From: Lysobacterales bacterium
Lineage (GTDB): Bacteria > Pseudomonadota > Gammaproteobacteria > Xanthomonadales > Marinicellaceae
Reading direction: 5' to 3'
Length of the DNA: 50,124 nucleotides
Assembly (NCBI GenBank): GCA_027067055.1
Contig: JAMOMK010000029.1
Span: 1 to 50,124 of the forward strand
Part shown: one piece after another, positions 1-50,124 of the stretch
How positions within the stretch are numbered: the first letter of the stretch is position 1
Layout: each line of letters starts with the position of its first letter
Position numbers and translations under genes: made by a program
Notes under the pieces: model-generated
What the model was told of the DNA's origin: nothing
What the model saw: only the letters and a program-made list of their open reading frames with translations
The model's database searches: none

Positions 1-9
1 AATCGAGTT

Positions 10-33
10 TAAAGCACTAAATACAGTGCTTTA
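10..33. terminator. Possible hairpin terminator of an upstream gene
   Basis: TAAAGCACT and AGTGCTTTA form a perfect 9-bp stem around a 6-nt loop. No clear U-tract follows on either strand, so a terminator role for a gene outside the window is only a guess. The rest of 1-216 holds one repeat end (109-127) and otherwise AT-rich sequence ahead of the first gene. Confidence 0.3.
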
Positions 34-108
34 GAAGAAAAATTGAGAATTTTATGAGAAATCAAATTTTTAAAAACGTATTTACAGTTACTTTCAAGAA
101 AAGTAGGT

Positions 109-127
109 AGTTATGCAAAGGTCTCTA
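109..127. repeat. Single end of a foldback (MITE-like) element
   Basis: AGTTATGCAAAGGTCTCTA is identical over 19 nt to the right arm of the palindromic element at 22491-22552. No partner arm is visible within positions 1-108, so this is either a solo end or the right end of an element that begins outside the window. Confidence 0.5.
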
Positions 128-216
128 GTATATTAATTAATTCAAAGCTTAAAAATAGTGTTTAACAAGAGCCTCTTTGGTAGAATATTTACTTTTATTT
201 ATTGTAGGATGTTTCT

Positions 217-2019
217 ATGAGCTTTAAAACACTATTATCGTTGACTTTTTGTGGCAGCTTGCTCTTTAGCTCACAGCTATACGCCAAAAAACCATCTGCA
301 GCCGATGCAAAAAAATTCTTAGCAGAGGTTGAAAAAACCTATATTGAAGAAGGAGAATATTCAGCGAAAATTGCCTGGGTACAAAGTAACTTTATTACTG
401 AAGATACGGTTTGGTTGGGAGCTAAGAGCAATGAAAAAATGACCGCTCTTGGTGTTAATTATGCTATCCAAGCAGCTAAATACGACAAAACCAAGCTGCC
501 AACAGGCATGCGCCGCAAGATGAATATGCTCAAAAATGGTTTAACCATTGCAGCACCAACCGATGAAAAAAAGAACAAAGAATTGGCACAAATTTCCTCA
601 GAGTTAGAAGCGATGTATGGCACAGGGAAATACTGCCAAGATGGTGAGTGCAAAACACTTAATGATTTAGAAGAGGTGATGACCACTTCTCGAGATAAAG
701 ACAAACTGCTTAAAGCGTGGAAAGGCTGGCGCACAATTTCACCATCCATGAAACCTAAATATGCCAAGATGGTTGAATTGGCCAATGAAGGGGCAAAAAA
801 CCTTGGATTTAAAGACACAGGTGCGATGTGGCGTTCACAATACGACATGCCTGCCGATGACTTTTCAAAAGAACTCGACAAACAGTTTAAACAAGTTAAG
901 CCACTCTATGAGGCCTTGCAGTGCCATGTTCGAGCTAAGCTAACCGAACATTATGGTAAAGAAGCCATGGGCGATGATGGCATGATTCCTGCCCACTTAT
1001 TGGGTAATATGTGGGCCCAATCTTGGTCAAATATTTATGATATTGTTAAGCCACCTGCCGATGTTGAAGGTTCGCCCATTGATGTGACAAAACTATTGGC
1101 AAAGGCCAAATACGACCCAATTAAAATGGTAAAAACTGGCGAAGGCTTTTTTACTTCACTAGGGCTAGCAAAACTACCAGAAACCTTTTGGAAGCGCTCA
1201 CTTTTCACAAAACCACAAGACCGTGAAGTGGTTTGTCATGCCAGTGCTTGGGACTTAGATAATATTGATGATTTACGCATTAAAATGTGCATTAAAATTG
1301 ATGAAGAGGATTTCATCACCATTCACCACGAGTTGGGACACAACTTTTATCAACGAGCTTATAAAGACCAAAGCATAATTTATCGAAATGGAGCCAATGA
1401 TGGCTTTCATGAAGCGATTGGAGACACCATAGCTTTATCAATTACACCTGAATATTTAGCCAAAATTGGTTTGCTAGATAAAGCACCAAAAAGTGAAAGT
1501 GATTTGGGCATGTTAATGAAGATGGCGCTGGATAGAGTCGCGTTTTTACCTTTTGGCTTAATGATTGACCAATGGCGTTGGAAGGTATTTAATGGTGAAA
1601 TTTCAGAAGAAGAATACAACAAAGGGTGGTGGAAACTTCGCAATCATTATCAAGGTGTAAAATCACCCGTAGTTATTAGTGAGGATAATTTTGATCCAGG
1701 CGCTAAGTACCATATACCGGCAGGTGTTCCCTATACCCGTTATTTCTTAGCACATATTCTAGAGTTTCAATTTCATCGAGAGTTGTGTAAAACAGCAGGA
1801 AACACTGGTCCGCTTCATCAATGCTCTATTTATGGAAACAAAAAAGCAGGTGCGAAGTTAATTAAAATGCTTAAAATGGGTGCTTCAGCTCCTTGGCAAG
1901 ATGCTCTTGAAGTTGTTGCAAATTCACGTGAAATGGATGCAACAGCAGTGATTGATTATTTTGCCCCATTAAAATCGTGGTTAGATGAGCAAAACAAAGA
2001 GCGCGATTGTGGTTGGTAA
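217..2019 (+). CDS. Secreted M2-family peptidyl-dipeptidase (ACE-like)
   Basis: A zinc metallopeptidase of family M2, the bacterial relatives of angiotensin-converting enzyme, which release dipeptides from peptide C-termini. Residues 1-23 form a Sec signal peptide ending in LYA, so the enzyme should act in the periplasm or outside the cell. The zinc site is visible: HELGH at residues 371-375 and the third ligand E399 in EAIGD, 24 residues after the second histidine, as in ACE. At 600 aa it has the usual single-domain length and looks intact. It stands alone; the next gene starts 176 bp downstream and belongs to a different functional group. The family call is firm; the natural substrate is unknown. 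Confidence 0.93.
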   Translation: MSFKTLLSLTFCGSLLFSSQLYAKKPSAADAKKFLAEVEKTYIEEGEYSAKIAWVQSNFITEDTVWLGAKSNEKMTALGVNYAIQAAKYDKTKLPTGMRRKMNMLKNGLTIAAPTDEKKNKELAQISSELEAMYGTGKYCQDGECKTLNDLEEVMTTSRDKDKLLKAWKGWRTISPSMKPKYAKMVELANEGAKNLGFKDTGAMWRSQYDMPADDFSKELDKQFKQVKPLYEALQCHVRAKLTEHYGKEAMGDDGMIPAHLLGNMWAQSWSNIYDIVKPPADVEGSPIDVTKLLAKAKYDPIKMVKTGEGFFTSLGLAKLPETFWKRSLFTKPQDREVVCHASAWDLDNIDDLRIKMCIKIDEEDFITIHHELGHNFYQRAYKDQSIIYRNGANDGFHEAIGDTIALSITPEYLAKIGLLDKAPKSESDLGMLMKMALDRVAFLPFGLMIDQWRWKVFNGEISEEEYNKGWWKLRNHYQGVKSPVVISEDNFDPGAKYHIPAGVPYTRYFLAHILEFQFHRELCKTAGNTGPLHQCSIYGNKKAGAKLIKMLKMGASAPWQDALEVVANSREMDATAVIDYFAPLKSWLDEQNKERDCGW

Positions 2020-2195
2020 AAAAGCAAATCAAACCAAACTCTGAATTTAAAACATGTGCAGTGTATGACTGGATTGGTTAAAAGTTTTTTGGTCTTATAT
2101 ATTGTAATATCAAACTGTTAGTGCAACAATGTTAAATATTATAAGGAATACAGCAAGAATGCTGTTCGATATATAAATAATATTGTGAGAGAAGT

Positions 2196-2876
2196 ATGAA
2201 GATATATATTTTAGAAGACGACACGGATCAATCAGAGTTATACAGCTTGTGGTTGGATAATTATGAGTGTAAAGTTTTTGATAAGGCTAGAAATTTAATC
2301 AAAGAAATTCCATTTGATAGGCCAGATGTTTTGTTAATTGACTGGAACCTCCCTAAAGTTGGAGGCCTGGATGTATTGCATTGGCTCAAAGGCAGTCGTT
2401 ACGATAGTATTCCAGTCATCTTTTTAACATCAAGAAATACAGAAGATGATATTGTCACAGCCCTAACAGATGGGGCAGATGATTTTATTATTAAGCCTGT
2501 GAGTGAAGGTATTTTAAAAGCAAGAATACACGCAGTTACAAGAAGACTCATAAGCTCTGATGACCGAGATATACAGTCGGATCCTTATACATTTAATAAA
2601 AAAGCCAATATTGTTTCTTATAATGGTACGAATGTTTCTCTGACAAATAAAGAGTTTGAGTTGGCATTGTATTTTTTTTACAATGAGGGGGCTTTAATAT
2701 CCAGAGACCAATTGCTAGAGTCTATTTGGGTAAAGAGTTCAGAAATAAATACGAGGACTGTTGATACCCATATCAGCCGATTACGTAAAAAACTTTTGCT
2801 AAATGGAACATTTGGGTGGAAACTGGTATCAATTTATCATCAGGGATATAAACTAATTAATCAAAATCAAATATAA
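2196..2876 (+). CDS. OmpR/PhoB-type response regulator
   Basis: 226 aa. The N-terminal receiver carries the acidic pair at residues 8-9, phospho-acceptor D49 and the conserved lysine K100. The C-terminal winged helix (about 130-222) includes the Trans_reg_C region around TVDTHISRLRKKL. It should bind DNA when phosphorylated. It is the first gene of a tightly spaced run (next start 3 nt after its stop) that includes a hybrid histidine kinase, which is its most likely partner, directly or through phosphotransfer. Intergenic 2020-2195 probably holds the promoter; no operator was recognised. Confidence 0.93.
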   Translation: MKIYILEDDTDQSELYSLWLDNYECKVFDKARNLIKEIPFDRPDVLLIDWNLPKVGGLDVLHWLKGSRYDSIPVIFLTSRNTEDDIVTALTDGADDFIIKPVSEGILKARIHAVTRRLISSDDRDIQSDPYTFNKKANIVSYNGTNVSLTNKEFELALYFFYNEGALISRDQLLESIWVKSSEINTRTVDTHISRLRKKLLLNGTFGWKLVSIYHQGYKLINQNQI

Positions 2877-2879
2877 GAA

Positions 2880-3290
2880 ATGAGTACAAAAAAAATAGAA
2901 ACAGCCGTACCTAACTCGGTTGATCAAATCCGCGACATACTTTTTGGAGAGCAAATAAGCTTAATAGAAAAAAGGTTTGCATCATTAGAGAAAAGCCTTT
3001 CGAGTGCTATTGAAAAATTGGCAGATAAAGTTGACAAAACAAATAAAGAAATAAAAGAACAAATAAGTCAATCCAATAAAGAACTCAGTGCGAATAATTT
3101 ACAATTAGAGCAACAGCAAACTCAAGCACTCAATAAACTTGAGTCTACAATAAATGCTAAAATTATTGAAACAGAGTCTGATTTAGTTAATCAATTACAA
3201 ATGGAAGTTCAAAAGCTTGACAATAAAGCCAGTCATAGAAAAGACTTGGCACAACTTCTCAAGGATATGGCAACGAAGTTGGAAGACTAA
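2880..3290 (+). CDS. Coiled-coil protein of the GTPase cluster
   Basis: 136 aa, hydrophilic, rich in K, E, Q and N, with heptad-like repeats over about residues 20-120, so a long coiled coil is predicted. No signal peptide, membrane segment or catalytic motif is visible, and I do not recognise a family. It starts 3 nt after the response regulator stop and ends 10 nt before the next start, so it is translated with this cluster. It could be a structural adaptor for the GTPase or the membrane protein; this is inference from position only. Confidence 0.75.
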   Translation: MSTKKIETAVPNSVDQIRDILFGEQISLIEKRFASLEKSLSSAIEKLADKVDKTNKEIKEQISQSNKELSANNLQLEQQQTQALNKLESTINAKIIETESDLVNQLQMEVQKLDNKASHRKDLAQLLKDMATKLED

Positions 3291-3300
3291 AACATTTCTT

Positions 3301-4938
3301 ATGAGCAAAGAACGTGACATATTAAAGTCTCTTTTGCTAAAAGAAGAGTTAGAGGTTCTTGACCACCTTAAAGATAAACTTTTATCAGAAGAGCGCTTTA
3401 CTGATGAAGTGGCAAAAGTACTCTCAAATGCCATTAAACGCTCTCAAAAAACAGACCCTCAATTAGAGCGCGCATTAGAAAAACCAATAAAAAAAGGCGT
3501 GGTTCGTGCATTTTCAGAAAGCAAACAATCTATCATAGATGCCTTGTTACCAATTATGGGGCAACTCATTCGCAAAACGGTCACCAATAGTATAAAGCAA
3601 TTTGTATCCGACATTAATCGAGCAATTGAACAAGATTTTTCAATTAAGTCACTAAAGTGGAGGTGGCAAGCAAAAAAAGCAGGGATTACCTATCCTGAAA
3701 TGTTGTTTCAAAAAACAATACGCTATCAAGTAACGGATATATTTTTAATTAACAAAGATAATGGCTTGTTAATTGAGCATGCGGGCTCTGATGACTTGTT
3801 GAAAGACAGCAATGCCATCTCAGCGATGTTGACTGCCATTCAGTCTTTTATAGGAGATTCGTTTGAGTCAGATGATGCACATTTACAAAGTGTTGAAATA
3901 AAAAACCAAAATTTTATAGTAGCTAACGGTCCAAAAGTTTATCTTGCTGCAGTTGTGAAAGGAAACCCAACAGAGCGATTAAAGCAAAAATTTCAAGAAA
4001 TAATAGAAAATATTCATGCAGGTTATTCGGAAGTATTATTGCAAGAAGAAACCTACCAAAATAACCTAGAGCTTAATGATTACCTTCGAGAGAAACTGGT
4101 AACAAAAAGTCTTTCAGACAAACAAAAAGAAATAAAAATCTTACCCTGGATACTAATAACATTAGCACTAGTAGCAGTGCTTGCTTACTGGTCTTATAGC
4201 AGAAAACTTGCATTGAATGAGGTGGTGGAACAAAGCAAGCAAATTAATGGCCTATATGTACAAAAAATTGAAAGAAATGGAGATGGTTATACTATTTATG
4301 GTTTACTTGACCCTCTAGCCGATACGACAGTTTTTTCAAATCAAGCAGTGACTTTGATTACTAAGCCATACTCTTCTTTAGATGAAACAATAATACAGAA
4401 AAGAATTCACCAGACACTTTCTGATTATAATGGTATTCAATCAAATTATGAAAAGGGGCATTTAGTATTAACTGGCAAGATTAAATACAATGACAATCAA
4501 TTACTGCTCAGTAAACTCTATGCAATCAATGGAGTTGAACAAATCAACAACAAGCTAGAATTAACAAATCAACCGGCAGTAGAGAAAAAAGAAGATCTAT
4601 CCATTCTTTTTGACCAAGTTAATCAAGCATTTATTCATATTCCAGACATGAAAAACAAAGCTTACTATCAAGCACAGCTAGGCTTTGTTATTAAAAATTT
4701 ACAATTGATGCAGAATAAAAACGTTAAAATAGAGCTAGTCATACTTGGAACAAGTGATTGTTCTGGAGCTTTGAGTAATAAATATTCACAAAAAAGAGCA
4801 ACAATTGTAAACAATATATTAATAGAATCAAATATTAATCCTAACTCTATTGTTACAGAAGTGAAGTCGTGTAAGGTGAATAATCAAGCAAAAAACCTTT
4901 CATTGCTAGGGGCTAAATTTAACTTAAAAGAACTATAA
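3301..4938 (+). CDS. Membrane protein: longin-like N-terminal region, TM, BON-like and OmpA-like periplasmic part
   Basis: 545 aa from the ATG at 3301. An in-frame start at 3217 exists but would overlap the upstream gene by 74 nt. Residues 1-130 are helical and charged. Residues about 141-250 run IFLINKDNGLLIEH then a helix AMLTAIQSFIGDSF, which resembles longin/roadblock-type folds that bind small GTPases (my reading of the pattern). One TM helix lies at about 281-301. The C-terminal side has a BON-like stretch (about 360-425, LTGKIKYNDN...INGVEQINNKLEL) and an OmpA-like peptidoglycan-associating domain (about 430-545, GTSDCSG...KRATIVNNIL). It would couple the cell wall to the cytoplasmic GTPase encoded 10 nt downstream. 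Confidence 0.75.
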   Translation: MSKERDILKSLLLKEELEVLDHLKDKLLSEERFTDEVAKVLSNAIKRSQKTDPQLERALEKPIKKGVVRAFSESKQSIIDALLPIMGQLIRKTVTNSIKQFVSDINRAIEQDFSIKSLKWRWQAKKAGITYPEMLFQKTIRYQVTDIFLINKDNGLLIEHAGSDDLLKDSNAISAMLTAIQSFIGDSFESDDAHLQSVEIKNQNFIVANGPKVYLAAVVKGNPTERLKQKFQEIIENIHAGYSEVLLQEETYQNNLELNDYLREKLVTKSLSDKQKEIKILPWILITLALVAVLAYWSYSRKLALNEVVEQSKQINGLYVQKIERNGDGYTIYGLLDPLADTTVFSNQAVTLITKPYSSLDETIIQKRIHQTLSDYNGIQSNYEKGHLVLTGKIKYNDNQLLLSKLYAINGVEQINNKLELTNQPAVEKKEDLSILFDQVNQAFIHIPDMKNKAYYQAQLGFVIKNLQLMQNKNVKIELVILGTSDCSGALSNKYSQKRATIVNNILIESNINPNSIVTEVKSCKVNNQAKNLSLLGAKFNLKEL

Positions 4939-4948
4939 GAGAATAACA

Positions 4949-5446
4949 ATGTCAGCAGCAAAAAAAATATGTTTGATTGGGCGGTTTGCTGTAGGCAAGA
5001 CAAGTCTAGTTAAGCAATTTATCGACAAACAATTTGGTGAAAAATACAAAACCACTGTGGGTGTGAGCATTTCAACAAAACAACTAATCGTTGAAGAAAA
5101 AGAAATTACTTTAGTGATTTGGGATATAGCTGGCTTTGAACAAGATGGACATTATGCCCATTATATGCGAGGGGTGCATGGGCTTATTTGGGTTGTTGAT
5201 GGTACGGAGGCCGAGTCATTTAAAATTATTGACACAATAAATAACTCTTTGCCTGAAATCAAACAAGTTCCATCAGTTTGTTTCATCAACAAATGTGATT
5301 TAGTAGAAGACAGGGTAATAAAAGAATCAGAGGTTCATGCTTTAAAAGAGTTTAACTACGCGGTTTATGAAACCAGTGCCAAGACTGGTGAAAATGTTGA
5401 AGTTGGGTTTACTAAACTAGCCTCCTTACTGTTGAACCCACAATGA
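4949..5446 (+). CDS. Rab/Ras-like small GTPase
   Basis: 165 aa, a complete single-domain small GTPase. G1 is GRFAVGKTS (residues 11-19), the switch I threonine is T36 in KTTVGVS, G3 is DIAGFE (59-64), G4 is NKCD (114-117) and G5 is SAK (143-145). The residue equivalent to catalytic Gln61 of Ras is F63, so intrinsic hydrolysis should be poor or depend on a partner. There is no C-terminal cysteine or lipidation motif (it ends LLLNPQ). The sequence looks closer to eukaryotic-type Rab and Ras proteins than to Era/Obg GTPases. Its stop overlaps the start of the downstream kinase (ATGA), arguing for translational coupling and a shared signalling role. Confidence 0.92.
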   Translation: MSAAKKICLIGRFAVGKTSLVKQFIDKQFGEKYKTTVGVSISTKQLIVEEKEITLVIWDIAGFEQDGHYAHYMRGVHGLIWVVDGTEAESFKIIDTINNSLPEIKQVPSVCFINKCDLVEDRVIKESEVHALKEFNYAVYETSAKTGENVEVGFTKLASLLLNPQ

Positions 5447-6921
5447 TTCCTGAGGTTATTAAAAGTTTTTTGTTACAGAATAAAGAAAAACAGGGTTATT
5501 TTTGTTTGCAATTAACTCGTGATTTGACAATCCAACAAATCTACGGAAGACCTCAGCAGCTTGGCTTGACAATGCCCCAAACAGGCTCAGAGGTGATAGA
5601 TATACTGCCAGGTTTTTTACCTGAAATGTATAATGAAGAATTTGAAATTCCTTTTTATAACCTTAGTGAAAATAGTGTATGTAACATCTATTTCATAAAT
5701 GAAAATGAAAACAATTATCTCATTTTTGTTGATAAATCTGAAATTTTTCAAGTCACTCAAAAATACCAGCAGTTTGCACACGAAGATAATATTTCTAAAA
5801 ATAAATTTAAACGAATAGCTGAAGAACTAGAATTGGTTAAACAAAACTTGAAAAAATCTAATCAAGAAAAAGCAACGCTAATTGCCATGTTGTCACATGA
5901 GTTAGGCACACCATTAACTTCAATTTTAGGTTATTGCGAACTGCTCTTAGAAGAAGATAAAAACAACCACAGTTTAAAAGTGATTCACAAAAATTCCATT
6001 TATTTACAGCACTTAATTGAAAACACTTTGCTCTTCGGAAAAACTGAAGTGGACAGTATGTCAACTCATATTGAAGCAGTTAACGCCGCAGATTTTCTCG
6101 GCTCTTTGGTGGATACAATTTTGCCAACAGCTTTGGAAAAAGATATATTTATAAGCGCACACAGTAGTGAAGAATGCACTATTAATATAGATGTGACGCG
6201 AACAAAGCAAATATTAATCAACTTATTAAATAATGCTGTTAAGTATTCTGACCAAGGTTCAGTGAAAATAAGTTGTTTTATTACTAAAGACGAGTATGAA
6301 TTTTTAATTTCAGATACAGGTATTGGGATTGATGAGAGTCAGCAATACAATATTTTTAACCCTTGGGAACGGGTTAATAAAAATGATGGAAAGGGTTCTG
6401 GAATTGGTTTGTTTATTAGTCAAAAACTAGCTAATGCAATCGGTGGGCGACTGTTACTTAAAGAATCAATAAGAAATGTAGGTTCTGTATTTCAGTTAAT
6501 TCTTCCTGTAAAAGAAGTGACTCAGAGCCAGGAAAATAATAATCTGTCCCTAAGTACATGTTTACATGGAAAGACACTATTGGTTATAGATGATGATCAA
6601 GATGTTCTTGACTTAATTGAAGCCTTTTTAGAAAAAACAGAACTTAAGACAATCACAACACTGAGCTTTCTTGATGCACAAACTATTTTATTAAAAACCA
6701 ACGTTGATTTAGTTTTAACAGATTTAAATGTAGGAACGGCTGTTGCGCCAACCTTCTTAAAAGAACTTAGAAACAATAAAAACAATGTTCCTGTCGTATT
6801 AATGTCGGCGATGCCCTCAAAAAAATTAAAAGAACAATTCATTAAAAAGGGGTTTAATAAGGTCATGTTAAAACCATTTAATTATAATAAGTTATTGAAA
6901 ACGATAACAACTAACATATAA
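5443..6921 (+). CDS. Hybrid histidine kinase with C-terminal receiver
   Basis: 492 aa, cytoplasmic, no membrane segment. The N-terminal ~110 residues may be a PAS-like sensor. A short coiled coil leads to HisKA with phospho-acceptor H152 (SHELGTPLTS; glycine replaces the usual arginine of HELRTP). HATPase_c follows, with N box NLLNNAVKYS, G1 DTGIGI and G2 GSGIGL. The receiver at about 376-490 has D383-385, phospho-acceptor D427 and K477. With no transmembrane sensor of its own it probably takes its input from the GTPase or the membrane protein in the same cluster. It overlaps the GTPase gene by 4 nt and is followed 6 nt later by the receiver/EAL-like gene. Confidence 0.92.
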   Translation: MIPEVIKSFLLQNKEKQGYFCLQLTRDLTIQQIYGRPQQLGLTMPQTGSEVIDILPGFLPEMYNEEFEIPFYNLSENSVCNIYFINENENNYLIFVDKSEIFQVTQKYQQFAHEDNISKNKFKRIAEELELVKQNLKKSNQEKATLIAMLSHELGTPLTSILGYCELLLEEDKNNHSLKVIHKNSIYLQHLIENTLLFGKTEVDSMSTHIEAVNAADFLGSLVDTILPTALEKDIFISAHSSEECTINIDVTRTKQILINLLNNAVKYSDQGSVKISCFITKDEYEFLISDTGIGIDESQQYNIFNPWERVNKNDGKGSGIGLFISQKLANAIGGRLLLKESIRNVGSVFQLILPVKEVTQSQENNNLSLSTCLHGKTLLVIDDDQDVLDLIEAFLEKTELKTITTLSFLDAQTILLKTNVDLVLTDLNVGTAVAPTFLKELRNNKNNVPVVLMSAMPSKKLKEQFIKKGFNKVMLKPFNYNKLLKTITTNI

Positions 6922-6927
6922 AATAAT

Positions 6928-8886
6928 ATGAATAAAAAAACCACTCTTCACAGCCTTTCTTCAGAGATTACAAACCTCAATCCAAGCCTATCACCGTATA
7001 TTAAAACAATGACAGATTTAGGCTTGTATGAACTGTTACTAAATGCCGATAATAATATAGTTCTATTTGAAAAGAATCAAACAGATAAAGTATTGCCAAT
7101 AATTGACTCGATCAAAAATGATAAAAGTCGATTTATTTGTATAGGGGATAATTTAGGCTCTGAAGAGAGACTTATGTTGCTCAATCGTAATATTGAATTT
7201 ATTACACCAGAGAAGTTTTCTGAACTAAGTTATTATTATTTTGAAGTTAGTTCTACTTCATCATCGCAAAAGGTATTGTTTGTTGAAGATGATAAAGCTC
7301 AGATATTATTAATTGAACACATCTTAACTGAGGCAGATATAACAGTAAAATCAATCATTAGAGCTGAAGAAGTACTAGATATGATTGAATCTTTCAAACC
7401 AGATTTGATTTTAATGGATCTTAATTTAGAAGGAATTACGGGTGATAAACTAGTCAGGGTCATTAGGAAAAAACCAAGTTTTGCCAATTTGCCGATAGTT
7501 TTTTTGACAGCAGACACGAGTTTAGAATCGCGAATGAGGGTGTTAAACTCTGGGGCAGATGATTTGCTAACAAAGCCAATTAATCCAAATTTATTGGTAG
7601 CAGCTCTAAAAAACAGAATGCAACGAAGCTCATTAAGACAAGTTGCAACACAACCCAAAGAAACAACCATACACAACCTAGAAGAGGACACCCTTGATAG
7701 GTTGCATGTGTTTTTTAATGAAAACAAGTCCAACCCAAATGCATCAATAATTTGGTTAAAGGTTAAAAATAAGCATGAAATTAGAAAAAAATTAGGTTTT
7801 CAAGGCTTTAAAAAAATAAGTCGTAAAATGTTTGAAACAATTCCTACTGATAAAATGAAGGTTGATTTTAAATATGAAATAACAGATGGATTGTTTGTTT
7901 TTTGTTCAACCTCAATGGGAAGAAAGCAAGCCTATGATTGGGTTGAAAGCACTCAAAAATGGTTGTCAAAAAACTATTTTTCAGTCAATGAGAAAGATTA
8001 TTTTATTGATGTTTCAGCCATTATTTTAACTGATATTGTAAATAAAATAGAGAAAGAAGACTTAATTCACAAAGCTGAAAACATACTCATTGATGGCATC
8101 TCAGATCAAAGCATAGCGTTTTTAGAGGAAGGTATAGAAGAAAAGAGATTCTATTTGGTTAAAACTCAAATTGAGAATTCAATCAAAACACGAAACTTTA
8201 AATGGAATTATCAGGGCATCGTTTCAACTGAAGACGAGTCTCAAGAAATTCATCAGGTCATGTTGCGCATAGTTACAGACTCTGGCAAAGAATTGGGAGT
8301 TGAGGATTATTTTGAGATTGCTCATAAGTCGGGTTTATTGCGTCTGCTTGATCGGTTTACATTAGAGCACGCTATTCGAAAGGTGCGAAGTAGTGAACAA
8401 CAGGGTCCACTAGTAAATATTTTGCTCAATCAAGTTATGTCAGGGTTTCAATCAAAAGAAGTACGAGTTAAAAAACTAAGTACAATCAACTCACTAGATT
8501 TACCAAAAGAGTCCCTTATCTTTCAATTCAACAAAGACGATGCACAAGAACATATAAGTATTTTGGGCGAAATTGGTAGAGAGTTAAAACAAGCCAATAT
8601 AAAAGTGTGTTTAGCTGACTTTGATTGTACAAACTTATCATGGAAAATAGCGCGCAAACTCAATGTCAGTTGGATAAGGTTAAGAACATTTAATAAAGAT
8701 GATGTTCTTCTTGATGTAGACAATCCAGACAATTTATCCAAAACAATAAATAAAGCCCATGTTTTAGGTTATAAAGTTGTTGTGGCCCGTGTGGATAATG
8801 CTGGCTTAGCTGCCAATCTATGGAAACTTAACATTGATTATTTGCAAGGTAATTTCATACAGCCCCCTGTTGAAACCTTGGATTAG
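6928..8886 (+). CDS. Receiver protein with degenerate EAL domain
   Basis: 652 aa. Residues 1-110 are an alpha/beta region without clear motifs, possibly a worn receiver. A proper receiver spans about 115-235 with D164 and K216. A middle region (about 240-400) sits where a GGDEF domain would lie but has no GGDEF motif. Residues about 405-650 have the EAL fold pattern, with WNYQGIVS at its start and YLQGNFIQPP at its end. The catalytic signatures are lost: no EAL tripeptide (VML in its place), no DDFG, and ARVDNAG where AEGVET is usual. It is therefore probably not a phosphodiesterase and may bind a nucleotide or a protein instead. It is the last gene of the cluster. Confidence 0.85.
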   Translation: MNKKTTLHSLSSEITNLNPSLSPYIKTMTDLGLYELLLNADNNIVLFEKNQTDKVLPIIDSIKNDKSRFICIGDNLGSEERLMLLNRNIEFITPEKFSELSYYYFEVSSTSSSQKVLFVEDDKAQILLIEHILTEADITVKSIIRAEEVLDMIESFKPDLILMDLNLEGITGDKLVRVIRKKPSFANLPIVFLTADTSLESRMRVLNSGADDLLTKPINPNLLVAALKNRMQRSSLRQVATQPKETTIHNLEEDTLDRLHVFFNENKSNPNASIIWLKVKNKHEIRKKLGFQGFKKISRKMFETIPTDKMKVDFKYEITDGLFVFCSTSMGRKQAYDWVESTQKWLSKNYFSVNEKDYFIDVSAIILTDIVNKIEKEDLIHKAENILIDGISDQSIAFLEEGIEEKRFYLVKTQIENSIKTRNFKWNYQGIVSTEDESQEIHQVMLRIVTDSGKELGVEDYFEIAHKSGLLRLLDRFTLEHAIRKVRSSEQQGPLVNILLNQVMSGFQSKEVRVKKLSTINSLDLPKESLIFQFNKDDAQEHISILGEIGRELKQANIKVCLADFDCTNLSWKIARKLNVSWIRLRTFNKDDVLLDVDNPDNLSKTINKAHVLGYKVVVARVDNAGLAANLWKLNIDYLQGNFIQPPVETLD

Positions 8887-8915
8887 TACAGGGAAAAGCT
8901 TAACTTCTGTATTTA

Positions 8916-9515
8916 TCATATGCCCCTATACAGAGTTGTAAAAACGCCCTTATAACAAAACACCTCGCCGAATAAAAAGTGTTTAATGCGAAAATCCATG
9001 ACAAAGGTCTGTTCATCTCCTTGCTTGTATTCGGATTCAACAATACTGGCATGACCTAGTGCTAGCCATTCAGGAATTGGGATTTTGACTTTTCCCAGTT
9101 TTAACACATAACCTCGACTTTCATAGTGCAGTTTTTTGTTCTCAACAAACGCAACCATTTTTAAACCCAAATATGCATTAATGTATTCAATAAAGCCATC
9201 TTTATCGGCAACAAAAACACTGTCAAAAATAATCTGATTACCATCAGGATAGCTAATAACCCGATGCCAGTGTTGTTCATCATCTTTCATGATTTTTGAT
9301 ACGGTTGTTTTTAAGCCTTTGCCACGTCGATTAACCAATGCGCCGATTAAACGCATAACAGAATAAGGGAATTGCATAAACCAAGGGTACTCAATATCAA
9401 GTTTCCCTTCGGCATCGTTTTCACCTTGTTCATTGCTGCCATAATGGTTTTTTAAAGCCTCTGGCAACTCATGCCATTGGTTGCCTAAAGCATTTTGCAT
9501 AATAGATTTTTTCAT
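8916..9515 (-). CDS. DUF4166-type protein
   Basis: 199 aa from the ATG at 9515, chosen because GGAG lies about 7 nt upstream; an in-frame ATG at 9560 is inside a repeat element and lacks a ribosome site. Residues near the start (GNQWHELPEALKNHYG) and the beta-rich remainder fit the DUF4166 family, whose function is unknown and which often accompanies SDR and DUF2269 genes, as it does here. No signal peptide. It converges with the receiver/EAL-like gene, 29 bp apart. Confidence 0.75.
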   Translation of the reverse strand: MKKSIMQNALGNQWHELPEALKNHYGSNEQGENDAEGKLDIEYPWFMQFPYSVMRLIGALVNRRGKGLKTTVSKIMKDDEQHWHRVISYPDGNQIIFDSVFVADKDGFIEYINAYLGLKMVAFVENKKLHYESRGYVLKLGKVKIPIPEWLALGHASIVESEYKQGDEQTFVMDFRIKHFLFGEVFCYKGVFTTLYRGI

Positions 9516-9525
9516 GTTTTTCTCC

Positions 9526-9594
9526 GTAAGATGGGTCCTGCCCATCATGTATTTCTGCATTTTATTTGATGGTGGGCGAGGCCCATCTTACACC
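9526..9594. repeat. REP-like inverted repeat, copy 1
   Basis: Imperfect arms GTAAGATGGG..CCTGCCCATC and GATGGTGGGC..GCCCATCTTAC surround about 25 nt of AT-rich sequence. The GTAGGRTGGGC/GCCCACC style is typical of REP sequences moved by RAYT transposases. It separates the DUF4166 gene from the DUF2269 gene and covers the last codons of the latter. A related element lies at 11295-11345. Confidence 0.7.
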
Positions 9595-10061
9595 ACAATT
9601 GTTGATTTTAATGTCATTAACAACACCACTAACACCATAGCAATAAAAGCGGGTACGCCTAAAACAAACCACAATTTAGCAAACTTCCAATACTGTTTTG
9701 GTAACTCATTATTATTCTCTAATGCATAATTAGACATCTTTTGCATCTTGATTTGCAAATAAACCACAGGCAACCAACACGCCCCAGCAAGCACATATAA
9801 AACCAGTGAATACATTATCCAAGGCGTGGTTAAAGGTAAACCAACAAGTGATGCCATCCAAATACCTGAAATGGGTTGGAAGATTACAGTAGGAGTGGTG
9901 AACAACCAATCTGCCAAGACTACATTTTTATTGGTGATAGCGATATGGTTGATATTACCACTTCTATCCGCCATCCATTTGTAAAAAGCAGAGCCTAAAC
10001 CCGTACCAAAAAGCAAGATGGCGCTGATGATGTGAAAGTATTTTAAGATGAGATAAGTCAT
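9588..10061 (-). CDS. DUF2269 family integral membrane protein
   Basis: 157 aa with four predicted membrane helices. The opening segment, ILKYFHIISAILLFGTGLG, is characteristic of DUF2269. Function unknown. Its start overlaps the stop of the upstream SDR gene by 4 nt, so the two are co-translated. The last residues (STIVV) are encoded at the edge of a REP-like element, so the C-terminus may have been altered by that insertion. Confidence 0.8.
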   Translation of the reverse strand: MTYLILKYFHIISAILLFGTGLGSAFYKWMADRSGNINHIAITNKNVVLADWLFTTPTVIFQPISGIWMASLVGLPLTTPWIMYSLVLYVLAGACWLPVVYLQIKMQKMSNYALENNNELPKQYWKFAKLWFVLGVPAFIAMVLVVLLMTLKSTIVV

Positions 10062-10903
10062 AAATCTTCTCCGTTATTAATTCTCATAAATTCATGCAAT
10101 GGTAAAACATCGGATACATTGTTTTGTTCTAACATGGTTAAGTTATCTTTTGAAAGCAGTTGTAAATTCAATGGACTTAACAACCAAGCTAAAAACTTCA
10201 TTAATTTCATTGGGATATTAATAAACCGTGCCAAAGATTTTTTAGCGCGTAATTGCTGCATCCACTCTTTATAACTGATGGCTTTATCACCAACCACATC
10301 AATGGTTTTGTTAGCTTGTTTAGACTCAATACATTTATTAATAACTGCAACCATGCGATTTATTGTAATAGGTTGGATCAATTGTTCGCCACCACCCATC
10401 AAAGGAATAAGTGGCAAGTTAGATAAGAGTTTAAAAAAATTATAACTCTTACCCTCTTCGCCATAAACCAATGAAGGGCGCAAAATAAACCACTCAAGCG
10501 AGCAACTACGAAGAAAGTCATCCGCAAGTTTTTTACTTTTATGAAAACCAACTAAGGCCGAATCATCTGTACCCAAAGCCGAGACTTGAATAATACGTTT
10601 AACATAAGTTTTTTCACAGGCTTTAAATAAAGCAACTGGTGCTAAATGATGCATCACCTCAAAGGAATATTTTTTGTTTTGGGCAATAATCCCAACACAA
10701 TTAATCACCACATCAATACCGATTAACAATGGCAACCAATCGGTTATCTTTAACATCTGCGCAAAATCAATTTTATAAATCTTAATATCAAAAGGCAGTT
10801 CTGATTTATGGATACAAGCGGTTATAGAGTGGTTTGATTCTAGTAAAGACTTAATCAAGTTTTGTCCGATAAACCCGCTTGCGCCAGTGATTAGGATGTT
10901 CAT
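10058..10903 (-). CDS. Atypical SDR / NAD(P)-binding epimerase-like protein
   Basis: 281 aa from the ATG at 10903, where MNILITGASGFIG gives the Rossmann glycine motif directly at the N-terminus; a longer in-frame start would run deep into the upstream gene. The motif pattern suits NmrA/complex-I 39-kDa-like atypical SDRs that bind a dinucleotide. The substrate is not predictable. Its start overlaps the stop of the preceding membrane-protein gene (ATGA) and its stop overlaps the DUF2269 start, giving a three-gene unit. Confidence 0.83.
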   Translation of the reverse strand: MNILITGASGFIGQNLIKSLLESNHSITACIHKSELPFDIKIYKIDFAQMLKITDWLPLLIGIDVVINCVGIIAQNKKYSFEVMHHLAPVALFKACEKTYVKRIIQVSALGTDDSALVGFHKSKKLADDFLRSCSLEWFILRPSLVYGEEGKSYNFFKLLSNLPLIPLMGGGEQLIQPITINRMVAVINKCIESKQANKTIDVVGDKAISYKEWMQQLRAKKSLARFINIPMKLMKFLAWLLSPLNLQLLSKDNLTMLEQNNVSDVLPLHEFMRINNGEDL

Positions 10904-11277
10904 TTTACTAAATCCTTTCTTGCACCACACATAAAAGCAAAGCCACAAACAAACCCATAAACAATAAAAACACAAGAAAACCAACTTAAAGCCGTGCCAC
11001 CTAGTCCAAGGATTATTAGAAAGACAATTAATCCTCCTGATAAAGCGGCATTTATACAGGTATCTTTATCGAATTCTTTTAAAGCCAAGACTACAGGTAT
11101 GCCAATGACCATAACACCTAATAAAGTGATGAAACCTGCAATAAATGCCCACATAGGAAAAACACCAAAACCTAGAAAAATAGCACAAATAAACGACAAA
11201 GATAAAGAAGCTATCAAGCTAAATAAAATTCCATTCCAAATGGAGTAGGTATTTTTTTTATTGATATTTGTTTTCAT
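10900..11277 (-). CDS. Small integral membrane protein
   Basis: 125 aa with four hydrophobic segments (about 14-38, 42-66, 78-98 and 100-118). I do not recognise the family. It is translationally coupled to the SDR gene (4-nt overlap), so it probably belongs to the same unit. No catalytic residues or signal peptide are apparent. Confidence 0.65.
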   Translation of the reverse strand: MKTNINKKNTYSIWNGILFSLIASLSLSFICAIFLGFGVFPMWAFIAGFITLLGVMVIGIPVVLALKEFDKDTCINAALSGGLIVFLIILGLGGTALSWFSCVFIVYGFVCGFAFMCGARKDLVK

Positions 11278-11294
11278 GGATATGCTCTTTTTGT

Positions 11295-11345
11295 TGTAGG
11301 GCGGGCTTTCCCACTGAGTTTTTTGGTGGGTAAACCCACCTTACA
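11295..11345. repeat. REP-like inverted repeat, copy 2
   Basis: TGTAGGGCGGG..CCCAC and GTGGG..CCCACCTTACA face each other across a short TTTT-containing loop. It has the same style as the repeat at 9526-9594 and sits between two small membrane-protein genes. Confidence 0.7.
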
Positions 11346-11365
11346 GTGATTGGTGATAGACATGT

Positions 11366-11722
11366 CTATTCTCCTTTAGCAACTACTTCTGAAATTGTGC
11401 ATGTTTTACTAGCGGGTTCAAATATCTTTTTACCGACAATTAACATCCCTAGCAACAATCCCGCTAAGGCTGAAACTAATGAAAATTTAATGCTATTTAT
11501 GTCATTGGTGTGACGAGAGTTTAAACTGACCATTAAGACTAATAACAAGGGTGAAATCAAAAGCATAATTCGAGTATAAGCCAACCAAAAATCAGCTTGA
11601 GTTTTTGTTGGACACAAATCCCCAAGTACATTTACTAAAGGTTTGGCAAGTATCCAGAGTGTAATAAAGCTCATGAAAAGGCTGATAAATATTTCTAAGC
11701 TAAATAGTGCAAATGTGTTCAT
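11366..11722 (-). CDS. Small integral membrane protein
   Basis: 118 aa with three hydrophobic helices (about 5-30, 48-66 and 78-98) and a polar C-terminal tail. Not recognised. It is separated from the membrane-protein gene downstream by a REP-like repeat and from the oxidoreductase gene upstream by two hairpins, so it is probably transcribed on its own. Confidence 0.6.
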   Translation of the reverse strand: MNTFALFSLEIFISLFMSFITLWILAKPLVNVLGDLCPTKTQADFWLAYTRIMLLISPLLLVLMVSLNSRHTNDINSIKFSLVSALAGLLLGMLIVGKKIFEPASKTCTISEVVAKGE

Positions 11723-11779
11723 AACTGTTCTCGATTAATTAAAAAGTGAGTCCAGTTTATGTATTTGACTGTATTGAAA

Positions 11780-11810
11780 CCTCCGAAATGCTCATTTCGG
11801 AGGGTTTTAT
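11780..11810. terminator. Perfect hairpin with T-rich flank
   Basis: CCTCCGAAATG and CATTTCGGAGG make a perfect 11-bp stem around CT, followed on the + strand by GTTTTATT and on the - strand by TTTCAATA. It lies downstream of the minus-strand oxidoreductase gene and could stop that transcript. Confidence 0.55.
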
Positions 11811-11812
11811 TA

Positions 11813-11834
11813 TTCCACAATGAGCATTGTGGAA
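11813..11834. terminator. Second perfect hairpin
   Basis: TTCCACAATG and CATTGTGGAA pair perfectly over 10 bp around AG, 9 nt from the hairpin at 11780-11803. The two share the inverted core AATGCTCATT / AATGAGCATT. The minus-strand oxidoreductase gene ends 18 nt to the right, so this stem would form first in its transcript. Confidence 0.45.
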
Positions 11835-11852
11835 TATGGTTTTTAAAAAAAC

Positions 11853-12830
11853 TTACAGTTTAACTACAATCTTTCCCTTTGCTTGATTTTGTTCCATCAT
11901 TTGATGGGCTTGTTTGATTTGACTAAAATCAAATACCTTTACTGGCTTTGCGTGATAGTTTCCTTTTTCGGCTGTTTTAATGATTTGTTGAAAAGGAATC
12001 GCATCTAAAGGGTTATCTTTGTTTCCGTACATAAAACTAGCAAAGAAGTTCAAATTAACCGATGGCGGCATATCAGTTATTGGATTAAACAAAATAGGCT
12101 CACCTCCACCAAGAAAACCAGCATTGCAAACATGGCCTCCTTTTTTGACCATTTTCATCGAATCTAGTAAGGTGGTGTTACCAATTATATCTAAGACCGC
12201 ATCTATACCATCAGGAAATTTTTCTCGAATTTCTTCATTAAGATTTTTTCCTTCAACGACAAAGATATCACAGCCATTGTCTTTTAATAGTTTGGCGTTG
12301 TTCATGGTTCGACTACTGGCAATAACAGTTACTCCTTGAATGTTGGCAGCAATATTTATTGCCGCTAACGCTAAAGATGATGTGCCCCCACGAATAAACA
12401 CTGTTTGGTTTTCTTTAAGTGATAAGTTTTCATGTAAACAACTCCATGCCGCAGCATAAGATTCGGGTATGGCTGCCAAATCTTGCCAACTTAATGAGCT
12501 TGATATAGGGACAATATTTTGAAGCGGTAAGCAGGTAAACTCTGCATAGCTGCCGTTGATAGCAAGACCCATGCCTCCCATTAAAGCGATAACCTTTTGT
12601 CCCTTCTTATACGTTCCAGAAGAATCACTCTCAACACGACCCACGCATTCGATTCCCGATACTTGAGCAACATCACCCCATTCTCCTTTTCGCATTGCAA
12701 TTTCTGCTCGATTAATGCCAAAGGCTTTCACCTGTACAACGACTTCTCCTTGTTGAGCTCGTGGATTTGGTAATTCTGTTTCAGTCAATTGATTGAAGTC
12801 ACCGTATTTTTTAATAATAATTGCTTTCAT
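11853..12830 (-). CDS. MDR-superfamily zinc-free oxidoreductase (quinone reductase-like)
   Basis: 325 aa. It has the GroES-like fold at the N-terminus (KAIIIKKYGDFNQL, then VVVQVKAFGINRAEIAMRKG) and a nucleotide-binding half with GGTSSLALAAINIA. The zinc-ligand cysteines of classical alcohol dehydrogenases are absent, so it is more likely an NADPH-dependent quinone or enone reductase. It is divergently arranged with a LysR gene 102 bp away, a layout in which the regulator usually controls the neighbouring enzyme. Confidence 0.87.
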   Translation of the reverse strand: MKAIIIKKYGDFNQLTETELPNPRAQQGEVVVQVKAFGINRAEIAMRKGEWGDVAQVSGIECVGRVESDSSGTYKKGQKVIALMGGMGLAINGSYAEFTCLPLQNIVPISSSLSWQDLAAIPESYAAAWSCLHENLSLKENQTVFIRGGTSSLALAAINIAANIQGVTVIASSRTMNNAKLLKDNGCDIFVVEGKNLNEEIREKFPDGIDAVLDIIGNTTLLDSMKMVKKGGHVCNAGFLGGGEPILFNPITDMPPSVNLNFFASFMYGNKDNPLDAIPFQQIIKTAEKGNYHAKPVKVFDFSQIKQAHQMMEQNQAKGKIVVKL

Positions 12831-12908
12831 GATTTAAATCTCTTTGTTGTAGAAGGGTACATTTTATTTGAAAACAATAAACAAACATAGTACATTAAAT
12901 AGACCTTT

Positions 12909-12929
12909 ATTGTAGATTTAATAAACAAT
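12909..12929. promoter_or_regulatory. LysR-type box
   Basis: ATTGT-N11-ACAAT, which contains the T-N11-A core expected for LysR regulators. It ends 3 nt before the LysR start codon in the divergent promoter region, a position suited to autorepression and control of the oxidoreductase. Binding is not proven. Confidence 0.5.
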
Positions 12930-12932
12930 AGT

Positions 12933-13805
12933 ATGAATATAACCTTACAGCAAATTAATACATTAAAAGCAGTAGTAGAACAAAAAAGCATACAGGCAGG
13001 AGCAGAGTTGCTCAATAGAACCCATCCAAGCGTTATAACCGCCATCAAAAATTTAGAAAGGCAAATAGGTTTTGCGTTGTTTGATCGATCGGGTTACCGC
13101 TCAACATTATCTGAAAAAGGAGCTGTGTTTTACCAAAACAGTTTAAAAACCCTAAAAGAAATTGATAAGTTAGCAGAGTTGGCACAACACCTTAACCAAA
13201 ATAAAGAGCCGAAGATCTCCATAGCGATTGGTGAAATCACTCCAAAGGAGAAGGCGTTATCTGTTATTAGGTCTTTTGCTCAAAACAACCAACACACCAC
13301 CTTAAATCTATTATTTGAAAATTTATCAGGCGTAAATGAAAAACTATTAATTGAAGACGCTGATATTATTCTTCATTATATTAATAAAACAGATGCACGA
13401 TACGAATATAAGGACTTTTGTCAAGTACGACTCGTTCCTGTTGTTGCCCCTGGTTTTTTAGATTCTATTCTCACCAAACACCTTAAACTCAGCCAGCTCT
13501 CAAATAAAGTCCAATGTATCATAAAAAGTTCTGCTTTAACCGACCAAAAAGAAAGCTACAATATAAACAAAAATGCACAACATATTTATGTTGGTGACCA
13601 ACACACAAAAAAAGAAGTTATCATGCAATCTATGGCGTGGGGTCACATGCCTTTCTTTATGATAAAAGAGGAATTAGAACAAGGCCTGCTCGTATCGCTA
13701 GAAGGCGAACACATTAAATCATACCTTGTTGATATTGTCGTTGCACGATTGCGAAAGGAGTTTTATGGACCAATGGCACAGGCGTTATGGGATTTATTTG
13801 AATAA
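12933..13805 (+). CDS. LysR family transcriptional regulator
   Basis: 290 aa. The N-terminal winged helix-turn-helix (about 1-65: LQQINTLKAVVEQKSIQAGA, HPSVITAIKNLERQIG) is typical LysR. The rest is a periplasmic-binding-protein-like effector domain. It is divergent from the MDR oxidoreductase gene and has a T-N11-A site just before its start, so it likely regulates both. Its 3' end overlaps the convergent XRE gene by 43 nt. Confidence 0.9.
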   Translation: MNITLQQINTLKAVVEQKSIQAGAELLNRTHPSVITAIKNLERQIGFALFDRSGYRSTLSEKGAVFYQNSLKTLKEIDKLAELAQHLNQNKEPKISIAIGEITPKEKALSVIRSFAQNNQHTTLNLLFENLSGVNEKLLIEDADIILHYINKTDARYEYKDFCQVRLVPVVAPGFLDSILTKHLKLSQLSNKVQCIIKSSALTDQKESYNINKNAQHIYVGDQHTKKEVIMQSMAWGHMPFFMIKEELEQGLLVSLEGEHIKSYLVDIVVARLRKEFYGPMAQALWDLFE

Positions 13806-14557
13806 AAATAATTGCGGGTTTTATCGTCCACAGGAAACATCAATTCTATTTTATATTCTCCAATAGCAACATCTTGGACAGCTCCAAGGGTGGCAATAAC
13901 TGAAAAAAATGAAAGTCTTTGGTTGTTGAGCTTTAATTGTGTTGTTAAAACAGTACTTTGACTTTCAAAAACAGATACTACGCTTTCAGGTTTTACTTTG
14001 TTGGCTAGTTGTATTTCACATTTCTGTAGAAAGTCATCTCCGCCTAGCAAGCATATTTCATTTCGTAGTCTTATCAAAACTTGAGCCATTGACTCCTGCC
14101 AGTTAATGATTTTACTCGTGGCTTCGTTATCAGCAATTAATGCTTGTAAAAAATTTGATTGGTCTGCAAAACCAGCAAAACCCATCAAATCGACCGCTGC
14201 TTGGTTGGCGTCGACTAAATCCCATCGGTGATTGAGTACTAGTGCTGGGTAGGGTAAATGGTTTTCTAACATTTGTTTGATAGCGGCAAAAACGGGCAGC
14301 AAGCTTTGATGAGATTGACTGTGCTGGCTAAATGCAGGAGAAAATCCCGCGATAATCAAGGCACGATTTATTTCACTTTTGGTAATGTTTAAAAACAAAG
14401 CAATGTTGAGCAACATTTGTCTAGAGGGTTTTGAGCGTCCTGTTTCGAGAAAGCTAATGTGCTTACTGGATATACCAATTTCCATAGCCAGTTGCAATTG
14501 TGAATAACGCCTTTGTTTACGCCATTGTTTTAAAACAGTACCTATATTAAGTTTCAT
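13763..14557 (-). CDS. XRE-family regulator with MmyB-like ligand domain
   Basis: 264 aa. Residues about 5-65 are a helix-turn-helix (LAMEIGISSKHISFLETGRS). The C-terminal part (about 100-250, with YPALVLNHRWDLVDANQAA) matches the MmyB-like PAS-type ligand-binding domain. Such regulators often control an adjacent divergent gene; here that is the membrane protein starting 104 bp away at 14662. The last 43 nt overlap the end of the LysR gene on the other strand. Confidence 0.87.
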   Translation of the reverse strand: MKLNIGTVLKQWRKQRRYSQLQLAMEIGISSKHISFLETGRSKPSRQMLLNIALFLNITKSEINRALIIAGFSPAFSQHSQSHQSLLPVFAAIKQMLENHLPYPALVLNHRWDLVDANQAAVDLMGFAGFADQSNFLQALIADNEATSKIINWQESMAQVLIRLRNEICLLGGDDFLQKCEIQLANKVKPESVVSVFESQSTVLTTQLKLNNQRLSFFSVIATLGAVQDVAIGEYKIELMFPVDDKTRNYFYSNKSHNACAIGP

Positions 14558-14661
14558 TCACCTATTGTAACTGATTTTTAAGTCAAATCCATTACCTCTA
14601 AGGTAATTGCTTTGCTAGTTGTGGATACATATACTGCACACTTTATAAATGAGAATATATC

Positions 14662-15081
14662 ATGAACTTAGAAAAAAGAGCACAGTTTGTCAAAGTCGTA
14701 TCAATTATCCTGCTTATTTATGCTTTGCTTTGGGGTTTAGCTCCTTACGCGAGTGTTAATTTACCTGCACGGTTTATTTTAGATATTTCAGATTGGCCGG
14801 TGGATAGCTTGGCACAACCGTTGAGTAGAAATGTCATGTGGTTAACAGCAATATCTGCCGGGTTGCTTGGAGCTATTAGTGTCATCTTTTATGGAATAGT
14901 TGCACCAGCAGTAGTTAAAAATGATCGAGCAATAATCACAACAACCATTGTCGCTATGTTGTTATGGTATTTCATTGATAGTATTGGGTCGGTTGCTGCA
15001 GGAGTATCTTCTAATGTCGTGTTTAACACCATATATTTAGTATTAATGCTAGCACCACTAATTGGAATAAAGTCTAAATAA
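14662..15081 (+). CDS. Small integral membrane protein, divergent to the XRE regulator
   Basis: 139 aa with four hydrophobic helices (about 12-30, 56-82, 92-110 and 118-135). Not recognised with confidence. Its divergent position suggests control by the XRE/MmyB-like regulator. Its stop lies 2 bp before the AraC-gene remnant on the opposite strand. Confidence 0.65.
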   Translation: MNLEKRAQFVKVVSIILLIYALLWGLAPYASVNLPARFILDISDWPVDSLAQPLSRNVMWLTAISAGLLGAISVIFYGIVAPAVVKNDRAIITTTIVAMLLWYFIDSIGSVAAGVSSNVVFNTIYLVLMLAPLIGIKSK

Positions 15082-15083
15082 GC

Positions 15084-15153
15084 TCAGAAAGCTTCATAAA
15101 AATTAGACTCCGATGAAAACCCCACTTCCAAACCAATAGATAAAACAAATTCT
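15084..15153 (-). pseudogene. Remnant of an AraC-type regulator 3' region
   Basis: On the minus strand this reads VLSIGLEVGFSSESNFYEAF then stop, nearly identical to VLSIGMEVGFSSQSNFYEAF of the intact AraC gene at 16864-17856. At DNA level 15088-15146 matches the intact gene at 56 of 59 positions. Only the second helix-turn-helix region survives. It directly abuts the stop of the 459-aa gene and is in the same orientation as the intact copy, so the two copies bracket 1.7 kb of DNA. Confidence 0.85.
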
Positions 15154-16533
15154 TTAGTTTTCTGGATATTGTAAAGAAAGTTCTTCCCACATCCAGCGAA
15201 AATCATAATTTTGCATTTGTGGTGTCGCCTTATTTGACGAAAGTTCTAAACCTTTTAACCATTGTATTAGCTTGCCGTGCATGTTTTTATCTTTAGCACA
15301 TTGTCTTGGGGTCTTATTATCCAGTAAGGGAATTTTTTCATCCAATACTTTTTGGTAATGCTCAGTTAGTGTTGCGTGAATCATTTCAACTATCTCTTTA
15401 TCATCTACATCAACGGCATTGGGCTGAACTTGTTGGCTTGTGTTTTTTTCTAGCTGTTTATCTATATTGTTTTCCATGATCAACGGCTCACCAATGACCT
15501 CACCTAATAACTCTTTTAAATAAGTCTTACCTTTTTGTGCACGCCCATCAGAATTTACTGTTAATTTGATGGTTTTTGCTTTTAAAGTGAACTCACCCAA
15601 CAAGGTCGTTCCCGTTGCTGGAATTTTATTTTTATCACAATCAATCCACGCCCATCTTATGTCTTTTTCTACGCAATCTAAAAATTGAGCTTCATTGAGC
15701 TTTTTTATAGTGTTCTTGTTATTATTGTCATTGACTGGGAACTTCAAGGTCAAATCTTTAAACAACTCATCATCTTTGTTGCGAAATATTGACCTGGCCT
15801 GGGTAAGAGAAAGGTAAGCTCCTATAGTCCATACAGCAAAAATAATGTCTTGCATTTGTGCAGATACTTGAATATTTGCCAATTGTCTCATTGTGTCCGT
15901 TGATAAGTTTTCTGATGCTTGTGTTTTATTTTTCTTTTTTAACTCTTCAAAAAAAACATCTCTATATCTTTCAAGTTCATTCTTAATATCTTCTACCTTT
16001 TCAGCAGAAAGAAGCAGGACAGAACCACTAAAGATTTTTCTTTTACCTACGGATAAAACGCGTCCCGCAAACCAACTCCATTTGGCAATGTTTTGAGACC
16101 CTGATTTATCATAAACCCGTTGAACATGATTATAATTTAGTTCTTTCACATCAATGTACTCGCCTTTTTCAACACCAACAACTTCATATAAACCAACCGT
16201 TGATTGACTTAAAGCACGCAAATATTGACGAGCATGGGGTGTTTCTCGCCATCCCCTTTGTTTAAGGTACTCTTCTAACATACTCATGGGTTCATCTGGC
16301 CAATGAAGGGTGAAAACATTGTCAAGTAAATAAATGATTGCATTTTGCAAATATCCACTATCCATTAACTGTTGGATAACCTCATCATCACTAACTCCCA
16401 AGTTGTTGGCAACCATTGCCCACATATCACCAAAATACTCTTGTTTAATTAATGCCCACTTGGGTTTCTCCACATAGTTCATTAAGTGGCTTGTGGCTTT
16501 ATCTCTTTGGTTTTGTAATTTATTTTTTTTCAT
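15154..16533 (-). CDS. Uncharacterised 459-aa protein
   Basis: Hydrophilic, no signal peptide or membrane segment. The C-terminal ~70 residues (IPLLDNKTPRQCAKDKNMHGK, then IQWLKGLELS) resemble a short helical module found at the ends of some SEC-C and DUF2384-like bacterial proteins; I cannot assign a function. The N-terminal part is mixed alpha/beta with a lysine-rich helix around residues 170-205. It is bracketed by a MITE upstream (16598-16757) and a scrap of the AraC gene downstream, suggesting that it arrived or was rearranged as cargo. Confidence 0.65.
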   Translation of the reverse strand: MKKNKLQNQRDKATSHLMNYVEKPKWALIKQEYFGDMWAMVANNLGVSDDEVIQQLMDSGYLQNAIIYLLDNVFTLHWPDEPMSMLEEYLKQRGWRETPHARQYLRALSQSTVGLYEVVGVEKGEYIDVKELNYNHVQRVYDKSGSQNIAKWSWFAGRVLSVGKRKIFSGSVLLLSAEKVEDIKNELERYRDVFFEELKKKNKTQASENLSTDTMRQLANIQVSAQMQDIIFAVWTIGAYLSLTQARSIFRNKDDELFKDLTLKFPVNDNNNKNTIKKLNEAQFLDCVEKDIRWAWIDCDKNKIPATGTTLLGEFTLKAKTIKLTVNSDGRAQKGKTYLKELLGEVIGEPLIMENNIDKQLEKNTSQQVQPNAVDVDDKEIVEMIHATLTEHYQKVLDEKIPLLDNKTPRQCAKDKNMHGKLIQWLKGLELSSNKATPQMQNYDFRWMWEELSLQYPEN

Positions 16534-16597
16534 AATATTTGGTCTTCTAAATGAATATTGTTGATGTAAGTCTATCTTATTATTTTATGTAACATTA

Positions 16598-16757
16598 GAG
16601 GTATATGCATAACTAAAAATGGTGGGAATGTAGCCCACATTGGCTGTTTTTTCCTCTAAAAACCAAACTATAGAATGACTATAGATTCAATTTTTAGAGA
16701 AAAACCTAGCTCAATGTGCATCTCTATCCCATTCGCCCATAGTTATGCATATACCTC
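16598..16757. mobile_element. MITE family A, copy 1 (160 bp)
   Basis: Terminal inverted repeats GAGGTATATGCATAACTA and TAGTTATGCATATACCTC are perfect over 18 bp. Inner arms TTTTTCCTCTAAAAA and TTTTTAGAGAAAAA extend the foldback. No coding capacity. ATTA flanks both ends and may be a target duplication. A second copy, about 90% identical, lies at 44187-44345. Apart from this element the gap 16534-16863 shows no gene. Confidence 0.88.
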
Positions 16758-16863
16758 ATTATTATATAGTTTTACGACTAGATTCATTCGCAAAATATGA
16801 TAATGAAGTGACTTTTTTTGAATTAACAATAAAAACATGTGTTCTTTTACGATATTGGCTATT

Positions 16864-17856
16864 TTATGTTTTCCTAAATTTGGCAGGAGTTGTGCCGACT
16901 AGCTCCTTAAAAGCTTCATAAAAATTAGACTGCGATGAAAACCCCACTTCCATGCCAATAGATAAAACTGATGCTTTGGGTTGAGAGATTAATAGTTTTT
17001 TGGCTGCATTAATGCGTTGCTGGCGTAGGTATTGAGAAAATCCAGTACCTAAATTTGTATTGATTAGCTCAGATAACTGATGGGTGCTTAAATCCAGCTC
17101 ATTGGCAATAGTTTGTCTATCTAAATTGCTTTGTTGATAGAGCCTATCATCATTCATCAATTCTTTAAGCAAGCATAGTTTAGCATTACAATCTATGGCA
17201 CTTAGGGTAGATACTGCATAAGTTGCTTTTGCTACTTCAGAGACATTTTCTGACAGTTTTGGTTGATAGCTAACGACTAATGCCACAATCAACAACGCCA
17301 AACCAATCGCACTGGCATAAAGTGAGTAAAAAAGTTTTTGTGAAAACGGCATGGTTAAGGCGATAACTGAAACGCCAATTGCAATAACAAATACCATAGT
17401 CAATAAAGTCAATTCGTTTTTAAACTGGGATTTATGGGTGCGTAGGGCATAAATGGTTTTCAGTAGCCACAGTAAATACAGTGAACCAATAACAAATGCT
17501 AAGGTAAAGGTCAGTTGTGGTTTAACAAAAAACACCAAGCATAAGGGTAAAAAATGCATTAAATGAACAAACTTAAAATCATCTTGCGCCTTTAAAACAG
17601 GTCGTGCGTAAAAGTAAAAACTTGGTGCCACCAACAACAGAACACTTAAATAAAAAGATGAGAGGACCGATTCTATTGAGTGAGTAAGAAAACTGAAATG
17701 GTATATTTGTAAAATCGATAAACACAATATTAAAATTATACCAAAAATACGAGCAACCTTTTGGTCTAGATAGTACTCATGCAAAAAATGCGTCAGTATA
17801 AAAACTAACGCATAAAAAATAGAAAACCCTGTAAATAAAATTCCAAGTTGCTGCAT
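16864..17856 (-). CDS. AraC-family regulator with N-terminal membrane domain
   Basis: 330 aa. About six to seven hydrophobic helices occupy residues 1-205. The AraC/XylS double helix-turn-helix lies at about 235-330 (LSTHQLSELINTNLG, LSIGMEVGFSSQSNFYEAF). This is a membrane-anchored one-component regulator architecture with unknown signal. Part of its 3' end is duplicated at 15084-15153. The upstream neighbour on the same strand is a small secreted protein gene 24 bp away, so co-transcription is possible. Confidence 0.88.
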   Translation of the reverse strand: MQQLGILFTGFSIFYALVFILTHFLHEYYLDQKVARIFGIILILCLSILQIYHFSFLTHSIESVLSSFYLSVLLLVAPSFYFYARPVLKAQDDFKFVHLMHFLPLCLVFFVKPQLTFTLAFVIGSLYLLWLLKTIYALRTHKSQFKNELTLLTMVFVIAIGVSVIALTMPFSQKLFYSLYASAIGLALLIVALVVSYQPKLSENVSEVAKATYAVSTLSAIDCNAKLCLLKELMNDDRLYQQSNLDRQTIANELDLSTHQLSELINTNLGTGFSQYLRQQRINAAKKLLISQPKASVLSIGMEVGFSSQSNFYEAFKELVGTTPAKFRKT

Positions 17857-17880
17857 TACTCCATTATGCAGTAATTAAAT

Positions 17881-18174
17881 TCATTTTACAATACCGCTAA
17901 TTCGACAGGTTTGGAAAGCGGGGTTGGTGTCTAAAATTGTGTATTCACCATTGCCCATATCCGCTTTGATTTGGCGCGTACCATTGTTGAGAAAATAAGT
18001 GATTTCCAAGTTGCCTTTGGACTGTAAAAACGAATCCCACCGTGTACCAGATTCGTGGCAAACGACAGAGCACCCTTCAGCGCCGCAATGCACGACTTCT
18101 TTGTAGGTGTCTTTATTAGCTGCCACAGCAAAAGGTGAGATAATTAAACTACTTAAAAAGATTAAATTTTTCAC
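17881..18174 (-). CDS. Small secreted protein, unknown function
   Basis: 97 aa using a GTG start at 18174, chosen because AGGGGA sits about 7 nt upstream. Residues 1-18 form a signal peptide ending AVA. The mature part has four cysteines (HCGAEGCSVVC and a later TCRIS), so disulphides are likely. No family recognised. It lies 24 bp upstream of the AraC membrane regulator gene on the same strand. Confidence 0.68.
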   Translation of the reverse strand: MKNLIFLSSLIISPFAVAANKDTYKEVVHCGAEGCSVVCHESGTRWDSFLQSKGNLEITYFLNNGTRQIKADMGNGEYTILDTNPAFQTCRISGIVK

Positions 18175-18278
18175 GGTGTTTCCCCTAAACAAATATAAAT
18201 GATGAATCCATTATATGACTGTGCCATGAACTTGACATTAATAGCATAAACTCAAAAATGAGCATTAAGTCACATTTA

Positions 18279-18860
18279 TTAGGGGTTTATTTGCGAGCAT
18301 TCTTGATGTCGAAAACAAGTCGTTTCGTGATCATTGGTCATGCCGGCGGCTTGCATTAGGGCGTAACAAATGGTTGATCCAATAAATTTAAAGCCGCGCT
18401 TTTTCATGTCTTTACTCATCACATCGGATATTTTTGTTGTTGCAGGAACATTTTTGAGACTAGCAAAGTTATTTTGTATGGGCTTATTATCAACAAATGC
18501 CCAGATATAGGCATCAAAGGAGCCAAACTCTTGTTGCACTTTAAGCATTTGTTGGGCGTTGTTGCGGGTGGAATAAACCTTTAGGCGGTTACGAACAATT
18601 TTGGGGTTTTTAAGAATTTCATCTAAAGTACCATCGCTCATACTTGCCACAACTTCAATATCAAATCTCTTAAACAACTCTTGATAACCTTCAATTTTTT
18701 TAACTATCGTTCGCCAACTCAAACCAGCTTGAGCACCTTCCAAGGTTAAAAACTCAAACCATAAACTATCATCATGAATGGGAACACCCCATTGTGTATC
18801 GTGGTAGTGCATGTCGGCATCATCACCCAAGCACCAAGCACATCGTTTAATTTCTGGCAT
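18279..18860 (-). CDS. tag: DNA-3-methyladenine glycosylase I
   Basis: 193 aa, full length for Tag. It removes 3-methyladenine from alkylated DNA to start base-excision repair. The N-terminal RCAWCLGDDADMHYHDTQWG matches the Tag opening with its zinc cysteine. LTLEGAQAGLSW and a C-terminal H-x3-C (HETTCFRHQEC) complete the family signature. The gene is monocistronic and divergent from an alpha/beta hydrolase gene. Confidence 0.95.
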   Translation of the reverse strand: MPEIKRCAWCLGDDADMHYHDTQWGVPIHDDSLWFEFLTLEGAQAGLSWRTIVKKIEGYQELFKRFDIEVVASMSDGTLDEILKNPKIVRNRLKVYSTRNNAQQMLKVQQEFGSFDAYIWAFVDNKPIQNNFASLKNVPATTKISDVMSKDMKKRGFKFIGSTICYALMQAAGMTNDHETTCFRHQECSQINP

Positions 18861-18929
18861 TTTTCATTTCCACTAAGTAAAACACAATTATATCTTGAGA
18901 AACCAGAAAATGTCGTTATTATTTAACTT

Positions 18930-19745
18930 ATGAAAAGACTTATTCCAATATTTTTCCGACTATTATCAACACTAAACTCACACTTAGCTGTAAAGCTTGC
19001 AACAAAACTTTTTACTCATCCGCGACGAGAACCTCGTTGTGATGAAGAAATGCAGTTTTTGACAACAGGCAAACAAATCACTTTTGCATCAGGGCGCAAA
19101 GCAAGAATATGGGGTAAAGGCAAAGTGGTTTGGTTAGTGCATGGCTGGGAGTCTCGCGGTTCAACCTTTTATAAGCTTATTCCAAAATTAGTTGAACAAG
19201 GGTATCAAGCGATTGCTTGGGATGGACCTGCACATGGAGATTCACCAGGAAAATATTCTAGTGTTCCTGAAAATGCTAGGGCTTTAGTGGAAGATTTAAA
19301 TCAAGGTTTGGTTGAAAAACCAATGGCTTTTATAGGACATTCATTTGGAGGAGCAACAATGGCAGTCGTGGCAAAACTATACCTATTACCAAAAATAATA
19401 GTTATAGTATCTGCACCAACCCAAATCAGAAACGTCTTCACCAACTTTGCCAAACTTATCAAGTTATCGGCTAAAACAACCAAGGTATTTATTACACGAG
19501 CAGAACAACAAACAGGATACTCGCTACAAAAAGCCAGTCTCACCCATAATGACTTGAGCCTAAAAAGCCAAGTGCTGATTATTCACGACAAAGAAGATGA
19601 TGTGATTGATTATACAGATTTTGAAGCGCTTAAAGAAGCTTGGCAAGGTGGTGAATTTATCACTACACAAAACTTAGGGCATCGGTTGACGATAAAGGAC
19701 GATGTGATTCTTAACAAGATTGTCAATTTTTTAAAAATTAAATAA
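18930..19745 (+). CDS. Alpha/beta hydrolase
   Basis: 271 aa. The oxyanion-hole motif HGWESRG (about 72-78) and nucleophile elbow GHSFGG (about 136-141, with a serine nucleophile) are present. The histidine near the C-terminus (LGHRLT, about 250) is the likely base and the acid lies in the DKEDDV stretch (about 218). It has no signal peptide. The substrate is unknown. Its last 15 nt overlap the broken gene on the opposite strand. Confidence 0.88.
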   Translation: MKRLIPIFFRLLSTLNSHLAVKLATKLFTHPRREPRCDEEMQFLTTGKQITFASGRKARIWGKGKVVWLVHGWESRGSTFYKLIPKLVEQGYQAIAWDGPAHGDSPGKYSSVPENARALVEDLNQGLVEKPMAFIGHSFGGATMAVVAKLYLLPKIIVIVSAPTQIRNVFTNFAKLIKLSAKTTKVFITRAEQQTGYSLQKASLTHNDLSLKSQVLIIHDKEDDVIDYTDFEALKEAWQGGEFITTQNLGHRLTIKDDVILNKIVNFLKIK

Positions 19746-20185
19746 ACTGAATGAGGTTTTTAAGCATTCAATTTGCGTGTTCTCTTGGGTATCATAACCG
19801 TAACCTGGAAATTTAGCTTTTATAGTTTCAACACCATCACTAGCAATAATTGTATGTAATGGTCGCTTTTTATTATTGACTTTCTCAGCCCAACTAATGA
19901 CAACATGGCTGGGGTCTTTATACCCAATTAAGTGTTTTTGGCATCTGCAAGGTATTCTTTTTCATTAGTTCCTTTTAGCTCAATAATGTGAGTGTATTCT
20001 TTTTCGATAGCCTGTGTTGTTTCTTGATAAAGATGCGCTCCTTGCTCAAGCAGGTCACAAGTCTCAAATCGCCACACCATAAGAATAGCACCAATTTCAG
20101 ATTCTTGGGTGCTTTTATCCATTCCCAAATCCCGATATAGAAATGCGTTTGATAGTGCAAGTAACTGATGTGCATAGGAAATCAA
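19731..20185 (-). pseudogene. Frameshifted, 5'-truncated gene of unknown function
   Basis: Reading on the minus strand, one frame runs from 20185 and stops near 19930 (KGTNEKEYLADAKNT). The next frame continues without a break as QKHLIGYKDPSHVVISWAEK to a stop at 19731-19733, so one frameshift near 19940 splits the gene. The first ~20 codons of the open frame (including FLYRDLGMDK) are encoded by the left arm of the MITE at 20124-20286, so the true N-terminus has been removed. Family not recognised. Confidence 0.65.
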
Positions 20186-20286
20186 GAAAAACTAAAGTTA
20201 CCTCATTGGTGATGAAGCTTTTTCTGGGTTTTCTAGGTGCATCAAGGACTTGTGCTAGCATCGTATTTTCTATATCGGGATTTGGG
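20124..20286. mobile_element. MITE family B, copy 1 (163 bp)
   Basis: Perfect 20-bp terminal inverted repeats, CCCAAATCCCGATATAGAAA and its complement, enclose 123 bp. The interior contains CATCAAGGACTTGTGCTAGCAT, shared in inverse orientation with the leader of the sensor kinase gene (22606-22744). No coding capacity. It truncates the gene at 19731-20185. Confidence 0.8.
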
Positions 20287-20545
20287 CCATTGCTAATTCG
20301 TAACTATTTAGCGTAATTTTCAAAATATTTGTAAGCTATTGATTTATAAGGGGACGTAAAATAGCTAAATGCGTTTTTCGTAAATTTCAATTTTTTCAAA
20401 TTCTTATAAATCAACAACTTATACATGAGAGTTTAACCTCGTTGAATAGTTACGCTAATCCTTGAATTGCCATTGATAAACTTACGACCAAAGGTGTTAA
20501 CAATTGGTTGTTGCAATCAATAACACAAAGTTACTTTTATGAAGC
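20287..20545. repeat. Non-coding stretch with two nested inverted repeats
   Basis: CGTAACTATT (20299-20308) pairs with AATAGTTACG (20445-20454). Inside it TTGATTTATAAG (20339-20350) pairs with CTTATAAATCAA (20403-20414). No gene was found. The layout fits an IS end or another small foldback element next to the transposase remnant that follows. Confidence 0.5.
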
Positions 20546-21300
20546 ATGCATAGCAAAGAACGTAACAAATGGAAAGTAAGAATCGCAAACAGCATTAACC
20601 AATGTAGCAATCTTGTAAAAAGACCAGCTCGCAAACTCATGGCAGAAGTTGTAAGCGGAATTCTCAGTAGTGGTTCATTGCAGTTATCCAAAATCAGCAG
20701 AAGCCTTAAAGAACCTACCCGCATACATCACACCATGAAACGTATTTCACGAATGTTAGGCAAGCATGAGCACAGAGCTTGTGAGTCAGAAGAAGTATTA
20801 CTGCAACAAATCATTCCCAAACTAACCCAAGACATGGTGCCTGGCTTAGGCCCTGGTGATTTAAACCGTAATGATAGCACTAAAAACGAAAATATTTAAA
20901 GTCAGAGGTGGTGATAAAGGCACGACTATAAATGGTTATCCACTCATAACCGTTGTAACTCGGTGCTTAAAGACACAATCCACCTTGCCATTACTGAATC
21001 GACTGCTATCATCATCCACATCCTCCTACAAAAGTGAGAATGACATAAAGCAAAGTATGTTACGTGTTAGTGCCTATTATCAAAGATAAGATTAATTCAC
21101 TTTGGGTTATTGATAGAGGTGGAGATCGCTCCAAGCTTTGGGACTTTTAGCTAGAAAAAAACTTTCGTACTTGTGTTCGTACTGCTAAGTGACTCTATCT
21201 ACCTTTGTATGGGCATTACTGGCAAGCTATTAATTGATAAAGCACGAAGGCTAAAACCGAATAAGAAATTAACATTTCCCTTTTACACCTTGCTCTCAGG
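20546..21300 (+). pseudogene. Decayed IS4-like DDE transposase
   Basis: Three frames carry consecutive pieces of one transposase. 20546-20899 encodes an N-terminal helical part (GSLQLSKISRSLKEP). 20871-21089 encodes VRGGDKGTTINGYPLITVV and LPLLNRLLSSS. 21081-21150 encodes SLWVIDRGGDRSKLWD, a DRGGDR motif seen around a catalytic aspartate of IS4-type transposases. Frameshifts and stops separate them, and nothing recognisable follows. 21301-21545 shows no gene. Confidence 0.75.
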
Positions 21301-21545
21301 GATACAAGTATTAATTGCTACCTGAATTAGGATGAGGTTCGTGATTCGTGCTAAAAAAATTGGGGAGAGGTTAGAAAAATTACTATTGACGCTACTCATC
21401 ACAAGTACAACCTTAATATGTCCAAACTGATTTATTAACCTAGCCAAATAATATCGTTCTATCATGCCAACATGAAAAACCTCTCCCACAAATGCATTCC
21501 TTTTATTCAGAACTTGGTTTAAAATTGAAATTAATTTTATTCGTT

Positions 21546-21896
21546 TTACAGAATCCAGCCACCTAAACAAATAGACCGACAATCTCTTTTTCTTTGCACA
21601 CATTCCCACAGTAGAAGACCATCGGCTATACAGTTATTGTAAATTGGCACACATGAAGCCTGATAACAACCAGGGCCTGGTATTATTACTATTCCACCAA
21701 TACTAGTATAGTTAAGTGGAAAAGCTTTGTTAACATGTGAACTAGGTAAATAGTTATTATTCAAATCGTCATTTATAATTGTATTTTCATTTATAATTGT
21801 ATTTTCATTTATAATTGTATTTTTTGATACTGCAGAACCAAACACCGCAGATAGCAATAATGTTAAAAAGGTTGCTTTTATAATATTTTTTTTCAT
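21546..21896 (-). CDS. Small secreted six-cysteine peptide precursor (module 1)
   Basis: 116 aa. A signal peptide covers about residues 1-23 (ending FGSAVS). Residues about 26-43 are three ENTIIN-type repeats encoded by a perfect 18-bp DNA repeat. The C-terminal domain has cysteines at 77, 82, 89, 99, 106 and 110, spacing C-x4-C-x6-C-x9-C-x6-C-x3-C, preceded by PGPG and ending LGGWIL. The same cysteine frame occurs in the peptide at 49560-49841 (CY...C...NC...W..C...C...C). GTGAG precedes the ATG by about 8 nt. It is divergent from a small secreted protein and the sensor kinase. A secreted disulphide-bonded peptide is predicted; signal, toxin or structural roles are all open. Confidence 0.72.
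   Translation of the reverse strand: MKKNIIKATFLTLLLSAVFGSAVSKNTIINENTIINENTIINDDLNNNYLPSSHVNKAFPLNYTSIGGIVIIPGPGCYQASCVPIYNNCIADGLLLWECVQRKRDCRSICLGGWIL
21771..21824. repeat. Three perfect 18-bp tandem repeats
   Basis: ATTTATAATTGTATTTTC occurs three times in a row (the last unit has a T-for-C change at its end) inside the six-cysteine peptide gene. It encodes ENTIIN units in the spacer between the signal peptide and the cysteine domain. Copy number could vary by slippage. Confidence 0.85.
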
Positions 21897-21928
21897 TGTA
21901 TTTTCTCACTAATTTTATTTAATTTATT

Positions 21929-21975
21929 CAATGCTATATATTTTTAGCATTGCCTTGCCTATTTTTTAAAATAGG
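21929..21975. promoter_or_regulatory. Two palindromes in the divergent promoter region of module 1
   Basis: CAATGCTA-N8-TAGCATTG (21929-21952) and CCTATTTTTTAAAATAGG (21958-21975) lie between the divergent peptide and secreted-protein genes (gap 21897-22155). They may be operators or transcript hairpins; no match to a known regulator was recognised. Confidence 0.35.
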
Positions 21976-22155
21976 TTATGCAAATTATATATTCTTGTGA
22001 AATAAAATTGGTATCAATAAACCGACTAAAACTTTCAAAATTTTTATTTTTATTATAATATTCCGCCTAATTATTTAATAAAAACGACATCTACTTGAAT
22101 GACTTCAAGCCTATAAATTAAAGTGCAGGCTCTTTTAAACATAGAGCTTAAAACC

Positions 22156-22455
22156 ATGAAAAACTATAAATTTTTATTAGTTATTACTTTTGTTGCTGCC
22201 AATGCACATTCCTCTATTGATGGACATACTATGTGTAAGCACGCAGGTATGACTTATGCATATGCTGGTGCAAATTATAATTGTCCAGATTATTCAGGCG
22301 ATGATGTTCAACTGCAATCAGGTTGGATTCATCATCATGGAGGCAACAATGAATATGCTAGAAGTGTCAATATTAGCGACCCAAGCTTGATACAAATAGA
22401 AGATCCTGGACATTGCACCATTACTAAGGAAAAAACAAATCAACATCTTTTTTAA
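22156..22455 (+). CDS. Small secreted three-cysteine protein (module 1)
   Basis: 99 aa from the ATG at 22156. A short signal peptide ends near ANA (17). The mature protein has cysteines at 27, 43 and 87, i.e. C-x15-C-x43-C, with DPGHC at the third. The protein at 49000-49296 has C-x15-C-x42-C with DPSC, which I read as remote homology. The middle is rich in H, G and N (WIHHHGGNNEY). It lies upstream of and co-directional with the sensor kinase gene, with a foldback element and a MITE between. Candidate ligand or periplasmic partner of that kinase (inference). Confidence 0.65.
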   Translation: MKNYKFLLVITFVAANAHSSIDGHTMCKHAGMTYAYAGANYNCPDYSGDDVQLQSGWIHHHGGNNEYARSVNISDPSLIQIEDPGHCTITKEKTNQHLF

Positions 22456-22475
22456 AAATATAGTCAAAATTATAC

Positions 22476-22584
22476 TAATCCCAAGTATAATAGAGACCTT
22501 TGCATAACTCTGCAACTTTTTACATGTTACACGAGTTATGCAAAGGTCTCTAATATTAATATTAGAATGATATGCTTGGGATTA
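22476..22584. mobile_element. Nested foldback elements
   Basis: Outer arms TAATCCCAAG (22476-22485) and CTTGGGATTA (22575-22584) enclose an inner palindrome with perfect 19-bp arms TAGAGACCTTTGCATAACT (22491-22509) and its complement (22534-22552). The inner arm recurs at 109-127. The layout suggests one MITE inserted into another. It lies within the 22456-22764 gap between the small secreted protein gene and the kinase gene. Confidence 0.75.
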
Positions 22585-22605
22585 TTGGTTGATGATTGAA
22601 TAATC

Positions 22606-22744
22606 AAAAATCCAGAGAGAGAAAATAAAATGATAGCACAAGTCCTTAATGTATCTAAAAACCCTTCTCACTAATGAGGTGTGTCCAGATTCCTTATACA
22701 CATCAATAGTACTCTCAAGTTCGTTTCTATATCGGGATTCGGGG
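22606..22744. mobile_element. MITE family B, copy 2, forming the kinase leader
   Basis: The right end TTTCTATATCGGGATTCGGG matches the 20-bp arm of copy 1 at 20124-20286 with one change. The interior GATAGCACAAGTCCTTAATG and CTCACTAATGAGG match copy 1 in the opposite orientation. The left arm is degraded (AAAAATCCAGAGAGAGAAAA). It ends 20 bp before the kinase start codon, so promoter or leader sequence of that gene is element-derived. Confidence 0.7.
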
Positions 22745-22764
22745 ATAAGGTAGACTTGATTTTT

Positions 22765-25700
22765 ATGAAACAATTAGAATTTATATTAATTGCATTATTT
22801 CTTACAAACTCTTTATATGCTTTTAGTGCTAAAATTTCTAATATAACTGTAAAGGATGGGTTGCCCAGCACTATTGTTAGGGATGTTTTGCAAGATAATT
22901 TTGGATTTTTGTGGATAGCTACCAAACATGGTTTAGTTAAATATGATGGATATGAGGTCGAAATTATTAATGACTATGACGATAAAAGCCTTGGTGATAT
23001 ATGGTCATTAGTACTTAATGACGATAACCATATTATTATAGCCTCTAAGACTAGGGGGTTATTCAAGTATAAACATGGAATAATTGAACAAATCAATATC
23101 CTCCAGAACCTTAAAAACTTAGAAATCACTTCAATAGAAGTGGATTCTAATGGAGCTCTATGGATCGGTACTAATCAAGGTACTTATCATTATTTTGAGG
23201 AAAAACTTATTGAAGTGAGAAGCTTTAAGAATGAAATTTCATACGGTTTTTTGAAATTTGATGAAAAAAAAATATTATCTTTAACTAACAAAAGCATCAT
23301 TAAATACAATGTCGATAGTAAATCTAGCAAAAAAGTTTATGGTCCTAAAAATGATAAATTAAATAAAGTAATTCACAAAGACTTAAAAGGAAATATTTGG
23401 TTAGGAAGAGAGGATGGTTTATATATATTCAACAATGAATGTTTGTGTTTTGAAAACTCCTTTAAAGAGCTTGAAGACAAAGTAGTATATTCGCTAGAAT
23501 CTAACCAGGAATATTTGTGGATAGGAACGATATACGATGATTTGTTTATTTACGAATATAAAACATCTAAACTAAACAAAATTTCTAAAAATTTGAATAA
23601 GTTTGGGTTAACAGATAAAAAGTCCATACTATCATTATACTACGACAACACAGGCACAATGTGGGTCGGGACTTTCCATAATGGCCTGTTTTCGATAAAT
23701 TCTAATCATCTTGATTTCAAGTCAAGAAACTCAAAGAGCGATAAATTTTTTTGTTCCAATAATTTTACTGTACACGACATCTTAAAAACAAATGATGGCA
23801 GTTTATTGTTAGCAACTGAAAATGGATTGGTTAGAATAGATAGGGATGGGAACTGTTCTAGTTTTAACCATGAAGAAGATAATGAAAATTCTTTATCAGC
23901 TAATTTACTTCTATCCTTACAACAGTCTTCAAATGGAGATGTATGGATAACAAATAACGAGATTGGAATAGATAAATTATCAACTGATACGTGGAGCATT
24001 GAACGAAAAGCTAAAAAAGCCAACAATCTTGATTTTTATTTTTCTGTAGAAGTTGAACCTGGAAAGTTAATTTTAGGCAGCTTTAAAAAAGGACTATACA
24101 CTTATGATATAGCTAAAGATAGTATCGAAAAAATTAATACCATTGATAGCAAATATGATTCATCAAGTTTTTATATGTATTCAGTAAATAAAAATGGCCA
24201 ATATTATTTTGGTACAGATAACGGTGTGGCTTTCTTGAATCAAAAAAACACACTTGAACAGGTAACAATTGATCATAATAATGAATTTTTAGAAATTACA
24301 GCGTTAAATTTTGATAAAAAAGGGGCTTTATGGATTGGTGTAAATAATAAATACTTATTAAAATACACAACAGATGGTGTAATTCAGAATATAACAAACC
24401 ATCTAGTGAAGAGCAATAATCCAATAAAGGTTTTCAGTATTATACCAACGGATATAGACACTTTATGGTTCTCAAGTAACAAAGGTATCCATAAATTAAA
24501 CACTAACACCTATGAAAACTGGGAATTCAATGCACAAGATGGATTACAAGGTAATGGATTCCTAGGGCAATCCTATCACCATGAAGAAAATGGGAATATA
24601 TATTTTGGAGGTAAAGATGGAATCAATTATTTCAACCCCCATCAGGTCTCGCTAAGCACTAGTAGCCCACAAACAGCAATAACAAAATTTAAATATTTTA
24701 ATAAAGTTTTAGATGTGGGCGTAAAAACCGATTCAAATTTTATCTTAGATAAACCTATAAATTATTTAGATGAAATTGAGCTTGGATATCAGGATTATAT
24801 TATCGGTTTCGAGTTTGCAGCTTTAGACTATGCTGATAGTATGCGTAACAAGTATGCCTATAGATTAAAAGGGCTAAATAATAATTGGGTTTATGTTGAT
24901 GCTAATGATAGAAAAGTCAGCTATACCAACTTAAAGCCAGGTAATTACACCTTTCAAGTTAAAGCATCAAACAAAGATGGTATGTGGAATCACACACCCA
25001 AAGAGTTGAAGATAAAAGTAAACCCCGCTCCGTGGTTTTCACCTTGGGCATATTTTAGTTATTTATTTATACTAGTTTTAATCATTTGGTGGTATGTAAG
25101 TTATAAGACTTTAGCCAGTCGAAAACGTGCAAGAGAATTAGAAAAGGAGGTTAAGGAAAGGACTCATGATGCCAATTTACAAAGGAAAATAGTTGAATCC
25201 TTGTTGAAACACAAAAATGAAGTATTTGCAAATATTACCCATGAACTTAAAACACCTCTGTCTTTAATAATTGGACCCATTGACCAATTACGTCAAGAGG
25301 TAATATTGGTAGAAAATAAAGACATATTAAATATGGTACAAAGAAATGCTAAGAGACTATTGTTAATGGTGGGTCAAATTTTAAAATTATCACAAGCCGA
25401 AGTAGATAAAGGAGCTATTCGAGAATCCCAAAATATTAAACCAATTCTAACTATGTTATATGAATCCTTCAGCCCTTTAGCAGACGATAAGAACTTAAAT
25501 TTAATTTTAATAAATGAACACGATGCTAATATTTATACTACATCAGAGTGTCTCGAAATTATTATTGGCAACCTATTATCAAATGCTCTAAAATATACTA
25601 ATTCGGGTGGAGAAATAAGCTTGGTTTCTAAATTAATAGATGACAATATTTTGATTAGTGTTAAAGATAATGGTATGGGAATTGATAAGAAAGACCTAGG

Positions 25701-26748
25701 TAGTATTTTCAAACGGTTTGTCCGGCTAGATCAGCATAAAAGTATTTCTGGTACTGGCATTGGATTATCTGTGGTTAAAGAAATAGTAGAGACCAACAAT
25801 GGTCAAGTTAAGGTAATTAGTGAGTGGGGTAAAGGCTCTGAATTTATTATTACATTTCCAATATCAGATATTGACAGCAACAATGAATTATCACAAGTGA
25901 TGGTGAAACAATTGGTTAGTAATACTAAAAATGAGATTAACTGTAACTATAGCAAAATTATTTCTAGGCGCAAAAGGGCAAAAAACAAAATTATCGTATT
26001 AATTATCGAAGATAATTTAGACATGCAAGCTCATATAGGCAATGTTCTTAAAGAGCACTTCTATTGTTTATTTGCCGATAGGGGTAGAAAAGGTATTGCT
26101 TTAGCACTAAAAGAGGTTCCTGATGTTGTTATTTGTGATGTCATGATGCCTACTATGGACGGTTATCAAGTTACAAGAGTGTTGCGTCATGATGGTAGAA
26201 CTTCACACATTCCCATAATAATGTTAACTGCTTTAAATACCAGAGAAAGCCGCATTAAGGGGTGGCGTGAAAACATTGACACCTATATTACTAAGCCATT
26301 TGATTCTACTGAATTAAATGCTCAAATTAAGAATATATTAACTATTCGAAAACTCCTTCAAAACCAAACAAATAAGGCCATTAAAAACAACATACCATTA
26401 AGTTCTATCGATTTACCTAAACAAGACCAAAAATTCATTGAGAAATTTAGAGATGTTATCGCTAAGCATTATGTGAATGAATATTTCCAAGTTGCTGACA
26501 TCGCATCCAAAATGGCAGTAAGTGAGCGCCAATTACAAAGGAAAATAAAGGCTTTGATTAATGAAAGCCCAATGGATATGCTACGGGAATACCGCCTTGA
26601 AAAATCTGCAATGAAACTAAAAGATGGTTATCAAGTAGGCATTGTAAGTGATGCTGTCGGTTTTAGTTCAGTTTCGTATTACAGCAGGTGTTTTAAGAAA
26701 AAATATGGAATGACTCCCAAACGATACCAAACACTAAATAAACGATAA
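22765..26748 (+). CDS. One-protein hybrid two-component regulator (Reg_prop/Y_Y_Y sensor kinase-REC-AraC), module 1
   Basis: 1327 aa from the ATG at 22765, where a signal sequence begins; an upstream in-frame GTG lies in a MITE. The order is: signal peptide; periplasmic two-propeller sensor with Reg_prop repeats (GFLWIATKHGL, GALWIGTNQG, GNIWLGREDG, GTMWVGTFHNGL); Y_Y_Y domain about 685-750; TM helix about 762-784; HisKA with H826 (THELKTPLS); HATPase_c (DNGMGI, GTGIGLS); receiver with D1125 (CDVMMPTMDG); and AraC helix-turn-helix about 1240-1327. This is the HTCS architecture best known from Bacteroidetes carbohydrate sensing. It senses outside the cytoplasm and acts as its own transcription factor. 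The adjacent small secreted proteins and the paralogous module at 44904-49841 suggest a peptide-linked signal here. Converges with tolC. Confidence 0.93.
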   Translation: MKQLEFILIALFLTNSLYAFSAKISNITVKDGLPSTIVRDVLQDNFGFLWIATKHGLVKYDGYEVEIINDYDDKSLGDIWSLVLNDDNHIIIASKTRGLFKYKHGIIEQINILQNLKNLEITSIEVDSNGALWIGTNQGTYHYFEEKLIEVRSFKNEISYGFLKFDEKKILSLTNKSIIKYNVDSKSSKKVYGPKNDKLNKVIHKDLKGNIWLGREDGLYIFNNECLCFENSFKELEDKVVYSLESNQEYLWIGTIYDDLFIYEYKTSKLNKISKNLNKFGLTDKKSILSLYYDNTGTMWVGTFHNGLFSINSNHLDFKSRNSKSDKFFCSNNFTVHDILKTNDGSLLLATENGLVRIDRDGNCSSFNHEEDNENSLSANLLLSLQQSSNGDVWITNNEIGIDKLSTDTWSIERKAKKANNLDFYFSVEVEPGKLILGSFKKGLYTYDIAKDSIEKINTIDSKYDSSSFYMYSVNKNGQYYFGTDNGVAFLNQKNTLEQVTIDHNNEFLEITALNFDKKGALWIGVNNKYLLKYTTDGVIQNITNHLVKSNNPIKVFSIIPTDIDTLWFSSNKGIHKLNTNTYENWEFNAQDGLQGNGFLGQSYHHEENGNIYFGGKDGINYFNPHQVSLSTSSPQTAITKFKYFNKVLDVGVKTDSNFILDKPINYLDEIELGYQDYIIGFEFAALDYADSMRNKYAYRLKGLNNNWVYVDANDRKVSYTNLKPGNYTFQVKASNKDGMWNHTPKELKIKVNPAPWFSPWAYFSYLFILVLIIWWYVSYKTLASRKRARELEKEVKERTHDANLQRKIVESLLKHKNEVFANITHELKTPLSLIIGPIDQLRQEVILVENKDILNMVQRNAKRLLLMVGQILKLSQAEVDKGAIRESQNIKPILTMLYESFSPLADDKNLNLILINEHDANIYTTSECLEIIIGNLLSNALKYTNSGGEISLVSKLIDDNILISVKDNGMGIDKKDLGSIFKRFVRLDQHKSISGTGIGLSVVKEIVETNNGQVKVISEWGKGSEFIITFPISDIDSNNELSQVMVKQLVSNTKNEINCNYSKIISRRKRAKNKIIVLIIEDNLDMQAHIGNVLKEHFYCLFADRGRKGIALALKEVPDVVICDVMMPTMDGYQVTRVLRHDGRTSHIPIIMLTALNTRESRIKGWRENIDTYITKPFDSTELNAQIKNILTIRKLLQNQTNKAIKNNIPLSSIDLPKQDQKFIEKFRDVIAKHYVNEYFQVADIASKMAVSERQLQRKIKALINESPMDMLREYRLEKSAMKLKDGYQVGIVSDAVGFSSVSYYSRCFKKKYGMTPKRYQTLNKR

Positions 26749-26811
26749 GGTACTCTGTCAGGAGGTGAATATCCCCCGTAGGTACGAGGGATTAAATTAT
26801 AAAGAGGGGGT

Positions 26812-28176
26812 TTACATAAGAATTTTATTAATGGTAAATATATCTTCTTCTGTCAAATCACCAGCAGAGCGTTTTAAGCCGAGGTATTGAATAAAATAAT
26901 CGTATTTGGCTTTAGAGTAATCACGTTGAGCTTGGTATAAACTGCGTTGCGAGTTAAGTACGTCAACGATAGTGCGTGTGCCGACTTCATAACCTGCTTC
27001 GGTTGCCTCTAGGCCGCTTTGGGCTGAAATCATCGCTTGTTTGCGTGCTTGCACACTACTTTTTGCTGCCAGTGTTCCGTGATAAGCATTACGTACTTTT
27101 CTGACGATACTGCGTCGTGTTTGTTCATATCGATCCATCGCTGCTTTGTGGTTGTGTACCGATTGACGAACTTGAGATTGTGTTCTACCACCAGAGTAAA
27201 TTGGCAAGTTAAAATTTAGTGTTGCAGTATTTGTTTCGGAAGTTCTATCGGTTTCAAAGACATCAACAATAAAGCCTCCTGGGTTGTTGGGGTCTGGCCT
27301 GGATTGTGAAAAAGTAGCATTTGGGTTTAATGAATGGTTGCGAGATAGGTTAAGACCAATTGTTGGGAGGTGCCCTGCTTTGTTGACTTGTATTTGTTTT
27401 TCTGCAATTTCTGTATCTAATAATGCTGCTGCTAGCTCTGGGTTAGTTCCAATAGCTTGTTCTTGGTAAACATCCATTGTTTTTAAGGTAAGGTCATTAT
27501 AGTCAATATCATCAGGAACAGGGTTAAGTTCGTCATAATATCTTTGTGTTATTTCAAACAAGGCCTCTTTGCTGTCATCTAACTGGTTGTTGGCAAGAAT
27601 AACCGAGGCACGAGCCCCGTCATAACGAGCCCGTGACTCGTGGACATCAGTAATAGCAGCTAAACCCACTTCAAATCGTTGTTCAGCTTGATCAAGTTGT
27701 CTTTGGATGGCTTTTTCTTCAGCTTTTGAAAATGTAAAGGAGTCTATCGCGCCAAGCACATTAAAATAGTTTTGTGCAACACGTAGGATAAAGTCTTGAT
27801 ATTGGGTGTCATAATCTGAGACAGATTTTAATACCTGAAGTTTGGATATTTTATAATTACCATAGTTTTTATGGTCATAAATAGACTGGTTAACTCCTAT
27901 GTTCCAGCCTTCTGTATTAATATCAAAAGTTTGAAAAGGAATAAGGCTACCACCACTTTCTGTATCACCTTTGGTTTTGTTCCAGCCCCCATTGATTTGC
28001 GGCAAAAATGCGGCAAAGGCTTGTTTTTTCCCTTCGCTACTGGCATTTAGTGTGTTTTTGGCAGCAGATAACTGTGGGTCATGTGCTTCGGATTGTTTAA
28101 AGACTTCGGCTAAATCTGCACTTAATGCGGAAAAGCTAAGAGTCAAAGCGCTTAGGCTTATTGCTAATTTTTTCAT
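26812..28176 (-). CDS. tolC: TolC family outer-membrane efflux/secretion channel
   Basis: 454 aa, typical TolC length, with signal peptide MKKLAISLSALTLSFSALSA. The two halves share the OEP pattern (FKQSEAHDPQLSAAKN near the N-terminus, YEVGTRTIVDVLNSQRSLYQ near the C-terminus). It forms the trimeric outer-membrane duct for type I secretion and RND or ABC efflux. The gene follows a Pcm-like methyltransferase gene by 15 nt, an arrangement common in gammaproteobacteria. It ends 63 bp from the end of the module 1 kinase gene, on the opposite strand. Confidence 0.94.
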   Translation of the reverse strand: MKKLAISLSALTLSFSALSADLAEVFKQSEAHDPQLSAAKNTLNASSEGKKQAFAAFLPQINGGWNKTKGDTESGGSLIPFQTFDINTEGWNIGVNQSIYDHKNYGNYKISKLQVLKSVSDYDTQYQDFILRVAQNYFNVLGAIDSFTFSKAEEKAIQRQLDQAEQRFEVGLAAITDVHESRARYDGARASVILANNQLDDSKEALFEITQRYYDELNPVPDDIDYNDLTLKTMDVYQEQAIGTNPELAAALLDTEIAEKQIQVNKAGHLPTIGLNLSRNHSLNPNATFSQSRPDPNNPGGFIVDVFETDRTSETNTATLNFNLPIYSGGRTQSQVRQSVHNHKAAMDRYEQTRRSIVRKVRNAYHGTLAAKSSVQARKQAMISAQSGLEATEAGYEVGTRTIVDVLNSQRSLYQAQRDYSKAKYDYFIQYLGLKRSAGDLTEEDIFTINKILM

Positions 28177-28191
28177 AATTTTATTTGTGTT

Positions 28192-28842
28192 TTATAGTTC
28201 GAATACTGATTTTTCTTCTAGTGTTTGTAATGGTTTGACAACAGTTTCGAATAAAGTTTCAATTTGAGCTTGTCCATCTGTGCTTTTCGTAATGAGGCAA
28301 GCCGACATAATAGGGTAAGTGCCAACAATGGCAAATATTTTCCCATCTTGTTTAATATTCTCAAGTAAGAATTCTGGTGTTTCTTCAAATGAACCCGTAG
28401 CAACGATACAATCGTACTTATAGGTAGAATTTAGGTTAAAAACATTATTTTTTTCACACTTAACATTGGTAATATTGGCTTCTGTTAATTTTTCAAGTGC
28501 TAAATCAATGAAATCTTGATAAATATCAACACTGGTAACGTGATCTGCAGATAAAGCCAGTAAAGCTGTCATATAAGCACTGCCTGTGCCAATTTCTAAT
28601 ATTTTTTCTGTACCTGTTAAGTTTAACGACTGCAAAATTCGCCCCTCTAGTATAGGCTTCATCATGTATTCATCATGAGCCATTGGGATTTCAAAATCAC
28701 TAAATGCTAGTTTTCTGTGTTCGACAGGGGCAAATTCTTCACGCTGTAGCTTGCGCATCAGGTTGATATTATCTGGACTGACAAAGTCCCATGTGCGGAC
28801 TTGGTTGAGTAACATGTTTTCTCTAGCTGTATTAAAATTCAT
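28192..28842 (-). CDS. Protein-L-isoaspartate O-methyltransferase-like protein
   Basis: 216 aa from the ATG at 28842, chosen because AGGTG lies 6 nt upstream. The SAM-binding motif LEIGTGSAYMTALLA (about 79-93) and N-terminal ARENMLLNQVRTWDF fit the Pcm-like family found upstream of tolC. Repair of isoaspartyl residues is the family role, but this subgroup differs from canonical Pcm and may act on another substrate. Co-directional with tolC (15 nt). Confidence 0.85.
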   Translation of the reverse strand: MNFNTARENMLLNQVRTWDFVSPDNINLMRKLQREEFAPVEHRKLAFSDFEIPMAHDEYMMKPILEGRILQSLNLTGTEKILEIGTGSAYMTALLALSADHVTSVDIYQDFIDLALEKLTEANITNVKCEKNNVFNLNSTYKYDCIVATGSFEETPEFLLENIKQDGKIFAIVGTYPIMSACLITKSTDGQAQIETLFETVVKPLQTLEEKSVFEL

Positions 28843-28974
28843 TGTTTTCACCTAATTTTTGGTTCTTTGTGGCAATTGTCTCTATAATTGCGCGGTTAGA
28901 ATAATTATTTAACGAATAGTGGGTGCATAAGTTACCTTAAAACTATTATTAACACAATGGGCTAAAAGTCACTA

Positions 28975-29601
28975 ATGCATGTAAAACAACTCAAAGAACT
29001 GTTAATTGACGGTCTAAAAGATCTTAATCTTGACACCGCTCAAGCAGATAAGCTTATAGACTATGTTTTGTTATTGGAAAAATGGAACAAAACCTATAAT
29101 ATTACAGCTATTCGTGACCTTAAGCAGATGGTTATTTTACACCTGATTGATAGTGCGTCAGTTTACCGCTATTTAATCGGAAACTCAATCATTGATGTCG
29201 GAACTGGTGGAGGAATTCCAGGAATTATCTTTGCTATTCTCAATCCTCAATTAAATACAACTTTATTAGACAGCAGTCAAAAGAAGACTCGATTTCTACG
29301 ATTTGCCCAAAGGCAGCTTAAATTAGCCAATGTCACAATAGTTTGTCAAAGAGTTGAAAAATATCAAGCCATAAAACCCTATGATGTGGTAATATCACGA
29401 GCCTTCACCGAAGTCGGGAATTTTTTAAAATTATCTGGGCACTTGTGTGCTGATTCAGGGCAGATGCTAGCAATGAAAGGCCCTCGAATTGAATCAGAAA
29501 AGAATGCACAAGAACAAGGCTTTGAATTAGTGCAAGATATTGATGTGAAGGTGCCTTTTTTAGAGGCACAAAGACGATTATTGGTATTTAATAAATTATG
29601 A
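28975..29601 (+). CDS. rsmG: 16S rRNA (guanine527-N7)-methyltransferase
   Basis: 208 aa, full length for RsmG (GidB). The SAM site DVGTGGGIPGIIFAI (about 66-80) and LEKWNKTYNITAIRD near residue 40 are family signatures. It methylates G527 in 16S rRNA. Its stop overlaps the parA start by 4 nt, preserving the classic rsmG-parA-parB order near the replication origin of many bacteria. Confidence 0.96.
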   Translation: MHVKQLKELLIDGLKDLNLDTAQADKLIDYVLLLEKWNKTYNITAIRDLKQMVILHLIDSASVYRYLIGNSIIDVGTGGGIPGIIFAILNPQLNTTLLDSSQKKTRFLRFAQRQLKLANVTIVCQRVEKYQAIKPYDVVISRAFTEVGNFLKLSGHLCADSGQMLAMKGPRIESEKNAQEQGFELVQDIDVKVPFLEAQRRLLVFNKL

Positions 29602-30371
29602 GTAAACAAACTAAAGTATTTGCTATCGCCAACCAAAAAGGTGGAGTGGGGAAAACAACAACCAGTGTTAATTTGGCAGCAGGTATGGCTCAGTTAAACA
29701 AGTCTGTATTACTTATTGATTTAGACCCACAAGGAAATGCCACAATGGGATGTGGAATTAATTCACGTGAAGTCCAACCCAATGCTTGTGACATGTTATT
29801 GCAAGAAGACAACATCAACAATTTAATTTTACGTGCTGAATCGGCCAATATGGATGTTATTGGTTCCAATACTGATTTAACCGCTGCAGAATTAGAGTTG
29901 ATGGGACAAAACACTCCAGAAACAGTATTAAAGAAACAGCTCGGTCGTCTAGAAAAGCACTACGACTATATCATTATTGATTGCCCTCCTTCACTCAACA
30001 TCTTAACCATTAATGCGTTGGTGGCAGCAGATGGAATTATTATTCCAATGCAGTGCGAATATTATGCTTTGGAAGGTTTGGCATCCTTATTAGATACAAT
30101 TCAACGAGTGCAATCAAGTGCGAATCCAAATTTGGAAATTGAAGGCATTATTCGCACCATGTTTGATGGGCGTAATAATTTAGCCAATGATGTCTCTGCA
30201 CAGTTGCTAGAACATTTTGGTGACAAAGTTTATATCACTGTTATTCCCCGAAATGTGCGTGTGGCAGAAGCACCATCTCATGGAATGAGCGTTATTGAGT
30301 ATGATAAATCATCTCGCGGAGCGATTGCTTATATTGGCTTTGCCGGCGAAGTAATTAGAGGAAATAGCTAA
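29598..30371 (+). CDS. parA: Chromosome partitioning ATPase ParA (Soj)
   Basis: 257 aa. Deviant Walker A motif NQKGGVGKTTT near the N-terminus and a Walker B region IIIDCPPSLN are present. It drives segregation of the origin region with ParB. It overlaps rsmG by 4 nt and shares one base with parB. A palindrome TTCACGTGAA at 29762-29771 resembles the core of parS but lacks the flanking bases. Confidence 0.96.
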   Translation: MSKQTKVFAIANQKGGVGKTTTSVNLAAGMAQLNKSVLLIDLDPQGNATMGCGINSREVQPNACDMLLQEDNINNLILRAESANMDVIGSNTDLTAAELELMGQNTPETVLKKQLGRLEKHYDYIIIDCPPSLNILTINALVAADGIIIPMQCEYYALEGLASLLDTIQRVQSSANPNLEIEGIIRTMFDGRNNLANDVSAQLLEHFGDKVYITVIPRNVRVAEAPSHGMSVIEYDKSSRGAIAYIGFAGEVIRGNS

Positions 30372-31231
30372 TGGCAGCAAAGAAAAGAGGTTTGGGGCGC
30401 GGACTTGATGCACTTTTAGGTGCAAAACCCAAAGATGTTGGCAACCAAAGAGGTTCAGATAAACAATTAACAGAGCTAGATGTTGATTTGATACGACCAG
30501 GAAAATACCAACCTCGAACCAAGATGGATATGATGAAACTGCGAGAGTTGGCTGATTCACTCAAAGCCCAAGGAATGGTGCAACCTGTGATTGTGCGTAG
30601 TATTGGAAAAAACAAATATGAAATTATTGCTGGTGAACGCCGTTGGCGTGCTGCTCAGATAGCAGAAATGAGCAAGATACCTGTCGTTGTACGCAATGTT
30701 GATGATCGACAAACCATAGCTATGGCGTTGATTGAAAACATTCAACGTGAAGACTTAAACCCATTGGAGGAAGCCGTTGCCCTGCAACGCCTGATAAAAG
30801 AGTTTGAACTCACACACCAAGAAGCCGCTAATGCCGTTGGCCGTTCACGTGTAGCCGTGAGTAATTTATTGCGTCTTTTGGATTTACATAAAGATGTTAA
30901 AAAATTAGTTGATGATGGCAAACTTGAAATGGGTCATGCCCGTGCCTTATTGGCACTAGAAAAAAACCAACAATTAGAAGCGGCCCATGAAATCATCGCA
31001 AAAGCGATGAGTGTTCGCGTCACAGAAAAATTTATTAAATCTTTTGGCAAAGAAAAAATTGAAATGCCAGAAAAGAAAGTCGATAGAGATATTCTAAGAC
31101 TTGAACAAGAACTAACAGAAAAATTGTGTTCAACAGTGGAAATCAAACACAGCAACAAGGGCAAAGGAAAACTAATCATCAACTACCACTCAGTGGATGA
31201 ATTAGATGGAATACTTGCCCGAATTAAATAA
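30371..31231 (+). CDS. parB: Chromosome partitioning protein ParB (Spo0J)
   Basis: 286 aa. The N-terminal KKRGLGRGLDALLG is the ParB start motif. The CTP-binding region is seen in IRPGKYQPR and AGERRWRAAQIA, followed by NIQREDLNPLEEA and the HTH (THQEAANAVGRSRVAVSNLLR). It binds parS and loads onto DNA as a sliding clamp. Its start overlaps the parA stop. A consensus parS site was not found in the window. Confidence 0.96.
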   Translation: MAAKKRGLGRGLDALLGAKPKDVGNQRGSDKQLTELDVDLIRPGKYQPRTKMDMMKLRELADSLKAQGMVQPVIVRSIGKNKYEIIAGERRWRAAQIAEMSKIPVVVRNVDDRQTIAMALIENIQREDLNPLEEAVALQRLIKEFELTHQEAANAVGRSRVAVSNLLRLLDLHKDVKKLVDDGKLEMGHARALLALEKNQQLEAAHEIIAKAMSVRVTEKFIKSFGKEKIEMPEKKVDRDILRLEQELTEKLCSTVEIKHSNKGKGKLIINYHSVDELDGILARIK

Positions 31232-31292
31232 CAGAGAATCATGTAAAGTTCTCTAATTACAAACAAATTCACACACAATAACACATAAGGCT

Positions 31293-33047
31293 ATGTCAAA
31301 TACAACATTACAATCCCTAGAAAACTGGGTTAAAAAAGTGGCGCAATTAACCGCGCCTGAGCAAATCGTTTGGTGCACAGGTTCTGAATCTGAAAAGAAA
31401 GAACTGGATGATTTATTATTATCAACAGGTGATTACATTAAATTAAATGAAGAAACGCATCCGAATTGCTTTTTGCATTTATCCGATCCGCAAGATGTGG
31501 CACGTGTTGAGCATCTAACATTTATTTGTACGGAAGAAAAAGAAGATGCAGGTCCAAACAACCATTGGATGAACCCTCAAAAAGCACATGTTAAAATCGA
31601 TGAGCTGTTTGAAGGGTGCATGCAAGGGCGCACCATGTATGTTATTCCTTATTGTATGGGCCCAATTGACTCGCCCATTTCTCGCTGTGGTGTCGAAATT
31701 ACAGACAGCGCCTATGTCGTGCAAAATATGCGTTTAATGACACGTATGGGAACACCCGCACTAAAGCGAATAGAAAGCGAAGGACACTTTGTTAAAGGTT
31801 TACACTCAACAGGAGAACTTGATCCTGATCGTCGTTATATCATGCACTTTCCTGAAGAGTTGACCATTAAATCTTATGGTTCAGGCTATGGTGGTAATGC
31901 CTTGTTAGGCAAAAAATGCCACGCCTTGCGCATTGGCTCATACCAAGCGAAAACAGAAGGTTGGTTGGCTGAACATATGCTTATTTTGGGTTTAGAAAAC
32001 CCACAAGGTGAAACCCATTATATAGCAGCGGCCTTTCCATCTGCTTGTGGCAAAACAAACTTAGCCATGTTAATTCCACCAGAAGGCTATGTTAAAGATG
32101 GCTGGAAAATCACCACAATAGGTGATGACATTTGTTGGATGCGCTCAGGAGAAGATGGACGATTGTGGGCAATTAACCCTGAGGCTGGCTTTTTTGGTGT
32201 AGCTCCAGGTACGGCACAGGACACAAACCCTAATGCACTTGCCATGTTATACCAAGATACTATATTCACCAATGTTGGTTTAACCGATGATAATCAACCG
32301 TGGTGGGAGGGACTCGATGATAGAGTGCCTGTTCAGGATTGGAAAGGTAATCCGTATAATCCTGAAAATGGTCCTGCTGCTCATCCAAACTCTCGCTTTA
32401 CTGTAGCATCAAAGCGTTGCCCGAGTTATTCACCCAAGGCAGAAGATGCTAAGGGAGTGCCTATATCGGCCATCGTATTTGGAGGTCGTCGCGAATCACT
32501 TGTTCCTCTTGTTACTCAAGCACGCAATTGGGCTCACGGTGTCTTAATGGGTGCAACGGTTGCATCCGAAACAACAGCAGCTGCAACAGGAGCTGTGGGC
32601 GTGGTTCGCCACGACCCAATGGCAATGAAACCATTTTGTGGTTATCATTTTGCAGATTACTGGTCACACTGGTTGTCTTTTGACAAAAAAGGGGCAAATT
32701 TGCCAGAGGTCTTTACTGTTAATTGGTTTAGAAAAGATGAAGATGGTAAATTTATGTGGCCAGGCTTTGGTGATAATATGCGTGTACTTGAGTGGATAGT
32801 TAAACGGGTGGCAGGAAGAGTTGATGCACAACCATCAGCGTTAGGTGACATGCCAAAAATAGAAGATTTTAATCTTGATGGATTGGATGGCTTTGACAAT
32901 GAAGACTTAACTCGATTACTTGCTGTAAACACAGCTGGCTGGGAAGATGAACTTAATAATACAATAGAATACTTACAAAGTTTTGGTAAGCGAGTGCCTC
33001 AAGAGCTATATGAGGAGCTTAAGATAACTCAATCTAAACTAGAGTAA
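31293..33047 (+). CDS. pckG: Phosphoenolpyruvate carboxykinase (GTP)
   Basis: 584 aa, the length of GTP-type PEPCK. It converts oxaloacetate and GTP to PEP and CO2 for gluconeogenesis. The GTP-class P-loop FPSACGKTN includes hyper-reactive C252 and K254. Further family motifs are GSGYGGNALLGKK and GGRRESLVPL. Most well-studied gammaproteobacteria such as E. coli use the unrelated ATP-type enzyme, so the GTP type is a useful lineage marker. It stands alone, 61 bp after parB. Confidence 0.96.
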   Translation: MSNTTLQSLENWVKKVAQLTAPEQIVWCTGSESEKKELDDLLLSTGDYIKLNEETHPNCFLHLSDPQDVARVEHLTFICTEEKEDAGPNNHWMNPQKAHVKIDELFEGCMQGRTMYVIPYCMGPIDSPISRCGVEITDSAYVVQNMRLMTRMGTPALKRIESEGHFVKGLHSTGELDPDRRYIMHFPEELTIKSYGSGYGGNALLGKKCHALRIGSYQAKTEGWLAEHMLILGLENPQGETHYIAAAFPSACGKTNLAMLIPPEGYVKDGWKITTIGDDICWMRSGEDGRLWAINPEAGFFGVAPGTAQDTNPNALAMLYQDTIFTNVGLTDDNQPWWEGLDDRVPVQDWKGNPYNPENGPAAHPNSRFTVASKRCPSYSPKAEDAKGVPISAIVFGGRRESLVPLVTQARNWAHGVLMGATVASETTAAATGAVGVVRHDPMAMKPFCGYHFADYWSHWLSFDKKGANLPEVFTVNWFRKDEDGKFMWPGFGDNMRVLEWIVKRVAGRVDAQPSALGDMPKIEDFNLDGLDGFDNEDLTRLLAVNTAGWEDELNNTIEYLQSFGKRVPQELYEELKITQSKLE

Positions 33048-33199
33048 ATCTGCTCCAAAGCCATGTAAGGCAATGGTAAAATAGTTGTTTTATGGTAAAT
33101 TTACAGAAAATGACATTAAAATGGTTTTCATACTTATTTTATTAGTTTATGCTAGTGTTAATTCAAGCTGTAACAATTGTTTACAAAAAGGGGAGTAGT

Positions 33200-33493
33200 A
33201 TGGACATAGCCAATTATATTTTTATCGTCGCCGCCGCATTAATGGCCTATTGTTTGTTTTTGGTATTAACGCTTAAGTCGCAATTTTCAGGTGGTTTAGT
33301 TGGAAAGTACTGGAAGTATTTAACTGTCTTAGTGGTTATATTTACTTTGGGCTATTTTGCTTTACCATTTTTCAATCAATTACCTGAGCATGTTTTACGT
33401 TTGACAGTAGCAGGCGTTTTTGTTTTTGGGGCACTATATGTTTTGATTACCATTAAGCTAATCAAGAGCATTATAGAAGCGTTCTCTGATTAG
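33200..33493 (+). CDS. Small integral membrane protein
   Basis: 97 aa from the ATG at 33200, preceded by GGGGAG at 5 nt, which decides this start over an upstream in-frame one. Three hydrophobic helices (about 3-25, 36-54 and 64-88). Not recognised. Its stop is 2 nt before the next gene, so the two are co-transcribed. Confidence 0.68.
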   Translation: MDIANYIFIVAAALMAYCLFLVLTLKSQFSGGLVGKYWKYLTVLVVIFTLGYFALPFFNQLPEHVLRLTVAGVFVFGALYVLITIKLIKSIIEAFSD

Positions 33494-33495
33494 CC

Positions 33496-33957
33496 ATGAG
33501 TAAAATCTACCGCAGAACCGCAAAAGGTGATGAAGAAATTGAGAAAAGAACCTATAAATTAGATCATTTCCACCGCTTTGTGCTTATTATGATAAATGGC
33601 AAAAAAAATGCGGATGCAATTATTTCAAGCTCCTCTGAGCAATGGCATCCAAAACAGTGTATAAGTGACTTAGAGCACAGTGGTTTTATTGAAAATATAG
33701 ACAACATTCCAAATGTAAAAATCAAGTCAAGAGTTGGAAACTTGCAACAAGATTTGATTGCAACTATTCAAAAACACTTGCCAGATAATAACACCAAAGT
33801 TATTAACAAAATCCTCAATGCAAAAAATACTCGTAAAAAGCTCTCTGATGCAATAGATAGTGCCTGTATCTTTATTAAGTTAACTATTTCTGAAGATATT
33901 TCAAAAAACCTTAAAATCGAATTGCATAAAATTCTTGATAGCTCAACAGAGGTATAA
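33496..33957 (+). CDS. Hypothetical cytoplasmic protein
   Basis: 153 aa, basic, no signal peptide. The N-terminal half (HRFVLIMINGKKNADAII, then CISDLEHSGFIENI) looks like a small winged-helix-like unit of the kind found in some bacterial regulators, but I cannot name the family. It follows a membrane-protein gene by 2 nt and is probably expressed with it. Confidence 0.62.
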   Translation: MSKIYRRTAKGDEEIEKRTYKLDHFHRFVLIMINGKKNADAIISSSSEQWHPKQCISDLEHSGFIENIDNIPNVKIKSRVGNLQQDLIATIQKHLPDNNTKVINKILNAKNTRKKLSDAIDSACIFIKLTISEDISKNLKIELHKILDSSTEV

Positions 33958-34130
33958 TCTAGACAAAATAATACAGACAGCAAAAAAGGATTGCAAAATT
34001 TGAGTTACAGGTGCTATATTAGTAAACGGTAATTTAGCAACGCCTTAAATAAAAAAAATTTAGACTTTCAGCTAAATAATAACACACATTAGTAAGAGCA
34101 GAGTAATGCACTTAAAAGAGGAGATAGAAT

Positions 34131-34700
34131 ATGAATACTTCATGGGGATGGCTCAAAAGTGGATTGATACTGGGGGCAGTATTTCTACTAGCAGTCGCTT
34201 TAGTTAAACCAATCGGTGTATCAACACAATATGTGATTGCAGATTGTTTTATTTTTTGTAAATTAAACCCAGAGCTAGCAAAAGAGACCATAGATTCTGA
34301 CGGAAACAAAACCTATTCGAGTTCCAATGCATATTTAAATAAAAGTAATGGCAAATATGCAAAAAGCAGCTTAAATATTTCTAACTATGGCTTTGTTTTT
34401 GTTATCGCTATGTTTTTAGGTGGTTTTGCTGCCTCTAAACTGGGTGGTCCAAAAGTTGAAAAGGAAGAGAGCTGGATTCCGCAAGTTTGGCGAGAAAACT
34501 TAGGTTCCTCGTGGACAAAGCGGATGATAGGAGCCTTTGCTTCTGGTTTCTTTATATTATTTGGTGCTCGTTTAGCAGGTGGGTGTACATCAGGTCATAT
34601 GATGAGTGGCATGATGCAAACATCACTTAGTGGCTACATATTTGCTGCTGGTGTTTTTGCTATTGCTGTGCCTGTATCCATTATTGTGTTTAAGAAATAG
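34131..34700 (+). CDS. YeeE/YedE family transporter, first half
   Basis: 189 aa with about four membrane helices. GARLAGGCTSGHMMSG carries the conserved cysteine through which YeeE/TsuA-type proteins pass thiosulfate or related sulfur species. GAGGAG lies about 8 nt before the ATG. It pairs with the second half 6 nt downstream, as in split PmpA/PmpB-type systems. The inserted loop (about residues 35-75, with DCFIFCKLN) is longer than usual and periplasmic or cytoplasmic placement is unclear. Confidence 0.88.
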   Translation: MNTSWGWLKSGLILGAVFLLAVALVKPIGVSTQYVIADCFIFCKLNPELAKETIDSDGNKTYSSSNAYLNKSNGKYAKSSLNISNYGFVFVIAMFLGGFAASKLGGPKVEKEESWIPQVWRENLGSSWTKRMIGAFASGFFILFGARLAGGCTSGHMMSGMMQTSLSGYIFAAGVFAIAVPVSIIVFKK

Positions 34701-34706
34701 GAGCTT

Positions 34707-35288
34707 GTGATGAATTATACTAATATTATTTTAGCACTCGTCGTTGGCGGAGTGTTTGGTGCGGTTTTACATAAAGTTGGAGCAACAAATCCCAATAAGA
34801 TTGTTGGGTTTTTACGTCTAACTGATTTACATTTGGCAAAAGTTATATTATTTGCCATTGGTTTTTCTAGTCTTTTGTTGTTTATTTTAATGGCTATCAA
34901 TGCCATTCCTACATCGCACATTCATGTTAAGTCAGCTTATGTTGGTGTTATTGTTGGTGGTGCTATTTTTGGCATTGGTTTTGGTTTGGGTGGTTATTGC
35001 CCAGGAACAACCATTGCTGCCCTTGGGTCAGGACGAAAAGATTCATTATTTATGATACTAGGTGGTCTCGTGGGTGCATGGGTTTATGTCTTAATGTATG
35101 GTTGGTTACAAGAGAATCTGGATTGGCTATACAGTGAAATTGCAGGTGGGAAAGTTTCTCTTGCAGTGACAGGAAACGAGTCGGTTCCAGCCTTAATTAA
35201 TAGCGTAAATGGTGCAGTAGTTGCAGGTATTATTGCAATACTATTTATGGCTGGCGCATATATGTTGCCGAACAAACTAAGAAATTAA
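34707..35288 (+). CDS. YeeE/YedE family transporter, second half
   Basis: 193 aa with five to six membrane helices. GFGLGGYCPGTTIAALGSG contains the second conserved cysteine of the family. It starts 6 nt after the first half and is followed by a strong terminator (35314-35346), so the pair forms a two-gene operon for uptake of a sulfur compound; the exact substrate is not predictable. Confidence 0.88.
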   Translation: MMNYTNIILALVVGGVFGAVLHKVGATNPNKIVGFLRLTDLHLAKVILFAIGFSSLLLFILMAINAIPTSHIHVKSAYVGVIVGGAIFGIGFGLGGYCPGTTIAALGSGRKDSLFMILGGLVGAWVYVLMYGWLQENLDWLYSEIAGGKVSLAVTGNESVPALINSVNGAVVAGIIAILFMAGAYMLPNKLRN

Positions 35289-35313
35289 AAATAAACTTTT
35301 ATTAGATTTTAAT

Positions 35314-35346
35314 AACCCTGAAAATTATATTTTCAGGGTTTTTTTA
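35314..35346. terminator. Bidirectional Rho-independent terminator
   Basis: AACCCTGAAAAT and ATTTTCAGGGTT form a 12-bp stem with a TAT loop, followed by a T-run on the + strand. It closes the YeeE/YedE operon, and the run of A on the other side can serve the convergent gene ending at 35333. Confidence 0.9.
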
Positions 35347-36370
35347 TGAGTTTAACTATGTCTTCAAACCACATGCGTGGGTAAAACAAATAAACCCATT
35401 GCGATGATTGAAGCTTGTAACGTGTCTGTACGTAGTGTTTGTTTTGAAATAGATACTCAGATATATAAAGAGATTTATCTTTAAAGCCTTTAAGTTTTTT
35501 TAAACGCTGTAAAAAATCTCTCCCTTTAAAATTTCTGCTCTTTAAGTAATTACTATGAAAAGAAAAAGGTTTACCATTAAGTGCCTGAAAAGAAATTAAC
35601 TCACCAAATGTTAAATTCAAAGTTTGCAAGGTGCCACCAATCAAATCATAAAGATTATAGTGTAATGATAAGTCAAAGCATTTGTTTTGTTCTTTTGTGG
35701 TGAAGCCTTTCCACATTAAAGCTAAATCATAGAGCCATATATGTTTTCTATCTTCAGGGCGATGAGCTTGAAAATGAAAGCAGGCATAGATAAACGCGTG
35801 AATAGAATCAAGGGTTTTGAATAAAAAATCAGAAGCGGCAATTGTGGAGCTCAACTTATAAAGTTTTTTAAATTGAAAGTAAGGGTGGATTTCGGTGCGA
35901 TTACTAATTTGCCAATGTATATCAAATACGGTGTTGATTTTTTTATCGTCATAAAAACTATTTTGAAAACTGATAAAACGCCCTTGGCGGGAAGATACCG
36001 CTTGGTATTTATGGTGTAGTAACAATTTTTCAACAGCACCATAATCTTTTTCATCAATAAATACATCAATATCACTATGAGGTCTCAGAGGCAACTGTTG
36101 ATAGAGTAAGTAGTTGTAAGCAAAACCTTTGAAGATAAAAAATTCTATCTTATTTTGGTTTAATAATTCACATAAAATTTTAGATTTTGAAACCCAGTTT
36201 AGGTATTTAGCTTGTTGAAGCAAGTTTGCTTTTTGTAGCTCTGTAGAAGGGTTTAGTACAGATACAATGGGAGCAAGCCCTTGATTAATAATATGGGATA
36301 CCTGTGTAAAATTAGATAGTTGTGAATCATTCGCAATAAGCTGTGATAGTAGTAAATGCTCCTTAAACAT
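35333..36370 (-). CDS. Nucleotidyltransferase family protein (NTP_transf_5-like)
   Basis: 345 aa from the ATG at 36370, which overlaps the epimerase stop by 8 nt; a longer start would overlap by 83 nt. [12 protein letters not shown] supplies the D-x-D metal-binding pair of the nucleotidyltransferase fold, preceded by [11 protein letters not shown]. Proteins of this family sit in polysaccharide and peptide biosynthesis clusters, with poorly defined chemistry. Last gene of a three-gene sugar-nucleotide operon. Confidence 0.8.
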
Positions 36371-37367
36371 CGTAATAATGGCGATACCATGCAATAAACT
36401 TGTCAATACCACTCTGAATGGTTGTATTAGGTTTAAAGCCCACATCCTTGATAAGTTTACTCACATCTGCTTGCGTATCTGCTACATCTCCTGGCTGTAA
36501 AGGCAATAATTCCATTTGAGCTTTTATGCCTAGGGCGTTCTCTATTGCGTGGATATAATCCATAAGTTTTACTGGATTATCATTGCCAATATTGTAAACA
36601 TGATAAGGAGCAGATGACTCAGCAGGGCTGGCATCCGTAAAGTCATAATCTGGGTTTAAAACAGGTGGCTTATCAAGCACTCTAATAACCCCCTCAACAA
36701 TATCATCAATATAGGTGAAGTCGCGGGTGTGATTGCCAAAGTTGAAAACTTTAATGGGTTTTTTTGCCAAAATGTTTTTGGTAAATAAAAATAAGGCCAT
36801 ATCGGGTCGTCCCCATGGACCGTAAACGGTAAAAAATCGCAACCCTGTTGTGGGAAGATTATACAAGTGAGAATAGCAGTGTGCCATGAGCTCATTTGAT
36901 TTTTTGGTCGCTGCATATAAAGAAAGAGGGTGGTCAACGGAGTCCTCTACTCTAAAGGGCAGTGATTTATTTGCTCCATATACAGAACTTGATGAAGCAT
37001 AAACCAAATGTTTGATTTCGTGGTGTCGGCATGATTCAAGAATACTTAAAAATCCGGTTAAGTTGCTCGTTAAATAAGACCAAGGGTTTTCAATTGAGTA
37101 ACGTACTCCTGCTTGAGCCGCAAGGCTGACTACTTTTTTTATGTTGTGGTTAATGAACACATCATTAACGGCCTCTTTATCGGCAATATCAACTTTGTAA
37201 TGAGTGAAATTACTGTGAGACAGTTTTTCTAATCTAGAGTGTTTTAGTTTAACATCATAGTAATCATTAAGATTATCAATGCCAATAACTGTATCGCCGC
37301 GATCGAGTAAATATTCGCAAACATGAGAACCAATAAAGCCTGCAGCACCAGTAACTAAAGTAGTCAT
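36363..37367 (-). CDS. UDP-glucuronate 4-epimerase-like NAD-dependent epimerase
   Basis: 334 aa. Rossmann motif GAAGFIGSH (7-15), the family mark [15 protein letters not shown], and the SDR active site [11 protein letters not shown] with Y-x3-K. The sequence matches the CapI/LpsL group that interconverts UDP-glucuronate and UDP-galacturonate for capsule or LPS. It follows the nucleotide-sugar dehydrogenase gene by 10 nt. Confidence 0.92.
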
Positions 37368-37377
37368 TTATAACACC

Positions 37378-38649
37378 TCACAATCTTTCATCTACAGCAT
37401 CAGATGGCAACATACCCTTGATGTCAAAAACAATGCCGCTTTTATTTAGCGTACTTCTAACGCCTTTTTCTCCAAGGCGAATAAACTCTTTATGCGAAAC
37501 AGCCAACAAAACGGCATCATAATAATTTTGTTTCAGTTCTTTTTGCAATGTAATCCCAAAAAATTGTTTTGCTTGATTTTTATCGGCCCAAGGGTCAAAG
37601 ACATCAATATTAGCATGGCACTTGCTTAGTTCTTGTATAATTTCAATAACACGGGTATTTCTCAAGTCGGGGCAATTTTCCTTAAAGGTTAAGCCCAAAA
37701 TAAGAACTTTGGCATTAACCACGTGAATTTTACTTAAGGCAAGCTTTTTTAGAAATCTATCAACTACATATTGACTCATACTTTCATTGATTCTTCGTGC
37801 TGTTGTTATTAATTGTGGGTAATAACCACTTTCTTGAGATTTATGAATTAAATAATAAGGGTCAACACCGATACAATGACCTCCAACCAAGCCAGGAGTA
37901 AAAGGCAAAAAATTCCACTTAGTGGATGCTGTTTTTATAACCTCTAATGTATCAATTCCCATATGATTAAACATAACAGATAGCTCATTCATAAAAGCAA
38001 TATTCAAGTCTCTTTGTGTGTTTTCTATTGCTTTTGCGGCTTCAGCAACCTTTATAGAGGGTGCTACATAAACCCCGGCTGTTATTATTTTAGAATACAA
38101 TTCATTTAATATATTTTCAGTTTTTTTATTGGAACCAGCCACAACTTTTGTAATCGTTCTAAGAGTATGCACCTTGTCACCAGGGTTAATACGCTCAGGT
38201 GAGTAGCCAATACTAAAGTCTTCATTGAGTTTTAAGCCACTAACAGCTTCTAAAATTTTGGCACAATACTCTTCAGTAGCTCCTGGAAACACAGTTGATT
38301 CGTAAATCACAATATCGCCCTCTTTAAGTATGCTAGCAATGGCATTGGAGGCGTTTTCTAATGGTGAAAGCTCGGGCAAATTATTAGCATCAACAGGTGT
38401 TGGAACAGTGATTATAAATATATTAGCTGTTGTAAGGTCTTTTAGCGTGGTGGTAAAAAAGAGGCGCTTGGACTGTTGTAACTCTTCAGGACTTGTCTCT
38501 AGTGTCGAATCATGGTTGTTTTTTAACTCAGAAACTCTGGTTGCATTAATGTCATAACCAACCGTTGGGTAATGTTCTGCAAATGCCACAGCAAGAGGAA
38601 GTCCAACGTAACCTAGGCCAATAATAGCAATAGTGTGTTCTTTATTCAT
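37378..38649 (-). CDS. UDP-sugar 6-dehydrogenase (TviB/WbpO-like)
   Basis: 423 aa. NAD motif GLGYVGLPLA (11-20), substrate-loop FLPFTPGLVGGHCIGVDPY with catalytic C259, and KENCPDLRNTRV near residue 335. It resembles Vi-antigen TviB and WbpO, which oxidise UDP-N-acetyl-hexosamines to uronates, more than UDP-glucose dehydrogenase. First gene of a unit with the epimerase and nucleotidyltransferase, pointing to an acidic surface polysaccharide. Confidence 0.93.
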   Translation of the reverse strand: MNKEHTIAIIGLGYVGLPLAVAFAEHYPTVGYDINATRVSELKNNHDSTLETSPEELQQSKRLFFTTTLKDLTTANIFIITVPTPVDANNLPELSPLENASNAIASILKEGDIVIYESTVFPGATEEYCAKILEAVSGLKLNEDFSIGYSPERINPGDKVHTLRTITKVVAGSNKKTENILNELYSKIITAGVYVAPSIKVAEAAKAIENTQRDLNIAFMNELSVMFNHMGIDTLEVIKTASTKWNFLPFTPGLVGGHCIGVDPYYLIHKSQESGYYPQLITTARRINESMSQYVVDRFLKKLALSKIHVVNAKVLILGLTFKENCPDLRNTRVIEIIQELSKCHANIDVFDPWADKNQAKQFFGITLQKELKQNYYDAVLLAVSHKEFIRLGEKGVRSTLNKSGIVFDIKGMLPSDAVDERL

Positions 38650-38750
38650 AAATACTTCAATTAAAAAAGGGTAAATTATTTAGGTTTTCACCCATTATGT
38701 GTGTTGTTTATAGAGCCACAATACTGTTCCAGTATAAGCCAGTATTTTAA

Positions 38751-40703
38751 TTAGTTTGGACTAGCCAATTCACCGCCGTCATCACCATCTCGCGGATCAT
38801 CATCGGTTTGCGGTCCACCACCAGGATCAAGTATAGGTGACAAAATATAAGTTATATTCTGTTTTGGCAACTTAATAAGCCAGTTCGCAATATCAGCATA
38901 ACATGATTGGTAAGCAGGCAAAACTACTTTTTTTAGTACAACGGCACGTGTGTTTTCTAGCAAAAGTTCATCCGTCAATTGATTAGATTTCAGCTTAAGG
39001 TTTTCAGCCGCTTTATTGTTTGAAATAACAAAGACGCCATTAGCATTAATTTGACCAGTTAAATAAATTTCATATTCGGGATTTTTATCATCGTCATTAT
39101 AGACCTCTAGGATGTATTGTTCTTCATCAAAATTAATAGGGCGTGCAGTGCCGTTAAATAACTCAATTGAAGAATTGTTGTCCGTGCCCTCTACGTACTC
39201 TGTAATGAGCAAGTCTTTGCGAGATGTAAAACAGTCCTGCCTTGAGAAGTTACCAGAATCTTCTATATCATCAACCAGATAAGTCGTCCATTGTTTGTCA
39301 CTGATAAATTCATCCATCTCAATGCGGTCACCTGTGCAGGTATTGTCAAAACGTCTTAGGGTTTTATCAACAATAATTGGGCGGTCTTTAGCTTCGCTAG
39401 ACAGGCTTTCGTTATTAAGCAATATTCTGCCAATACTATCAACTACCGTGGTTTGAATGTTGGGGTTTTTGTAATGTTGTTCAATGCGTTGAATAAAATC
39501 CTCCTTGGTTTCAGAGGTTTCGTTACTGCTGTTTTTGCTATCAACCTTGTTAATGGCTGCTGCAACGGTAGAAACAGCACACTGACAAGGTGTTGAATTA
39601 ATTCCTGATTTTAAAACAACGGCATCTGCCCCTTTAAAAACAAGACCACTAACTTTTTGGTTGGCTACTGATAAAATATCCATAGCGGCATTTGCATCAG
39701 TAATAATATAAGTTGACTTAGGCTCGATTAATCCTTTTAATTGAGTTATGGTGCCAGGAAAGTCATAACCGTGAAAATACACCTCAACTTGGTAGTTGTC
39801 AGCTAATAAGTCTATGGTTTTATCGGTACCATTATAGAGTTCCAATGCTTGGTTGCTGCCTTGTCCTTCAACGTATTGGGAAATAATTAATTTATTATTT
39901 TCCTCTTCATTTTTTTGTTCTTTTGTGTTGGCATCAATACTATCTTCTCTTTGGCAAATAAATTTATGCTGCCCAAGAACCTTATTGAAGTTAAAGATTT
40001 CACTGCTATTTTCGTCATTTATACTAACCCACGAAGTAGCAGGATCAAACTCGTCTTGTTCATTATGGTCTCCTTTACAGGTTTTGACCTTTCTCACAAG
40101 ATTATTGTCTTTAGTGGCGACTTGACGCGCTCCCCAGTATTGTTTTTCTGGTAATTTACCAATTTGACCGATTGAATCAGTGGTTGTTTTAGCTCTATTT
40201 TTAGCACGCAAAACAGCATCTATCATATCTTCTGCTTTGTTGGGGACAAGCTCGATAGCTGCCTCAATACCTGCAGAAGCACAACTACATGACGAACTTA
40301 TTTCTACAAGTGCTTTTTGAACTCGCGGGCGAAGCCTGTTTTCCAGTCGTGAGCGAGCCCAAAAACTTTGTGCGTTACAGCTACAACCACGCATTGTTGC
40401 AATAGCAGCAACAACCTCATCGGCACGAGCTGGGGCAATTTGTACGCCTTTACGAACAGAAGAATAAGTGTCCTCACAAGAGGACCATTGTTTTGCAACT
40501 GTTTGAACAGCTTTTATCACATCAACATTATTGTCAACCAATTGTTGAACCACTTCTTGTGCTAGTTCTTTATTGTTGTATGCATTTTTTGCTGCTTCCA
40601 CTGGTAACAAGCCATTGTTTAAGTCATCCTTAATAGAAACATAGGGCGTGGCATTTGTGTAATGCACTCCCAAAACACCAAAAAATAATATTAATAGTTT
40701 CAT
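38751..40703 (-). CDS. Secreted protein with two lamin-tail-like domains
   Basis: 650 aa from the ATG at 40703, where a signal peptide begins (MKLLILFFGVLGVHYTNA); AAGG lies about 10 nt upstream. Residues about 100-165 carry CSC pairs. Two long repeats follow. Each opens with a C-x-GD..E.DEF segment (about 208 and 454) and continues into a lamin-tail-like domain (LIISQYVEGQGSNQALELYN at about 268; LLITEYVEGTDNNSSIELFN at about 497). The tail is acidic (DDDPRDGDDGG). LTD domains usually accompany secreted nucleases or surface anchors, but no nuclease motif is seen. It lies upstream of the polysaccharide genes on the same strand. Confidence 0.75.
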   Translation of the reverse strand: MKLLILFFGVLGVHYTNATPYVSIKDDLNNGLLPVEAAKNAYNNKELAQEVVQQLVDNNVDVIKAVQTVAKQWSSCEDTYSSVRKGVQIAPARADEVVAAIATMRGCSCNAQSFWARSRLENRLRPRVQKALVEISSSCSCASAGIEAAIELVPNKAEDMIDAVLRAKNRAKTTTDSIGQIGKLPEKQYWGARQVATKDNNLVRKVKTCKGDHNEQDEFDPATSWVSINDENSSEIFNFNKVLGQHKFICQREDSIDANTKEQKNEEENNKLIISQYVEGQGSNQALELYNGTDKTIDLLADNYQVEVYFHGYDFPGTITQLKGLIEPKSTYIITDANAAMDILSVANQKVSGLVFKGADAVVLKSGINSTPCQCAVSTVAAAINKVDSKNSSNETSETKEDFIQRIEQHYKNPNIQTTVVDSIGRILLNNESLSSEAKDRPIIVDKTLRRFDNTCTGDRIEMDEFISDKQWTTYLVDDIEDSGNFSRQDCFTSRKDLLITEYVEGTDNNSSIELFNGTARPINFDEEQYILEVYNDDDKNPEYEIYLTGQINANGVFVISNNKAAENLKLKSNQLTDELLLENTRAVVLKKVVLPAYQSCYADIANWLIKLPKQNITYILSPILDPGGGPQTDDDPRDGDDGGELASPN

Positions 40704-40881
40704 AAGTTTAAACCTTTTATCCCATATTGCAGCAAGTTTTGATGCACCTATATACCATAATAATGTAAAGTACATAGACATATCAATAATAGCCTTTGAT
40801 TTTAAAGAAAAGAATGTAAATCAAAGATAAATTGTTTTTAGTTCATGTCGTGTATGACAAAAAATTGGTGTTAACTATAAA

Positions 40882-41799
40882 ATGGTACAAAATATATATA
40901 GCACACTTTTTGGCAAAATAAACTCACCTTGTCAATTCATTGGTTCATTTAAAAGTGTTAGCGTAGTGTGTAAAAGAGATGATTTAAACCACCCTATTAT
41001 TCAAGGCAACAAACTAAGAAAGCTCAAGTACAACATTACCAGCACTTTACAAAACAATGTCACTCAATTAGTTACTTTTGGAGGAGCATTTTCCAATCAT
41101 ATTGTGGCAATAGCACAAGTGGCAAAGCTTGCCAATTTAAACATTATTGGCTTTATTCGTGGCGAAGAGTTGCGGGAATCACCTGACAAATGGAGTCAAA
41201 CCTTACAAGATGCAAACAATGCTGGAATGGAGTTGGTGTTTTTGTCGCGTAAAGAATACCGACTAAAAGAGCAATCAGAAGTGGTAAAAAAGTACTTATT
41301 AAACTTTAAAAACCCCATGATTATTCCCGAAGGAGGAAGCAATGATTTGGCTTTACTTGGTGTGGCCGAAATAATTGATGAATTGGCAAAGCAAATAGAA
41401 CCACCAACGCATATTGTTACTGCTTGTGGAACAGGCGGAACTTGCGCAGGATTAATTGACGGTGTTTACAACCTGGGGTGGGACACTAAAGTCATCGGCA
41501 TTCCAGTGTTAAAAGGTGCTGGGTTTCTAGTCAAAGATATTGAAAATTTATCCCAACATCATCCTCAAGTTAGTTGGCAATTGTATTTTGATTACCATGC
41601 TGGTGGTTATGCCAAGTTAGAGGATAAGTACGTCTTTTTTGGGCAACAATTTAGCAAAAAAACAAAAATCCCCTTAGATAAAATTTACAATGTAAAGTCG
41701 TTTTTTGCCGCATACGATTTAATTGAAAAAGGGTTAATTTCAGCTGGGAGCAAAGTTGTGATATTACACACGGGTGGCTTACAAGGTGGAATCATTTAA
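40882..41799 (+). CDS. PLP-dependent D-cysteine desulfhydrase / ACC deaminase-like enzyme
   Basis: 305 aa. QGNKLRKLKY gives the PLP-binding lysine K44. FGGAFSNHI (about 67-75) and CGTGGTCAGL (phosphate-binding loop) are hallmarks of the ACC deaminase/DcyD group of fold-type II enzymes. The likely substrates are D-cysteine or related D-amino acids, releasing pyruvate and ammonia; ACC itself is less likely in a free-living gammaproteobacterium. Monocistronic and divergent from the LTD protein gene. Confidence 0.9.
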   Translation: MVQNIYSTLFGKINSPCQFIGSFKSVSVVCKRDDLNHPIIQGNKLRKLKYNITSTLQNNVTQLVTFGGAFSNHIVAIAQVAKLANLNIIGFIRGEELRESPDKWSQTLQDANNAGMELVFLSRKEYRLKEQSEVVKKYLLNFKNPMIIPEGGSNDLALLGVAEIIDELAKQIEPPTHIVTACGTGGTCAGLIDGVYNLGWDTKVIGIPVLKGAGFLVKDIENLSQHHPQVSWQLYFDYHAGGYAKLEDKYVFFGQQFSKKTKIPLDKIYNVKSFFAAYDLIEKGLISAGSKVVILHTGGLQGGII

Positions 41800-41816
41800 A
41801 GAGAATTTTACAAAAC

Positions 41817-42253
41817 TTACCTGAATATAAAACTATATTGCTGTTCAGAAAGTAAAAAAATATGGGCTTGAGGTTGTTCAAAAAGGTTTATTTTAACGGT
41901 GTTAAATTGATTTTTATTGAAAGTTTTTAGGATAGTGTTAGTCACAGCAATAATGTTATTTACTGGTGACAATTCCACATCAAAAGTATATAAAATTACA
42001 TGAACTCATGGTCTTCTTCTCTGCCTTGAAAAACAGCTGTTAAAGCCATTGAATTAGCTTCAAATTTCAAATGGTTTTGCAAATAGACAGAGGCTTTCTT
42101 GTCTTGATTAATTTTTTCAAAATCTTCAGTTAATATTTTCAAACCTAATTCTAACTGCTTGGCTTCATTATTGTAATCAACAATGGCAATTGAGTGGTGA
42201 TGTGGGTGTGCATAAGCAGCGCTGGAAAAAATCAAAAATAGAAAAACCCTCAT
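41817..42253 (-). pseudogene. DUF6702-like secreted protein gene, frameshifted
   Basis: Minus-strand reading from 42253 gives a signal peptide (MRVFLFLIFSSAAYA), HPHHHSIAIVDYN and KILTEDFEKI, as in DUF6702, and stops after REEDHEFM at 41996. The neighbouring frame continues seamlessly as VHVILYTFDVELSP and ends QQYSFIFR at 41817. Loss of one base near 42000 explains both. The start overlaps the gph stop (ATGA). A recent mutation, sequencing error or programmed shift cannot be told apart here. Confidence 0.75.
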
Positions 42254-42891
42254 AGCCCCAACAATTCATTTGGGTGTTTTAAAGCTATGGTAGCTTGCCA
42301 TTTTTCTGGTTTTTCATTTGAACCAATATATCCCCACAGCGCAATAGCTGTTTGCATATTGGCAGCATTGCCAGCGGTTATATCTGACAAGGCATCACCG
42401 ATGTACCAACTTTTTTCAGAATTAATTTTGAGTTTTACAACCGCTGTGTTGATGGGTTCGGGGTGAGGTTTTGAGAATTCGGTACTGTCTCCACCGACAA
42501 GAACTCCGCAGTTTTTTAATGCCAATAAAGAGTCAACCAAGGGTCTGGCTAAATAATAAGGTTTATTGGTGACGATTCCCCAAGGGATTTTTTGTCTATC
42601 CAAAACTTTGATGAAATCCTCAACCCCAGCAAATAAGCACGACCCCTGGGTTAAAATTTCTTGATAAATATCCAAATAGCGTTTTTGTAATTTTAAAAAA
42701 GTTGGTTGGTCAGTTTTTCCAAAAATTGATTCAACAATGGCTCGTGAACCATGAGTAATGAGTTCTTTATATTCAGTATGGTCGGGTTCAATTTCGATAG
42801 CGTTTTCTTTAGCTAGCAATTTTAGGGCTTGTAACATATCAATGGCGGTATCTACTAGTGTGCCATCCAAATCAAATAAAAAACCCTTCAT
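42250..42891 (-). CDS. gph: Phosphoglycolate phosphatase (HAD family)
   Basis: 213 aa. The HAD nucleophile motif FDLDGTLVDT is at residues 6-15. Motif II (VTNKP) and motif III/IV (SKPHPEP, WYIGDALSDITAGNAAN) follow. It dephosphorylates 2-phosphoglycolate from DNA-end repair. It lies 3 nt after ubiG and overlaps the DUF6702 gene start, in the gph-ubiG pairing frequent in gammaproteobacteria. Confidence 0.92.
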   Translation of the reverse strand: MKGFLFDLDGTLVDTAIDMLQALKLLAKENAIEIEPDHTEYKELITHGSRAIVESIFGKTDQPTFLKLQKRYLDIYQEILTQGSCLFAGVEDFIKVLDRQKIPWGIVTNKPYYLARPLVDSLLALKNCGVLVGGDSTEFSKPHPEPINTAVVKLKINSEKSWYIGDALSDITAGNAANMQTAIALWGYIGSNEKPEKWQATIALKHPNELLGL

Positions 42892-42894
42892 GAA

Positions 42895-43599
42895 CTATTT
42901 CTTCTGTGCTGCGATTAGATAATTGATTGAAACATCATGCTGTTCCAGCCACGCTTTGGTGGAAATCGGGTTATATTTCATACCGCAAATATCTTTGACT
43001 TCAAGCTTCGTTTTTTCAATACCTGCTGCCAACTCAGAAGGCTTGATAAACTGATCGTAGTGGTGCGTGCCTTTTGGCACTAAACCCATCACATGCTCTG
43101 CCACAAAAATCCCTAGTATCATGGCTTTAGGTGAACGGTTAATCGTCGATAAAAATAACCAACCACCAGGCTTTAATATTTTCGCACAAGCATTAACAAT
43201 CGATTGTGGGTCAGGTACATGTTCAAGCATTTCCATACAAACAACGACATCCGCACTACTTTCATGTTGCTTTGCATAGTCCTCAACACTGATATTCTGG
43301 TAGTCAATTTTATGACCGCTTTCATAAAGGTGAAGTTTTGCTACCTCTAAAGATTCACCTGCTAAATCAATACCAGAAACATGAGCGCCACAGGCTACCA
43401 TGGCTTCGGAAAAAACACCTCCCCCACAGCCAACATCTAAAACAGTTTTTTCGTTTAAGTCGACAAATTTATTAACATAATCGGTGCGAACAGGATTGAT
43501 GTGGTGCAAGGTTTTAAATGGCCCTTGCTCATCCCACCAAAAGGAAGCTTGCGAATTAAAATGCTCTATTTCACTTTTTTTAAAGTTTGTTGTACTCAT
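42895..43599 (-). CDS. ubiG: Ubiquinone biosynthesis O-methyltransferase
   Basis: 234 aa from the ATG at 43599, with AGGTGG about 6 nt upstream. SAM-binding VLDVGCGGGVFSEAMA-type motif (about 53-66), N-terminal FNSQASFWWDEQGPFKTLH, and ICGMKYNP near the C-terminus match UbiG. It carries out both O-methylations in ubiquinone synthesis. Coupled with an ICMT-like gene upstream and gph downstream. Confidence 0.95.
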   Translation of the reverse strand: MSTTNFKKSEIEHFNSQASFWWDEQGPFKTLHHINPVRTDYVNKFVDLNEKTVLDVGCGGGVFSEAMVACGAHVSGIDLAGESLEVAKLHLYESGHKIDYQNISVEDYAKQHESSADVVVCMEMLEHVPDPQSIVNACAKILKPGGWLFLSTINRSPKAMILGIFVAEHVMGLVPKGTHHYDQFIKPSELAAGIEKTKLEVKDICGMKYNPISTKAWLEQHDVSINYLIAAQKK

Positions 43600-43600
43600 G

Positions 43601-44095
43601 TTATAACCACCTACGCACTTTATTTTTGTAATCCAAATATTCTTGCCCAAAAAGCTTTTCCAAATAAACCTCTTCAGGGTCAATCACCCATTTGTTTAAT
43701 AACCAGAACACAAAAGGCAAACTCAAAATAACATACAAGTTGTTTAACTTAATCGCAACAACAATTTGAGCAACCAAAAACCCTAAATATATCGGGTTAC
43801 GGGTTATTTTAAAAATTCCACCTGTGTACAACGCATTAGTTGGTGTATGTGGCTCAGGGTTTTGTCTGGTTTTAAAGAAAAAATACAAGCTAAAGCCAAA
43901 TAATACACTTGCCACAACCATTAAAACATAAGCAATTATCATTTGAACATTTACACTAATTGGAATCGCTAAGGAGTAAATAAAGCGGTTGAGTAACCAA
44001 GCGACAACAATAAAAATTAGTGGTATCAATGGCGGTATTGTCTTGACTTTGGCATGGTCTTTTTTGTTTTCATCATTCATTGCTAAATGGTACAT
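43601..44095 (-). CDS. Isoprenylcysteine carboxyl methyltransferase-like membrane protein
   Basis: 164 aa with four hydrophobic segments. The C-terminal half has TRNPIYLGFLVAQ and DPEEVYLEKLFGQEYLDYKNKVRRW, the ICMT/PEMT (NnrU-like) signature for SAM-dependent methylation of a lipid or small molecule. An in-frame ATG at 44080 is an equally plausible start; neither has a clear ribosome site. Its stop is 1 nt before the ubiG start. Confidence 0.85.
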   Translation of the reverse strand: MYHLAMNDENKKDHAKVKTIPPLIPLIFIVVAWLLNRFIYSLAIPISVNVQMIIAYVLMVVASVLFGFSLYFFFKTRQNPEPHTPTNALYTGGIFKITRNPIYLGFLVAQIVVAIKLNNLYVILSLPFVFWLLNKWVIDPEEVYLEKLFGQEYLDYKNKVRRWL

Positions 44096-44150
44096 TCTTA
44101 GATACTAAAACGCAATAATTTCAGTAATGGTATGAAACAATGAACAAAAA

Positions 44151-44180
44151 AAAGCAAACCCTAGTGGTTTGCTTTTTAAA
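44151..44180. terminator. Bidirectional terminator
   Basis: AAAGCAAACC and GGTTTGCTTT form a 10-bp stem with a 5-nt loop, flanked by an A-run on one side and TTTTT on the other. It would end the minus-strand dodecin transcript. A MITE (44187-44345) lies between the last dodecin stop and this terminator. Confidence 0.85.
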
Positions 44181-44186
44181 ACAGTA

Positions 44187-44345
44187 GAGGTATATGCATA
44201 ACTAAAAACAGTGGGAGTGTAGCCCACATTGGCTATTTTTTCTCTAAAAACCAAACTATAGAATGACTATAGATTCAATTTTTAGAGAAAAAACTAGCTC
44301 AATGTGCATCTCCACCCCATTCGCCCATAGTTATGCATATACCTC
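44187..44345. mobile_element. MITE family A, copy 2 (159 bp)
   Basis: Same 18-bp terminal inverted repeats and interior as the element at 16598-16757, with about 90% identity by eye. Inner arms TTTTTTCTCTAAAAA and TTTTTAGAGAAAAA. It sits between the second dodecin gene and its terminator, so it is transcribed as a 3' foldback. Confidence 0.88.
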
Positions 44346-44372
44346 TATAGTTTAACTTTCTTGAGGTTAAAC

Positions 44373-44573
44373 TTATTTTAAGACAAAAGTCACTTTGATA
44401 ATCACACGATATTGATCAATTTTACCATCTTTTACGGTAACTTTTTGGCTTTCAACCCATGCGCCTGTAACATTTTTTAATGTTTCTGTGGCTCTTTTTA
44501 TACCATTTCTGACGGCTTTTTCAAAACTTTTTGATGAAGAGGCTGACACCTCGGTAATTCTTGCTACGCTCAT
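44373..44573 (-). CDS. Dodecin family protein (second of tandem pair)
   Basis: 66 aa, the standard dodecin length. ARITEVSASSSKSFEKAV and GAWVESQKVTVKDGKI match the flavin-binding dodecamer that stores or buffers FMN/FAD; the tryptophan W43 region would stack on the isoalloxazine ring. AGGAG lies 6-8 nt before the ATG. 9 bp downstream of a close paralog. Confidence 0.92.
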   Translation of the reverse strand: MSVARITEVSASSSKSFEKAVRNGIKRATETLKNVTGAWVESQKVTVKDGKIDQYRVIIKVTFVLK

Positions 44574-44582
44574 TATTAACTC

Positions 44583-44783
44583 CTATTTTAAGATGAAGGT
44601 GACTTTCATATTGACACGGTATTGATCGATTTTACCATCTTTCACTGTAACTTTTTGTGACTCAACCCATGCACCTGTAATACCTTGAATAGTCTCTGCT
44701 GCACGTGTGATACCTTTTTTCACAGCATCTTCAAAACTTTCATTAGATGATGCAGTAATTTCTGTAATTCTTGCGATACTCAT
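44583..44783 (-). CDS. Dodecin family protein (first of tandem pair)
   Basis: 66 aa, roughly 75% identical by eye to the adjacent dodecin, with the same GAWVESQKVTVKDGKIDQYR core. AGGAG precedes the ATG. A recent tandem duplication is the simplest explanation. Mixed dodecamers are possible. Confidence 0.92.
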   Translation of the reverse strand: MSIARITEITASSNESFEDAVKKGITRAAETIQGITGAWVESQKVTVKDGKIDQYRVNMKVTFILK

Positions 44784-44903
44784 ATTTTTCTCCTTTTTAT
44801 GGATTTATTGTTCTTAAAGACACCCGCCTTTAAAGCCTATTTATTATACATTAATTTTAAATAAATTAGAAAAAAAATTGCAAACTAGCATTAATGACTA
44901 GCT

Positions 44904-47900
44904 TCAATTGTTTTTCTTACATATTGTTTGGTAAACTTTTGGCGACATTCCAAACTGAGCTTTAAAACATTTAGAAAAATGTGGCAAAGAACTAAATCCA
45001 CACTCATCAGATGTTATGCTCACTTGATAACCATCTTTGAGCATAATTGCTGCTTGTTGCAAACGGTATTCACGCATTAAATCCATTGGATTTTTATCGA
45101 TTAATGCCTTGAGTTTTCTTTGTAACTGCCGTTCACTTACTGCCATATCGCTAGCAAGTTGTGGTCTTTGGTATAATGAATCTTTATATTTATTGGCAAT
45201 AATAACATTGAGTTTGTTGACAAAGTCTTGATCTTTTTTCGACAAATCAATGGTGCTTGGTGTATTTTTTCCCACCTTTACCTTTTGTGAATTCTTTTCT
45301 TTAAGTATGTTACGAATAACCAAGATACTTTCTAATTGCAACAAGAGTTCTTTTACATCAAAAGGTTTAGTTAAATAAACATCAACGTGTTCACGCCAAC
45401 CTCTAGTTCTACCTTCTTTGCTATCAAGTGCCGTTAATAACATTAAAGGAATATGCGAAGTTCTCCCATCTGAACGTAAAATACGCGACACATGAAAGCC
45501 ATCCATTTCGGGCATCATCACATCACAAATAATAATATCAGGAACATGTTCTATTGCAAGAGCAATACCTTTTTTACCTCGGTCAGCGAGTAAACAATAA
45601 TAATGTTGTTTAAGTGAGTCTGCAATATGGGCTCGCATATCGTTATTGTCTTCAATGATGAGTATGGTTTCGTTGCGTTTGTTGCCAACTTTTTCACTTC
45701 TTAACCCAATTTCTTGTACTTGTTTAGCTTCGTGGCAGAGCTGTTTTACCAACATACTTGAGTTGTTGTTAGCTTGAGTTTTTACCGCCTCTTCATCACT
45801 GCAATGAAAAGTTATCGCAAAAGTACTACCAGCACCCAACTGGCTAGTGGTTTCAATACTTGCATTATTAACCTTTAAAAGTTCTTCAACTACACTCAAG
45901 CCAATCCCAATACCTTCAATATTTTGGTGCGAATCCAAGCGTTTAAAGCGATTGAATATTTCTTTCTGTTGTTTTTCGTCTAACCCACAACCTGAGTCTT
46001 TTACTTTTAAATAAAATTTTTCATTCACTAGTTTAGCACTGACTTTAATAGTTCCTCCGGTTGGAGTGTACTTGATGGCATTTGACAACAAGTTACTCAA
46101 AATAATATCAAGTGCATCTTTGCTTACTTTTATACAAGCATTATTATTATCATTGAGCTTAAGTTCGATTCTTTTTTCTTTGGCACTATCGGTGAAAGAT
46201 GCAACGATGTCTCTCACGTGTTTTTGTGTATTTATGGTTTGGAATTTGATTTTATCAAAATCTGAAATCTTGGCAATTTGCAATATCTGTTCTATCATGG
46301 TTAATAAACGGTTGGCATTTCTATTGACCATTTTAAGAGCATTGATATCTGAGTGTGGAAGGTGTGAATTAAGTAATTTATTAACTGGTCCAAGAATTAA
46401 GGTTAAGGGTGTGCGAAATTCATGCGAAACATTAGTGAAGAGTTCATTTTTTTTGGCAAGCAATGTTTCTACTGTTTGTTTTTGCACTTGCAGTTCTTTG
46501 GTTTGTTTTTCAACTTCATTTTTAAGCATTGTGGTTATGCGTAAATTTGCTTGATTTTTTCTTTTAAGATACCAATAAATCGTACAAATACCAAATAAAA
46601 TATAGAGAAAATAAGCCCGCCAGCTTAACCAAGGAGCGGGTTTGACAATGATTTTCAATGACTTGCCTTGCTGGTTCCAAACACCATCTTTATTCGAGCC
46701 TTTGACTCTAAAGGTGTATTCACCAGAAGATAGATTTGTATAACTTATTTGTCGATTATCTGCATTCACATAAGTCCAGTCTGGATTTAACCCCTCCATC
46801 TTGTAGGCGTATTTATTACGGGATGGGTCAGCATAATCTAGTGCCGAAAATTCAAAACCAATTACATAATCCTTATGCGTTAATACTAGTTCATCAAGTT
46901 CATTAATTGGTTGTTCTAACATAAAGCCACTCTTATATTGCCCAACTTTAATTGACTGTCCAAAGCGAGTAAAATCGGTTAAGACAATATTAGGAGGTTT
47001 TTCATTTGTTACTATATCCTCAGGATTGAAGGATATAATGCCATTTGTTAAACCTAAATATATCTTTTTACCACTATAATATGAAGAGTTAGGTAAGTAA
47101 TAATCATTTGACTTTCCTGTAATATTTATAAAAACAAATAATTTATTTGTTTTTAATTCAAACCTAATTAAACCTTTATTTGTTCCTAACCAAAGACTGT
47201 TTTTTTTGTCTAATGTAATGCTATTTAATAAAAACTGTTTGAAAAATTTATTTTTAAGGTTAATTATTCTTATTAATTTACCATTTTGATTAAATACCAA
47301 AACTTTATCTCCTTGAGTTCCTATATAGATATCATTAGTTGAGCTAATATAACTAGCAGATATGGCTGAAGATAAATGACTGTTGATTTTTTCAAAAGGG
47401 AGTAAAGTGTCATTTTTTATATAAAACAAACCATTGGGATAAGTTACAATAACCCTATTGTTTGCATCACTAGCAATGTTGATAGCCTTTGTGTTTTCTG
47501 TGTTTTTTATAACCTTTATATTAGAAAATTTTTTATAATACTTAAAAATCCCTTTGTTTGTTCCAAGATAAATATTCTCTTGGCTCTTGTGCGTAATGTA
47601 GATTACATCTTTGAAATCTAAACTTTTTATTCTATTGGTTTTGCTATTATAGGACTTAATACCTTTTGAAGTAGAAAGCCAGAAATTATCTTCTACCTTC
47701 ATTATTGAATAAATTGTATAGTTATTATTGGACTTGGTGTTGAACAATGTACATTTAAAGAGCTTTTCGTTATATTTTACAAGCCCGCTACTTGTACCTA
47801 AAAGCATCTCATTCTTACCTAATGGTAAAATTGCATAAGTTGTGGATGACTGTATACAAGAAAGACTACGGGTTGATGTCGTTTCATATTTAAAATTTAT

Positions 47901-48851
47901 TAAATTTAAATCTAACTTACTAAGTCCATTATAAAAATTTCCAACCCATAAAGTGTTGTTTCTTGAAATATATATTATATTTATGTATTTATCAGACAAA
48001 TTATTGTTTTCAAGTCGATTAATTGAAGAGCTCTGTATATTGTTGAGTTCATCTATATAAAAAACCCCTTTATCAATTGTAGCTACCCAGGCTTTATTTT
48101 TATGTTTAACTACTTTTAGAATTCTTGTATTCATTAGCTCCTTAGGAGGTTCCTGATATGTTTTTGTTATAGTGTTATAAATAAAAAGTCCTTTTGATGT
48201 ACTAATCCAGTACTTGTTATTTATTTTTACAACATCATGAATATACAAAGTTTTATCGCCTTGTAGCTTCATGTGGTGTTTAATTCTTCCAGTAGTGCTA
48301 TCTAGGCTATAAAAACCATTTTTGGTTCCTATTAGTAAGGTTTCTTTATTGTCAATAGAAAGGGAAGTAATCTTTTTTCCTTTTAGGCCTGTTTTAAGGT
48401 TAAACTCCTTCTTAGTGTACGAATACTTAATGAGCCCTATTGTTGTTCCTATCCATATTGCATTTGAAGTTTTACTAATTGATGTAACCAGAGGATTTTT
48501 TCCATCAGCATTAAGAAAGGGGATTTTAACTATTTCCCACTGGCTTTCTGTTCTTTTATATACTCCATTCTTACTTGTACCAACCCAAATAGAATTTTGT
48601 TTATCAATCACTAAGGATGTAACAGCAATATCATTATTTAAAGGTATATTGATTTTATTAAAGTTATAACCATCAAATTTAAAAAGTCCTTTGGTTGTCC
48701 CTACCCATAAATACCCTATATTATCTTCTAGTATCACTTTAACACTCAAAGAAGTTAAGCCCTGACTTGTTCCATAATGTTTTAATGTGGTTACAGCTGA
48801 AAAAATTGAATTTGAAAATATTATAATAAAAATAAATAAATATTTAGTCAT
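44904..48851 (-). CDS. One-protein hybrid two-component regulator (Reg_prop/Y_Y_Y sensor kinase-REC-AraC), module 2
   Basis: 1315 aa. Signal peptide (MTKYLFIFIIIFSNSIFSA), propeller sensor with Reg_prop repeats (GYLWVGTTKGLFKFDGYNF, SIWVGTSKNGVYK, TLWVGNFYNGLSKLD), Y_Y_Y domain about 660-735, TM helix about 745-768, HisKA with H810 (SHEFRTPLT), HATPase_c (DSGCGL, GIGIGLS), receiver with D1110 (CDVMMPEMDG), AraC helix-turn-helix at the C-terminus (FSKCFKAQFGMSPKVYQ). Domain order is identical to the kinase at 22765-26748 and the output half is closely similar, while the sensor is clearly more divergent. It is preceded by a co-directional small secreted protein and a divergent six-cysteine peptide, as in module 1. 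Dodecin genes follow it. Confidence 0.93.
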   Translation of the reverse strand: MTKYLFIFIIIFSNSIFSAVTTLKHYGTSQGLTSLSVKVILEDNIGYLWVGTTKGLFKFDGYNFNKINIPLNNDIAVTSLVIDKQNSIWVGTSKNGVYKRTESQWEIVKIPFLNADGKNPLVTSISKTSNAIWIGTTIGLIKYSYTKKEFNLKTGLKGKKITSLSIDNKETLLIGTKNGFYSLDSTTGRIKHHMKLQGDKTLYIHDVVKINNKYWISTSKGLFIYNTITKTYQEPPKELMNTRILKVVKHKNKAWVATIDKGVFYIDELNNIQSSSINRLENNNLSDKYINIIYISRNNTLWVGNFYNGLSKLDLNLINFKYETTSTRSLSCIQSSTTYAILPLGKNEMLLGTSSGLVKYNEKLFKCTLFNTKSNNNYTIYSIMKVEDNFWLSTSKGIKSYNSKTNRIKSLDFKDVIYITHKSQENIYLGTNKGIFKYYKKFSNIKVIKNTENTKAINIASDANNRVIVTYPNGLFYIKNDTLLPFEKINSHLSSAISASYISSTNDIYIGTQGDKVLVFNQNGKLIRIINLKNKFFKQFLLNSITLDKKNSLWLGTNKGLIRFELKTNKLFVFINITGKSNDYYLPNSSYYSGKKIYLGLTNGIISFNPEDIVTNEKPPNIVLTDFTRFGQSIKVGQYKSGFMLEQPINELDELVLTHKDYVIGFEFSALDYADPSRNKYAYKMEGLNPDWTYVNADNRQISYTNLSSGEYTFRVKGSNKDGVWNQQGKSLKIIVKPAPWLSWRAYFLYILFGICTIYWYLKRKNQANLRITTMLKNEVEKQTKELQVQKQTVETLLAKKNELFTNVSHEFRTPLTLILGPVNKLLNSHLPHSDINALKMVNRNANRLLTMIEQILQIAKISDFDKIKFQTINTQKHVRDIVASFTDSAKEKRIELKLNDNNNACIKVSKDALDIILSNLLSNAIKYTPTGGTIKVSAKLVNEKFYLKVKDSGCGLDEKQQKEIFNRFKRLDSHQNIEGIGIGLSVVEELLKVNNASIETTSQLGAGSTFAITFHCSDEEAVKTQANNNSSMLVKQLCHEAKQVQEIGLRSEKVGNKRNETILIIEDNNDMRAHIADSLKQHYYCLLADRGKKGIALAIEHVPDIIICDVMMPEMDGFHVSRILRSDGRTSHIPLMLLTALDSKEGRTRGWREHVDVYLTKPFDVKELLLQLESILVIRNILKEKNSQKVKVGKNTPSTIDLSKKDQDFVNKLNVIIANKYKDSLYQRPQLASDMAVSERQLQRKLKALIDKNPMDLMREYRLQQAAIMLKDGYQVSITSDECGFSSLPHFSKCFKAQFGMSPKVYQTICKKNN

Positions 48852-48903
48852 TGAGAAACCTTGTGAACAGTGCCAATTTTTGTACTTGAATTTCTAAAAC
48901 TAA

Positions 48904-48929
48904 CTGTATATAAATTTTATTATATACAG
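48904..48929. promoter_or_regulatory. Palindrome upstream of the module 2 kinase
   Basis: CTGTATATAA and TTATATACAG are perfect 10-bp arms around ATTTTA, 53 bp before the kinase start. A second small hairpin TGTAGC-GGG-GCTACA lies at 48977-48991 just after the upstream gene's stop. They may be an operator and a weak transcript hairpin; no regulator is identified. Confidence 0.4.
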
Positions 48930-48999
48930 CTAATAAAGATTAATCTACGGTAGATTCCATTTAAGTTTACTACCATTGTAGCGGGGCTACAAACTATTA

Positions 49000-49296
49000 C
49001 TATAGATGCCCTGATATTACTTCAAAACAAGATGGATCATGGGGAATTTGCTCCTTAGTCTGTAACGGTCTACTTTTATTAAGGTTTGAGTATACAAAGT
49101 TCTTATTGTTTAAATGATATGACTGCCATGGAGGTGGATTGCGAACATTGAAGCTACACTCTTTATGAACTGGGATTGTTTCGTATAGTTCATCGTGAAA
49201 AAGACAAAGTGTATAAATAGCTGCACTAGCATTGCAGGAGAGAAGGGATATAGTACTGAAAACCCCTATAATTAGTATGTTATATTTTTGTGTCAT
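49000..49296 (-). CDS. Small secreted three-cysteine protein (module 2)
   Basis: 98 aa. The signal peptide ends near NASA (25); LLSC at residues 18-21 could instead be read as a lipobox-like LSC-N, but the following residue is unusual for a lipoprotein. The mature part has cysteines at 31, 47 and 90: C-x15-C-x42-C, with DPSC at the third, matching the frame of the protein at 22156-22455. It is co-directional with and 148 bp upstream of the module 2 kinase. Function unknown; candidate sensor partner. Confidence 0.65.
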   Translation of the reverse strand: MTQKYNILIIGVFSTISLLSCNASAAIYTLCLFHDELYETIPVHKECSFNVRNPPPWQSYHLNNKNFVYSNLNKSRPLQTKEQIPHDPSCFEVISGHL

Positions 49297-49559
49297 AGTT
49301 TTTCCAACAATATTTTAAAGAGGCTAAATCGTAAGGTTGCACATAGTATTGAGTCAACAGTATGTCTTGTATAGTTAAATAATTGTCCGTTATAGATAAT
49401 TATTGCAGTAACTCTAATAAATTTCAGACCTTTGTAAGCTAACTTGATTTAATCAAATAGAGTTAAGATGCGCTCATGGTATTAGGATTTCCTATGCCAA
49501 GATATGGACTATATTTTTAATATAGACATAATTATTAATCAACTATTATAGAGAAAATT
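49297..49559. promoter_or_regulatory. Divergent promoter region of module 2
   Basis: 263 bp between the divergent secreted genes, close to the 259 bp of module 1. It contains CTATAT-TTTTA-ATATAG (49509-49525). No -35/-10 pair stands out from the AT-rich background, and I see no gene. Confidence 0.35.
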
Positions 49560-49841
49560 ATGAATAAAATAATATTAACACTGGCCCTAACTGTTACACT
49601 TGGTTCTGCCTCAGCTAGCAAGAGTAACATTGAAAACAAACAAACTGGCATGTTATATAAAGCTTCGGCAAATTCTGGCATCCATCAAACATTAAGTTCT
49701 AAAAATACAGGAAGTGAAATGGCATGTTACAAATCGTGTATTGATGTTTTCATTAACTGTATAAATAACCCTTATGGAAGTTCTTGGGTATTATGTGAAA
49801 TTAAAATGGAAAACTGTATGGCTGGATGTGAAGGTCTATAA
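49560..49841 (+). CDS. Small secreted six-cysteine peptide precursor (module 2)
   Basis: 93 aa. Signal peptide about 1-19 (ending SASA). A polar spacer of ~35 residues leads to a C-terminal domain with cysteines at 56, 60, 67, 79, 86 and 90: C-x3-C-x6-C-x11-C-x6-C-x3-C, ending CEGL. It shares CY at the first cysteine, NC at the third and a W two to three residues before the fourth with the peptide at 21546-21896. GAG lies about 8 nt before the ATG. A strong terminator follows 17 nt after the stop, so it is expressed as a single unit. Confidence 0.75.
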   Translation: MNKIILTLALTVTLGSASASKSNIENKQTGMLYKASANSGIHQTLSSKNTGSEMACYKSCIDVFINCINNPYGSSWVLCEIKMENCMAGCEGL

Positions 49842-49857
49842 GCAGTTATAATTATTC

Positions 49858-49892
49858 AGTGTTAGTTTACATTGAAAACTAACACTGTTTTT
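49858..49892 (+). terminator. Rho-independent terminator of the six-cysteine peptide gene
   Basis: CAGTGTTAGTTT and AAACTAACACTG pair perfectly over 12 bp around a short loop, followed by TTTTTATA. It lies directly after the peptide gene. 49893-50024 shows no gene and likely includes the end of the IS that follows. Confidence 0.92.
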
Positions 49893-50024
49893 ATAAAAAC
49901 TACACCACTACTGTCCCGTTAACTTTCAAAACATCGTCATTTGATTTGGATTTAATTTTGGTATATTAATCGGTATACCTTCTAACATAGGTATCAAGGG
50001 GTGCAGCCTTGTCACAATGTAACA

Positions 50025-50124
50025 TCATTTTAAATTAACCCCGTATCTATTTATCTTATCCCAAAACTGCTCCCACCGATCGCCTGACTGAACCAGAGCC
50101 CTTAATGTTAAAACAATGTGAGCC
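50025..50124 (-). CDS. Transposase C-terminus (partial, runs off the window)
   Basis: Reading inward from the right edge on the minus strand, one frame is open for 32 codons and ends in TGA: LTLRALVQSGDRWEQFWDKI then NRYGVNLK. The LRALxxSxDRWExFW style resembles the C-terminal end of ISKra4-like transposases, but the fragment is too short to name the family. CTGTCCCGTTAACTTT around 49911 may be the element end. Confidence 0.5.
   Translation of the reverse strand, partial: AHIVLTLRALVQSGDRWEQFWDKINRYGVNLK

Follow-up and report, generated by a model that had tools for sequence, protein, structure and literature searches.

In agr, a peptide quorum-sensing system, a variable product is encoded beside a variable receptor. 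Lantibiotic autoregulation places a peptide cluster beside a two-component regulator, and lantibiotic systems use a LanRK pair. The operators of AraC/XylS regulators consist of direct half-sites with a 21-bp spacing. Small partners that tune a kinase are described among the accessory proteins of histidine kinases (part of PMC8534201), and characterised hybrid two-component systems (HTCS) are described as carbohydrate-sensing (part of PMC3404733). Among the matches listed from the open-licence PMC literature, HTCS with cysteine-rich secreted partners were not found. The modules analysed here, in which an HTCS is joined by such a candidate partner, appear to constitute a previously undescribed mode of peptide sensing and production.

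Two divergent modules in the window

The window, a stretch of 50,124 nucleotides from a Lysobacterales bacterium of the family Marinicellaceae (contig JAMOMK010000029.1), contains two modules with the same three genes on opposite strands, as the initial annotation had claimed. In module 1, a secreted-looking six-Cys peptide of 116 aa (positions 21546..21896, minus strand, C-x4-C-x6-C-x9-C-x6-C-x3-C) is divergent from a secreted-looking three-Cys protein of 99 aa (22156..22455, plus strand), a candidate co-sensor or ligand. This is followed by an HTCS gene (22765..26748, plus strand) that encodes two propellers, Y_Y_Y, HisKA, HATPase_c, REC and an AraC output domain; it starts at the ATG at 22765, and the listed open reading frame opens upstream at a GTG at 22681. 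Module 2 comprises a secreted-looking six-Cys peptide of 93 aa (49560..49841, plus strand, C-x3-C-x6-C-x11-C-x6-C-x3-C), a secreted-looking three-Cys protein of 98 aa (49000..49296, minus strand) and an HTCS with the same domain order (44904..48851, minus strand). The divergent gaps between six-Cys and three-Cys genes measure 259 bp in module 1 and 263 bp in module 2, as first reported. The three-Cys spacing given at that time, C-x15-C-x42-C, is that of module 2 but not of module 1 (C-x15-C-x43-C), and the module 2 protein has one additional Cys within its signal-like N-terminus. None of the four small window proteins came near the cut-off of a Pfam or NCBIfam family.

Reg_prop, Y_Y_Y, HisKA, HATPase_c, Response_reg and HTH_18 scored above their curated cut-offs in both window HTCS, and both proteins carry all HTCS-defining domains, including the AraC-type HTH, in one chain. 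They are 37% identical overall, with 30% and 24% in the propellers, 58% in Y_Y_Y, 42% in the kinase part and 58% in REC-AraC; the description of the kinase output halves as closely alike fits REC-AraC and Y_Y_Y better than the kinase part itself. The HTCS sensors match the solved chains 4a2l, 3v9f, 3ott and 3va6, which we take to be of Bacteroides origin. One conserved Cys pair is found in the sensors of HTCS with a three-Cys partner, in the window and in relatives; it spans 23752..23856 on the plus strand in module 1 (codons 23752-23754 and 23854-23856) and 47751..47858 on the minus strand in module 2 (codons 47856-47858 and 47751-47753).

The three-Cys partner of Cys-pair HTCS

The source genome, that of a marine bacterium, has six modules, not two. 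A secreted-looking three-Cys protein lies directly upstream of each of its six AraC-type HTCS, and none lies directly upstream of its three other Y_Y_Y genes. The small genes recur beside kinases at these six loci and in many other genomes, both inside and outside the family, which indicates that the layout is more than chance and answers the question of recurrence that the initial annotation had raised. As a constant partner, the three-Cys protein stands but the six-Cys peptide does not: the former is nearly constant in Marinicellaceae, while the latter gives way to different peptides and is found, too, where no HTCS is nearby.

By an automated rule, the partner is present at 34 of 51 Cys-pair HTCS loci and missing at all 48 non-pair loci, ten of them nested in the pair clade; the count leaves out loci with less than 700 bp upstream (4 pair, 10 non-pair) and 18 of 83 second-set HTCS dropped as repeats of first-set loci. 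Truncated rows, up to seven, were removed from the HTCS tree. In the first set, the partner is present at all 25 Cys-pair HTCS whose upstream sequence reaches 700 bp or more, 9 of these loci having been fetched via a three-Cys match and 16 independently of one; among the 26 second-set pair loci, 4 have no visible partner and 7 a different kind of Cys protein. The locus collection used the best 80 of 372 confirmed stretches. L037-L045 (nine first-set loci) and L077-L079 were chosen through three-Cys matches; the remaining loci came from Y_Y_Y or HTCS searches, from which mainly frames of about 1300 aa were picked.

Partners range from 80 to 160 aa, and the start and the three Cys are the sole invariant columns of their alignment. 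At five loci (L010, L015, L039, L124 and L125) only 1-11 bp separate the partner end from the HTCS open frame, suggesting a single transcript. An order-wide search with a three-Cys profile matched at least 14 of 398 genomes, all from the family of the source genome, and a class-wide search with a broader profile matched 1 of 369, the source genome itself, which is the sole representative of the family among the genomes listed; the three-Cys family is thus rare or the profiles are weak. Scans of small proteins against Pfam, NCBIfam and PHROGs assigned no family (best PHROGs match at E 0.01, unknown function), and a Foldseek search of the three-Cys model (pLDDT 70.4, pTM 0.42) against the PDB gave nothing convincing (best E 2.1). 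Ratios of dN/dS were 0.12-0.51 in four three-Cys ortholog pairs, 0.11-0.41 in three 2-Cys peptide pairs and 0.10 in one six-Cys peptide pair, with some of the dS values saturated. These values below 1 give the small ORFs a coding signature, a point on which the initial annotation had been open to refutation.

The three-Cys partner diverges with the propellers and not with the kinase. Of 39 loci where a three-Cys protein lies upstream, 33 were compared (465 locus pairs); the partial Mantel correlation of partner with propeller 1 given the kinase was 0.27 (reached in 0 of 2000 permutations) and with propeller 2 given the kinase 0.195 (5 of 2000), as against 0.025 for the kinase given propeller 1 (673 of 2000). 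Together with the six modules, the wide recurrence and the better conservation of the output half, this co-divergence upholds the earlier suggestion of a unit that duplicated and then changed specificity. Some of the co-divergence may stem from physical linkage, since the part of the HTCS closest to the partner shows the highest correlation. The HTCS might instead sense another input, for example a glycan, with the three-Cys protein and the peptides as mere neighbouring members of its regulon and co-divergence arising from linkage. This would suit the carbohydrate sensing ascribed to characterised HTCS (part of PMC3404733), the pair loci at which the partner is missing, and an operator-like element (see below) that precedes both three-Cys and peptide genes. 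We nevertheless think it unlikely, given that peptide types vary across the family but the partner is almost always retained, that this partner is lacking at every non-pair HTCS by the automated rule, even inside the pair clade, and that partner-HTCS gaps are short.

Between two genomes, a single exchanged tract covers the partner gene together with about 580 residues of the sensor (87.5-96% identity per 200 bp, against 66-84.5% in the adjoining bins). A candidate ligand gene and a receptor part may vary and move together; the observations are this one tract and the co-divergence, to which linkage possibly contributes. Such joint exchange would also be expected of a released pheromone, with one pherotype per module and the other peptides as the response, in the manner of agr or ComQXPA on an HTCS. 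The protein is small, secreted-looking and fast-diverging, it adjoins its would-be receptor, and the operator-like element before the three-Cys operon could close a positive loop. However, 80-160 aa is large for a pheromone, and, in contrast to ComQXPA and agr, no constant processing or export gene was noticed among the module ORFs listed, which were read by eye; we regard a pheromone as improbable.

When the three-Cys protein was fused to the sensor and folded as one chain, its part had a pLDDT below 50 and contact was unsupported; in the underlying alignment the partner was present in 10 of 27 rows and poorly aligned past its first hairpin. A mixed disulfide between the sensor Cys pair and the odd partner Cys is not claimed, as the fused fold failed to place the partner. 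A MAFFT alignment of the three-Cys hairpin onto the sensor Cys stretch was set aside as probably Cys-driven.

The operator-like element and the secreted peptides

Many partner and peptide genes are preceded by the element [ACG][CG]GACA-N5-T[TG]NA. Module 1 has an operator-like half-site, ACGACATCTACTTGA (22084..22098, plus strand), between its divergent genes; it starts 72 bp upstream of the start codon of the three-Cys gene. Module 2 has a first half-site, CGGACAATTATTTAA (49375..49389, minus strand), in its divergent gap and a second, AAGACATACTGTTGA (49354..49368, minus strand), 21 bp from the first. The hexamer ACGACA had the top enrichment score in 50 upstream regions, some of them divergent gaps that were counted once from each side (19 observed, 2.2 expected); it was found in 17 of 180 controls, whose GC content is 34% as against 28.5% in the upstream regions. 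Second half-sites peak at -21 (7 of 32) and +21 (6 of 32), the mean over offsets being 3%, and 13 of 32 elements, mostly preceding three-Cys genes, are doubled at 21 bp. Direct half-sites of AraC/XylS type, 21 bp apart, are thus present upstream of candidate target genes. In held-out partner upstream regions the element occurred in 1 of 26 versus 3 of 144 controls (the start of L153 in this set is offset by one codon) and is not conserved across homologous loci; genome-wide it is not enriched (243 sites, 333 for the reversed pattern). These two results speak against a general operator. The operator-like element is seen in one lineage.

The peptides at modules vary in type (six-Cys, 4-Cys and tandem 2-Cys), and many six-Cys peptides have no nearby HTCS. 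The element upstream argues for the peptides as regulated products, and the initial annotation's caution that their role as ligands or products is inferential still holds. In Marinicella sediminis F2, whose genome was identified by a 100% match, a LanM gene occupies the peptide slot; it is the sole PF13575 match among 33 family genomes and diverges from a tandem three-Cys/HTCS module. Marinsedin, a class II lanthipeptide, is reported from this strain, and the module-adjacent cluster is presumably that of marinsedin. A second LanM adjoins a module in a Thermoanaerobaculia MAG. Outside the window, L078 has a class II lanthipeptide cluster composed of a LanM (DUF4135 and LANC_like), a C39 peptidase ABC transporter and a putative precursor assigned by position and the look of its leader, with no family match.

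RHS-repeat proteins adjoin two modules (L124 and L167). They, the variability of the peptides and the LanM clusters located within or close to the peptide slot are what one would expect if the peptides were bacteriocins, the three-Cys protein an immunity or neutralising factor and the HTCS a sensor of attack. This seems very unlikely to us: the three-Cys protein tracks the HTCS and not any single peptide type, and no three-Cys neighbour was seen at the orphan six-Cys peptides listed.

A proposed module and its relation to known systems

We consider it probable, if only slightly so, that these genes form an insulated module in which the three-Cys protein is a dedicated propeller ligand or co-sensor and the peptides are the regulated output. 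The three-Cys protein would be exported by its signal peptide, as crude hydropathy predicts, and would act in or beyond the periplasm, where it may meet the two-propeller sensor of its own HTCS. The signal would pass from the sensor to HisKA and on to the REC and AraC domains in one chain. The AraC domain would then bind direct half-sites 21 bp apart, presumably those of the operator-like element, and so drive the three-Cys/HTCS operon to which it belongs, along with secreted peptides encoded nearby; both the physical contact with the sensor and the sign of this regulation are assumed. The effector output would be six-Cys, 4-Cys or tandem 2-Cys peptides or a lanthipeptide cluster, although the role of the peptides is likewise putative. 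Paralogous modules may be kept separate by the joint divergence of each three-Cys protein and its propellers. A wider reading, which we hold to be rather unlikely, is an HTCS-based family of Gram-negative peptide communication, with three-Cys proteins as signals between cells, each read by matching propellers, with several channels in a cell that do not cross-talk, each commanding a peptide arsenal that includes lanthipeptides, and with specificity cassettes (signal and propellers) swapped between species.

The Cys-pair HTCS branch with its matched secreted-looking protein points to a protein or peptide input, as opposed to the carbohydrate sensing usually assumed. Six modules in this genome provide ready-made parallel pairs of receptor and partner in which specificity could be studied. 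Hitherto unknown secreted peptides and a lanthipeptide cluster might be found and switched on with the help of the operator-like element and of the linkage to modules.

The modules resemble several known systems, each in part. Like ComQXPA (part of PMC4408185) and agr, they have a variable small product beside a variable receptor, a small product encoded next to the kinase (its secretion judged by crude hydropathy) and, in one case here, the joint exchange of receptor part and small gene. They would differ as communication systems in the HTCS with its fused AraC output, in the two propellers and in the predicted signal-peptide-like export. The lanthipeptide cluster adjoining the F2 module recalls lantibiotic autoregulation, with an HTCS and a three-Cys partner in place of LanRK. 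As a small candidate partner, the three-Cys protein is comparable to the accessory proteins of histidine kinases (part of PMC8534201), from which it differs in that each paralog has one divergent partner co-diverging with its sensor. The predicted element has the two-box half-sites and 21-bp spacing of AraC/XylS operators, but is at control level in held-out loci. Finally, the module HTCS share domain order and sensor architecture with Bacteroides-type HTCS, to which they add the sensor Cys pair, the upstream three-Cys partner and the nearby secreted peptides.

The two window modules and their relatives in this genome

Both copies of the repeated unit proposed in the initial annotation were found in the window at the positions it gave, module 1 at about 21546-26748 with its hybrid two-component regulator (HTCS) on the forward strand and module 2 at about 44904-49841 with its HTCS on the reverse strand, and they are two copies of a wider, structured unit. 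Both HTCS score above curated cut-offs for Reg_prop, Y_Y_Y, HisKA, HATPase_c, Response_reg and HTH_18, and the divergent gaps of 259 and 263 bp agree with the ORF coordinates. The small proteins of both modules match no family in Pfam or NCBIfam. Identity between the two HTCS is highest in Y_Y_Y and REC-AraC (58% each), falls to 42% over the kinase part, and is 30% and 24% for the two propellers. An imperfect inverted repeat (22460-22585) lies between the three-cysteine gene and the HTCS gene of module 1; this MITE-like element has 27 matching segments genome-wide, itself counted, some close to contig ends. Immediately 3' of the module 2 HTCS are two tandem, mutually similar 66-aa ORFs (44373-44783), presumably dodecin-like.

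Two copies proved too few, as the genome holds six modules. Searching the entire assembly for Y_Y_Y yielded nine genes. Six of them are alike over their full length, AraC end included, and each of these six is directly preceded by a co-directional gene for a small secreted-looking three-cysteine protein. The remaining three (L012, L013 and L016) have no upstream three-cysteine protein. A profile built from the six proteins recovers only those six genome-wide (E 0.01). Divergent six-cysteine peptides occur in three modules, two of them in the window. The third sits at the end of its contig. Contig C128 carries, at its start, a peptide sharing 92% identity with its counterpart in the related L037 module, so we infer that this peptide belongs with the contig-end module. 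The L010 module has a divergent four-cysteine peptide, and the L014 and L015 modules carry three tandem two- or four-cysteine peptides 3' of the HTCS.

A sensor cysteine pair and the three-cysteine partner

Two conserved sensor cysteines (the pair; residues 359 and 393 in the frame of the module 1 HTCS, near the propeller-propeller junction) are present in 28 and absent from 20 of a first set of 48 HTCS. Wherever a pair HTCS has at least 700 bp of upstream DNA (25 loci, 16 of them selected independently of the three-cysteine match), the three-cysteine protein is present; the remaining three are cut by contig ends. Named genomes were then scanned; the best 80 of 372 confirmed stretches placed Marinicella contigs among these relatives and gave further pair loci in Aliikangiella, Pleionea, Kangiella-like, Colwellia and Thermoanaerobaculia genomes. 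For a second set of 26 pair HTCS with upstream DNA, inspection by eye among the ORFs listed identified an upstream three-cysteine protein in 14 (two, L077 and L078, were fetched through three-cysteine matches) and a different cysteine-containing secreted-looking protein in seven. One (L139) has the three-cysteine protein downstream, and for four (L122, L123, L137 and L141) no partner was seen among the co-directional ORFs listed in roughly 1 kb of upstream DNA. An automated rule assigned partners to 24 of 25 and 10 of 26 pair HTCS in the first and second sets, and to none of the non-pair HTCS (0/18 and 0/30, respectively).

In a midpoint-rooted tree built from the Y_Y_Y-kinase-REC part, Fitch counting gives three changes of the pair state after truncated rows are dropped (seven before), and ten non-pair HTCS nested within the pair clade have no partner by the automated rule. 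Thus, the link between pair and partner is not a single frozen clade, and it represents few independent events.

Also recurring beside pair HTCS are secreted-looking proteins, some 270-340 aa long, that contain cysteine pairs (L143, L173, L139, L134 and L140), in tandem at L143 and L173; those of L143 and L139 have no family match in a Pfam scan. Large RHS-repeat proteins adjoin three-cysteine/HTCS modules at L124:139-7404 and L167:1286-6427, one of them with SpvB and FG-GAP matches.

Co-divergence, apparent exchange and predicted structure

Divergence was compared over 33 loci (465 locus pairs, Spearman correlation, 2000 permutations). The three-cysteine protein correlates with propeller 1 (0.28; 0.27 given the kinase; 0/2000 permutations) and propeller 2 (0.21; 0.195 given the kinase; 5/2000), and does not track the kinase given propeller 1 (0.025; 673/2000). 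At the level of sequence, partner and sensor appear to belong together. Between L041 and L042, from two genomes of the family (G027 and G028), a tract that starts just 5' of the three-cysteine gene and ends near base 1730 of the HTCS frame is 87.5-96% identical per 200 bp, against 66-74.5% in the two preceding bins, 69-84.5% in the remaining HTCS and 47.5-84.5% in the other flanking bins. This pattern suggests that the partner was transferred together with most of the sensor, leaving the Y_Y_Y and kinase parts behind, and the dS values for this pair of loci agree (0.14 for the three-cysteine gene, 0.37 for the sensor and 2.4 for the kinase part). This is a single case, and such a tract could be favoured by physical neighbourhood alone.

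Modelled alone, the three-cysteine protein is predicted as three short strands at modest confidence, and the PDB holds no counterpart for it at E 0.001. When it is fused to the sensor, the sensor is predicted well (677 of 858 chain residues at pLDDT of at least 70) and the partner is unplaced. The sensor has four PDB matches, named two-component sensor kinases, which we take to be Bacteroides HTCS domains. The best supported reading is that the three-cysteine protein acts as a ligand or co-sensor; it may instead be a pheromone.

Peptides and an operator-like element

Seven aligned peptides share the pattern C-x2 to 4-C-x6-C-x8 to 12-C-x6-C-x3-C, suggestive of a helical hairpin with three rungs, and an eighth has four cysteines. 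At E 0.01 the six-cysteine profile gave 30 matches, spread over 13 of 33 family genomes; several of these peptides have no adjoining HTCS in the stretches fetched. Outside Marinicellaceae, a secreted-looking peptide of near-identical spacing (x3-x6-x8-x6-x4) is divergent from an HTCS without the pair in an Algicola MAG (L182). In two genomes, small cysteine peptides (L190:4053-4361 and L201:4960-5205) each adjoin a large secreted-looking protein (about 1030 aa) that is similar in both, possibly a conserved pairing. Two tandem orphan six-cysteine peptides with glycine/proline-rich tails (L194:1414-2470) lie near an ORF that we assume to be transposase-like.

In the 300 bp preceding three-cysteine and peptide genes (50 regions), ACGACA had the top enrichment score (19 observed versus 2.2 expected; 17 of 180 control regions). 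Aligned sites extend it to ACGACA-N5-TT-N-A, with AGGACA or GGGACA forms at related loci. The pattern A[CG]GACA-N5-TT, partly tuned on the same 50 regions, occurs in 27 of them, compared with 3 of the 180 upstream controls. The commonest positions for a second half-site are -21 and +21 bp exactly (7 and 6 of 32, against a mean of 3% across offsets), one or the other being found in 13 of 32 elements; AraC sites have this 21-bp spacing. In module 2, two half-sites (49375-49389 and 49354-49368) are separated by 21 bp, a single clear site is present in module 1, and an orphan six-cysteine peptide on contig C66 has a site 187 bp upstream. Since the element is at control level in held-out upstream regions (1/26 versus 3/144) and is not enriched genome-wide, it is a lineage-level finding. 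The three-cysteine protein and the peptides may also be merely co-regulated. By eye, a second palindrome-like stretch (GTAAA...TTTAC) lies near -50 of several tandem peptide genes at L014, L015, L038 and L039.

In Marinicella sediminis F2, to which genome G021 is assigned by a 100% match of the L115 gene, a lanthipeptide cluster comprising a putative precursor, a LanM (DUF4135 and LANC_like) and a C39 transporter lies opposite a tandem three-cysteine/HTCS module. Its LanM is the only PF13575 match among the 33 family genomes. Marinsedin, a class II lanthipeptide, is reported to come from the F2 strain, so the cluster is probably that of marinsedin. Another LanM, accompanied by an HlyD-type gene, is directly 3' of and convergent with the module at L136 (a Thermoanaerobaculia MAG). 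An immunity role is a less supported alternative to the ligand or co-sensor reading. No description of a nearly constant three-cysteine partner of HTCS was found in the literature searched; the unit combines a known kind of regulator with this partner and a variable, putative peptide output.
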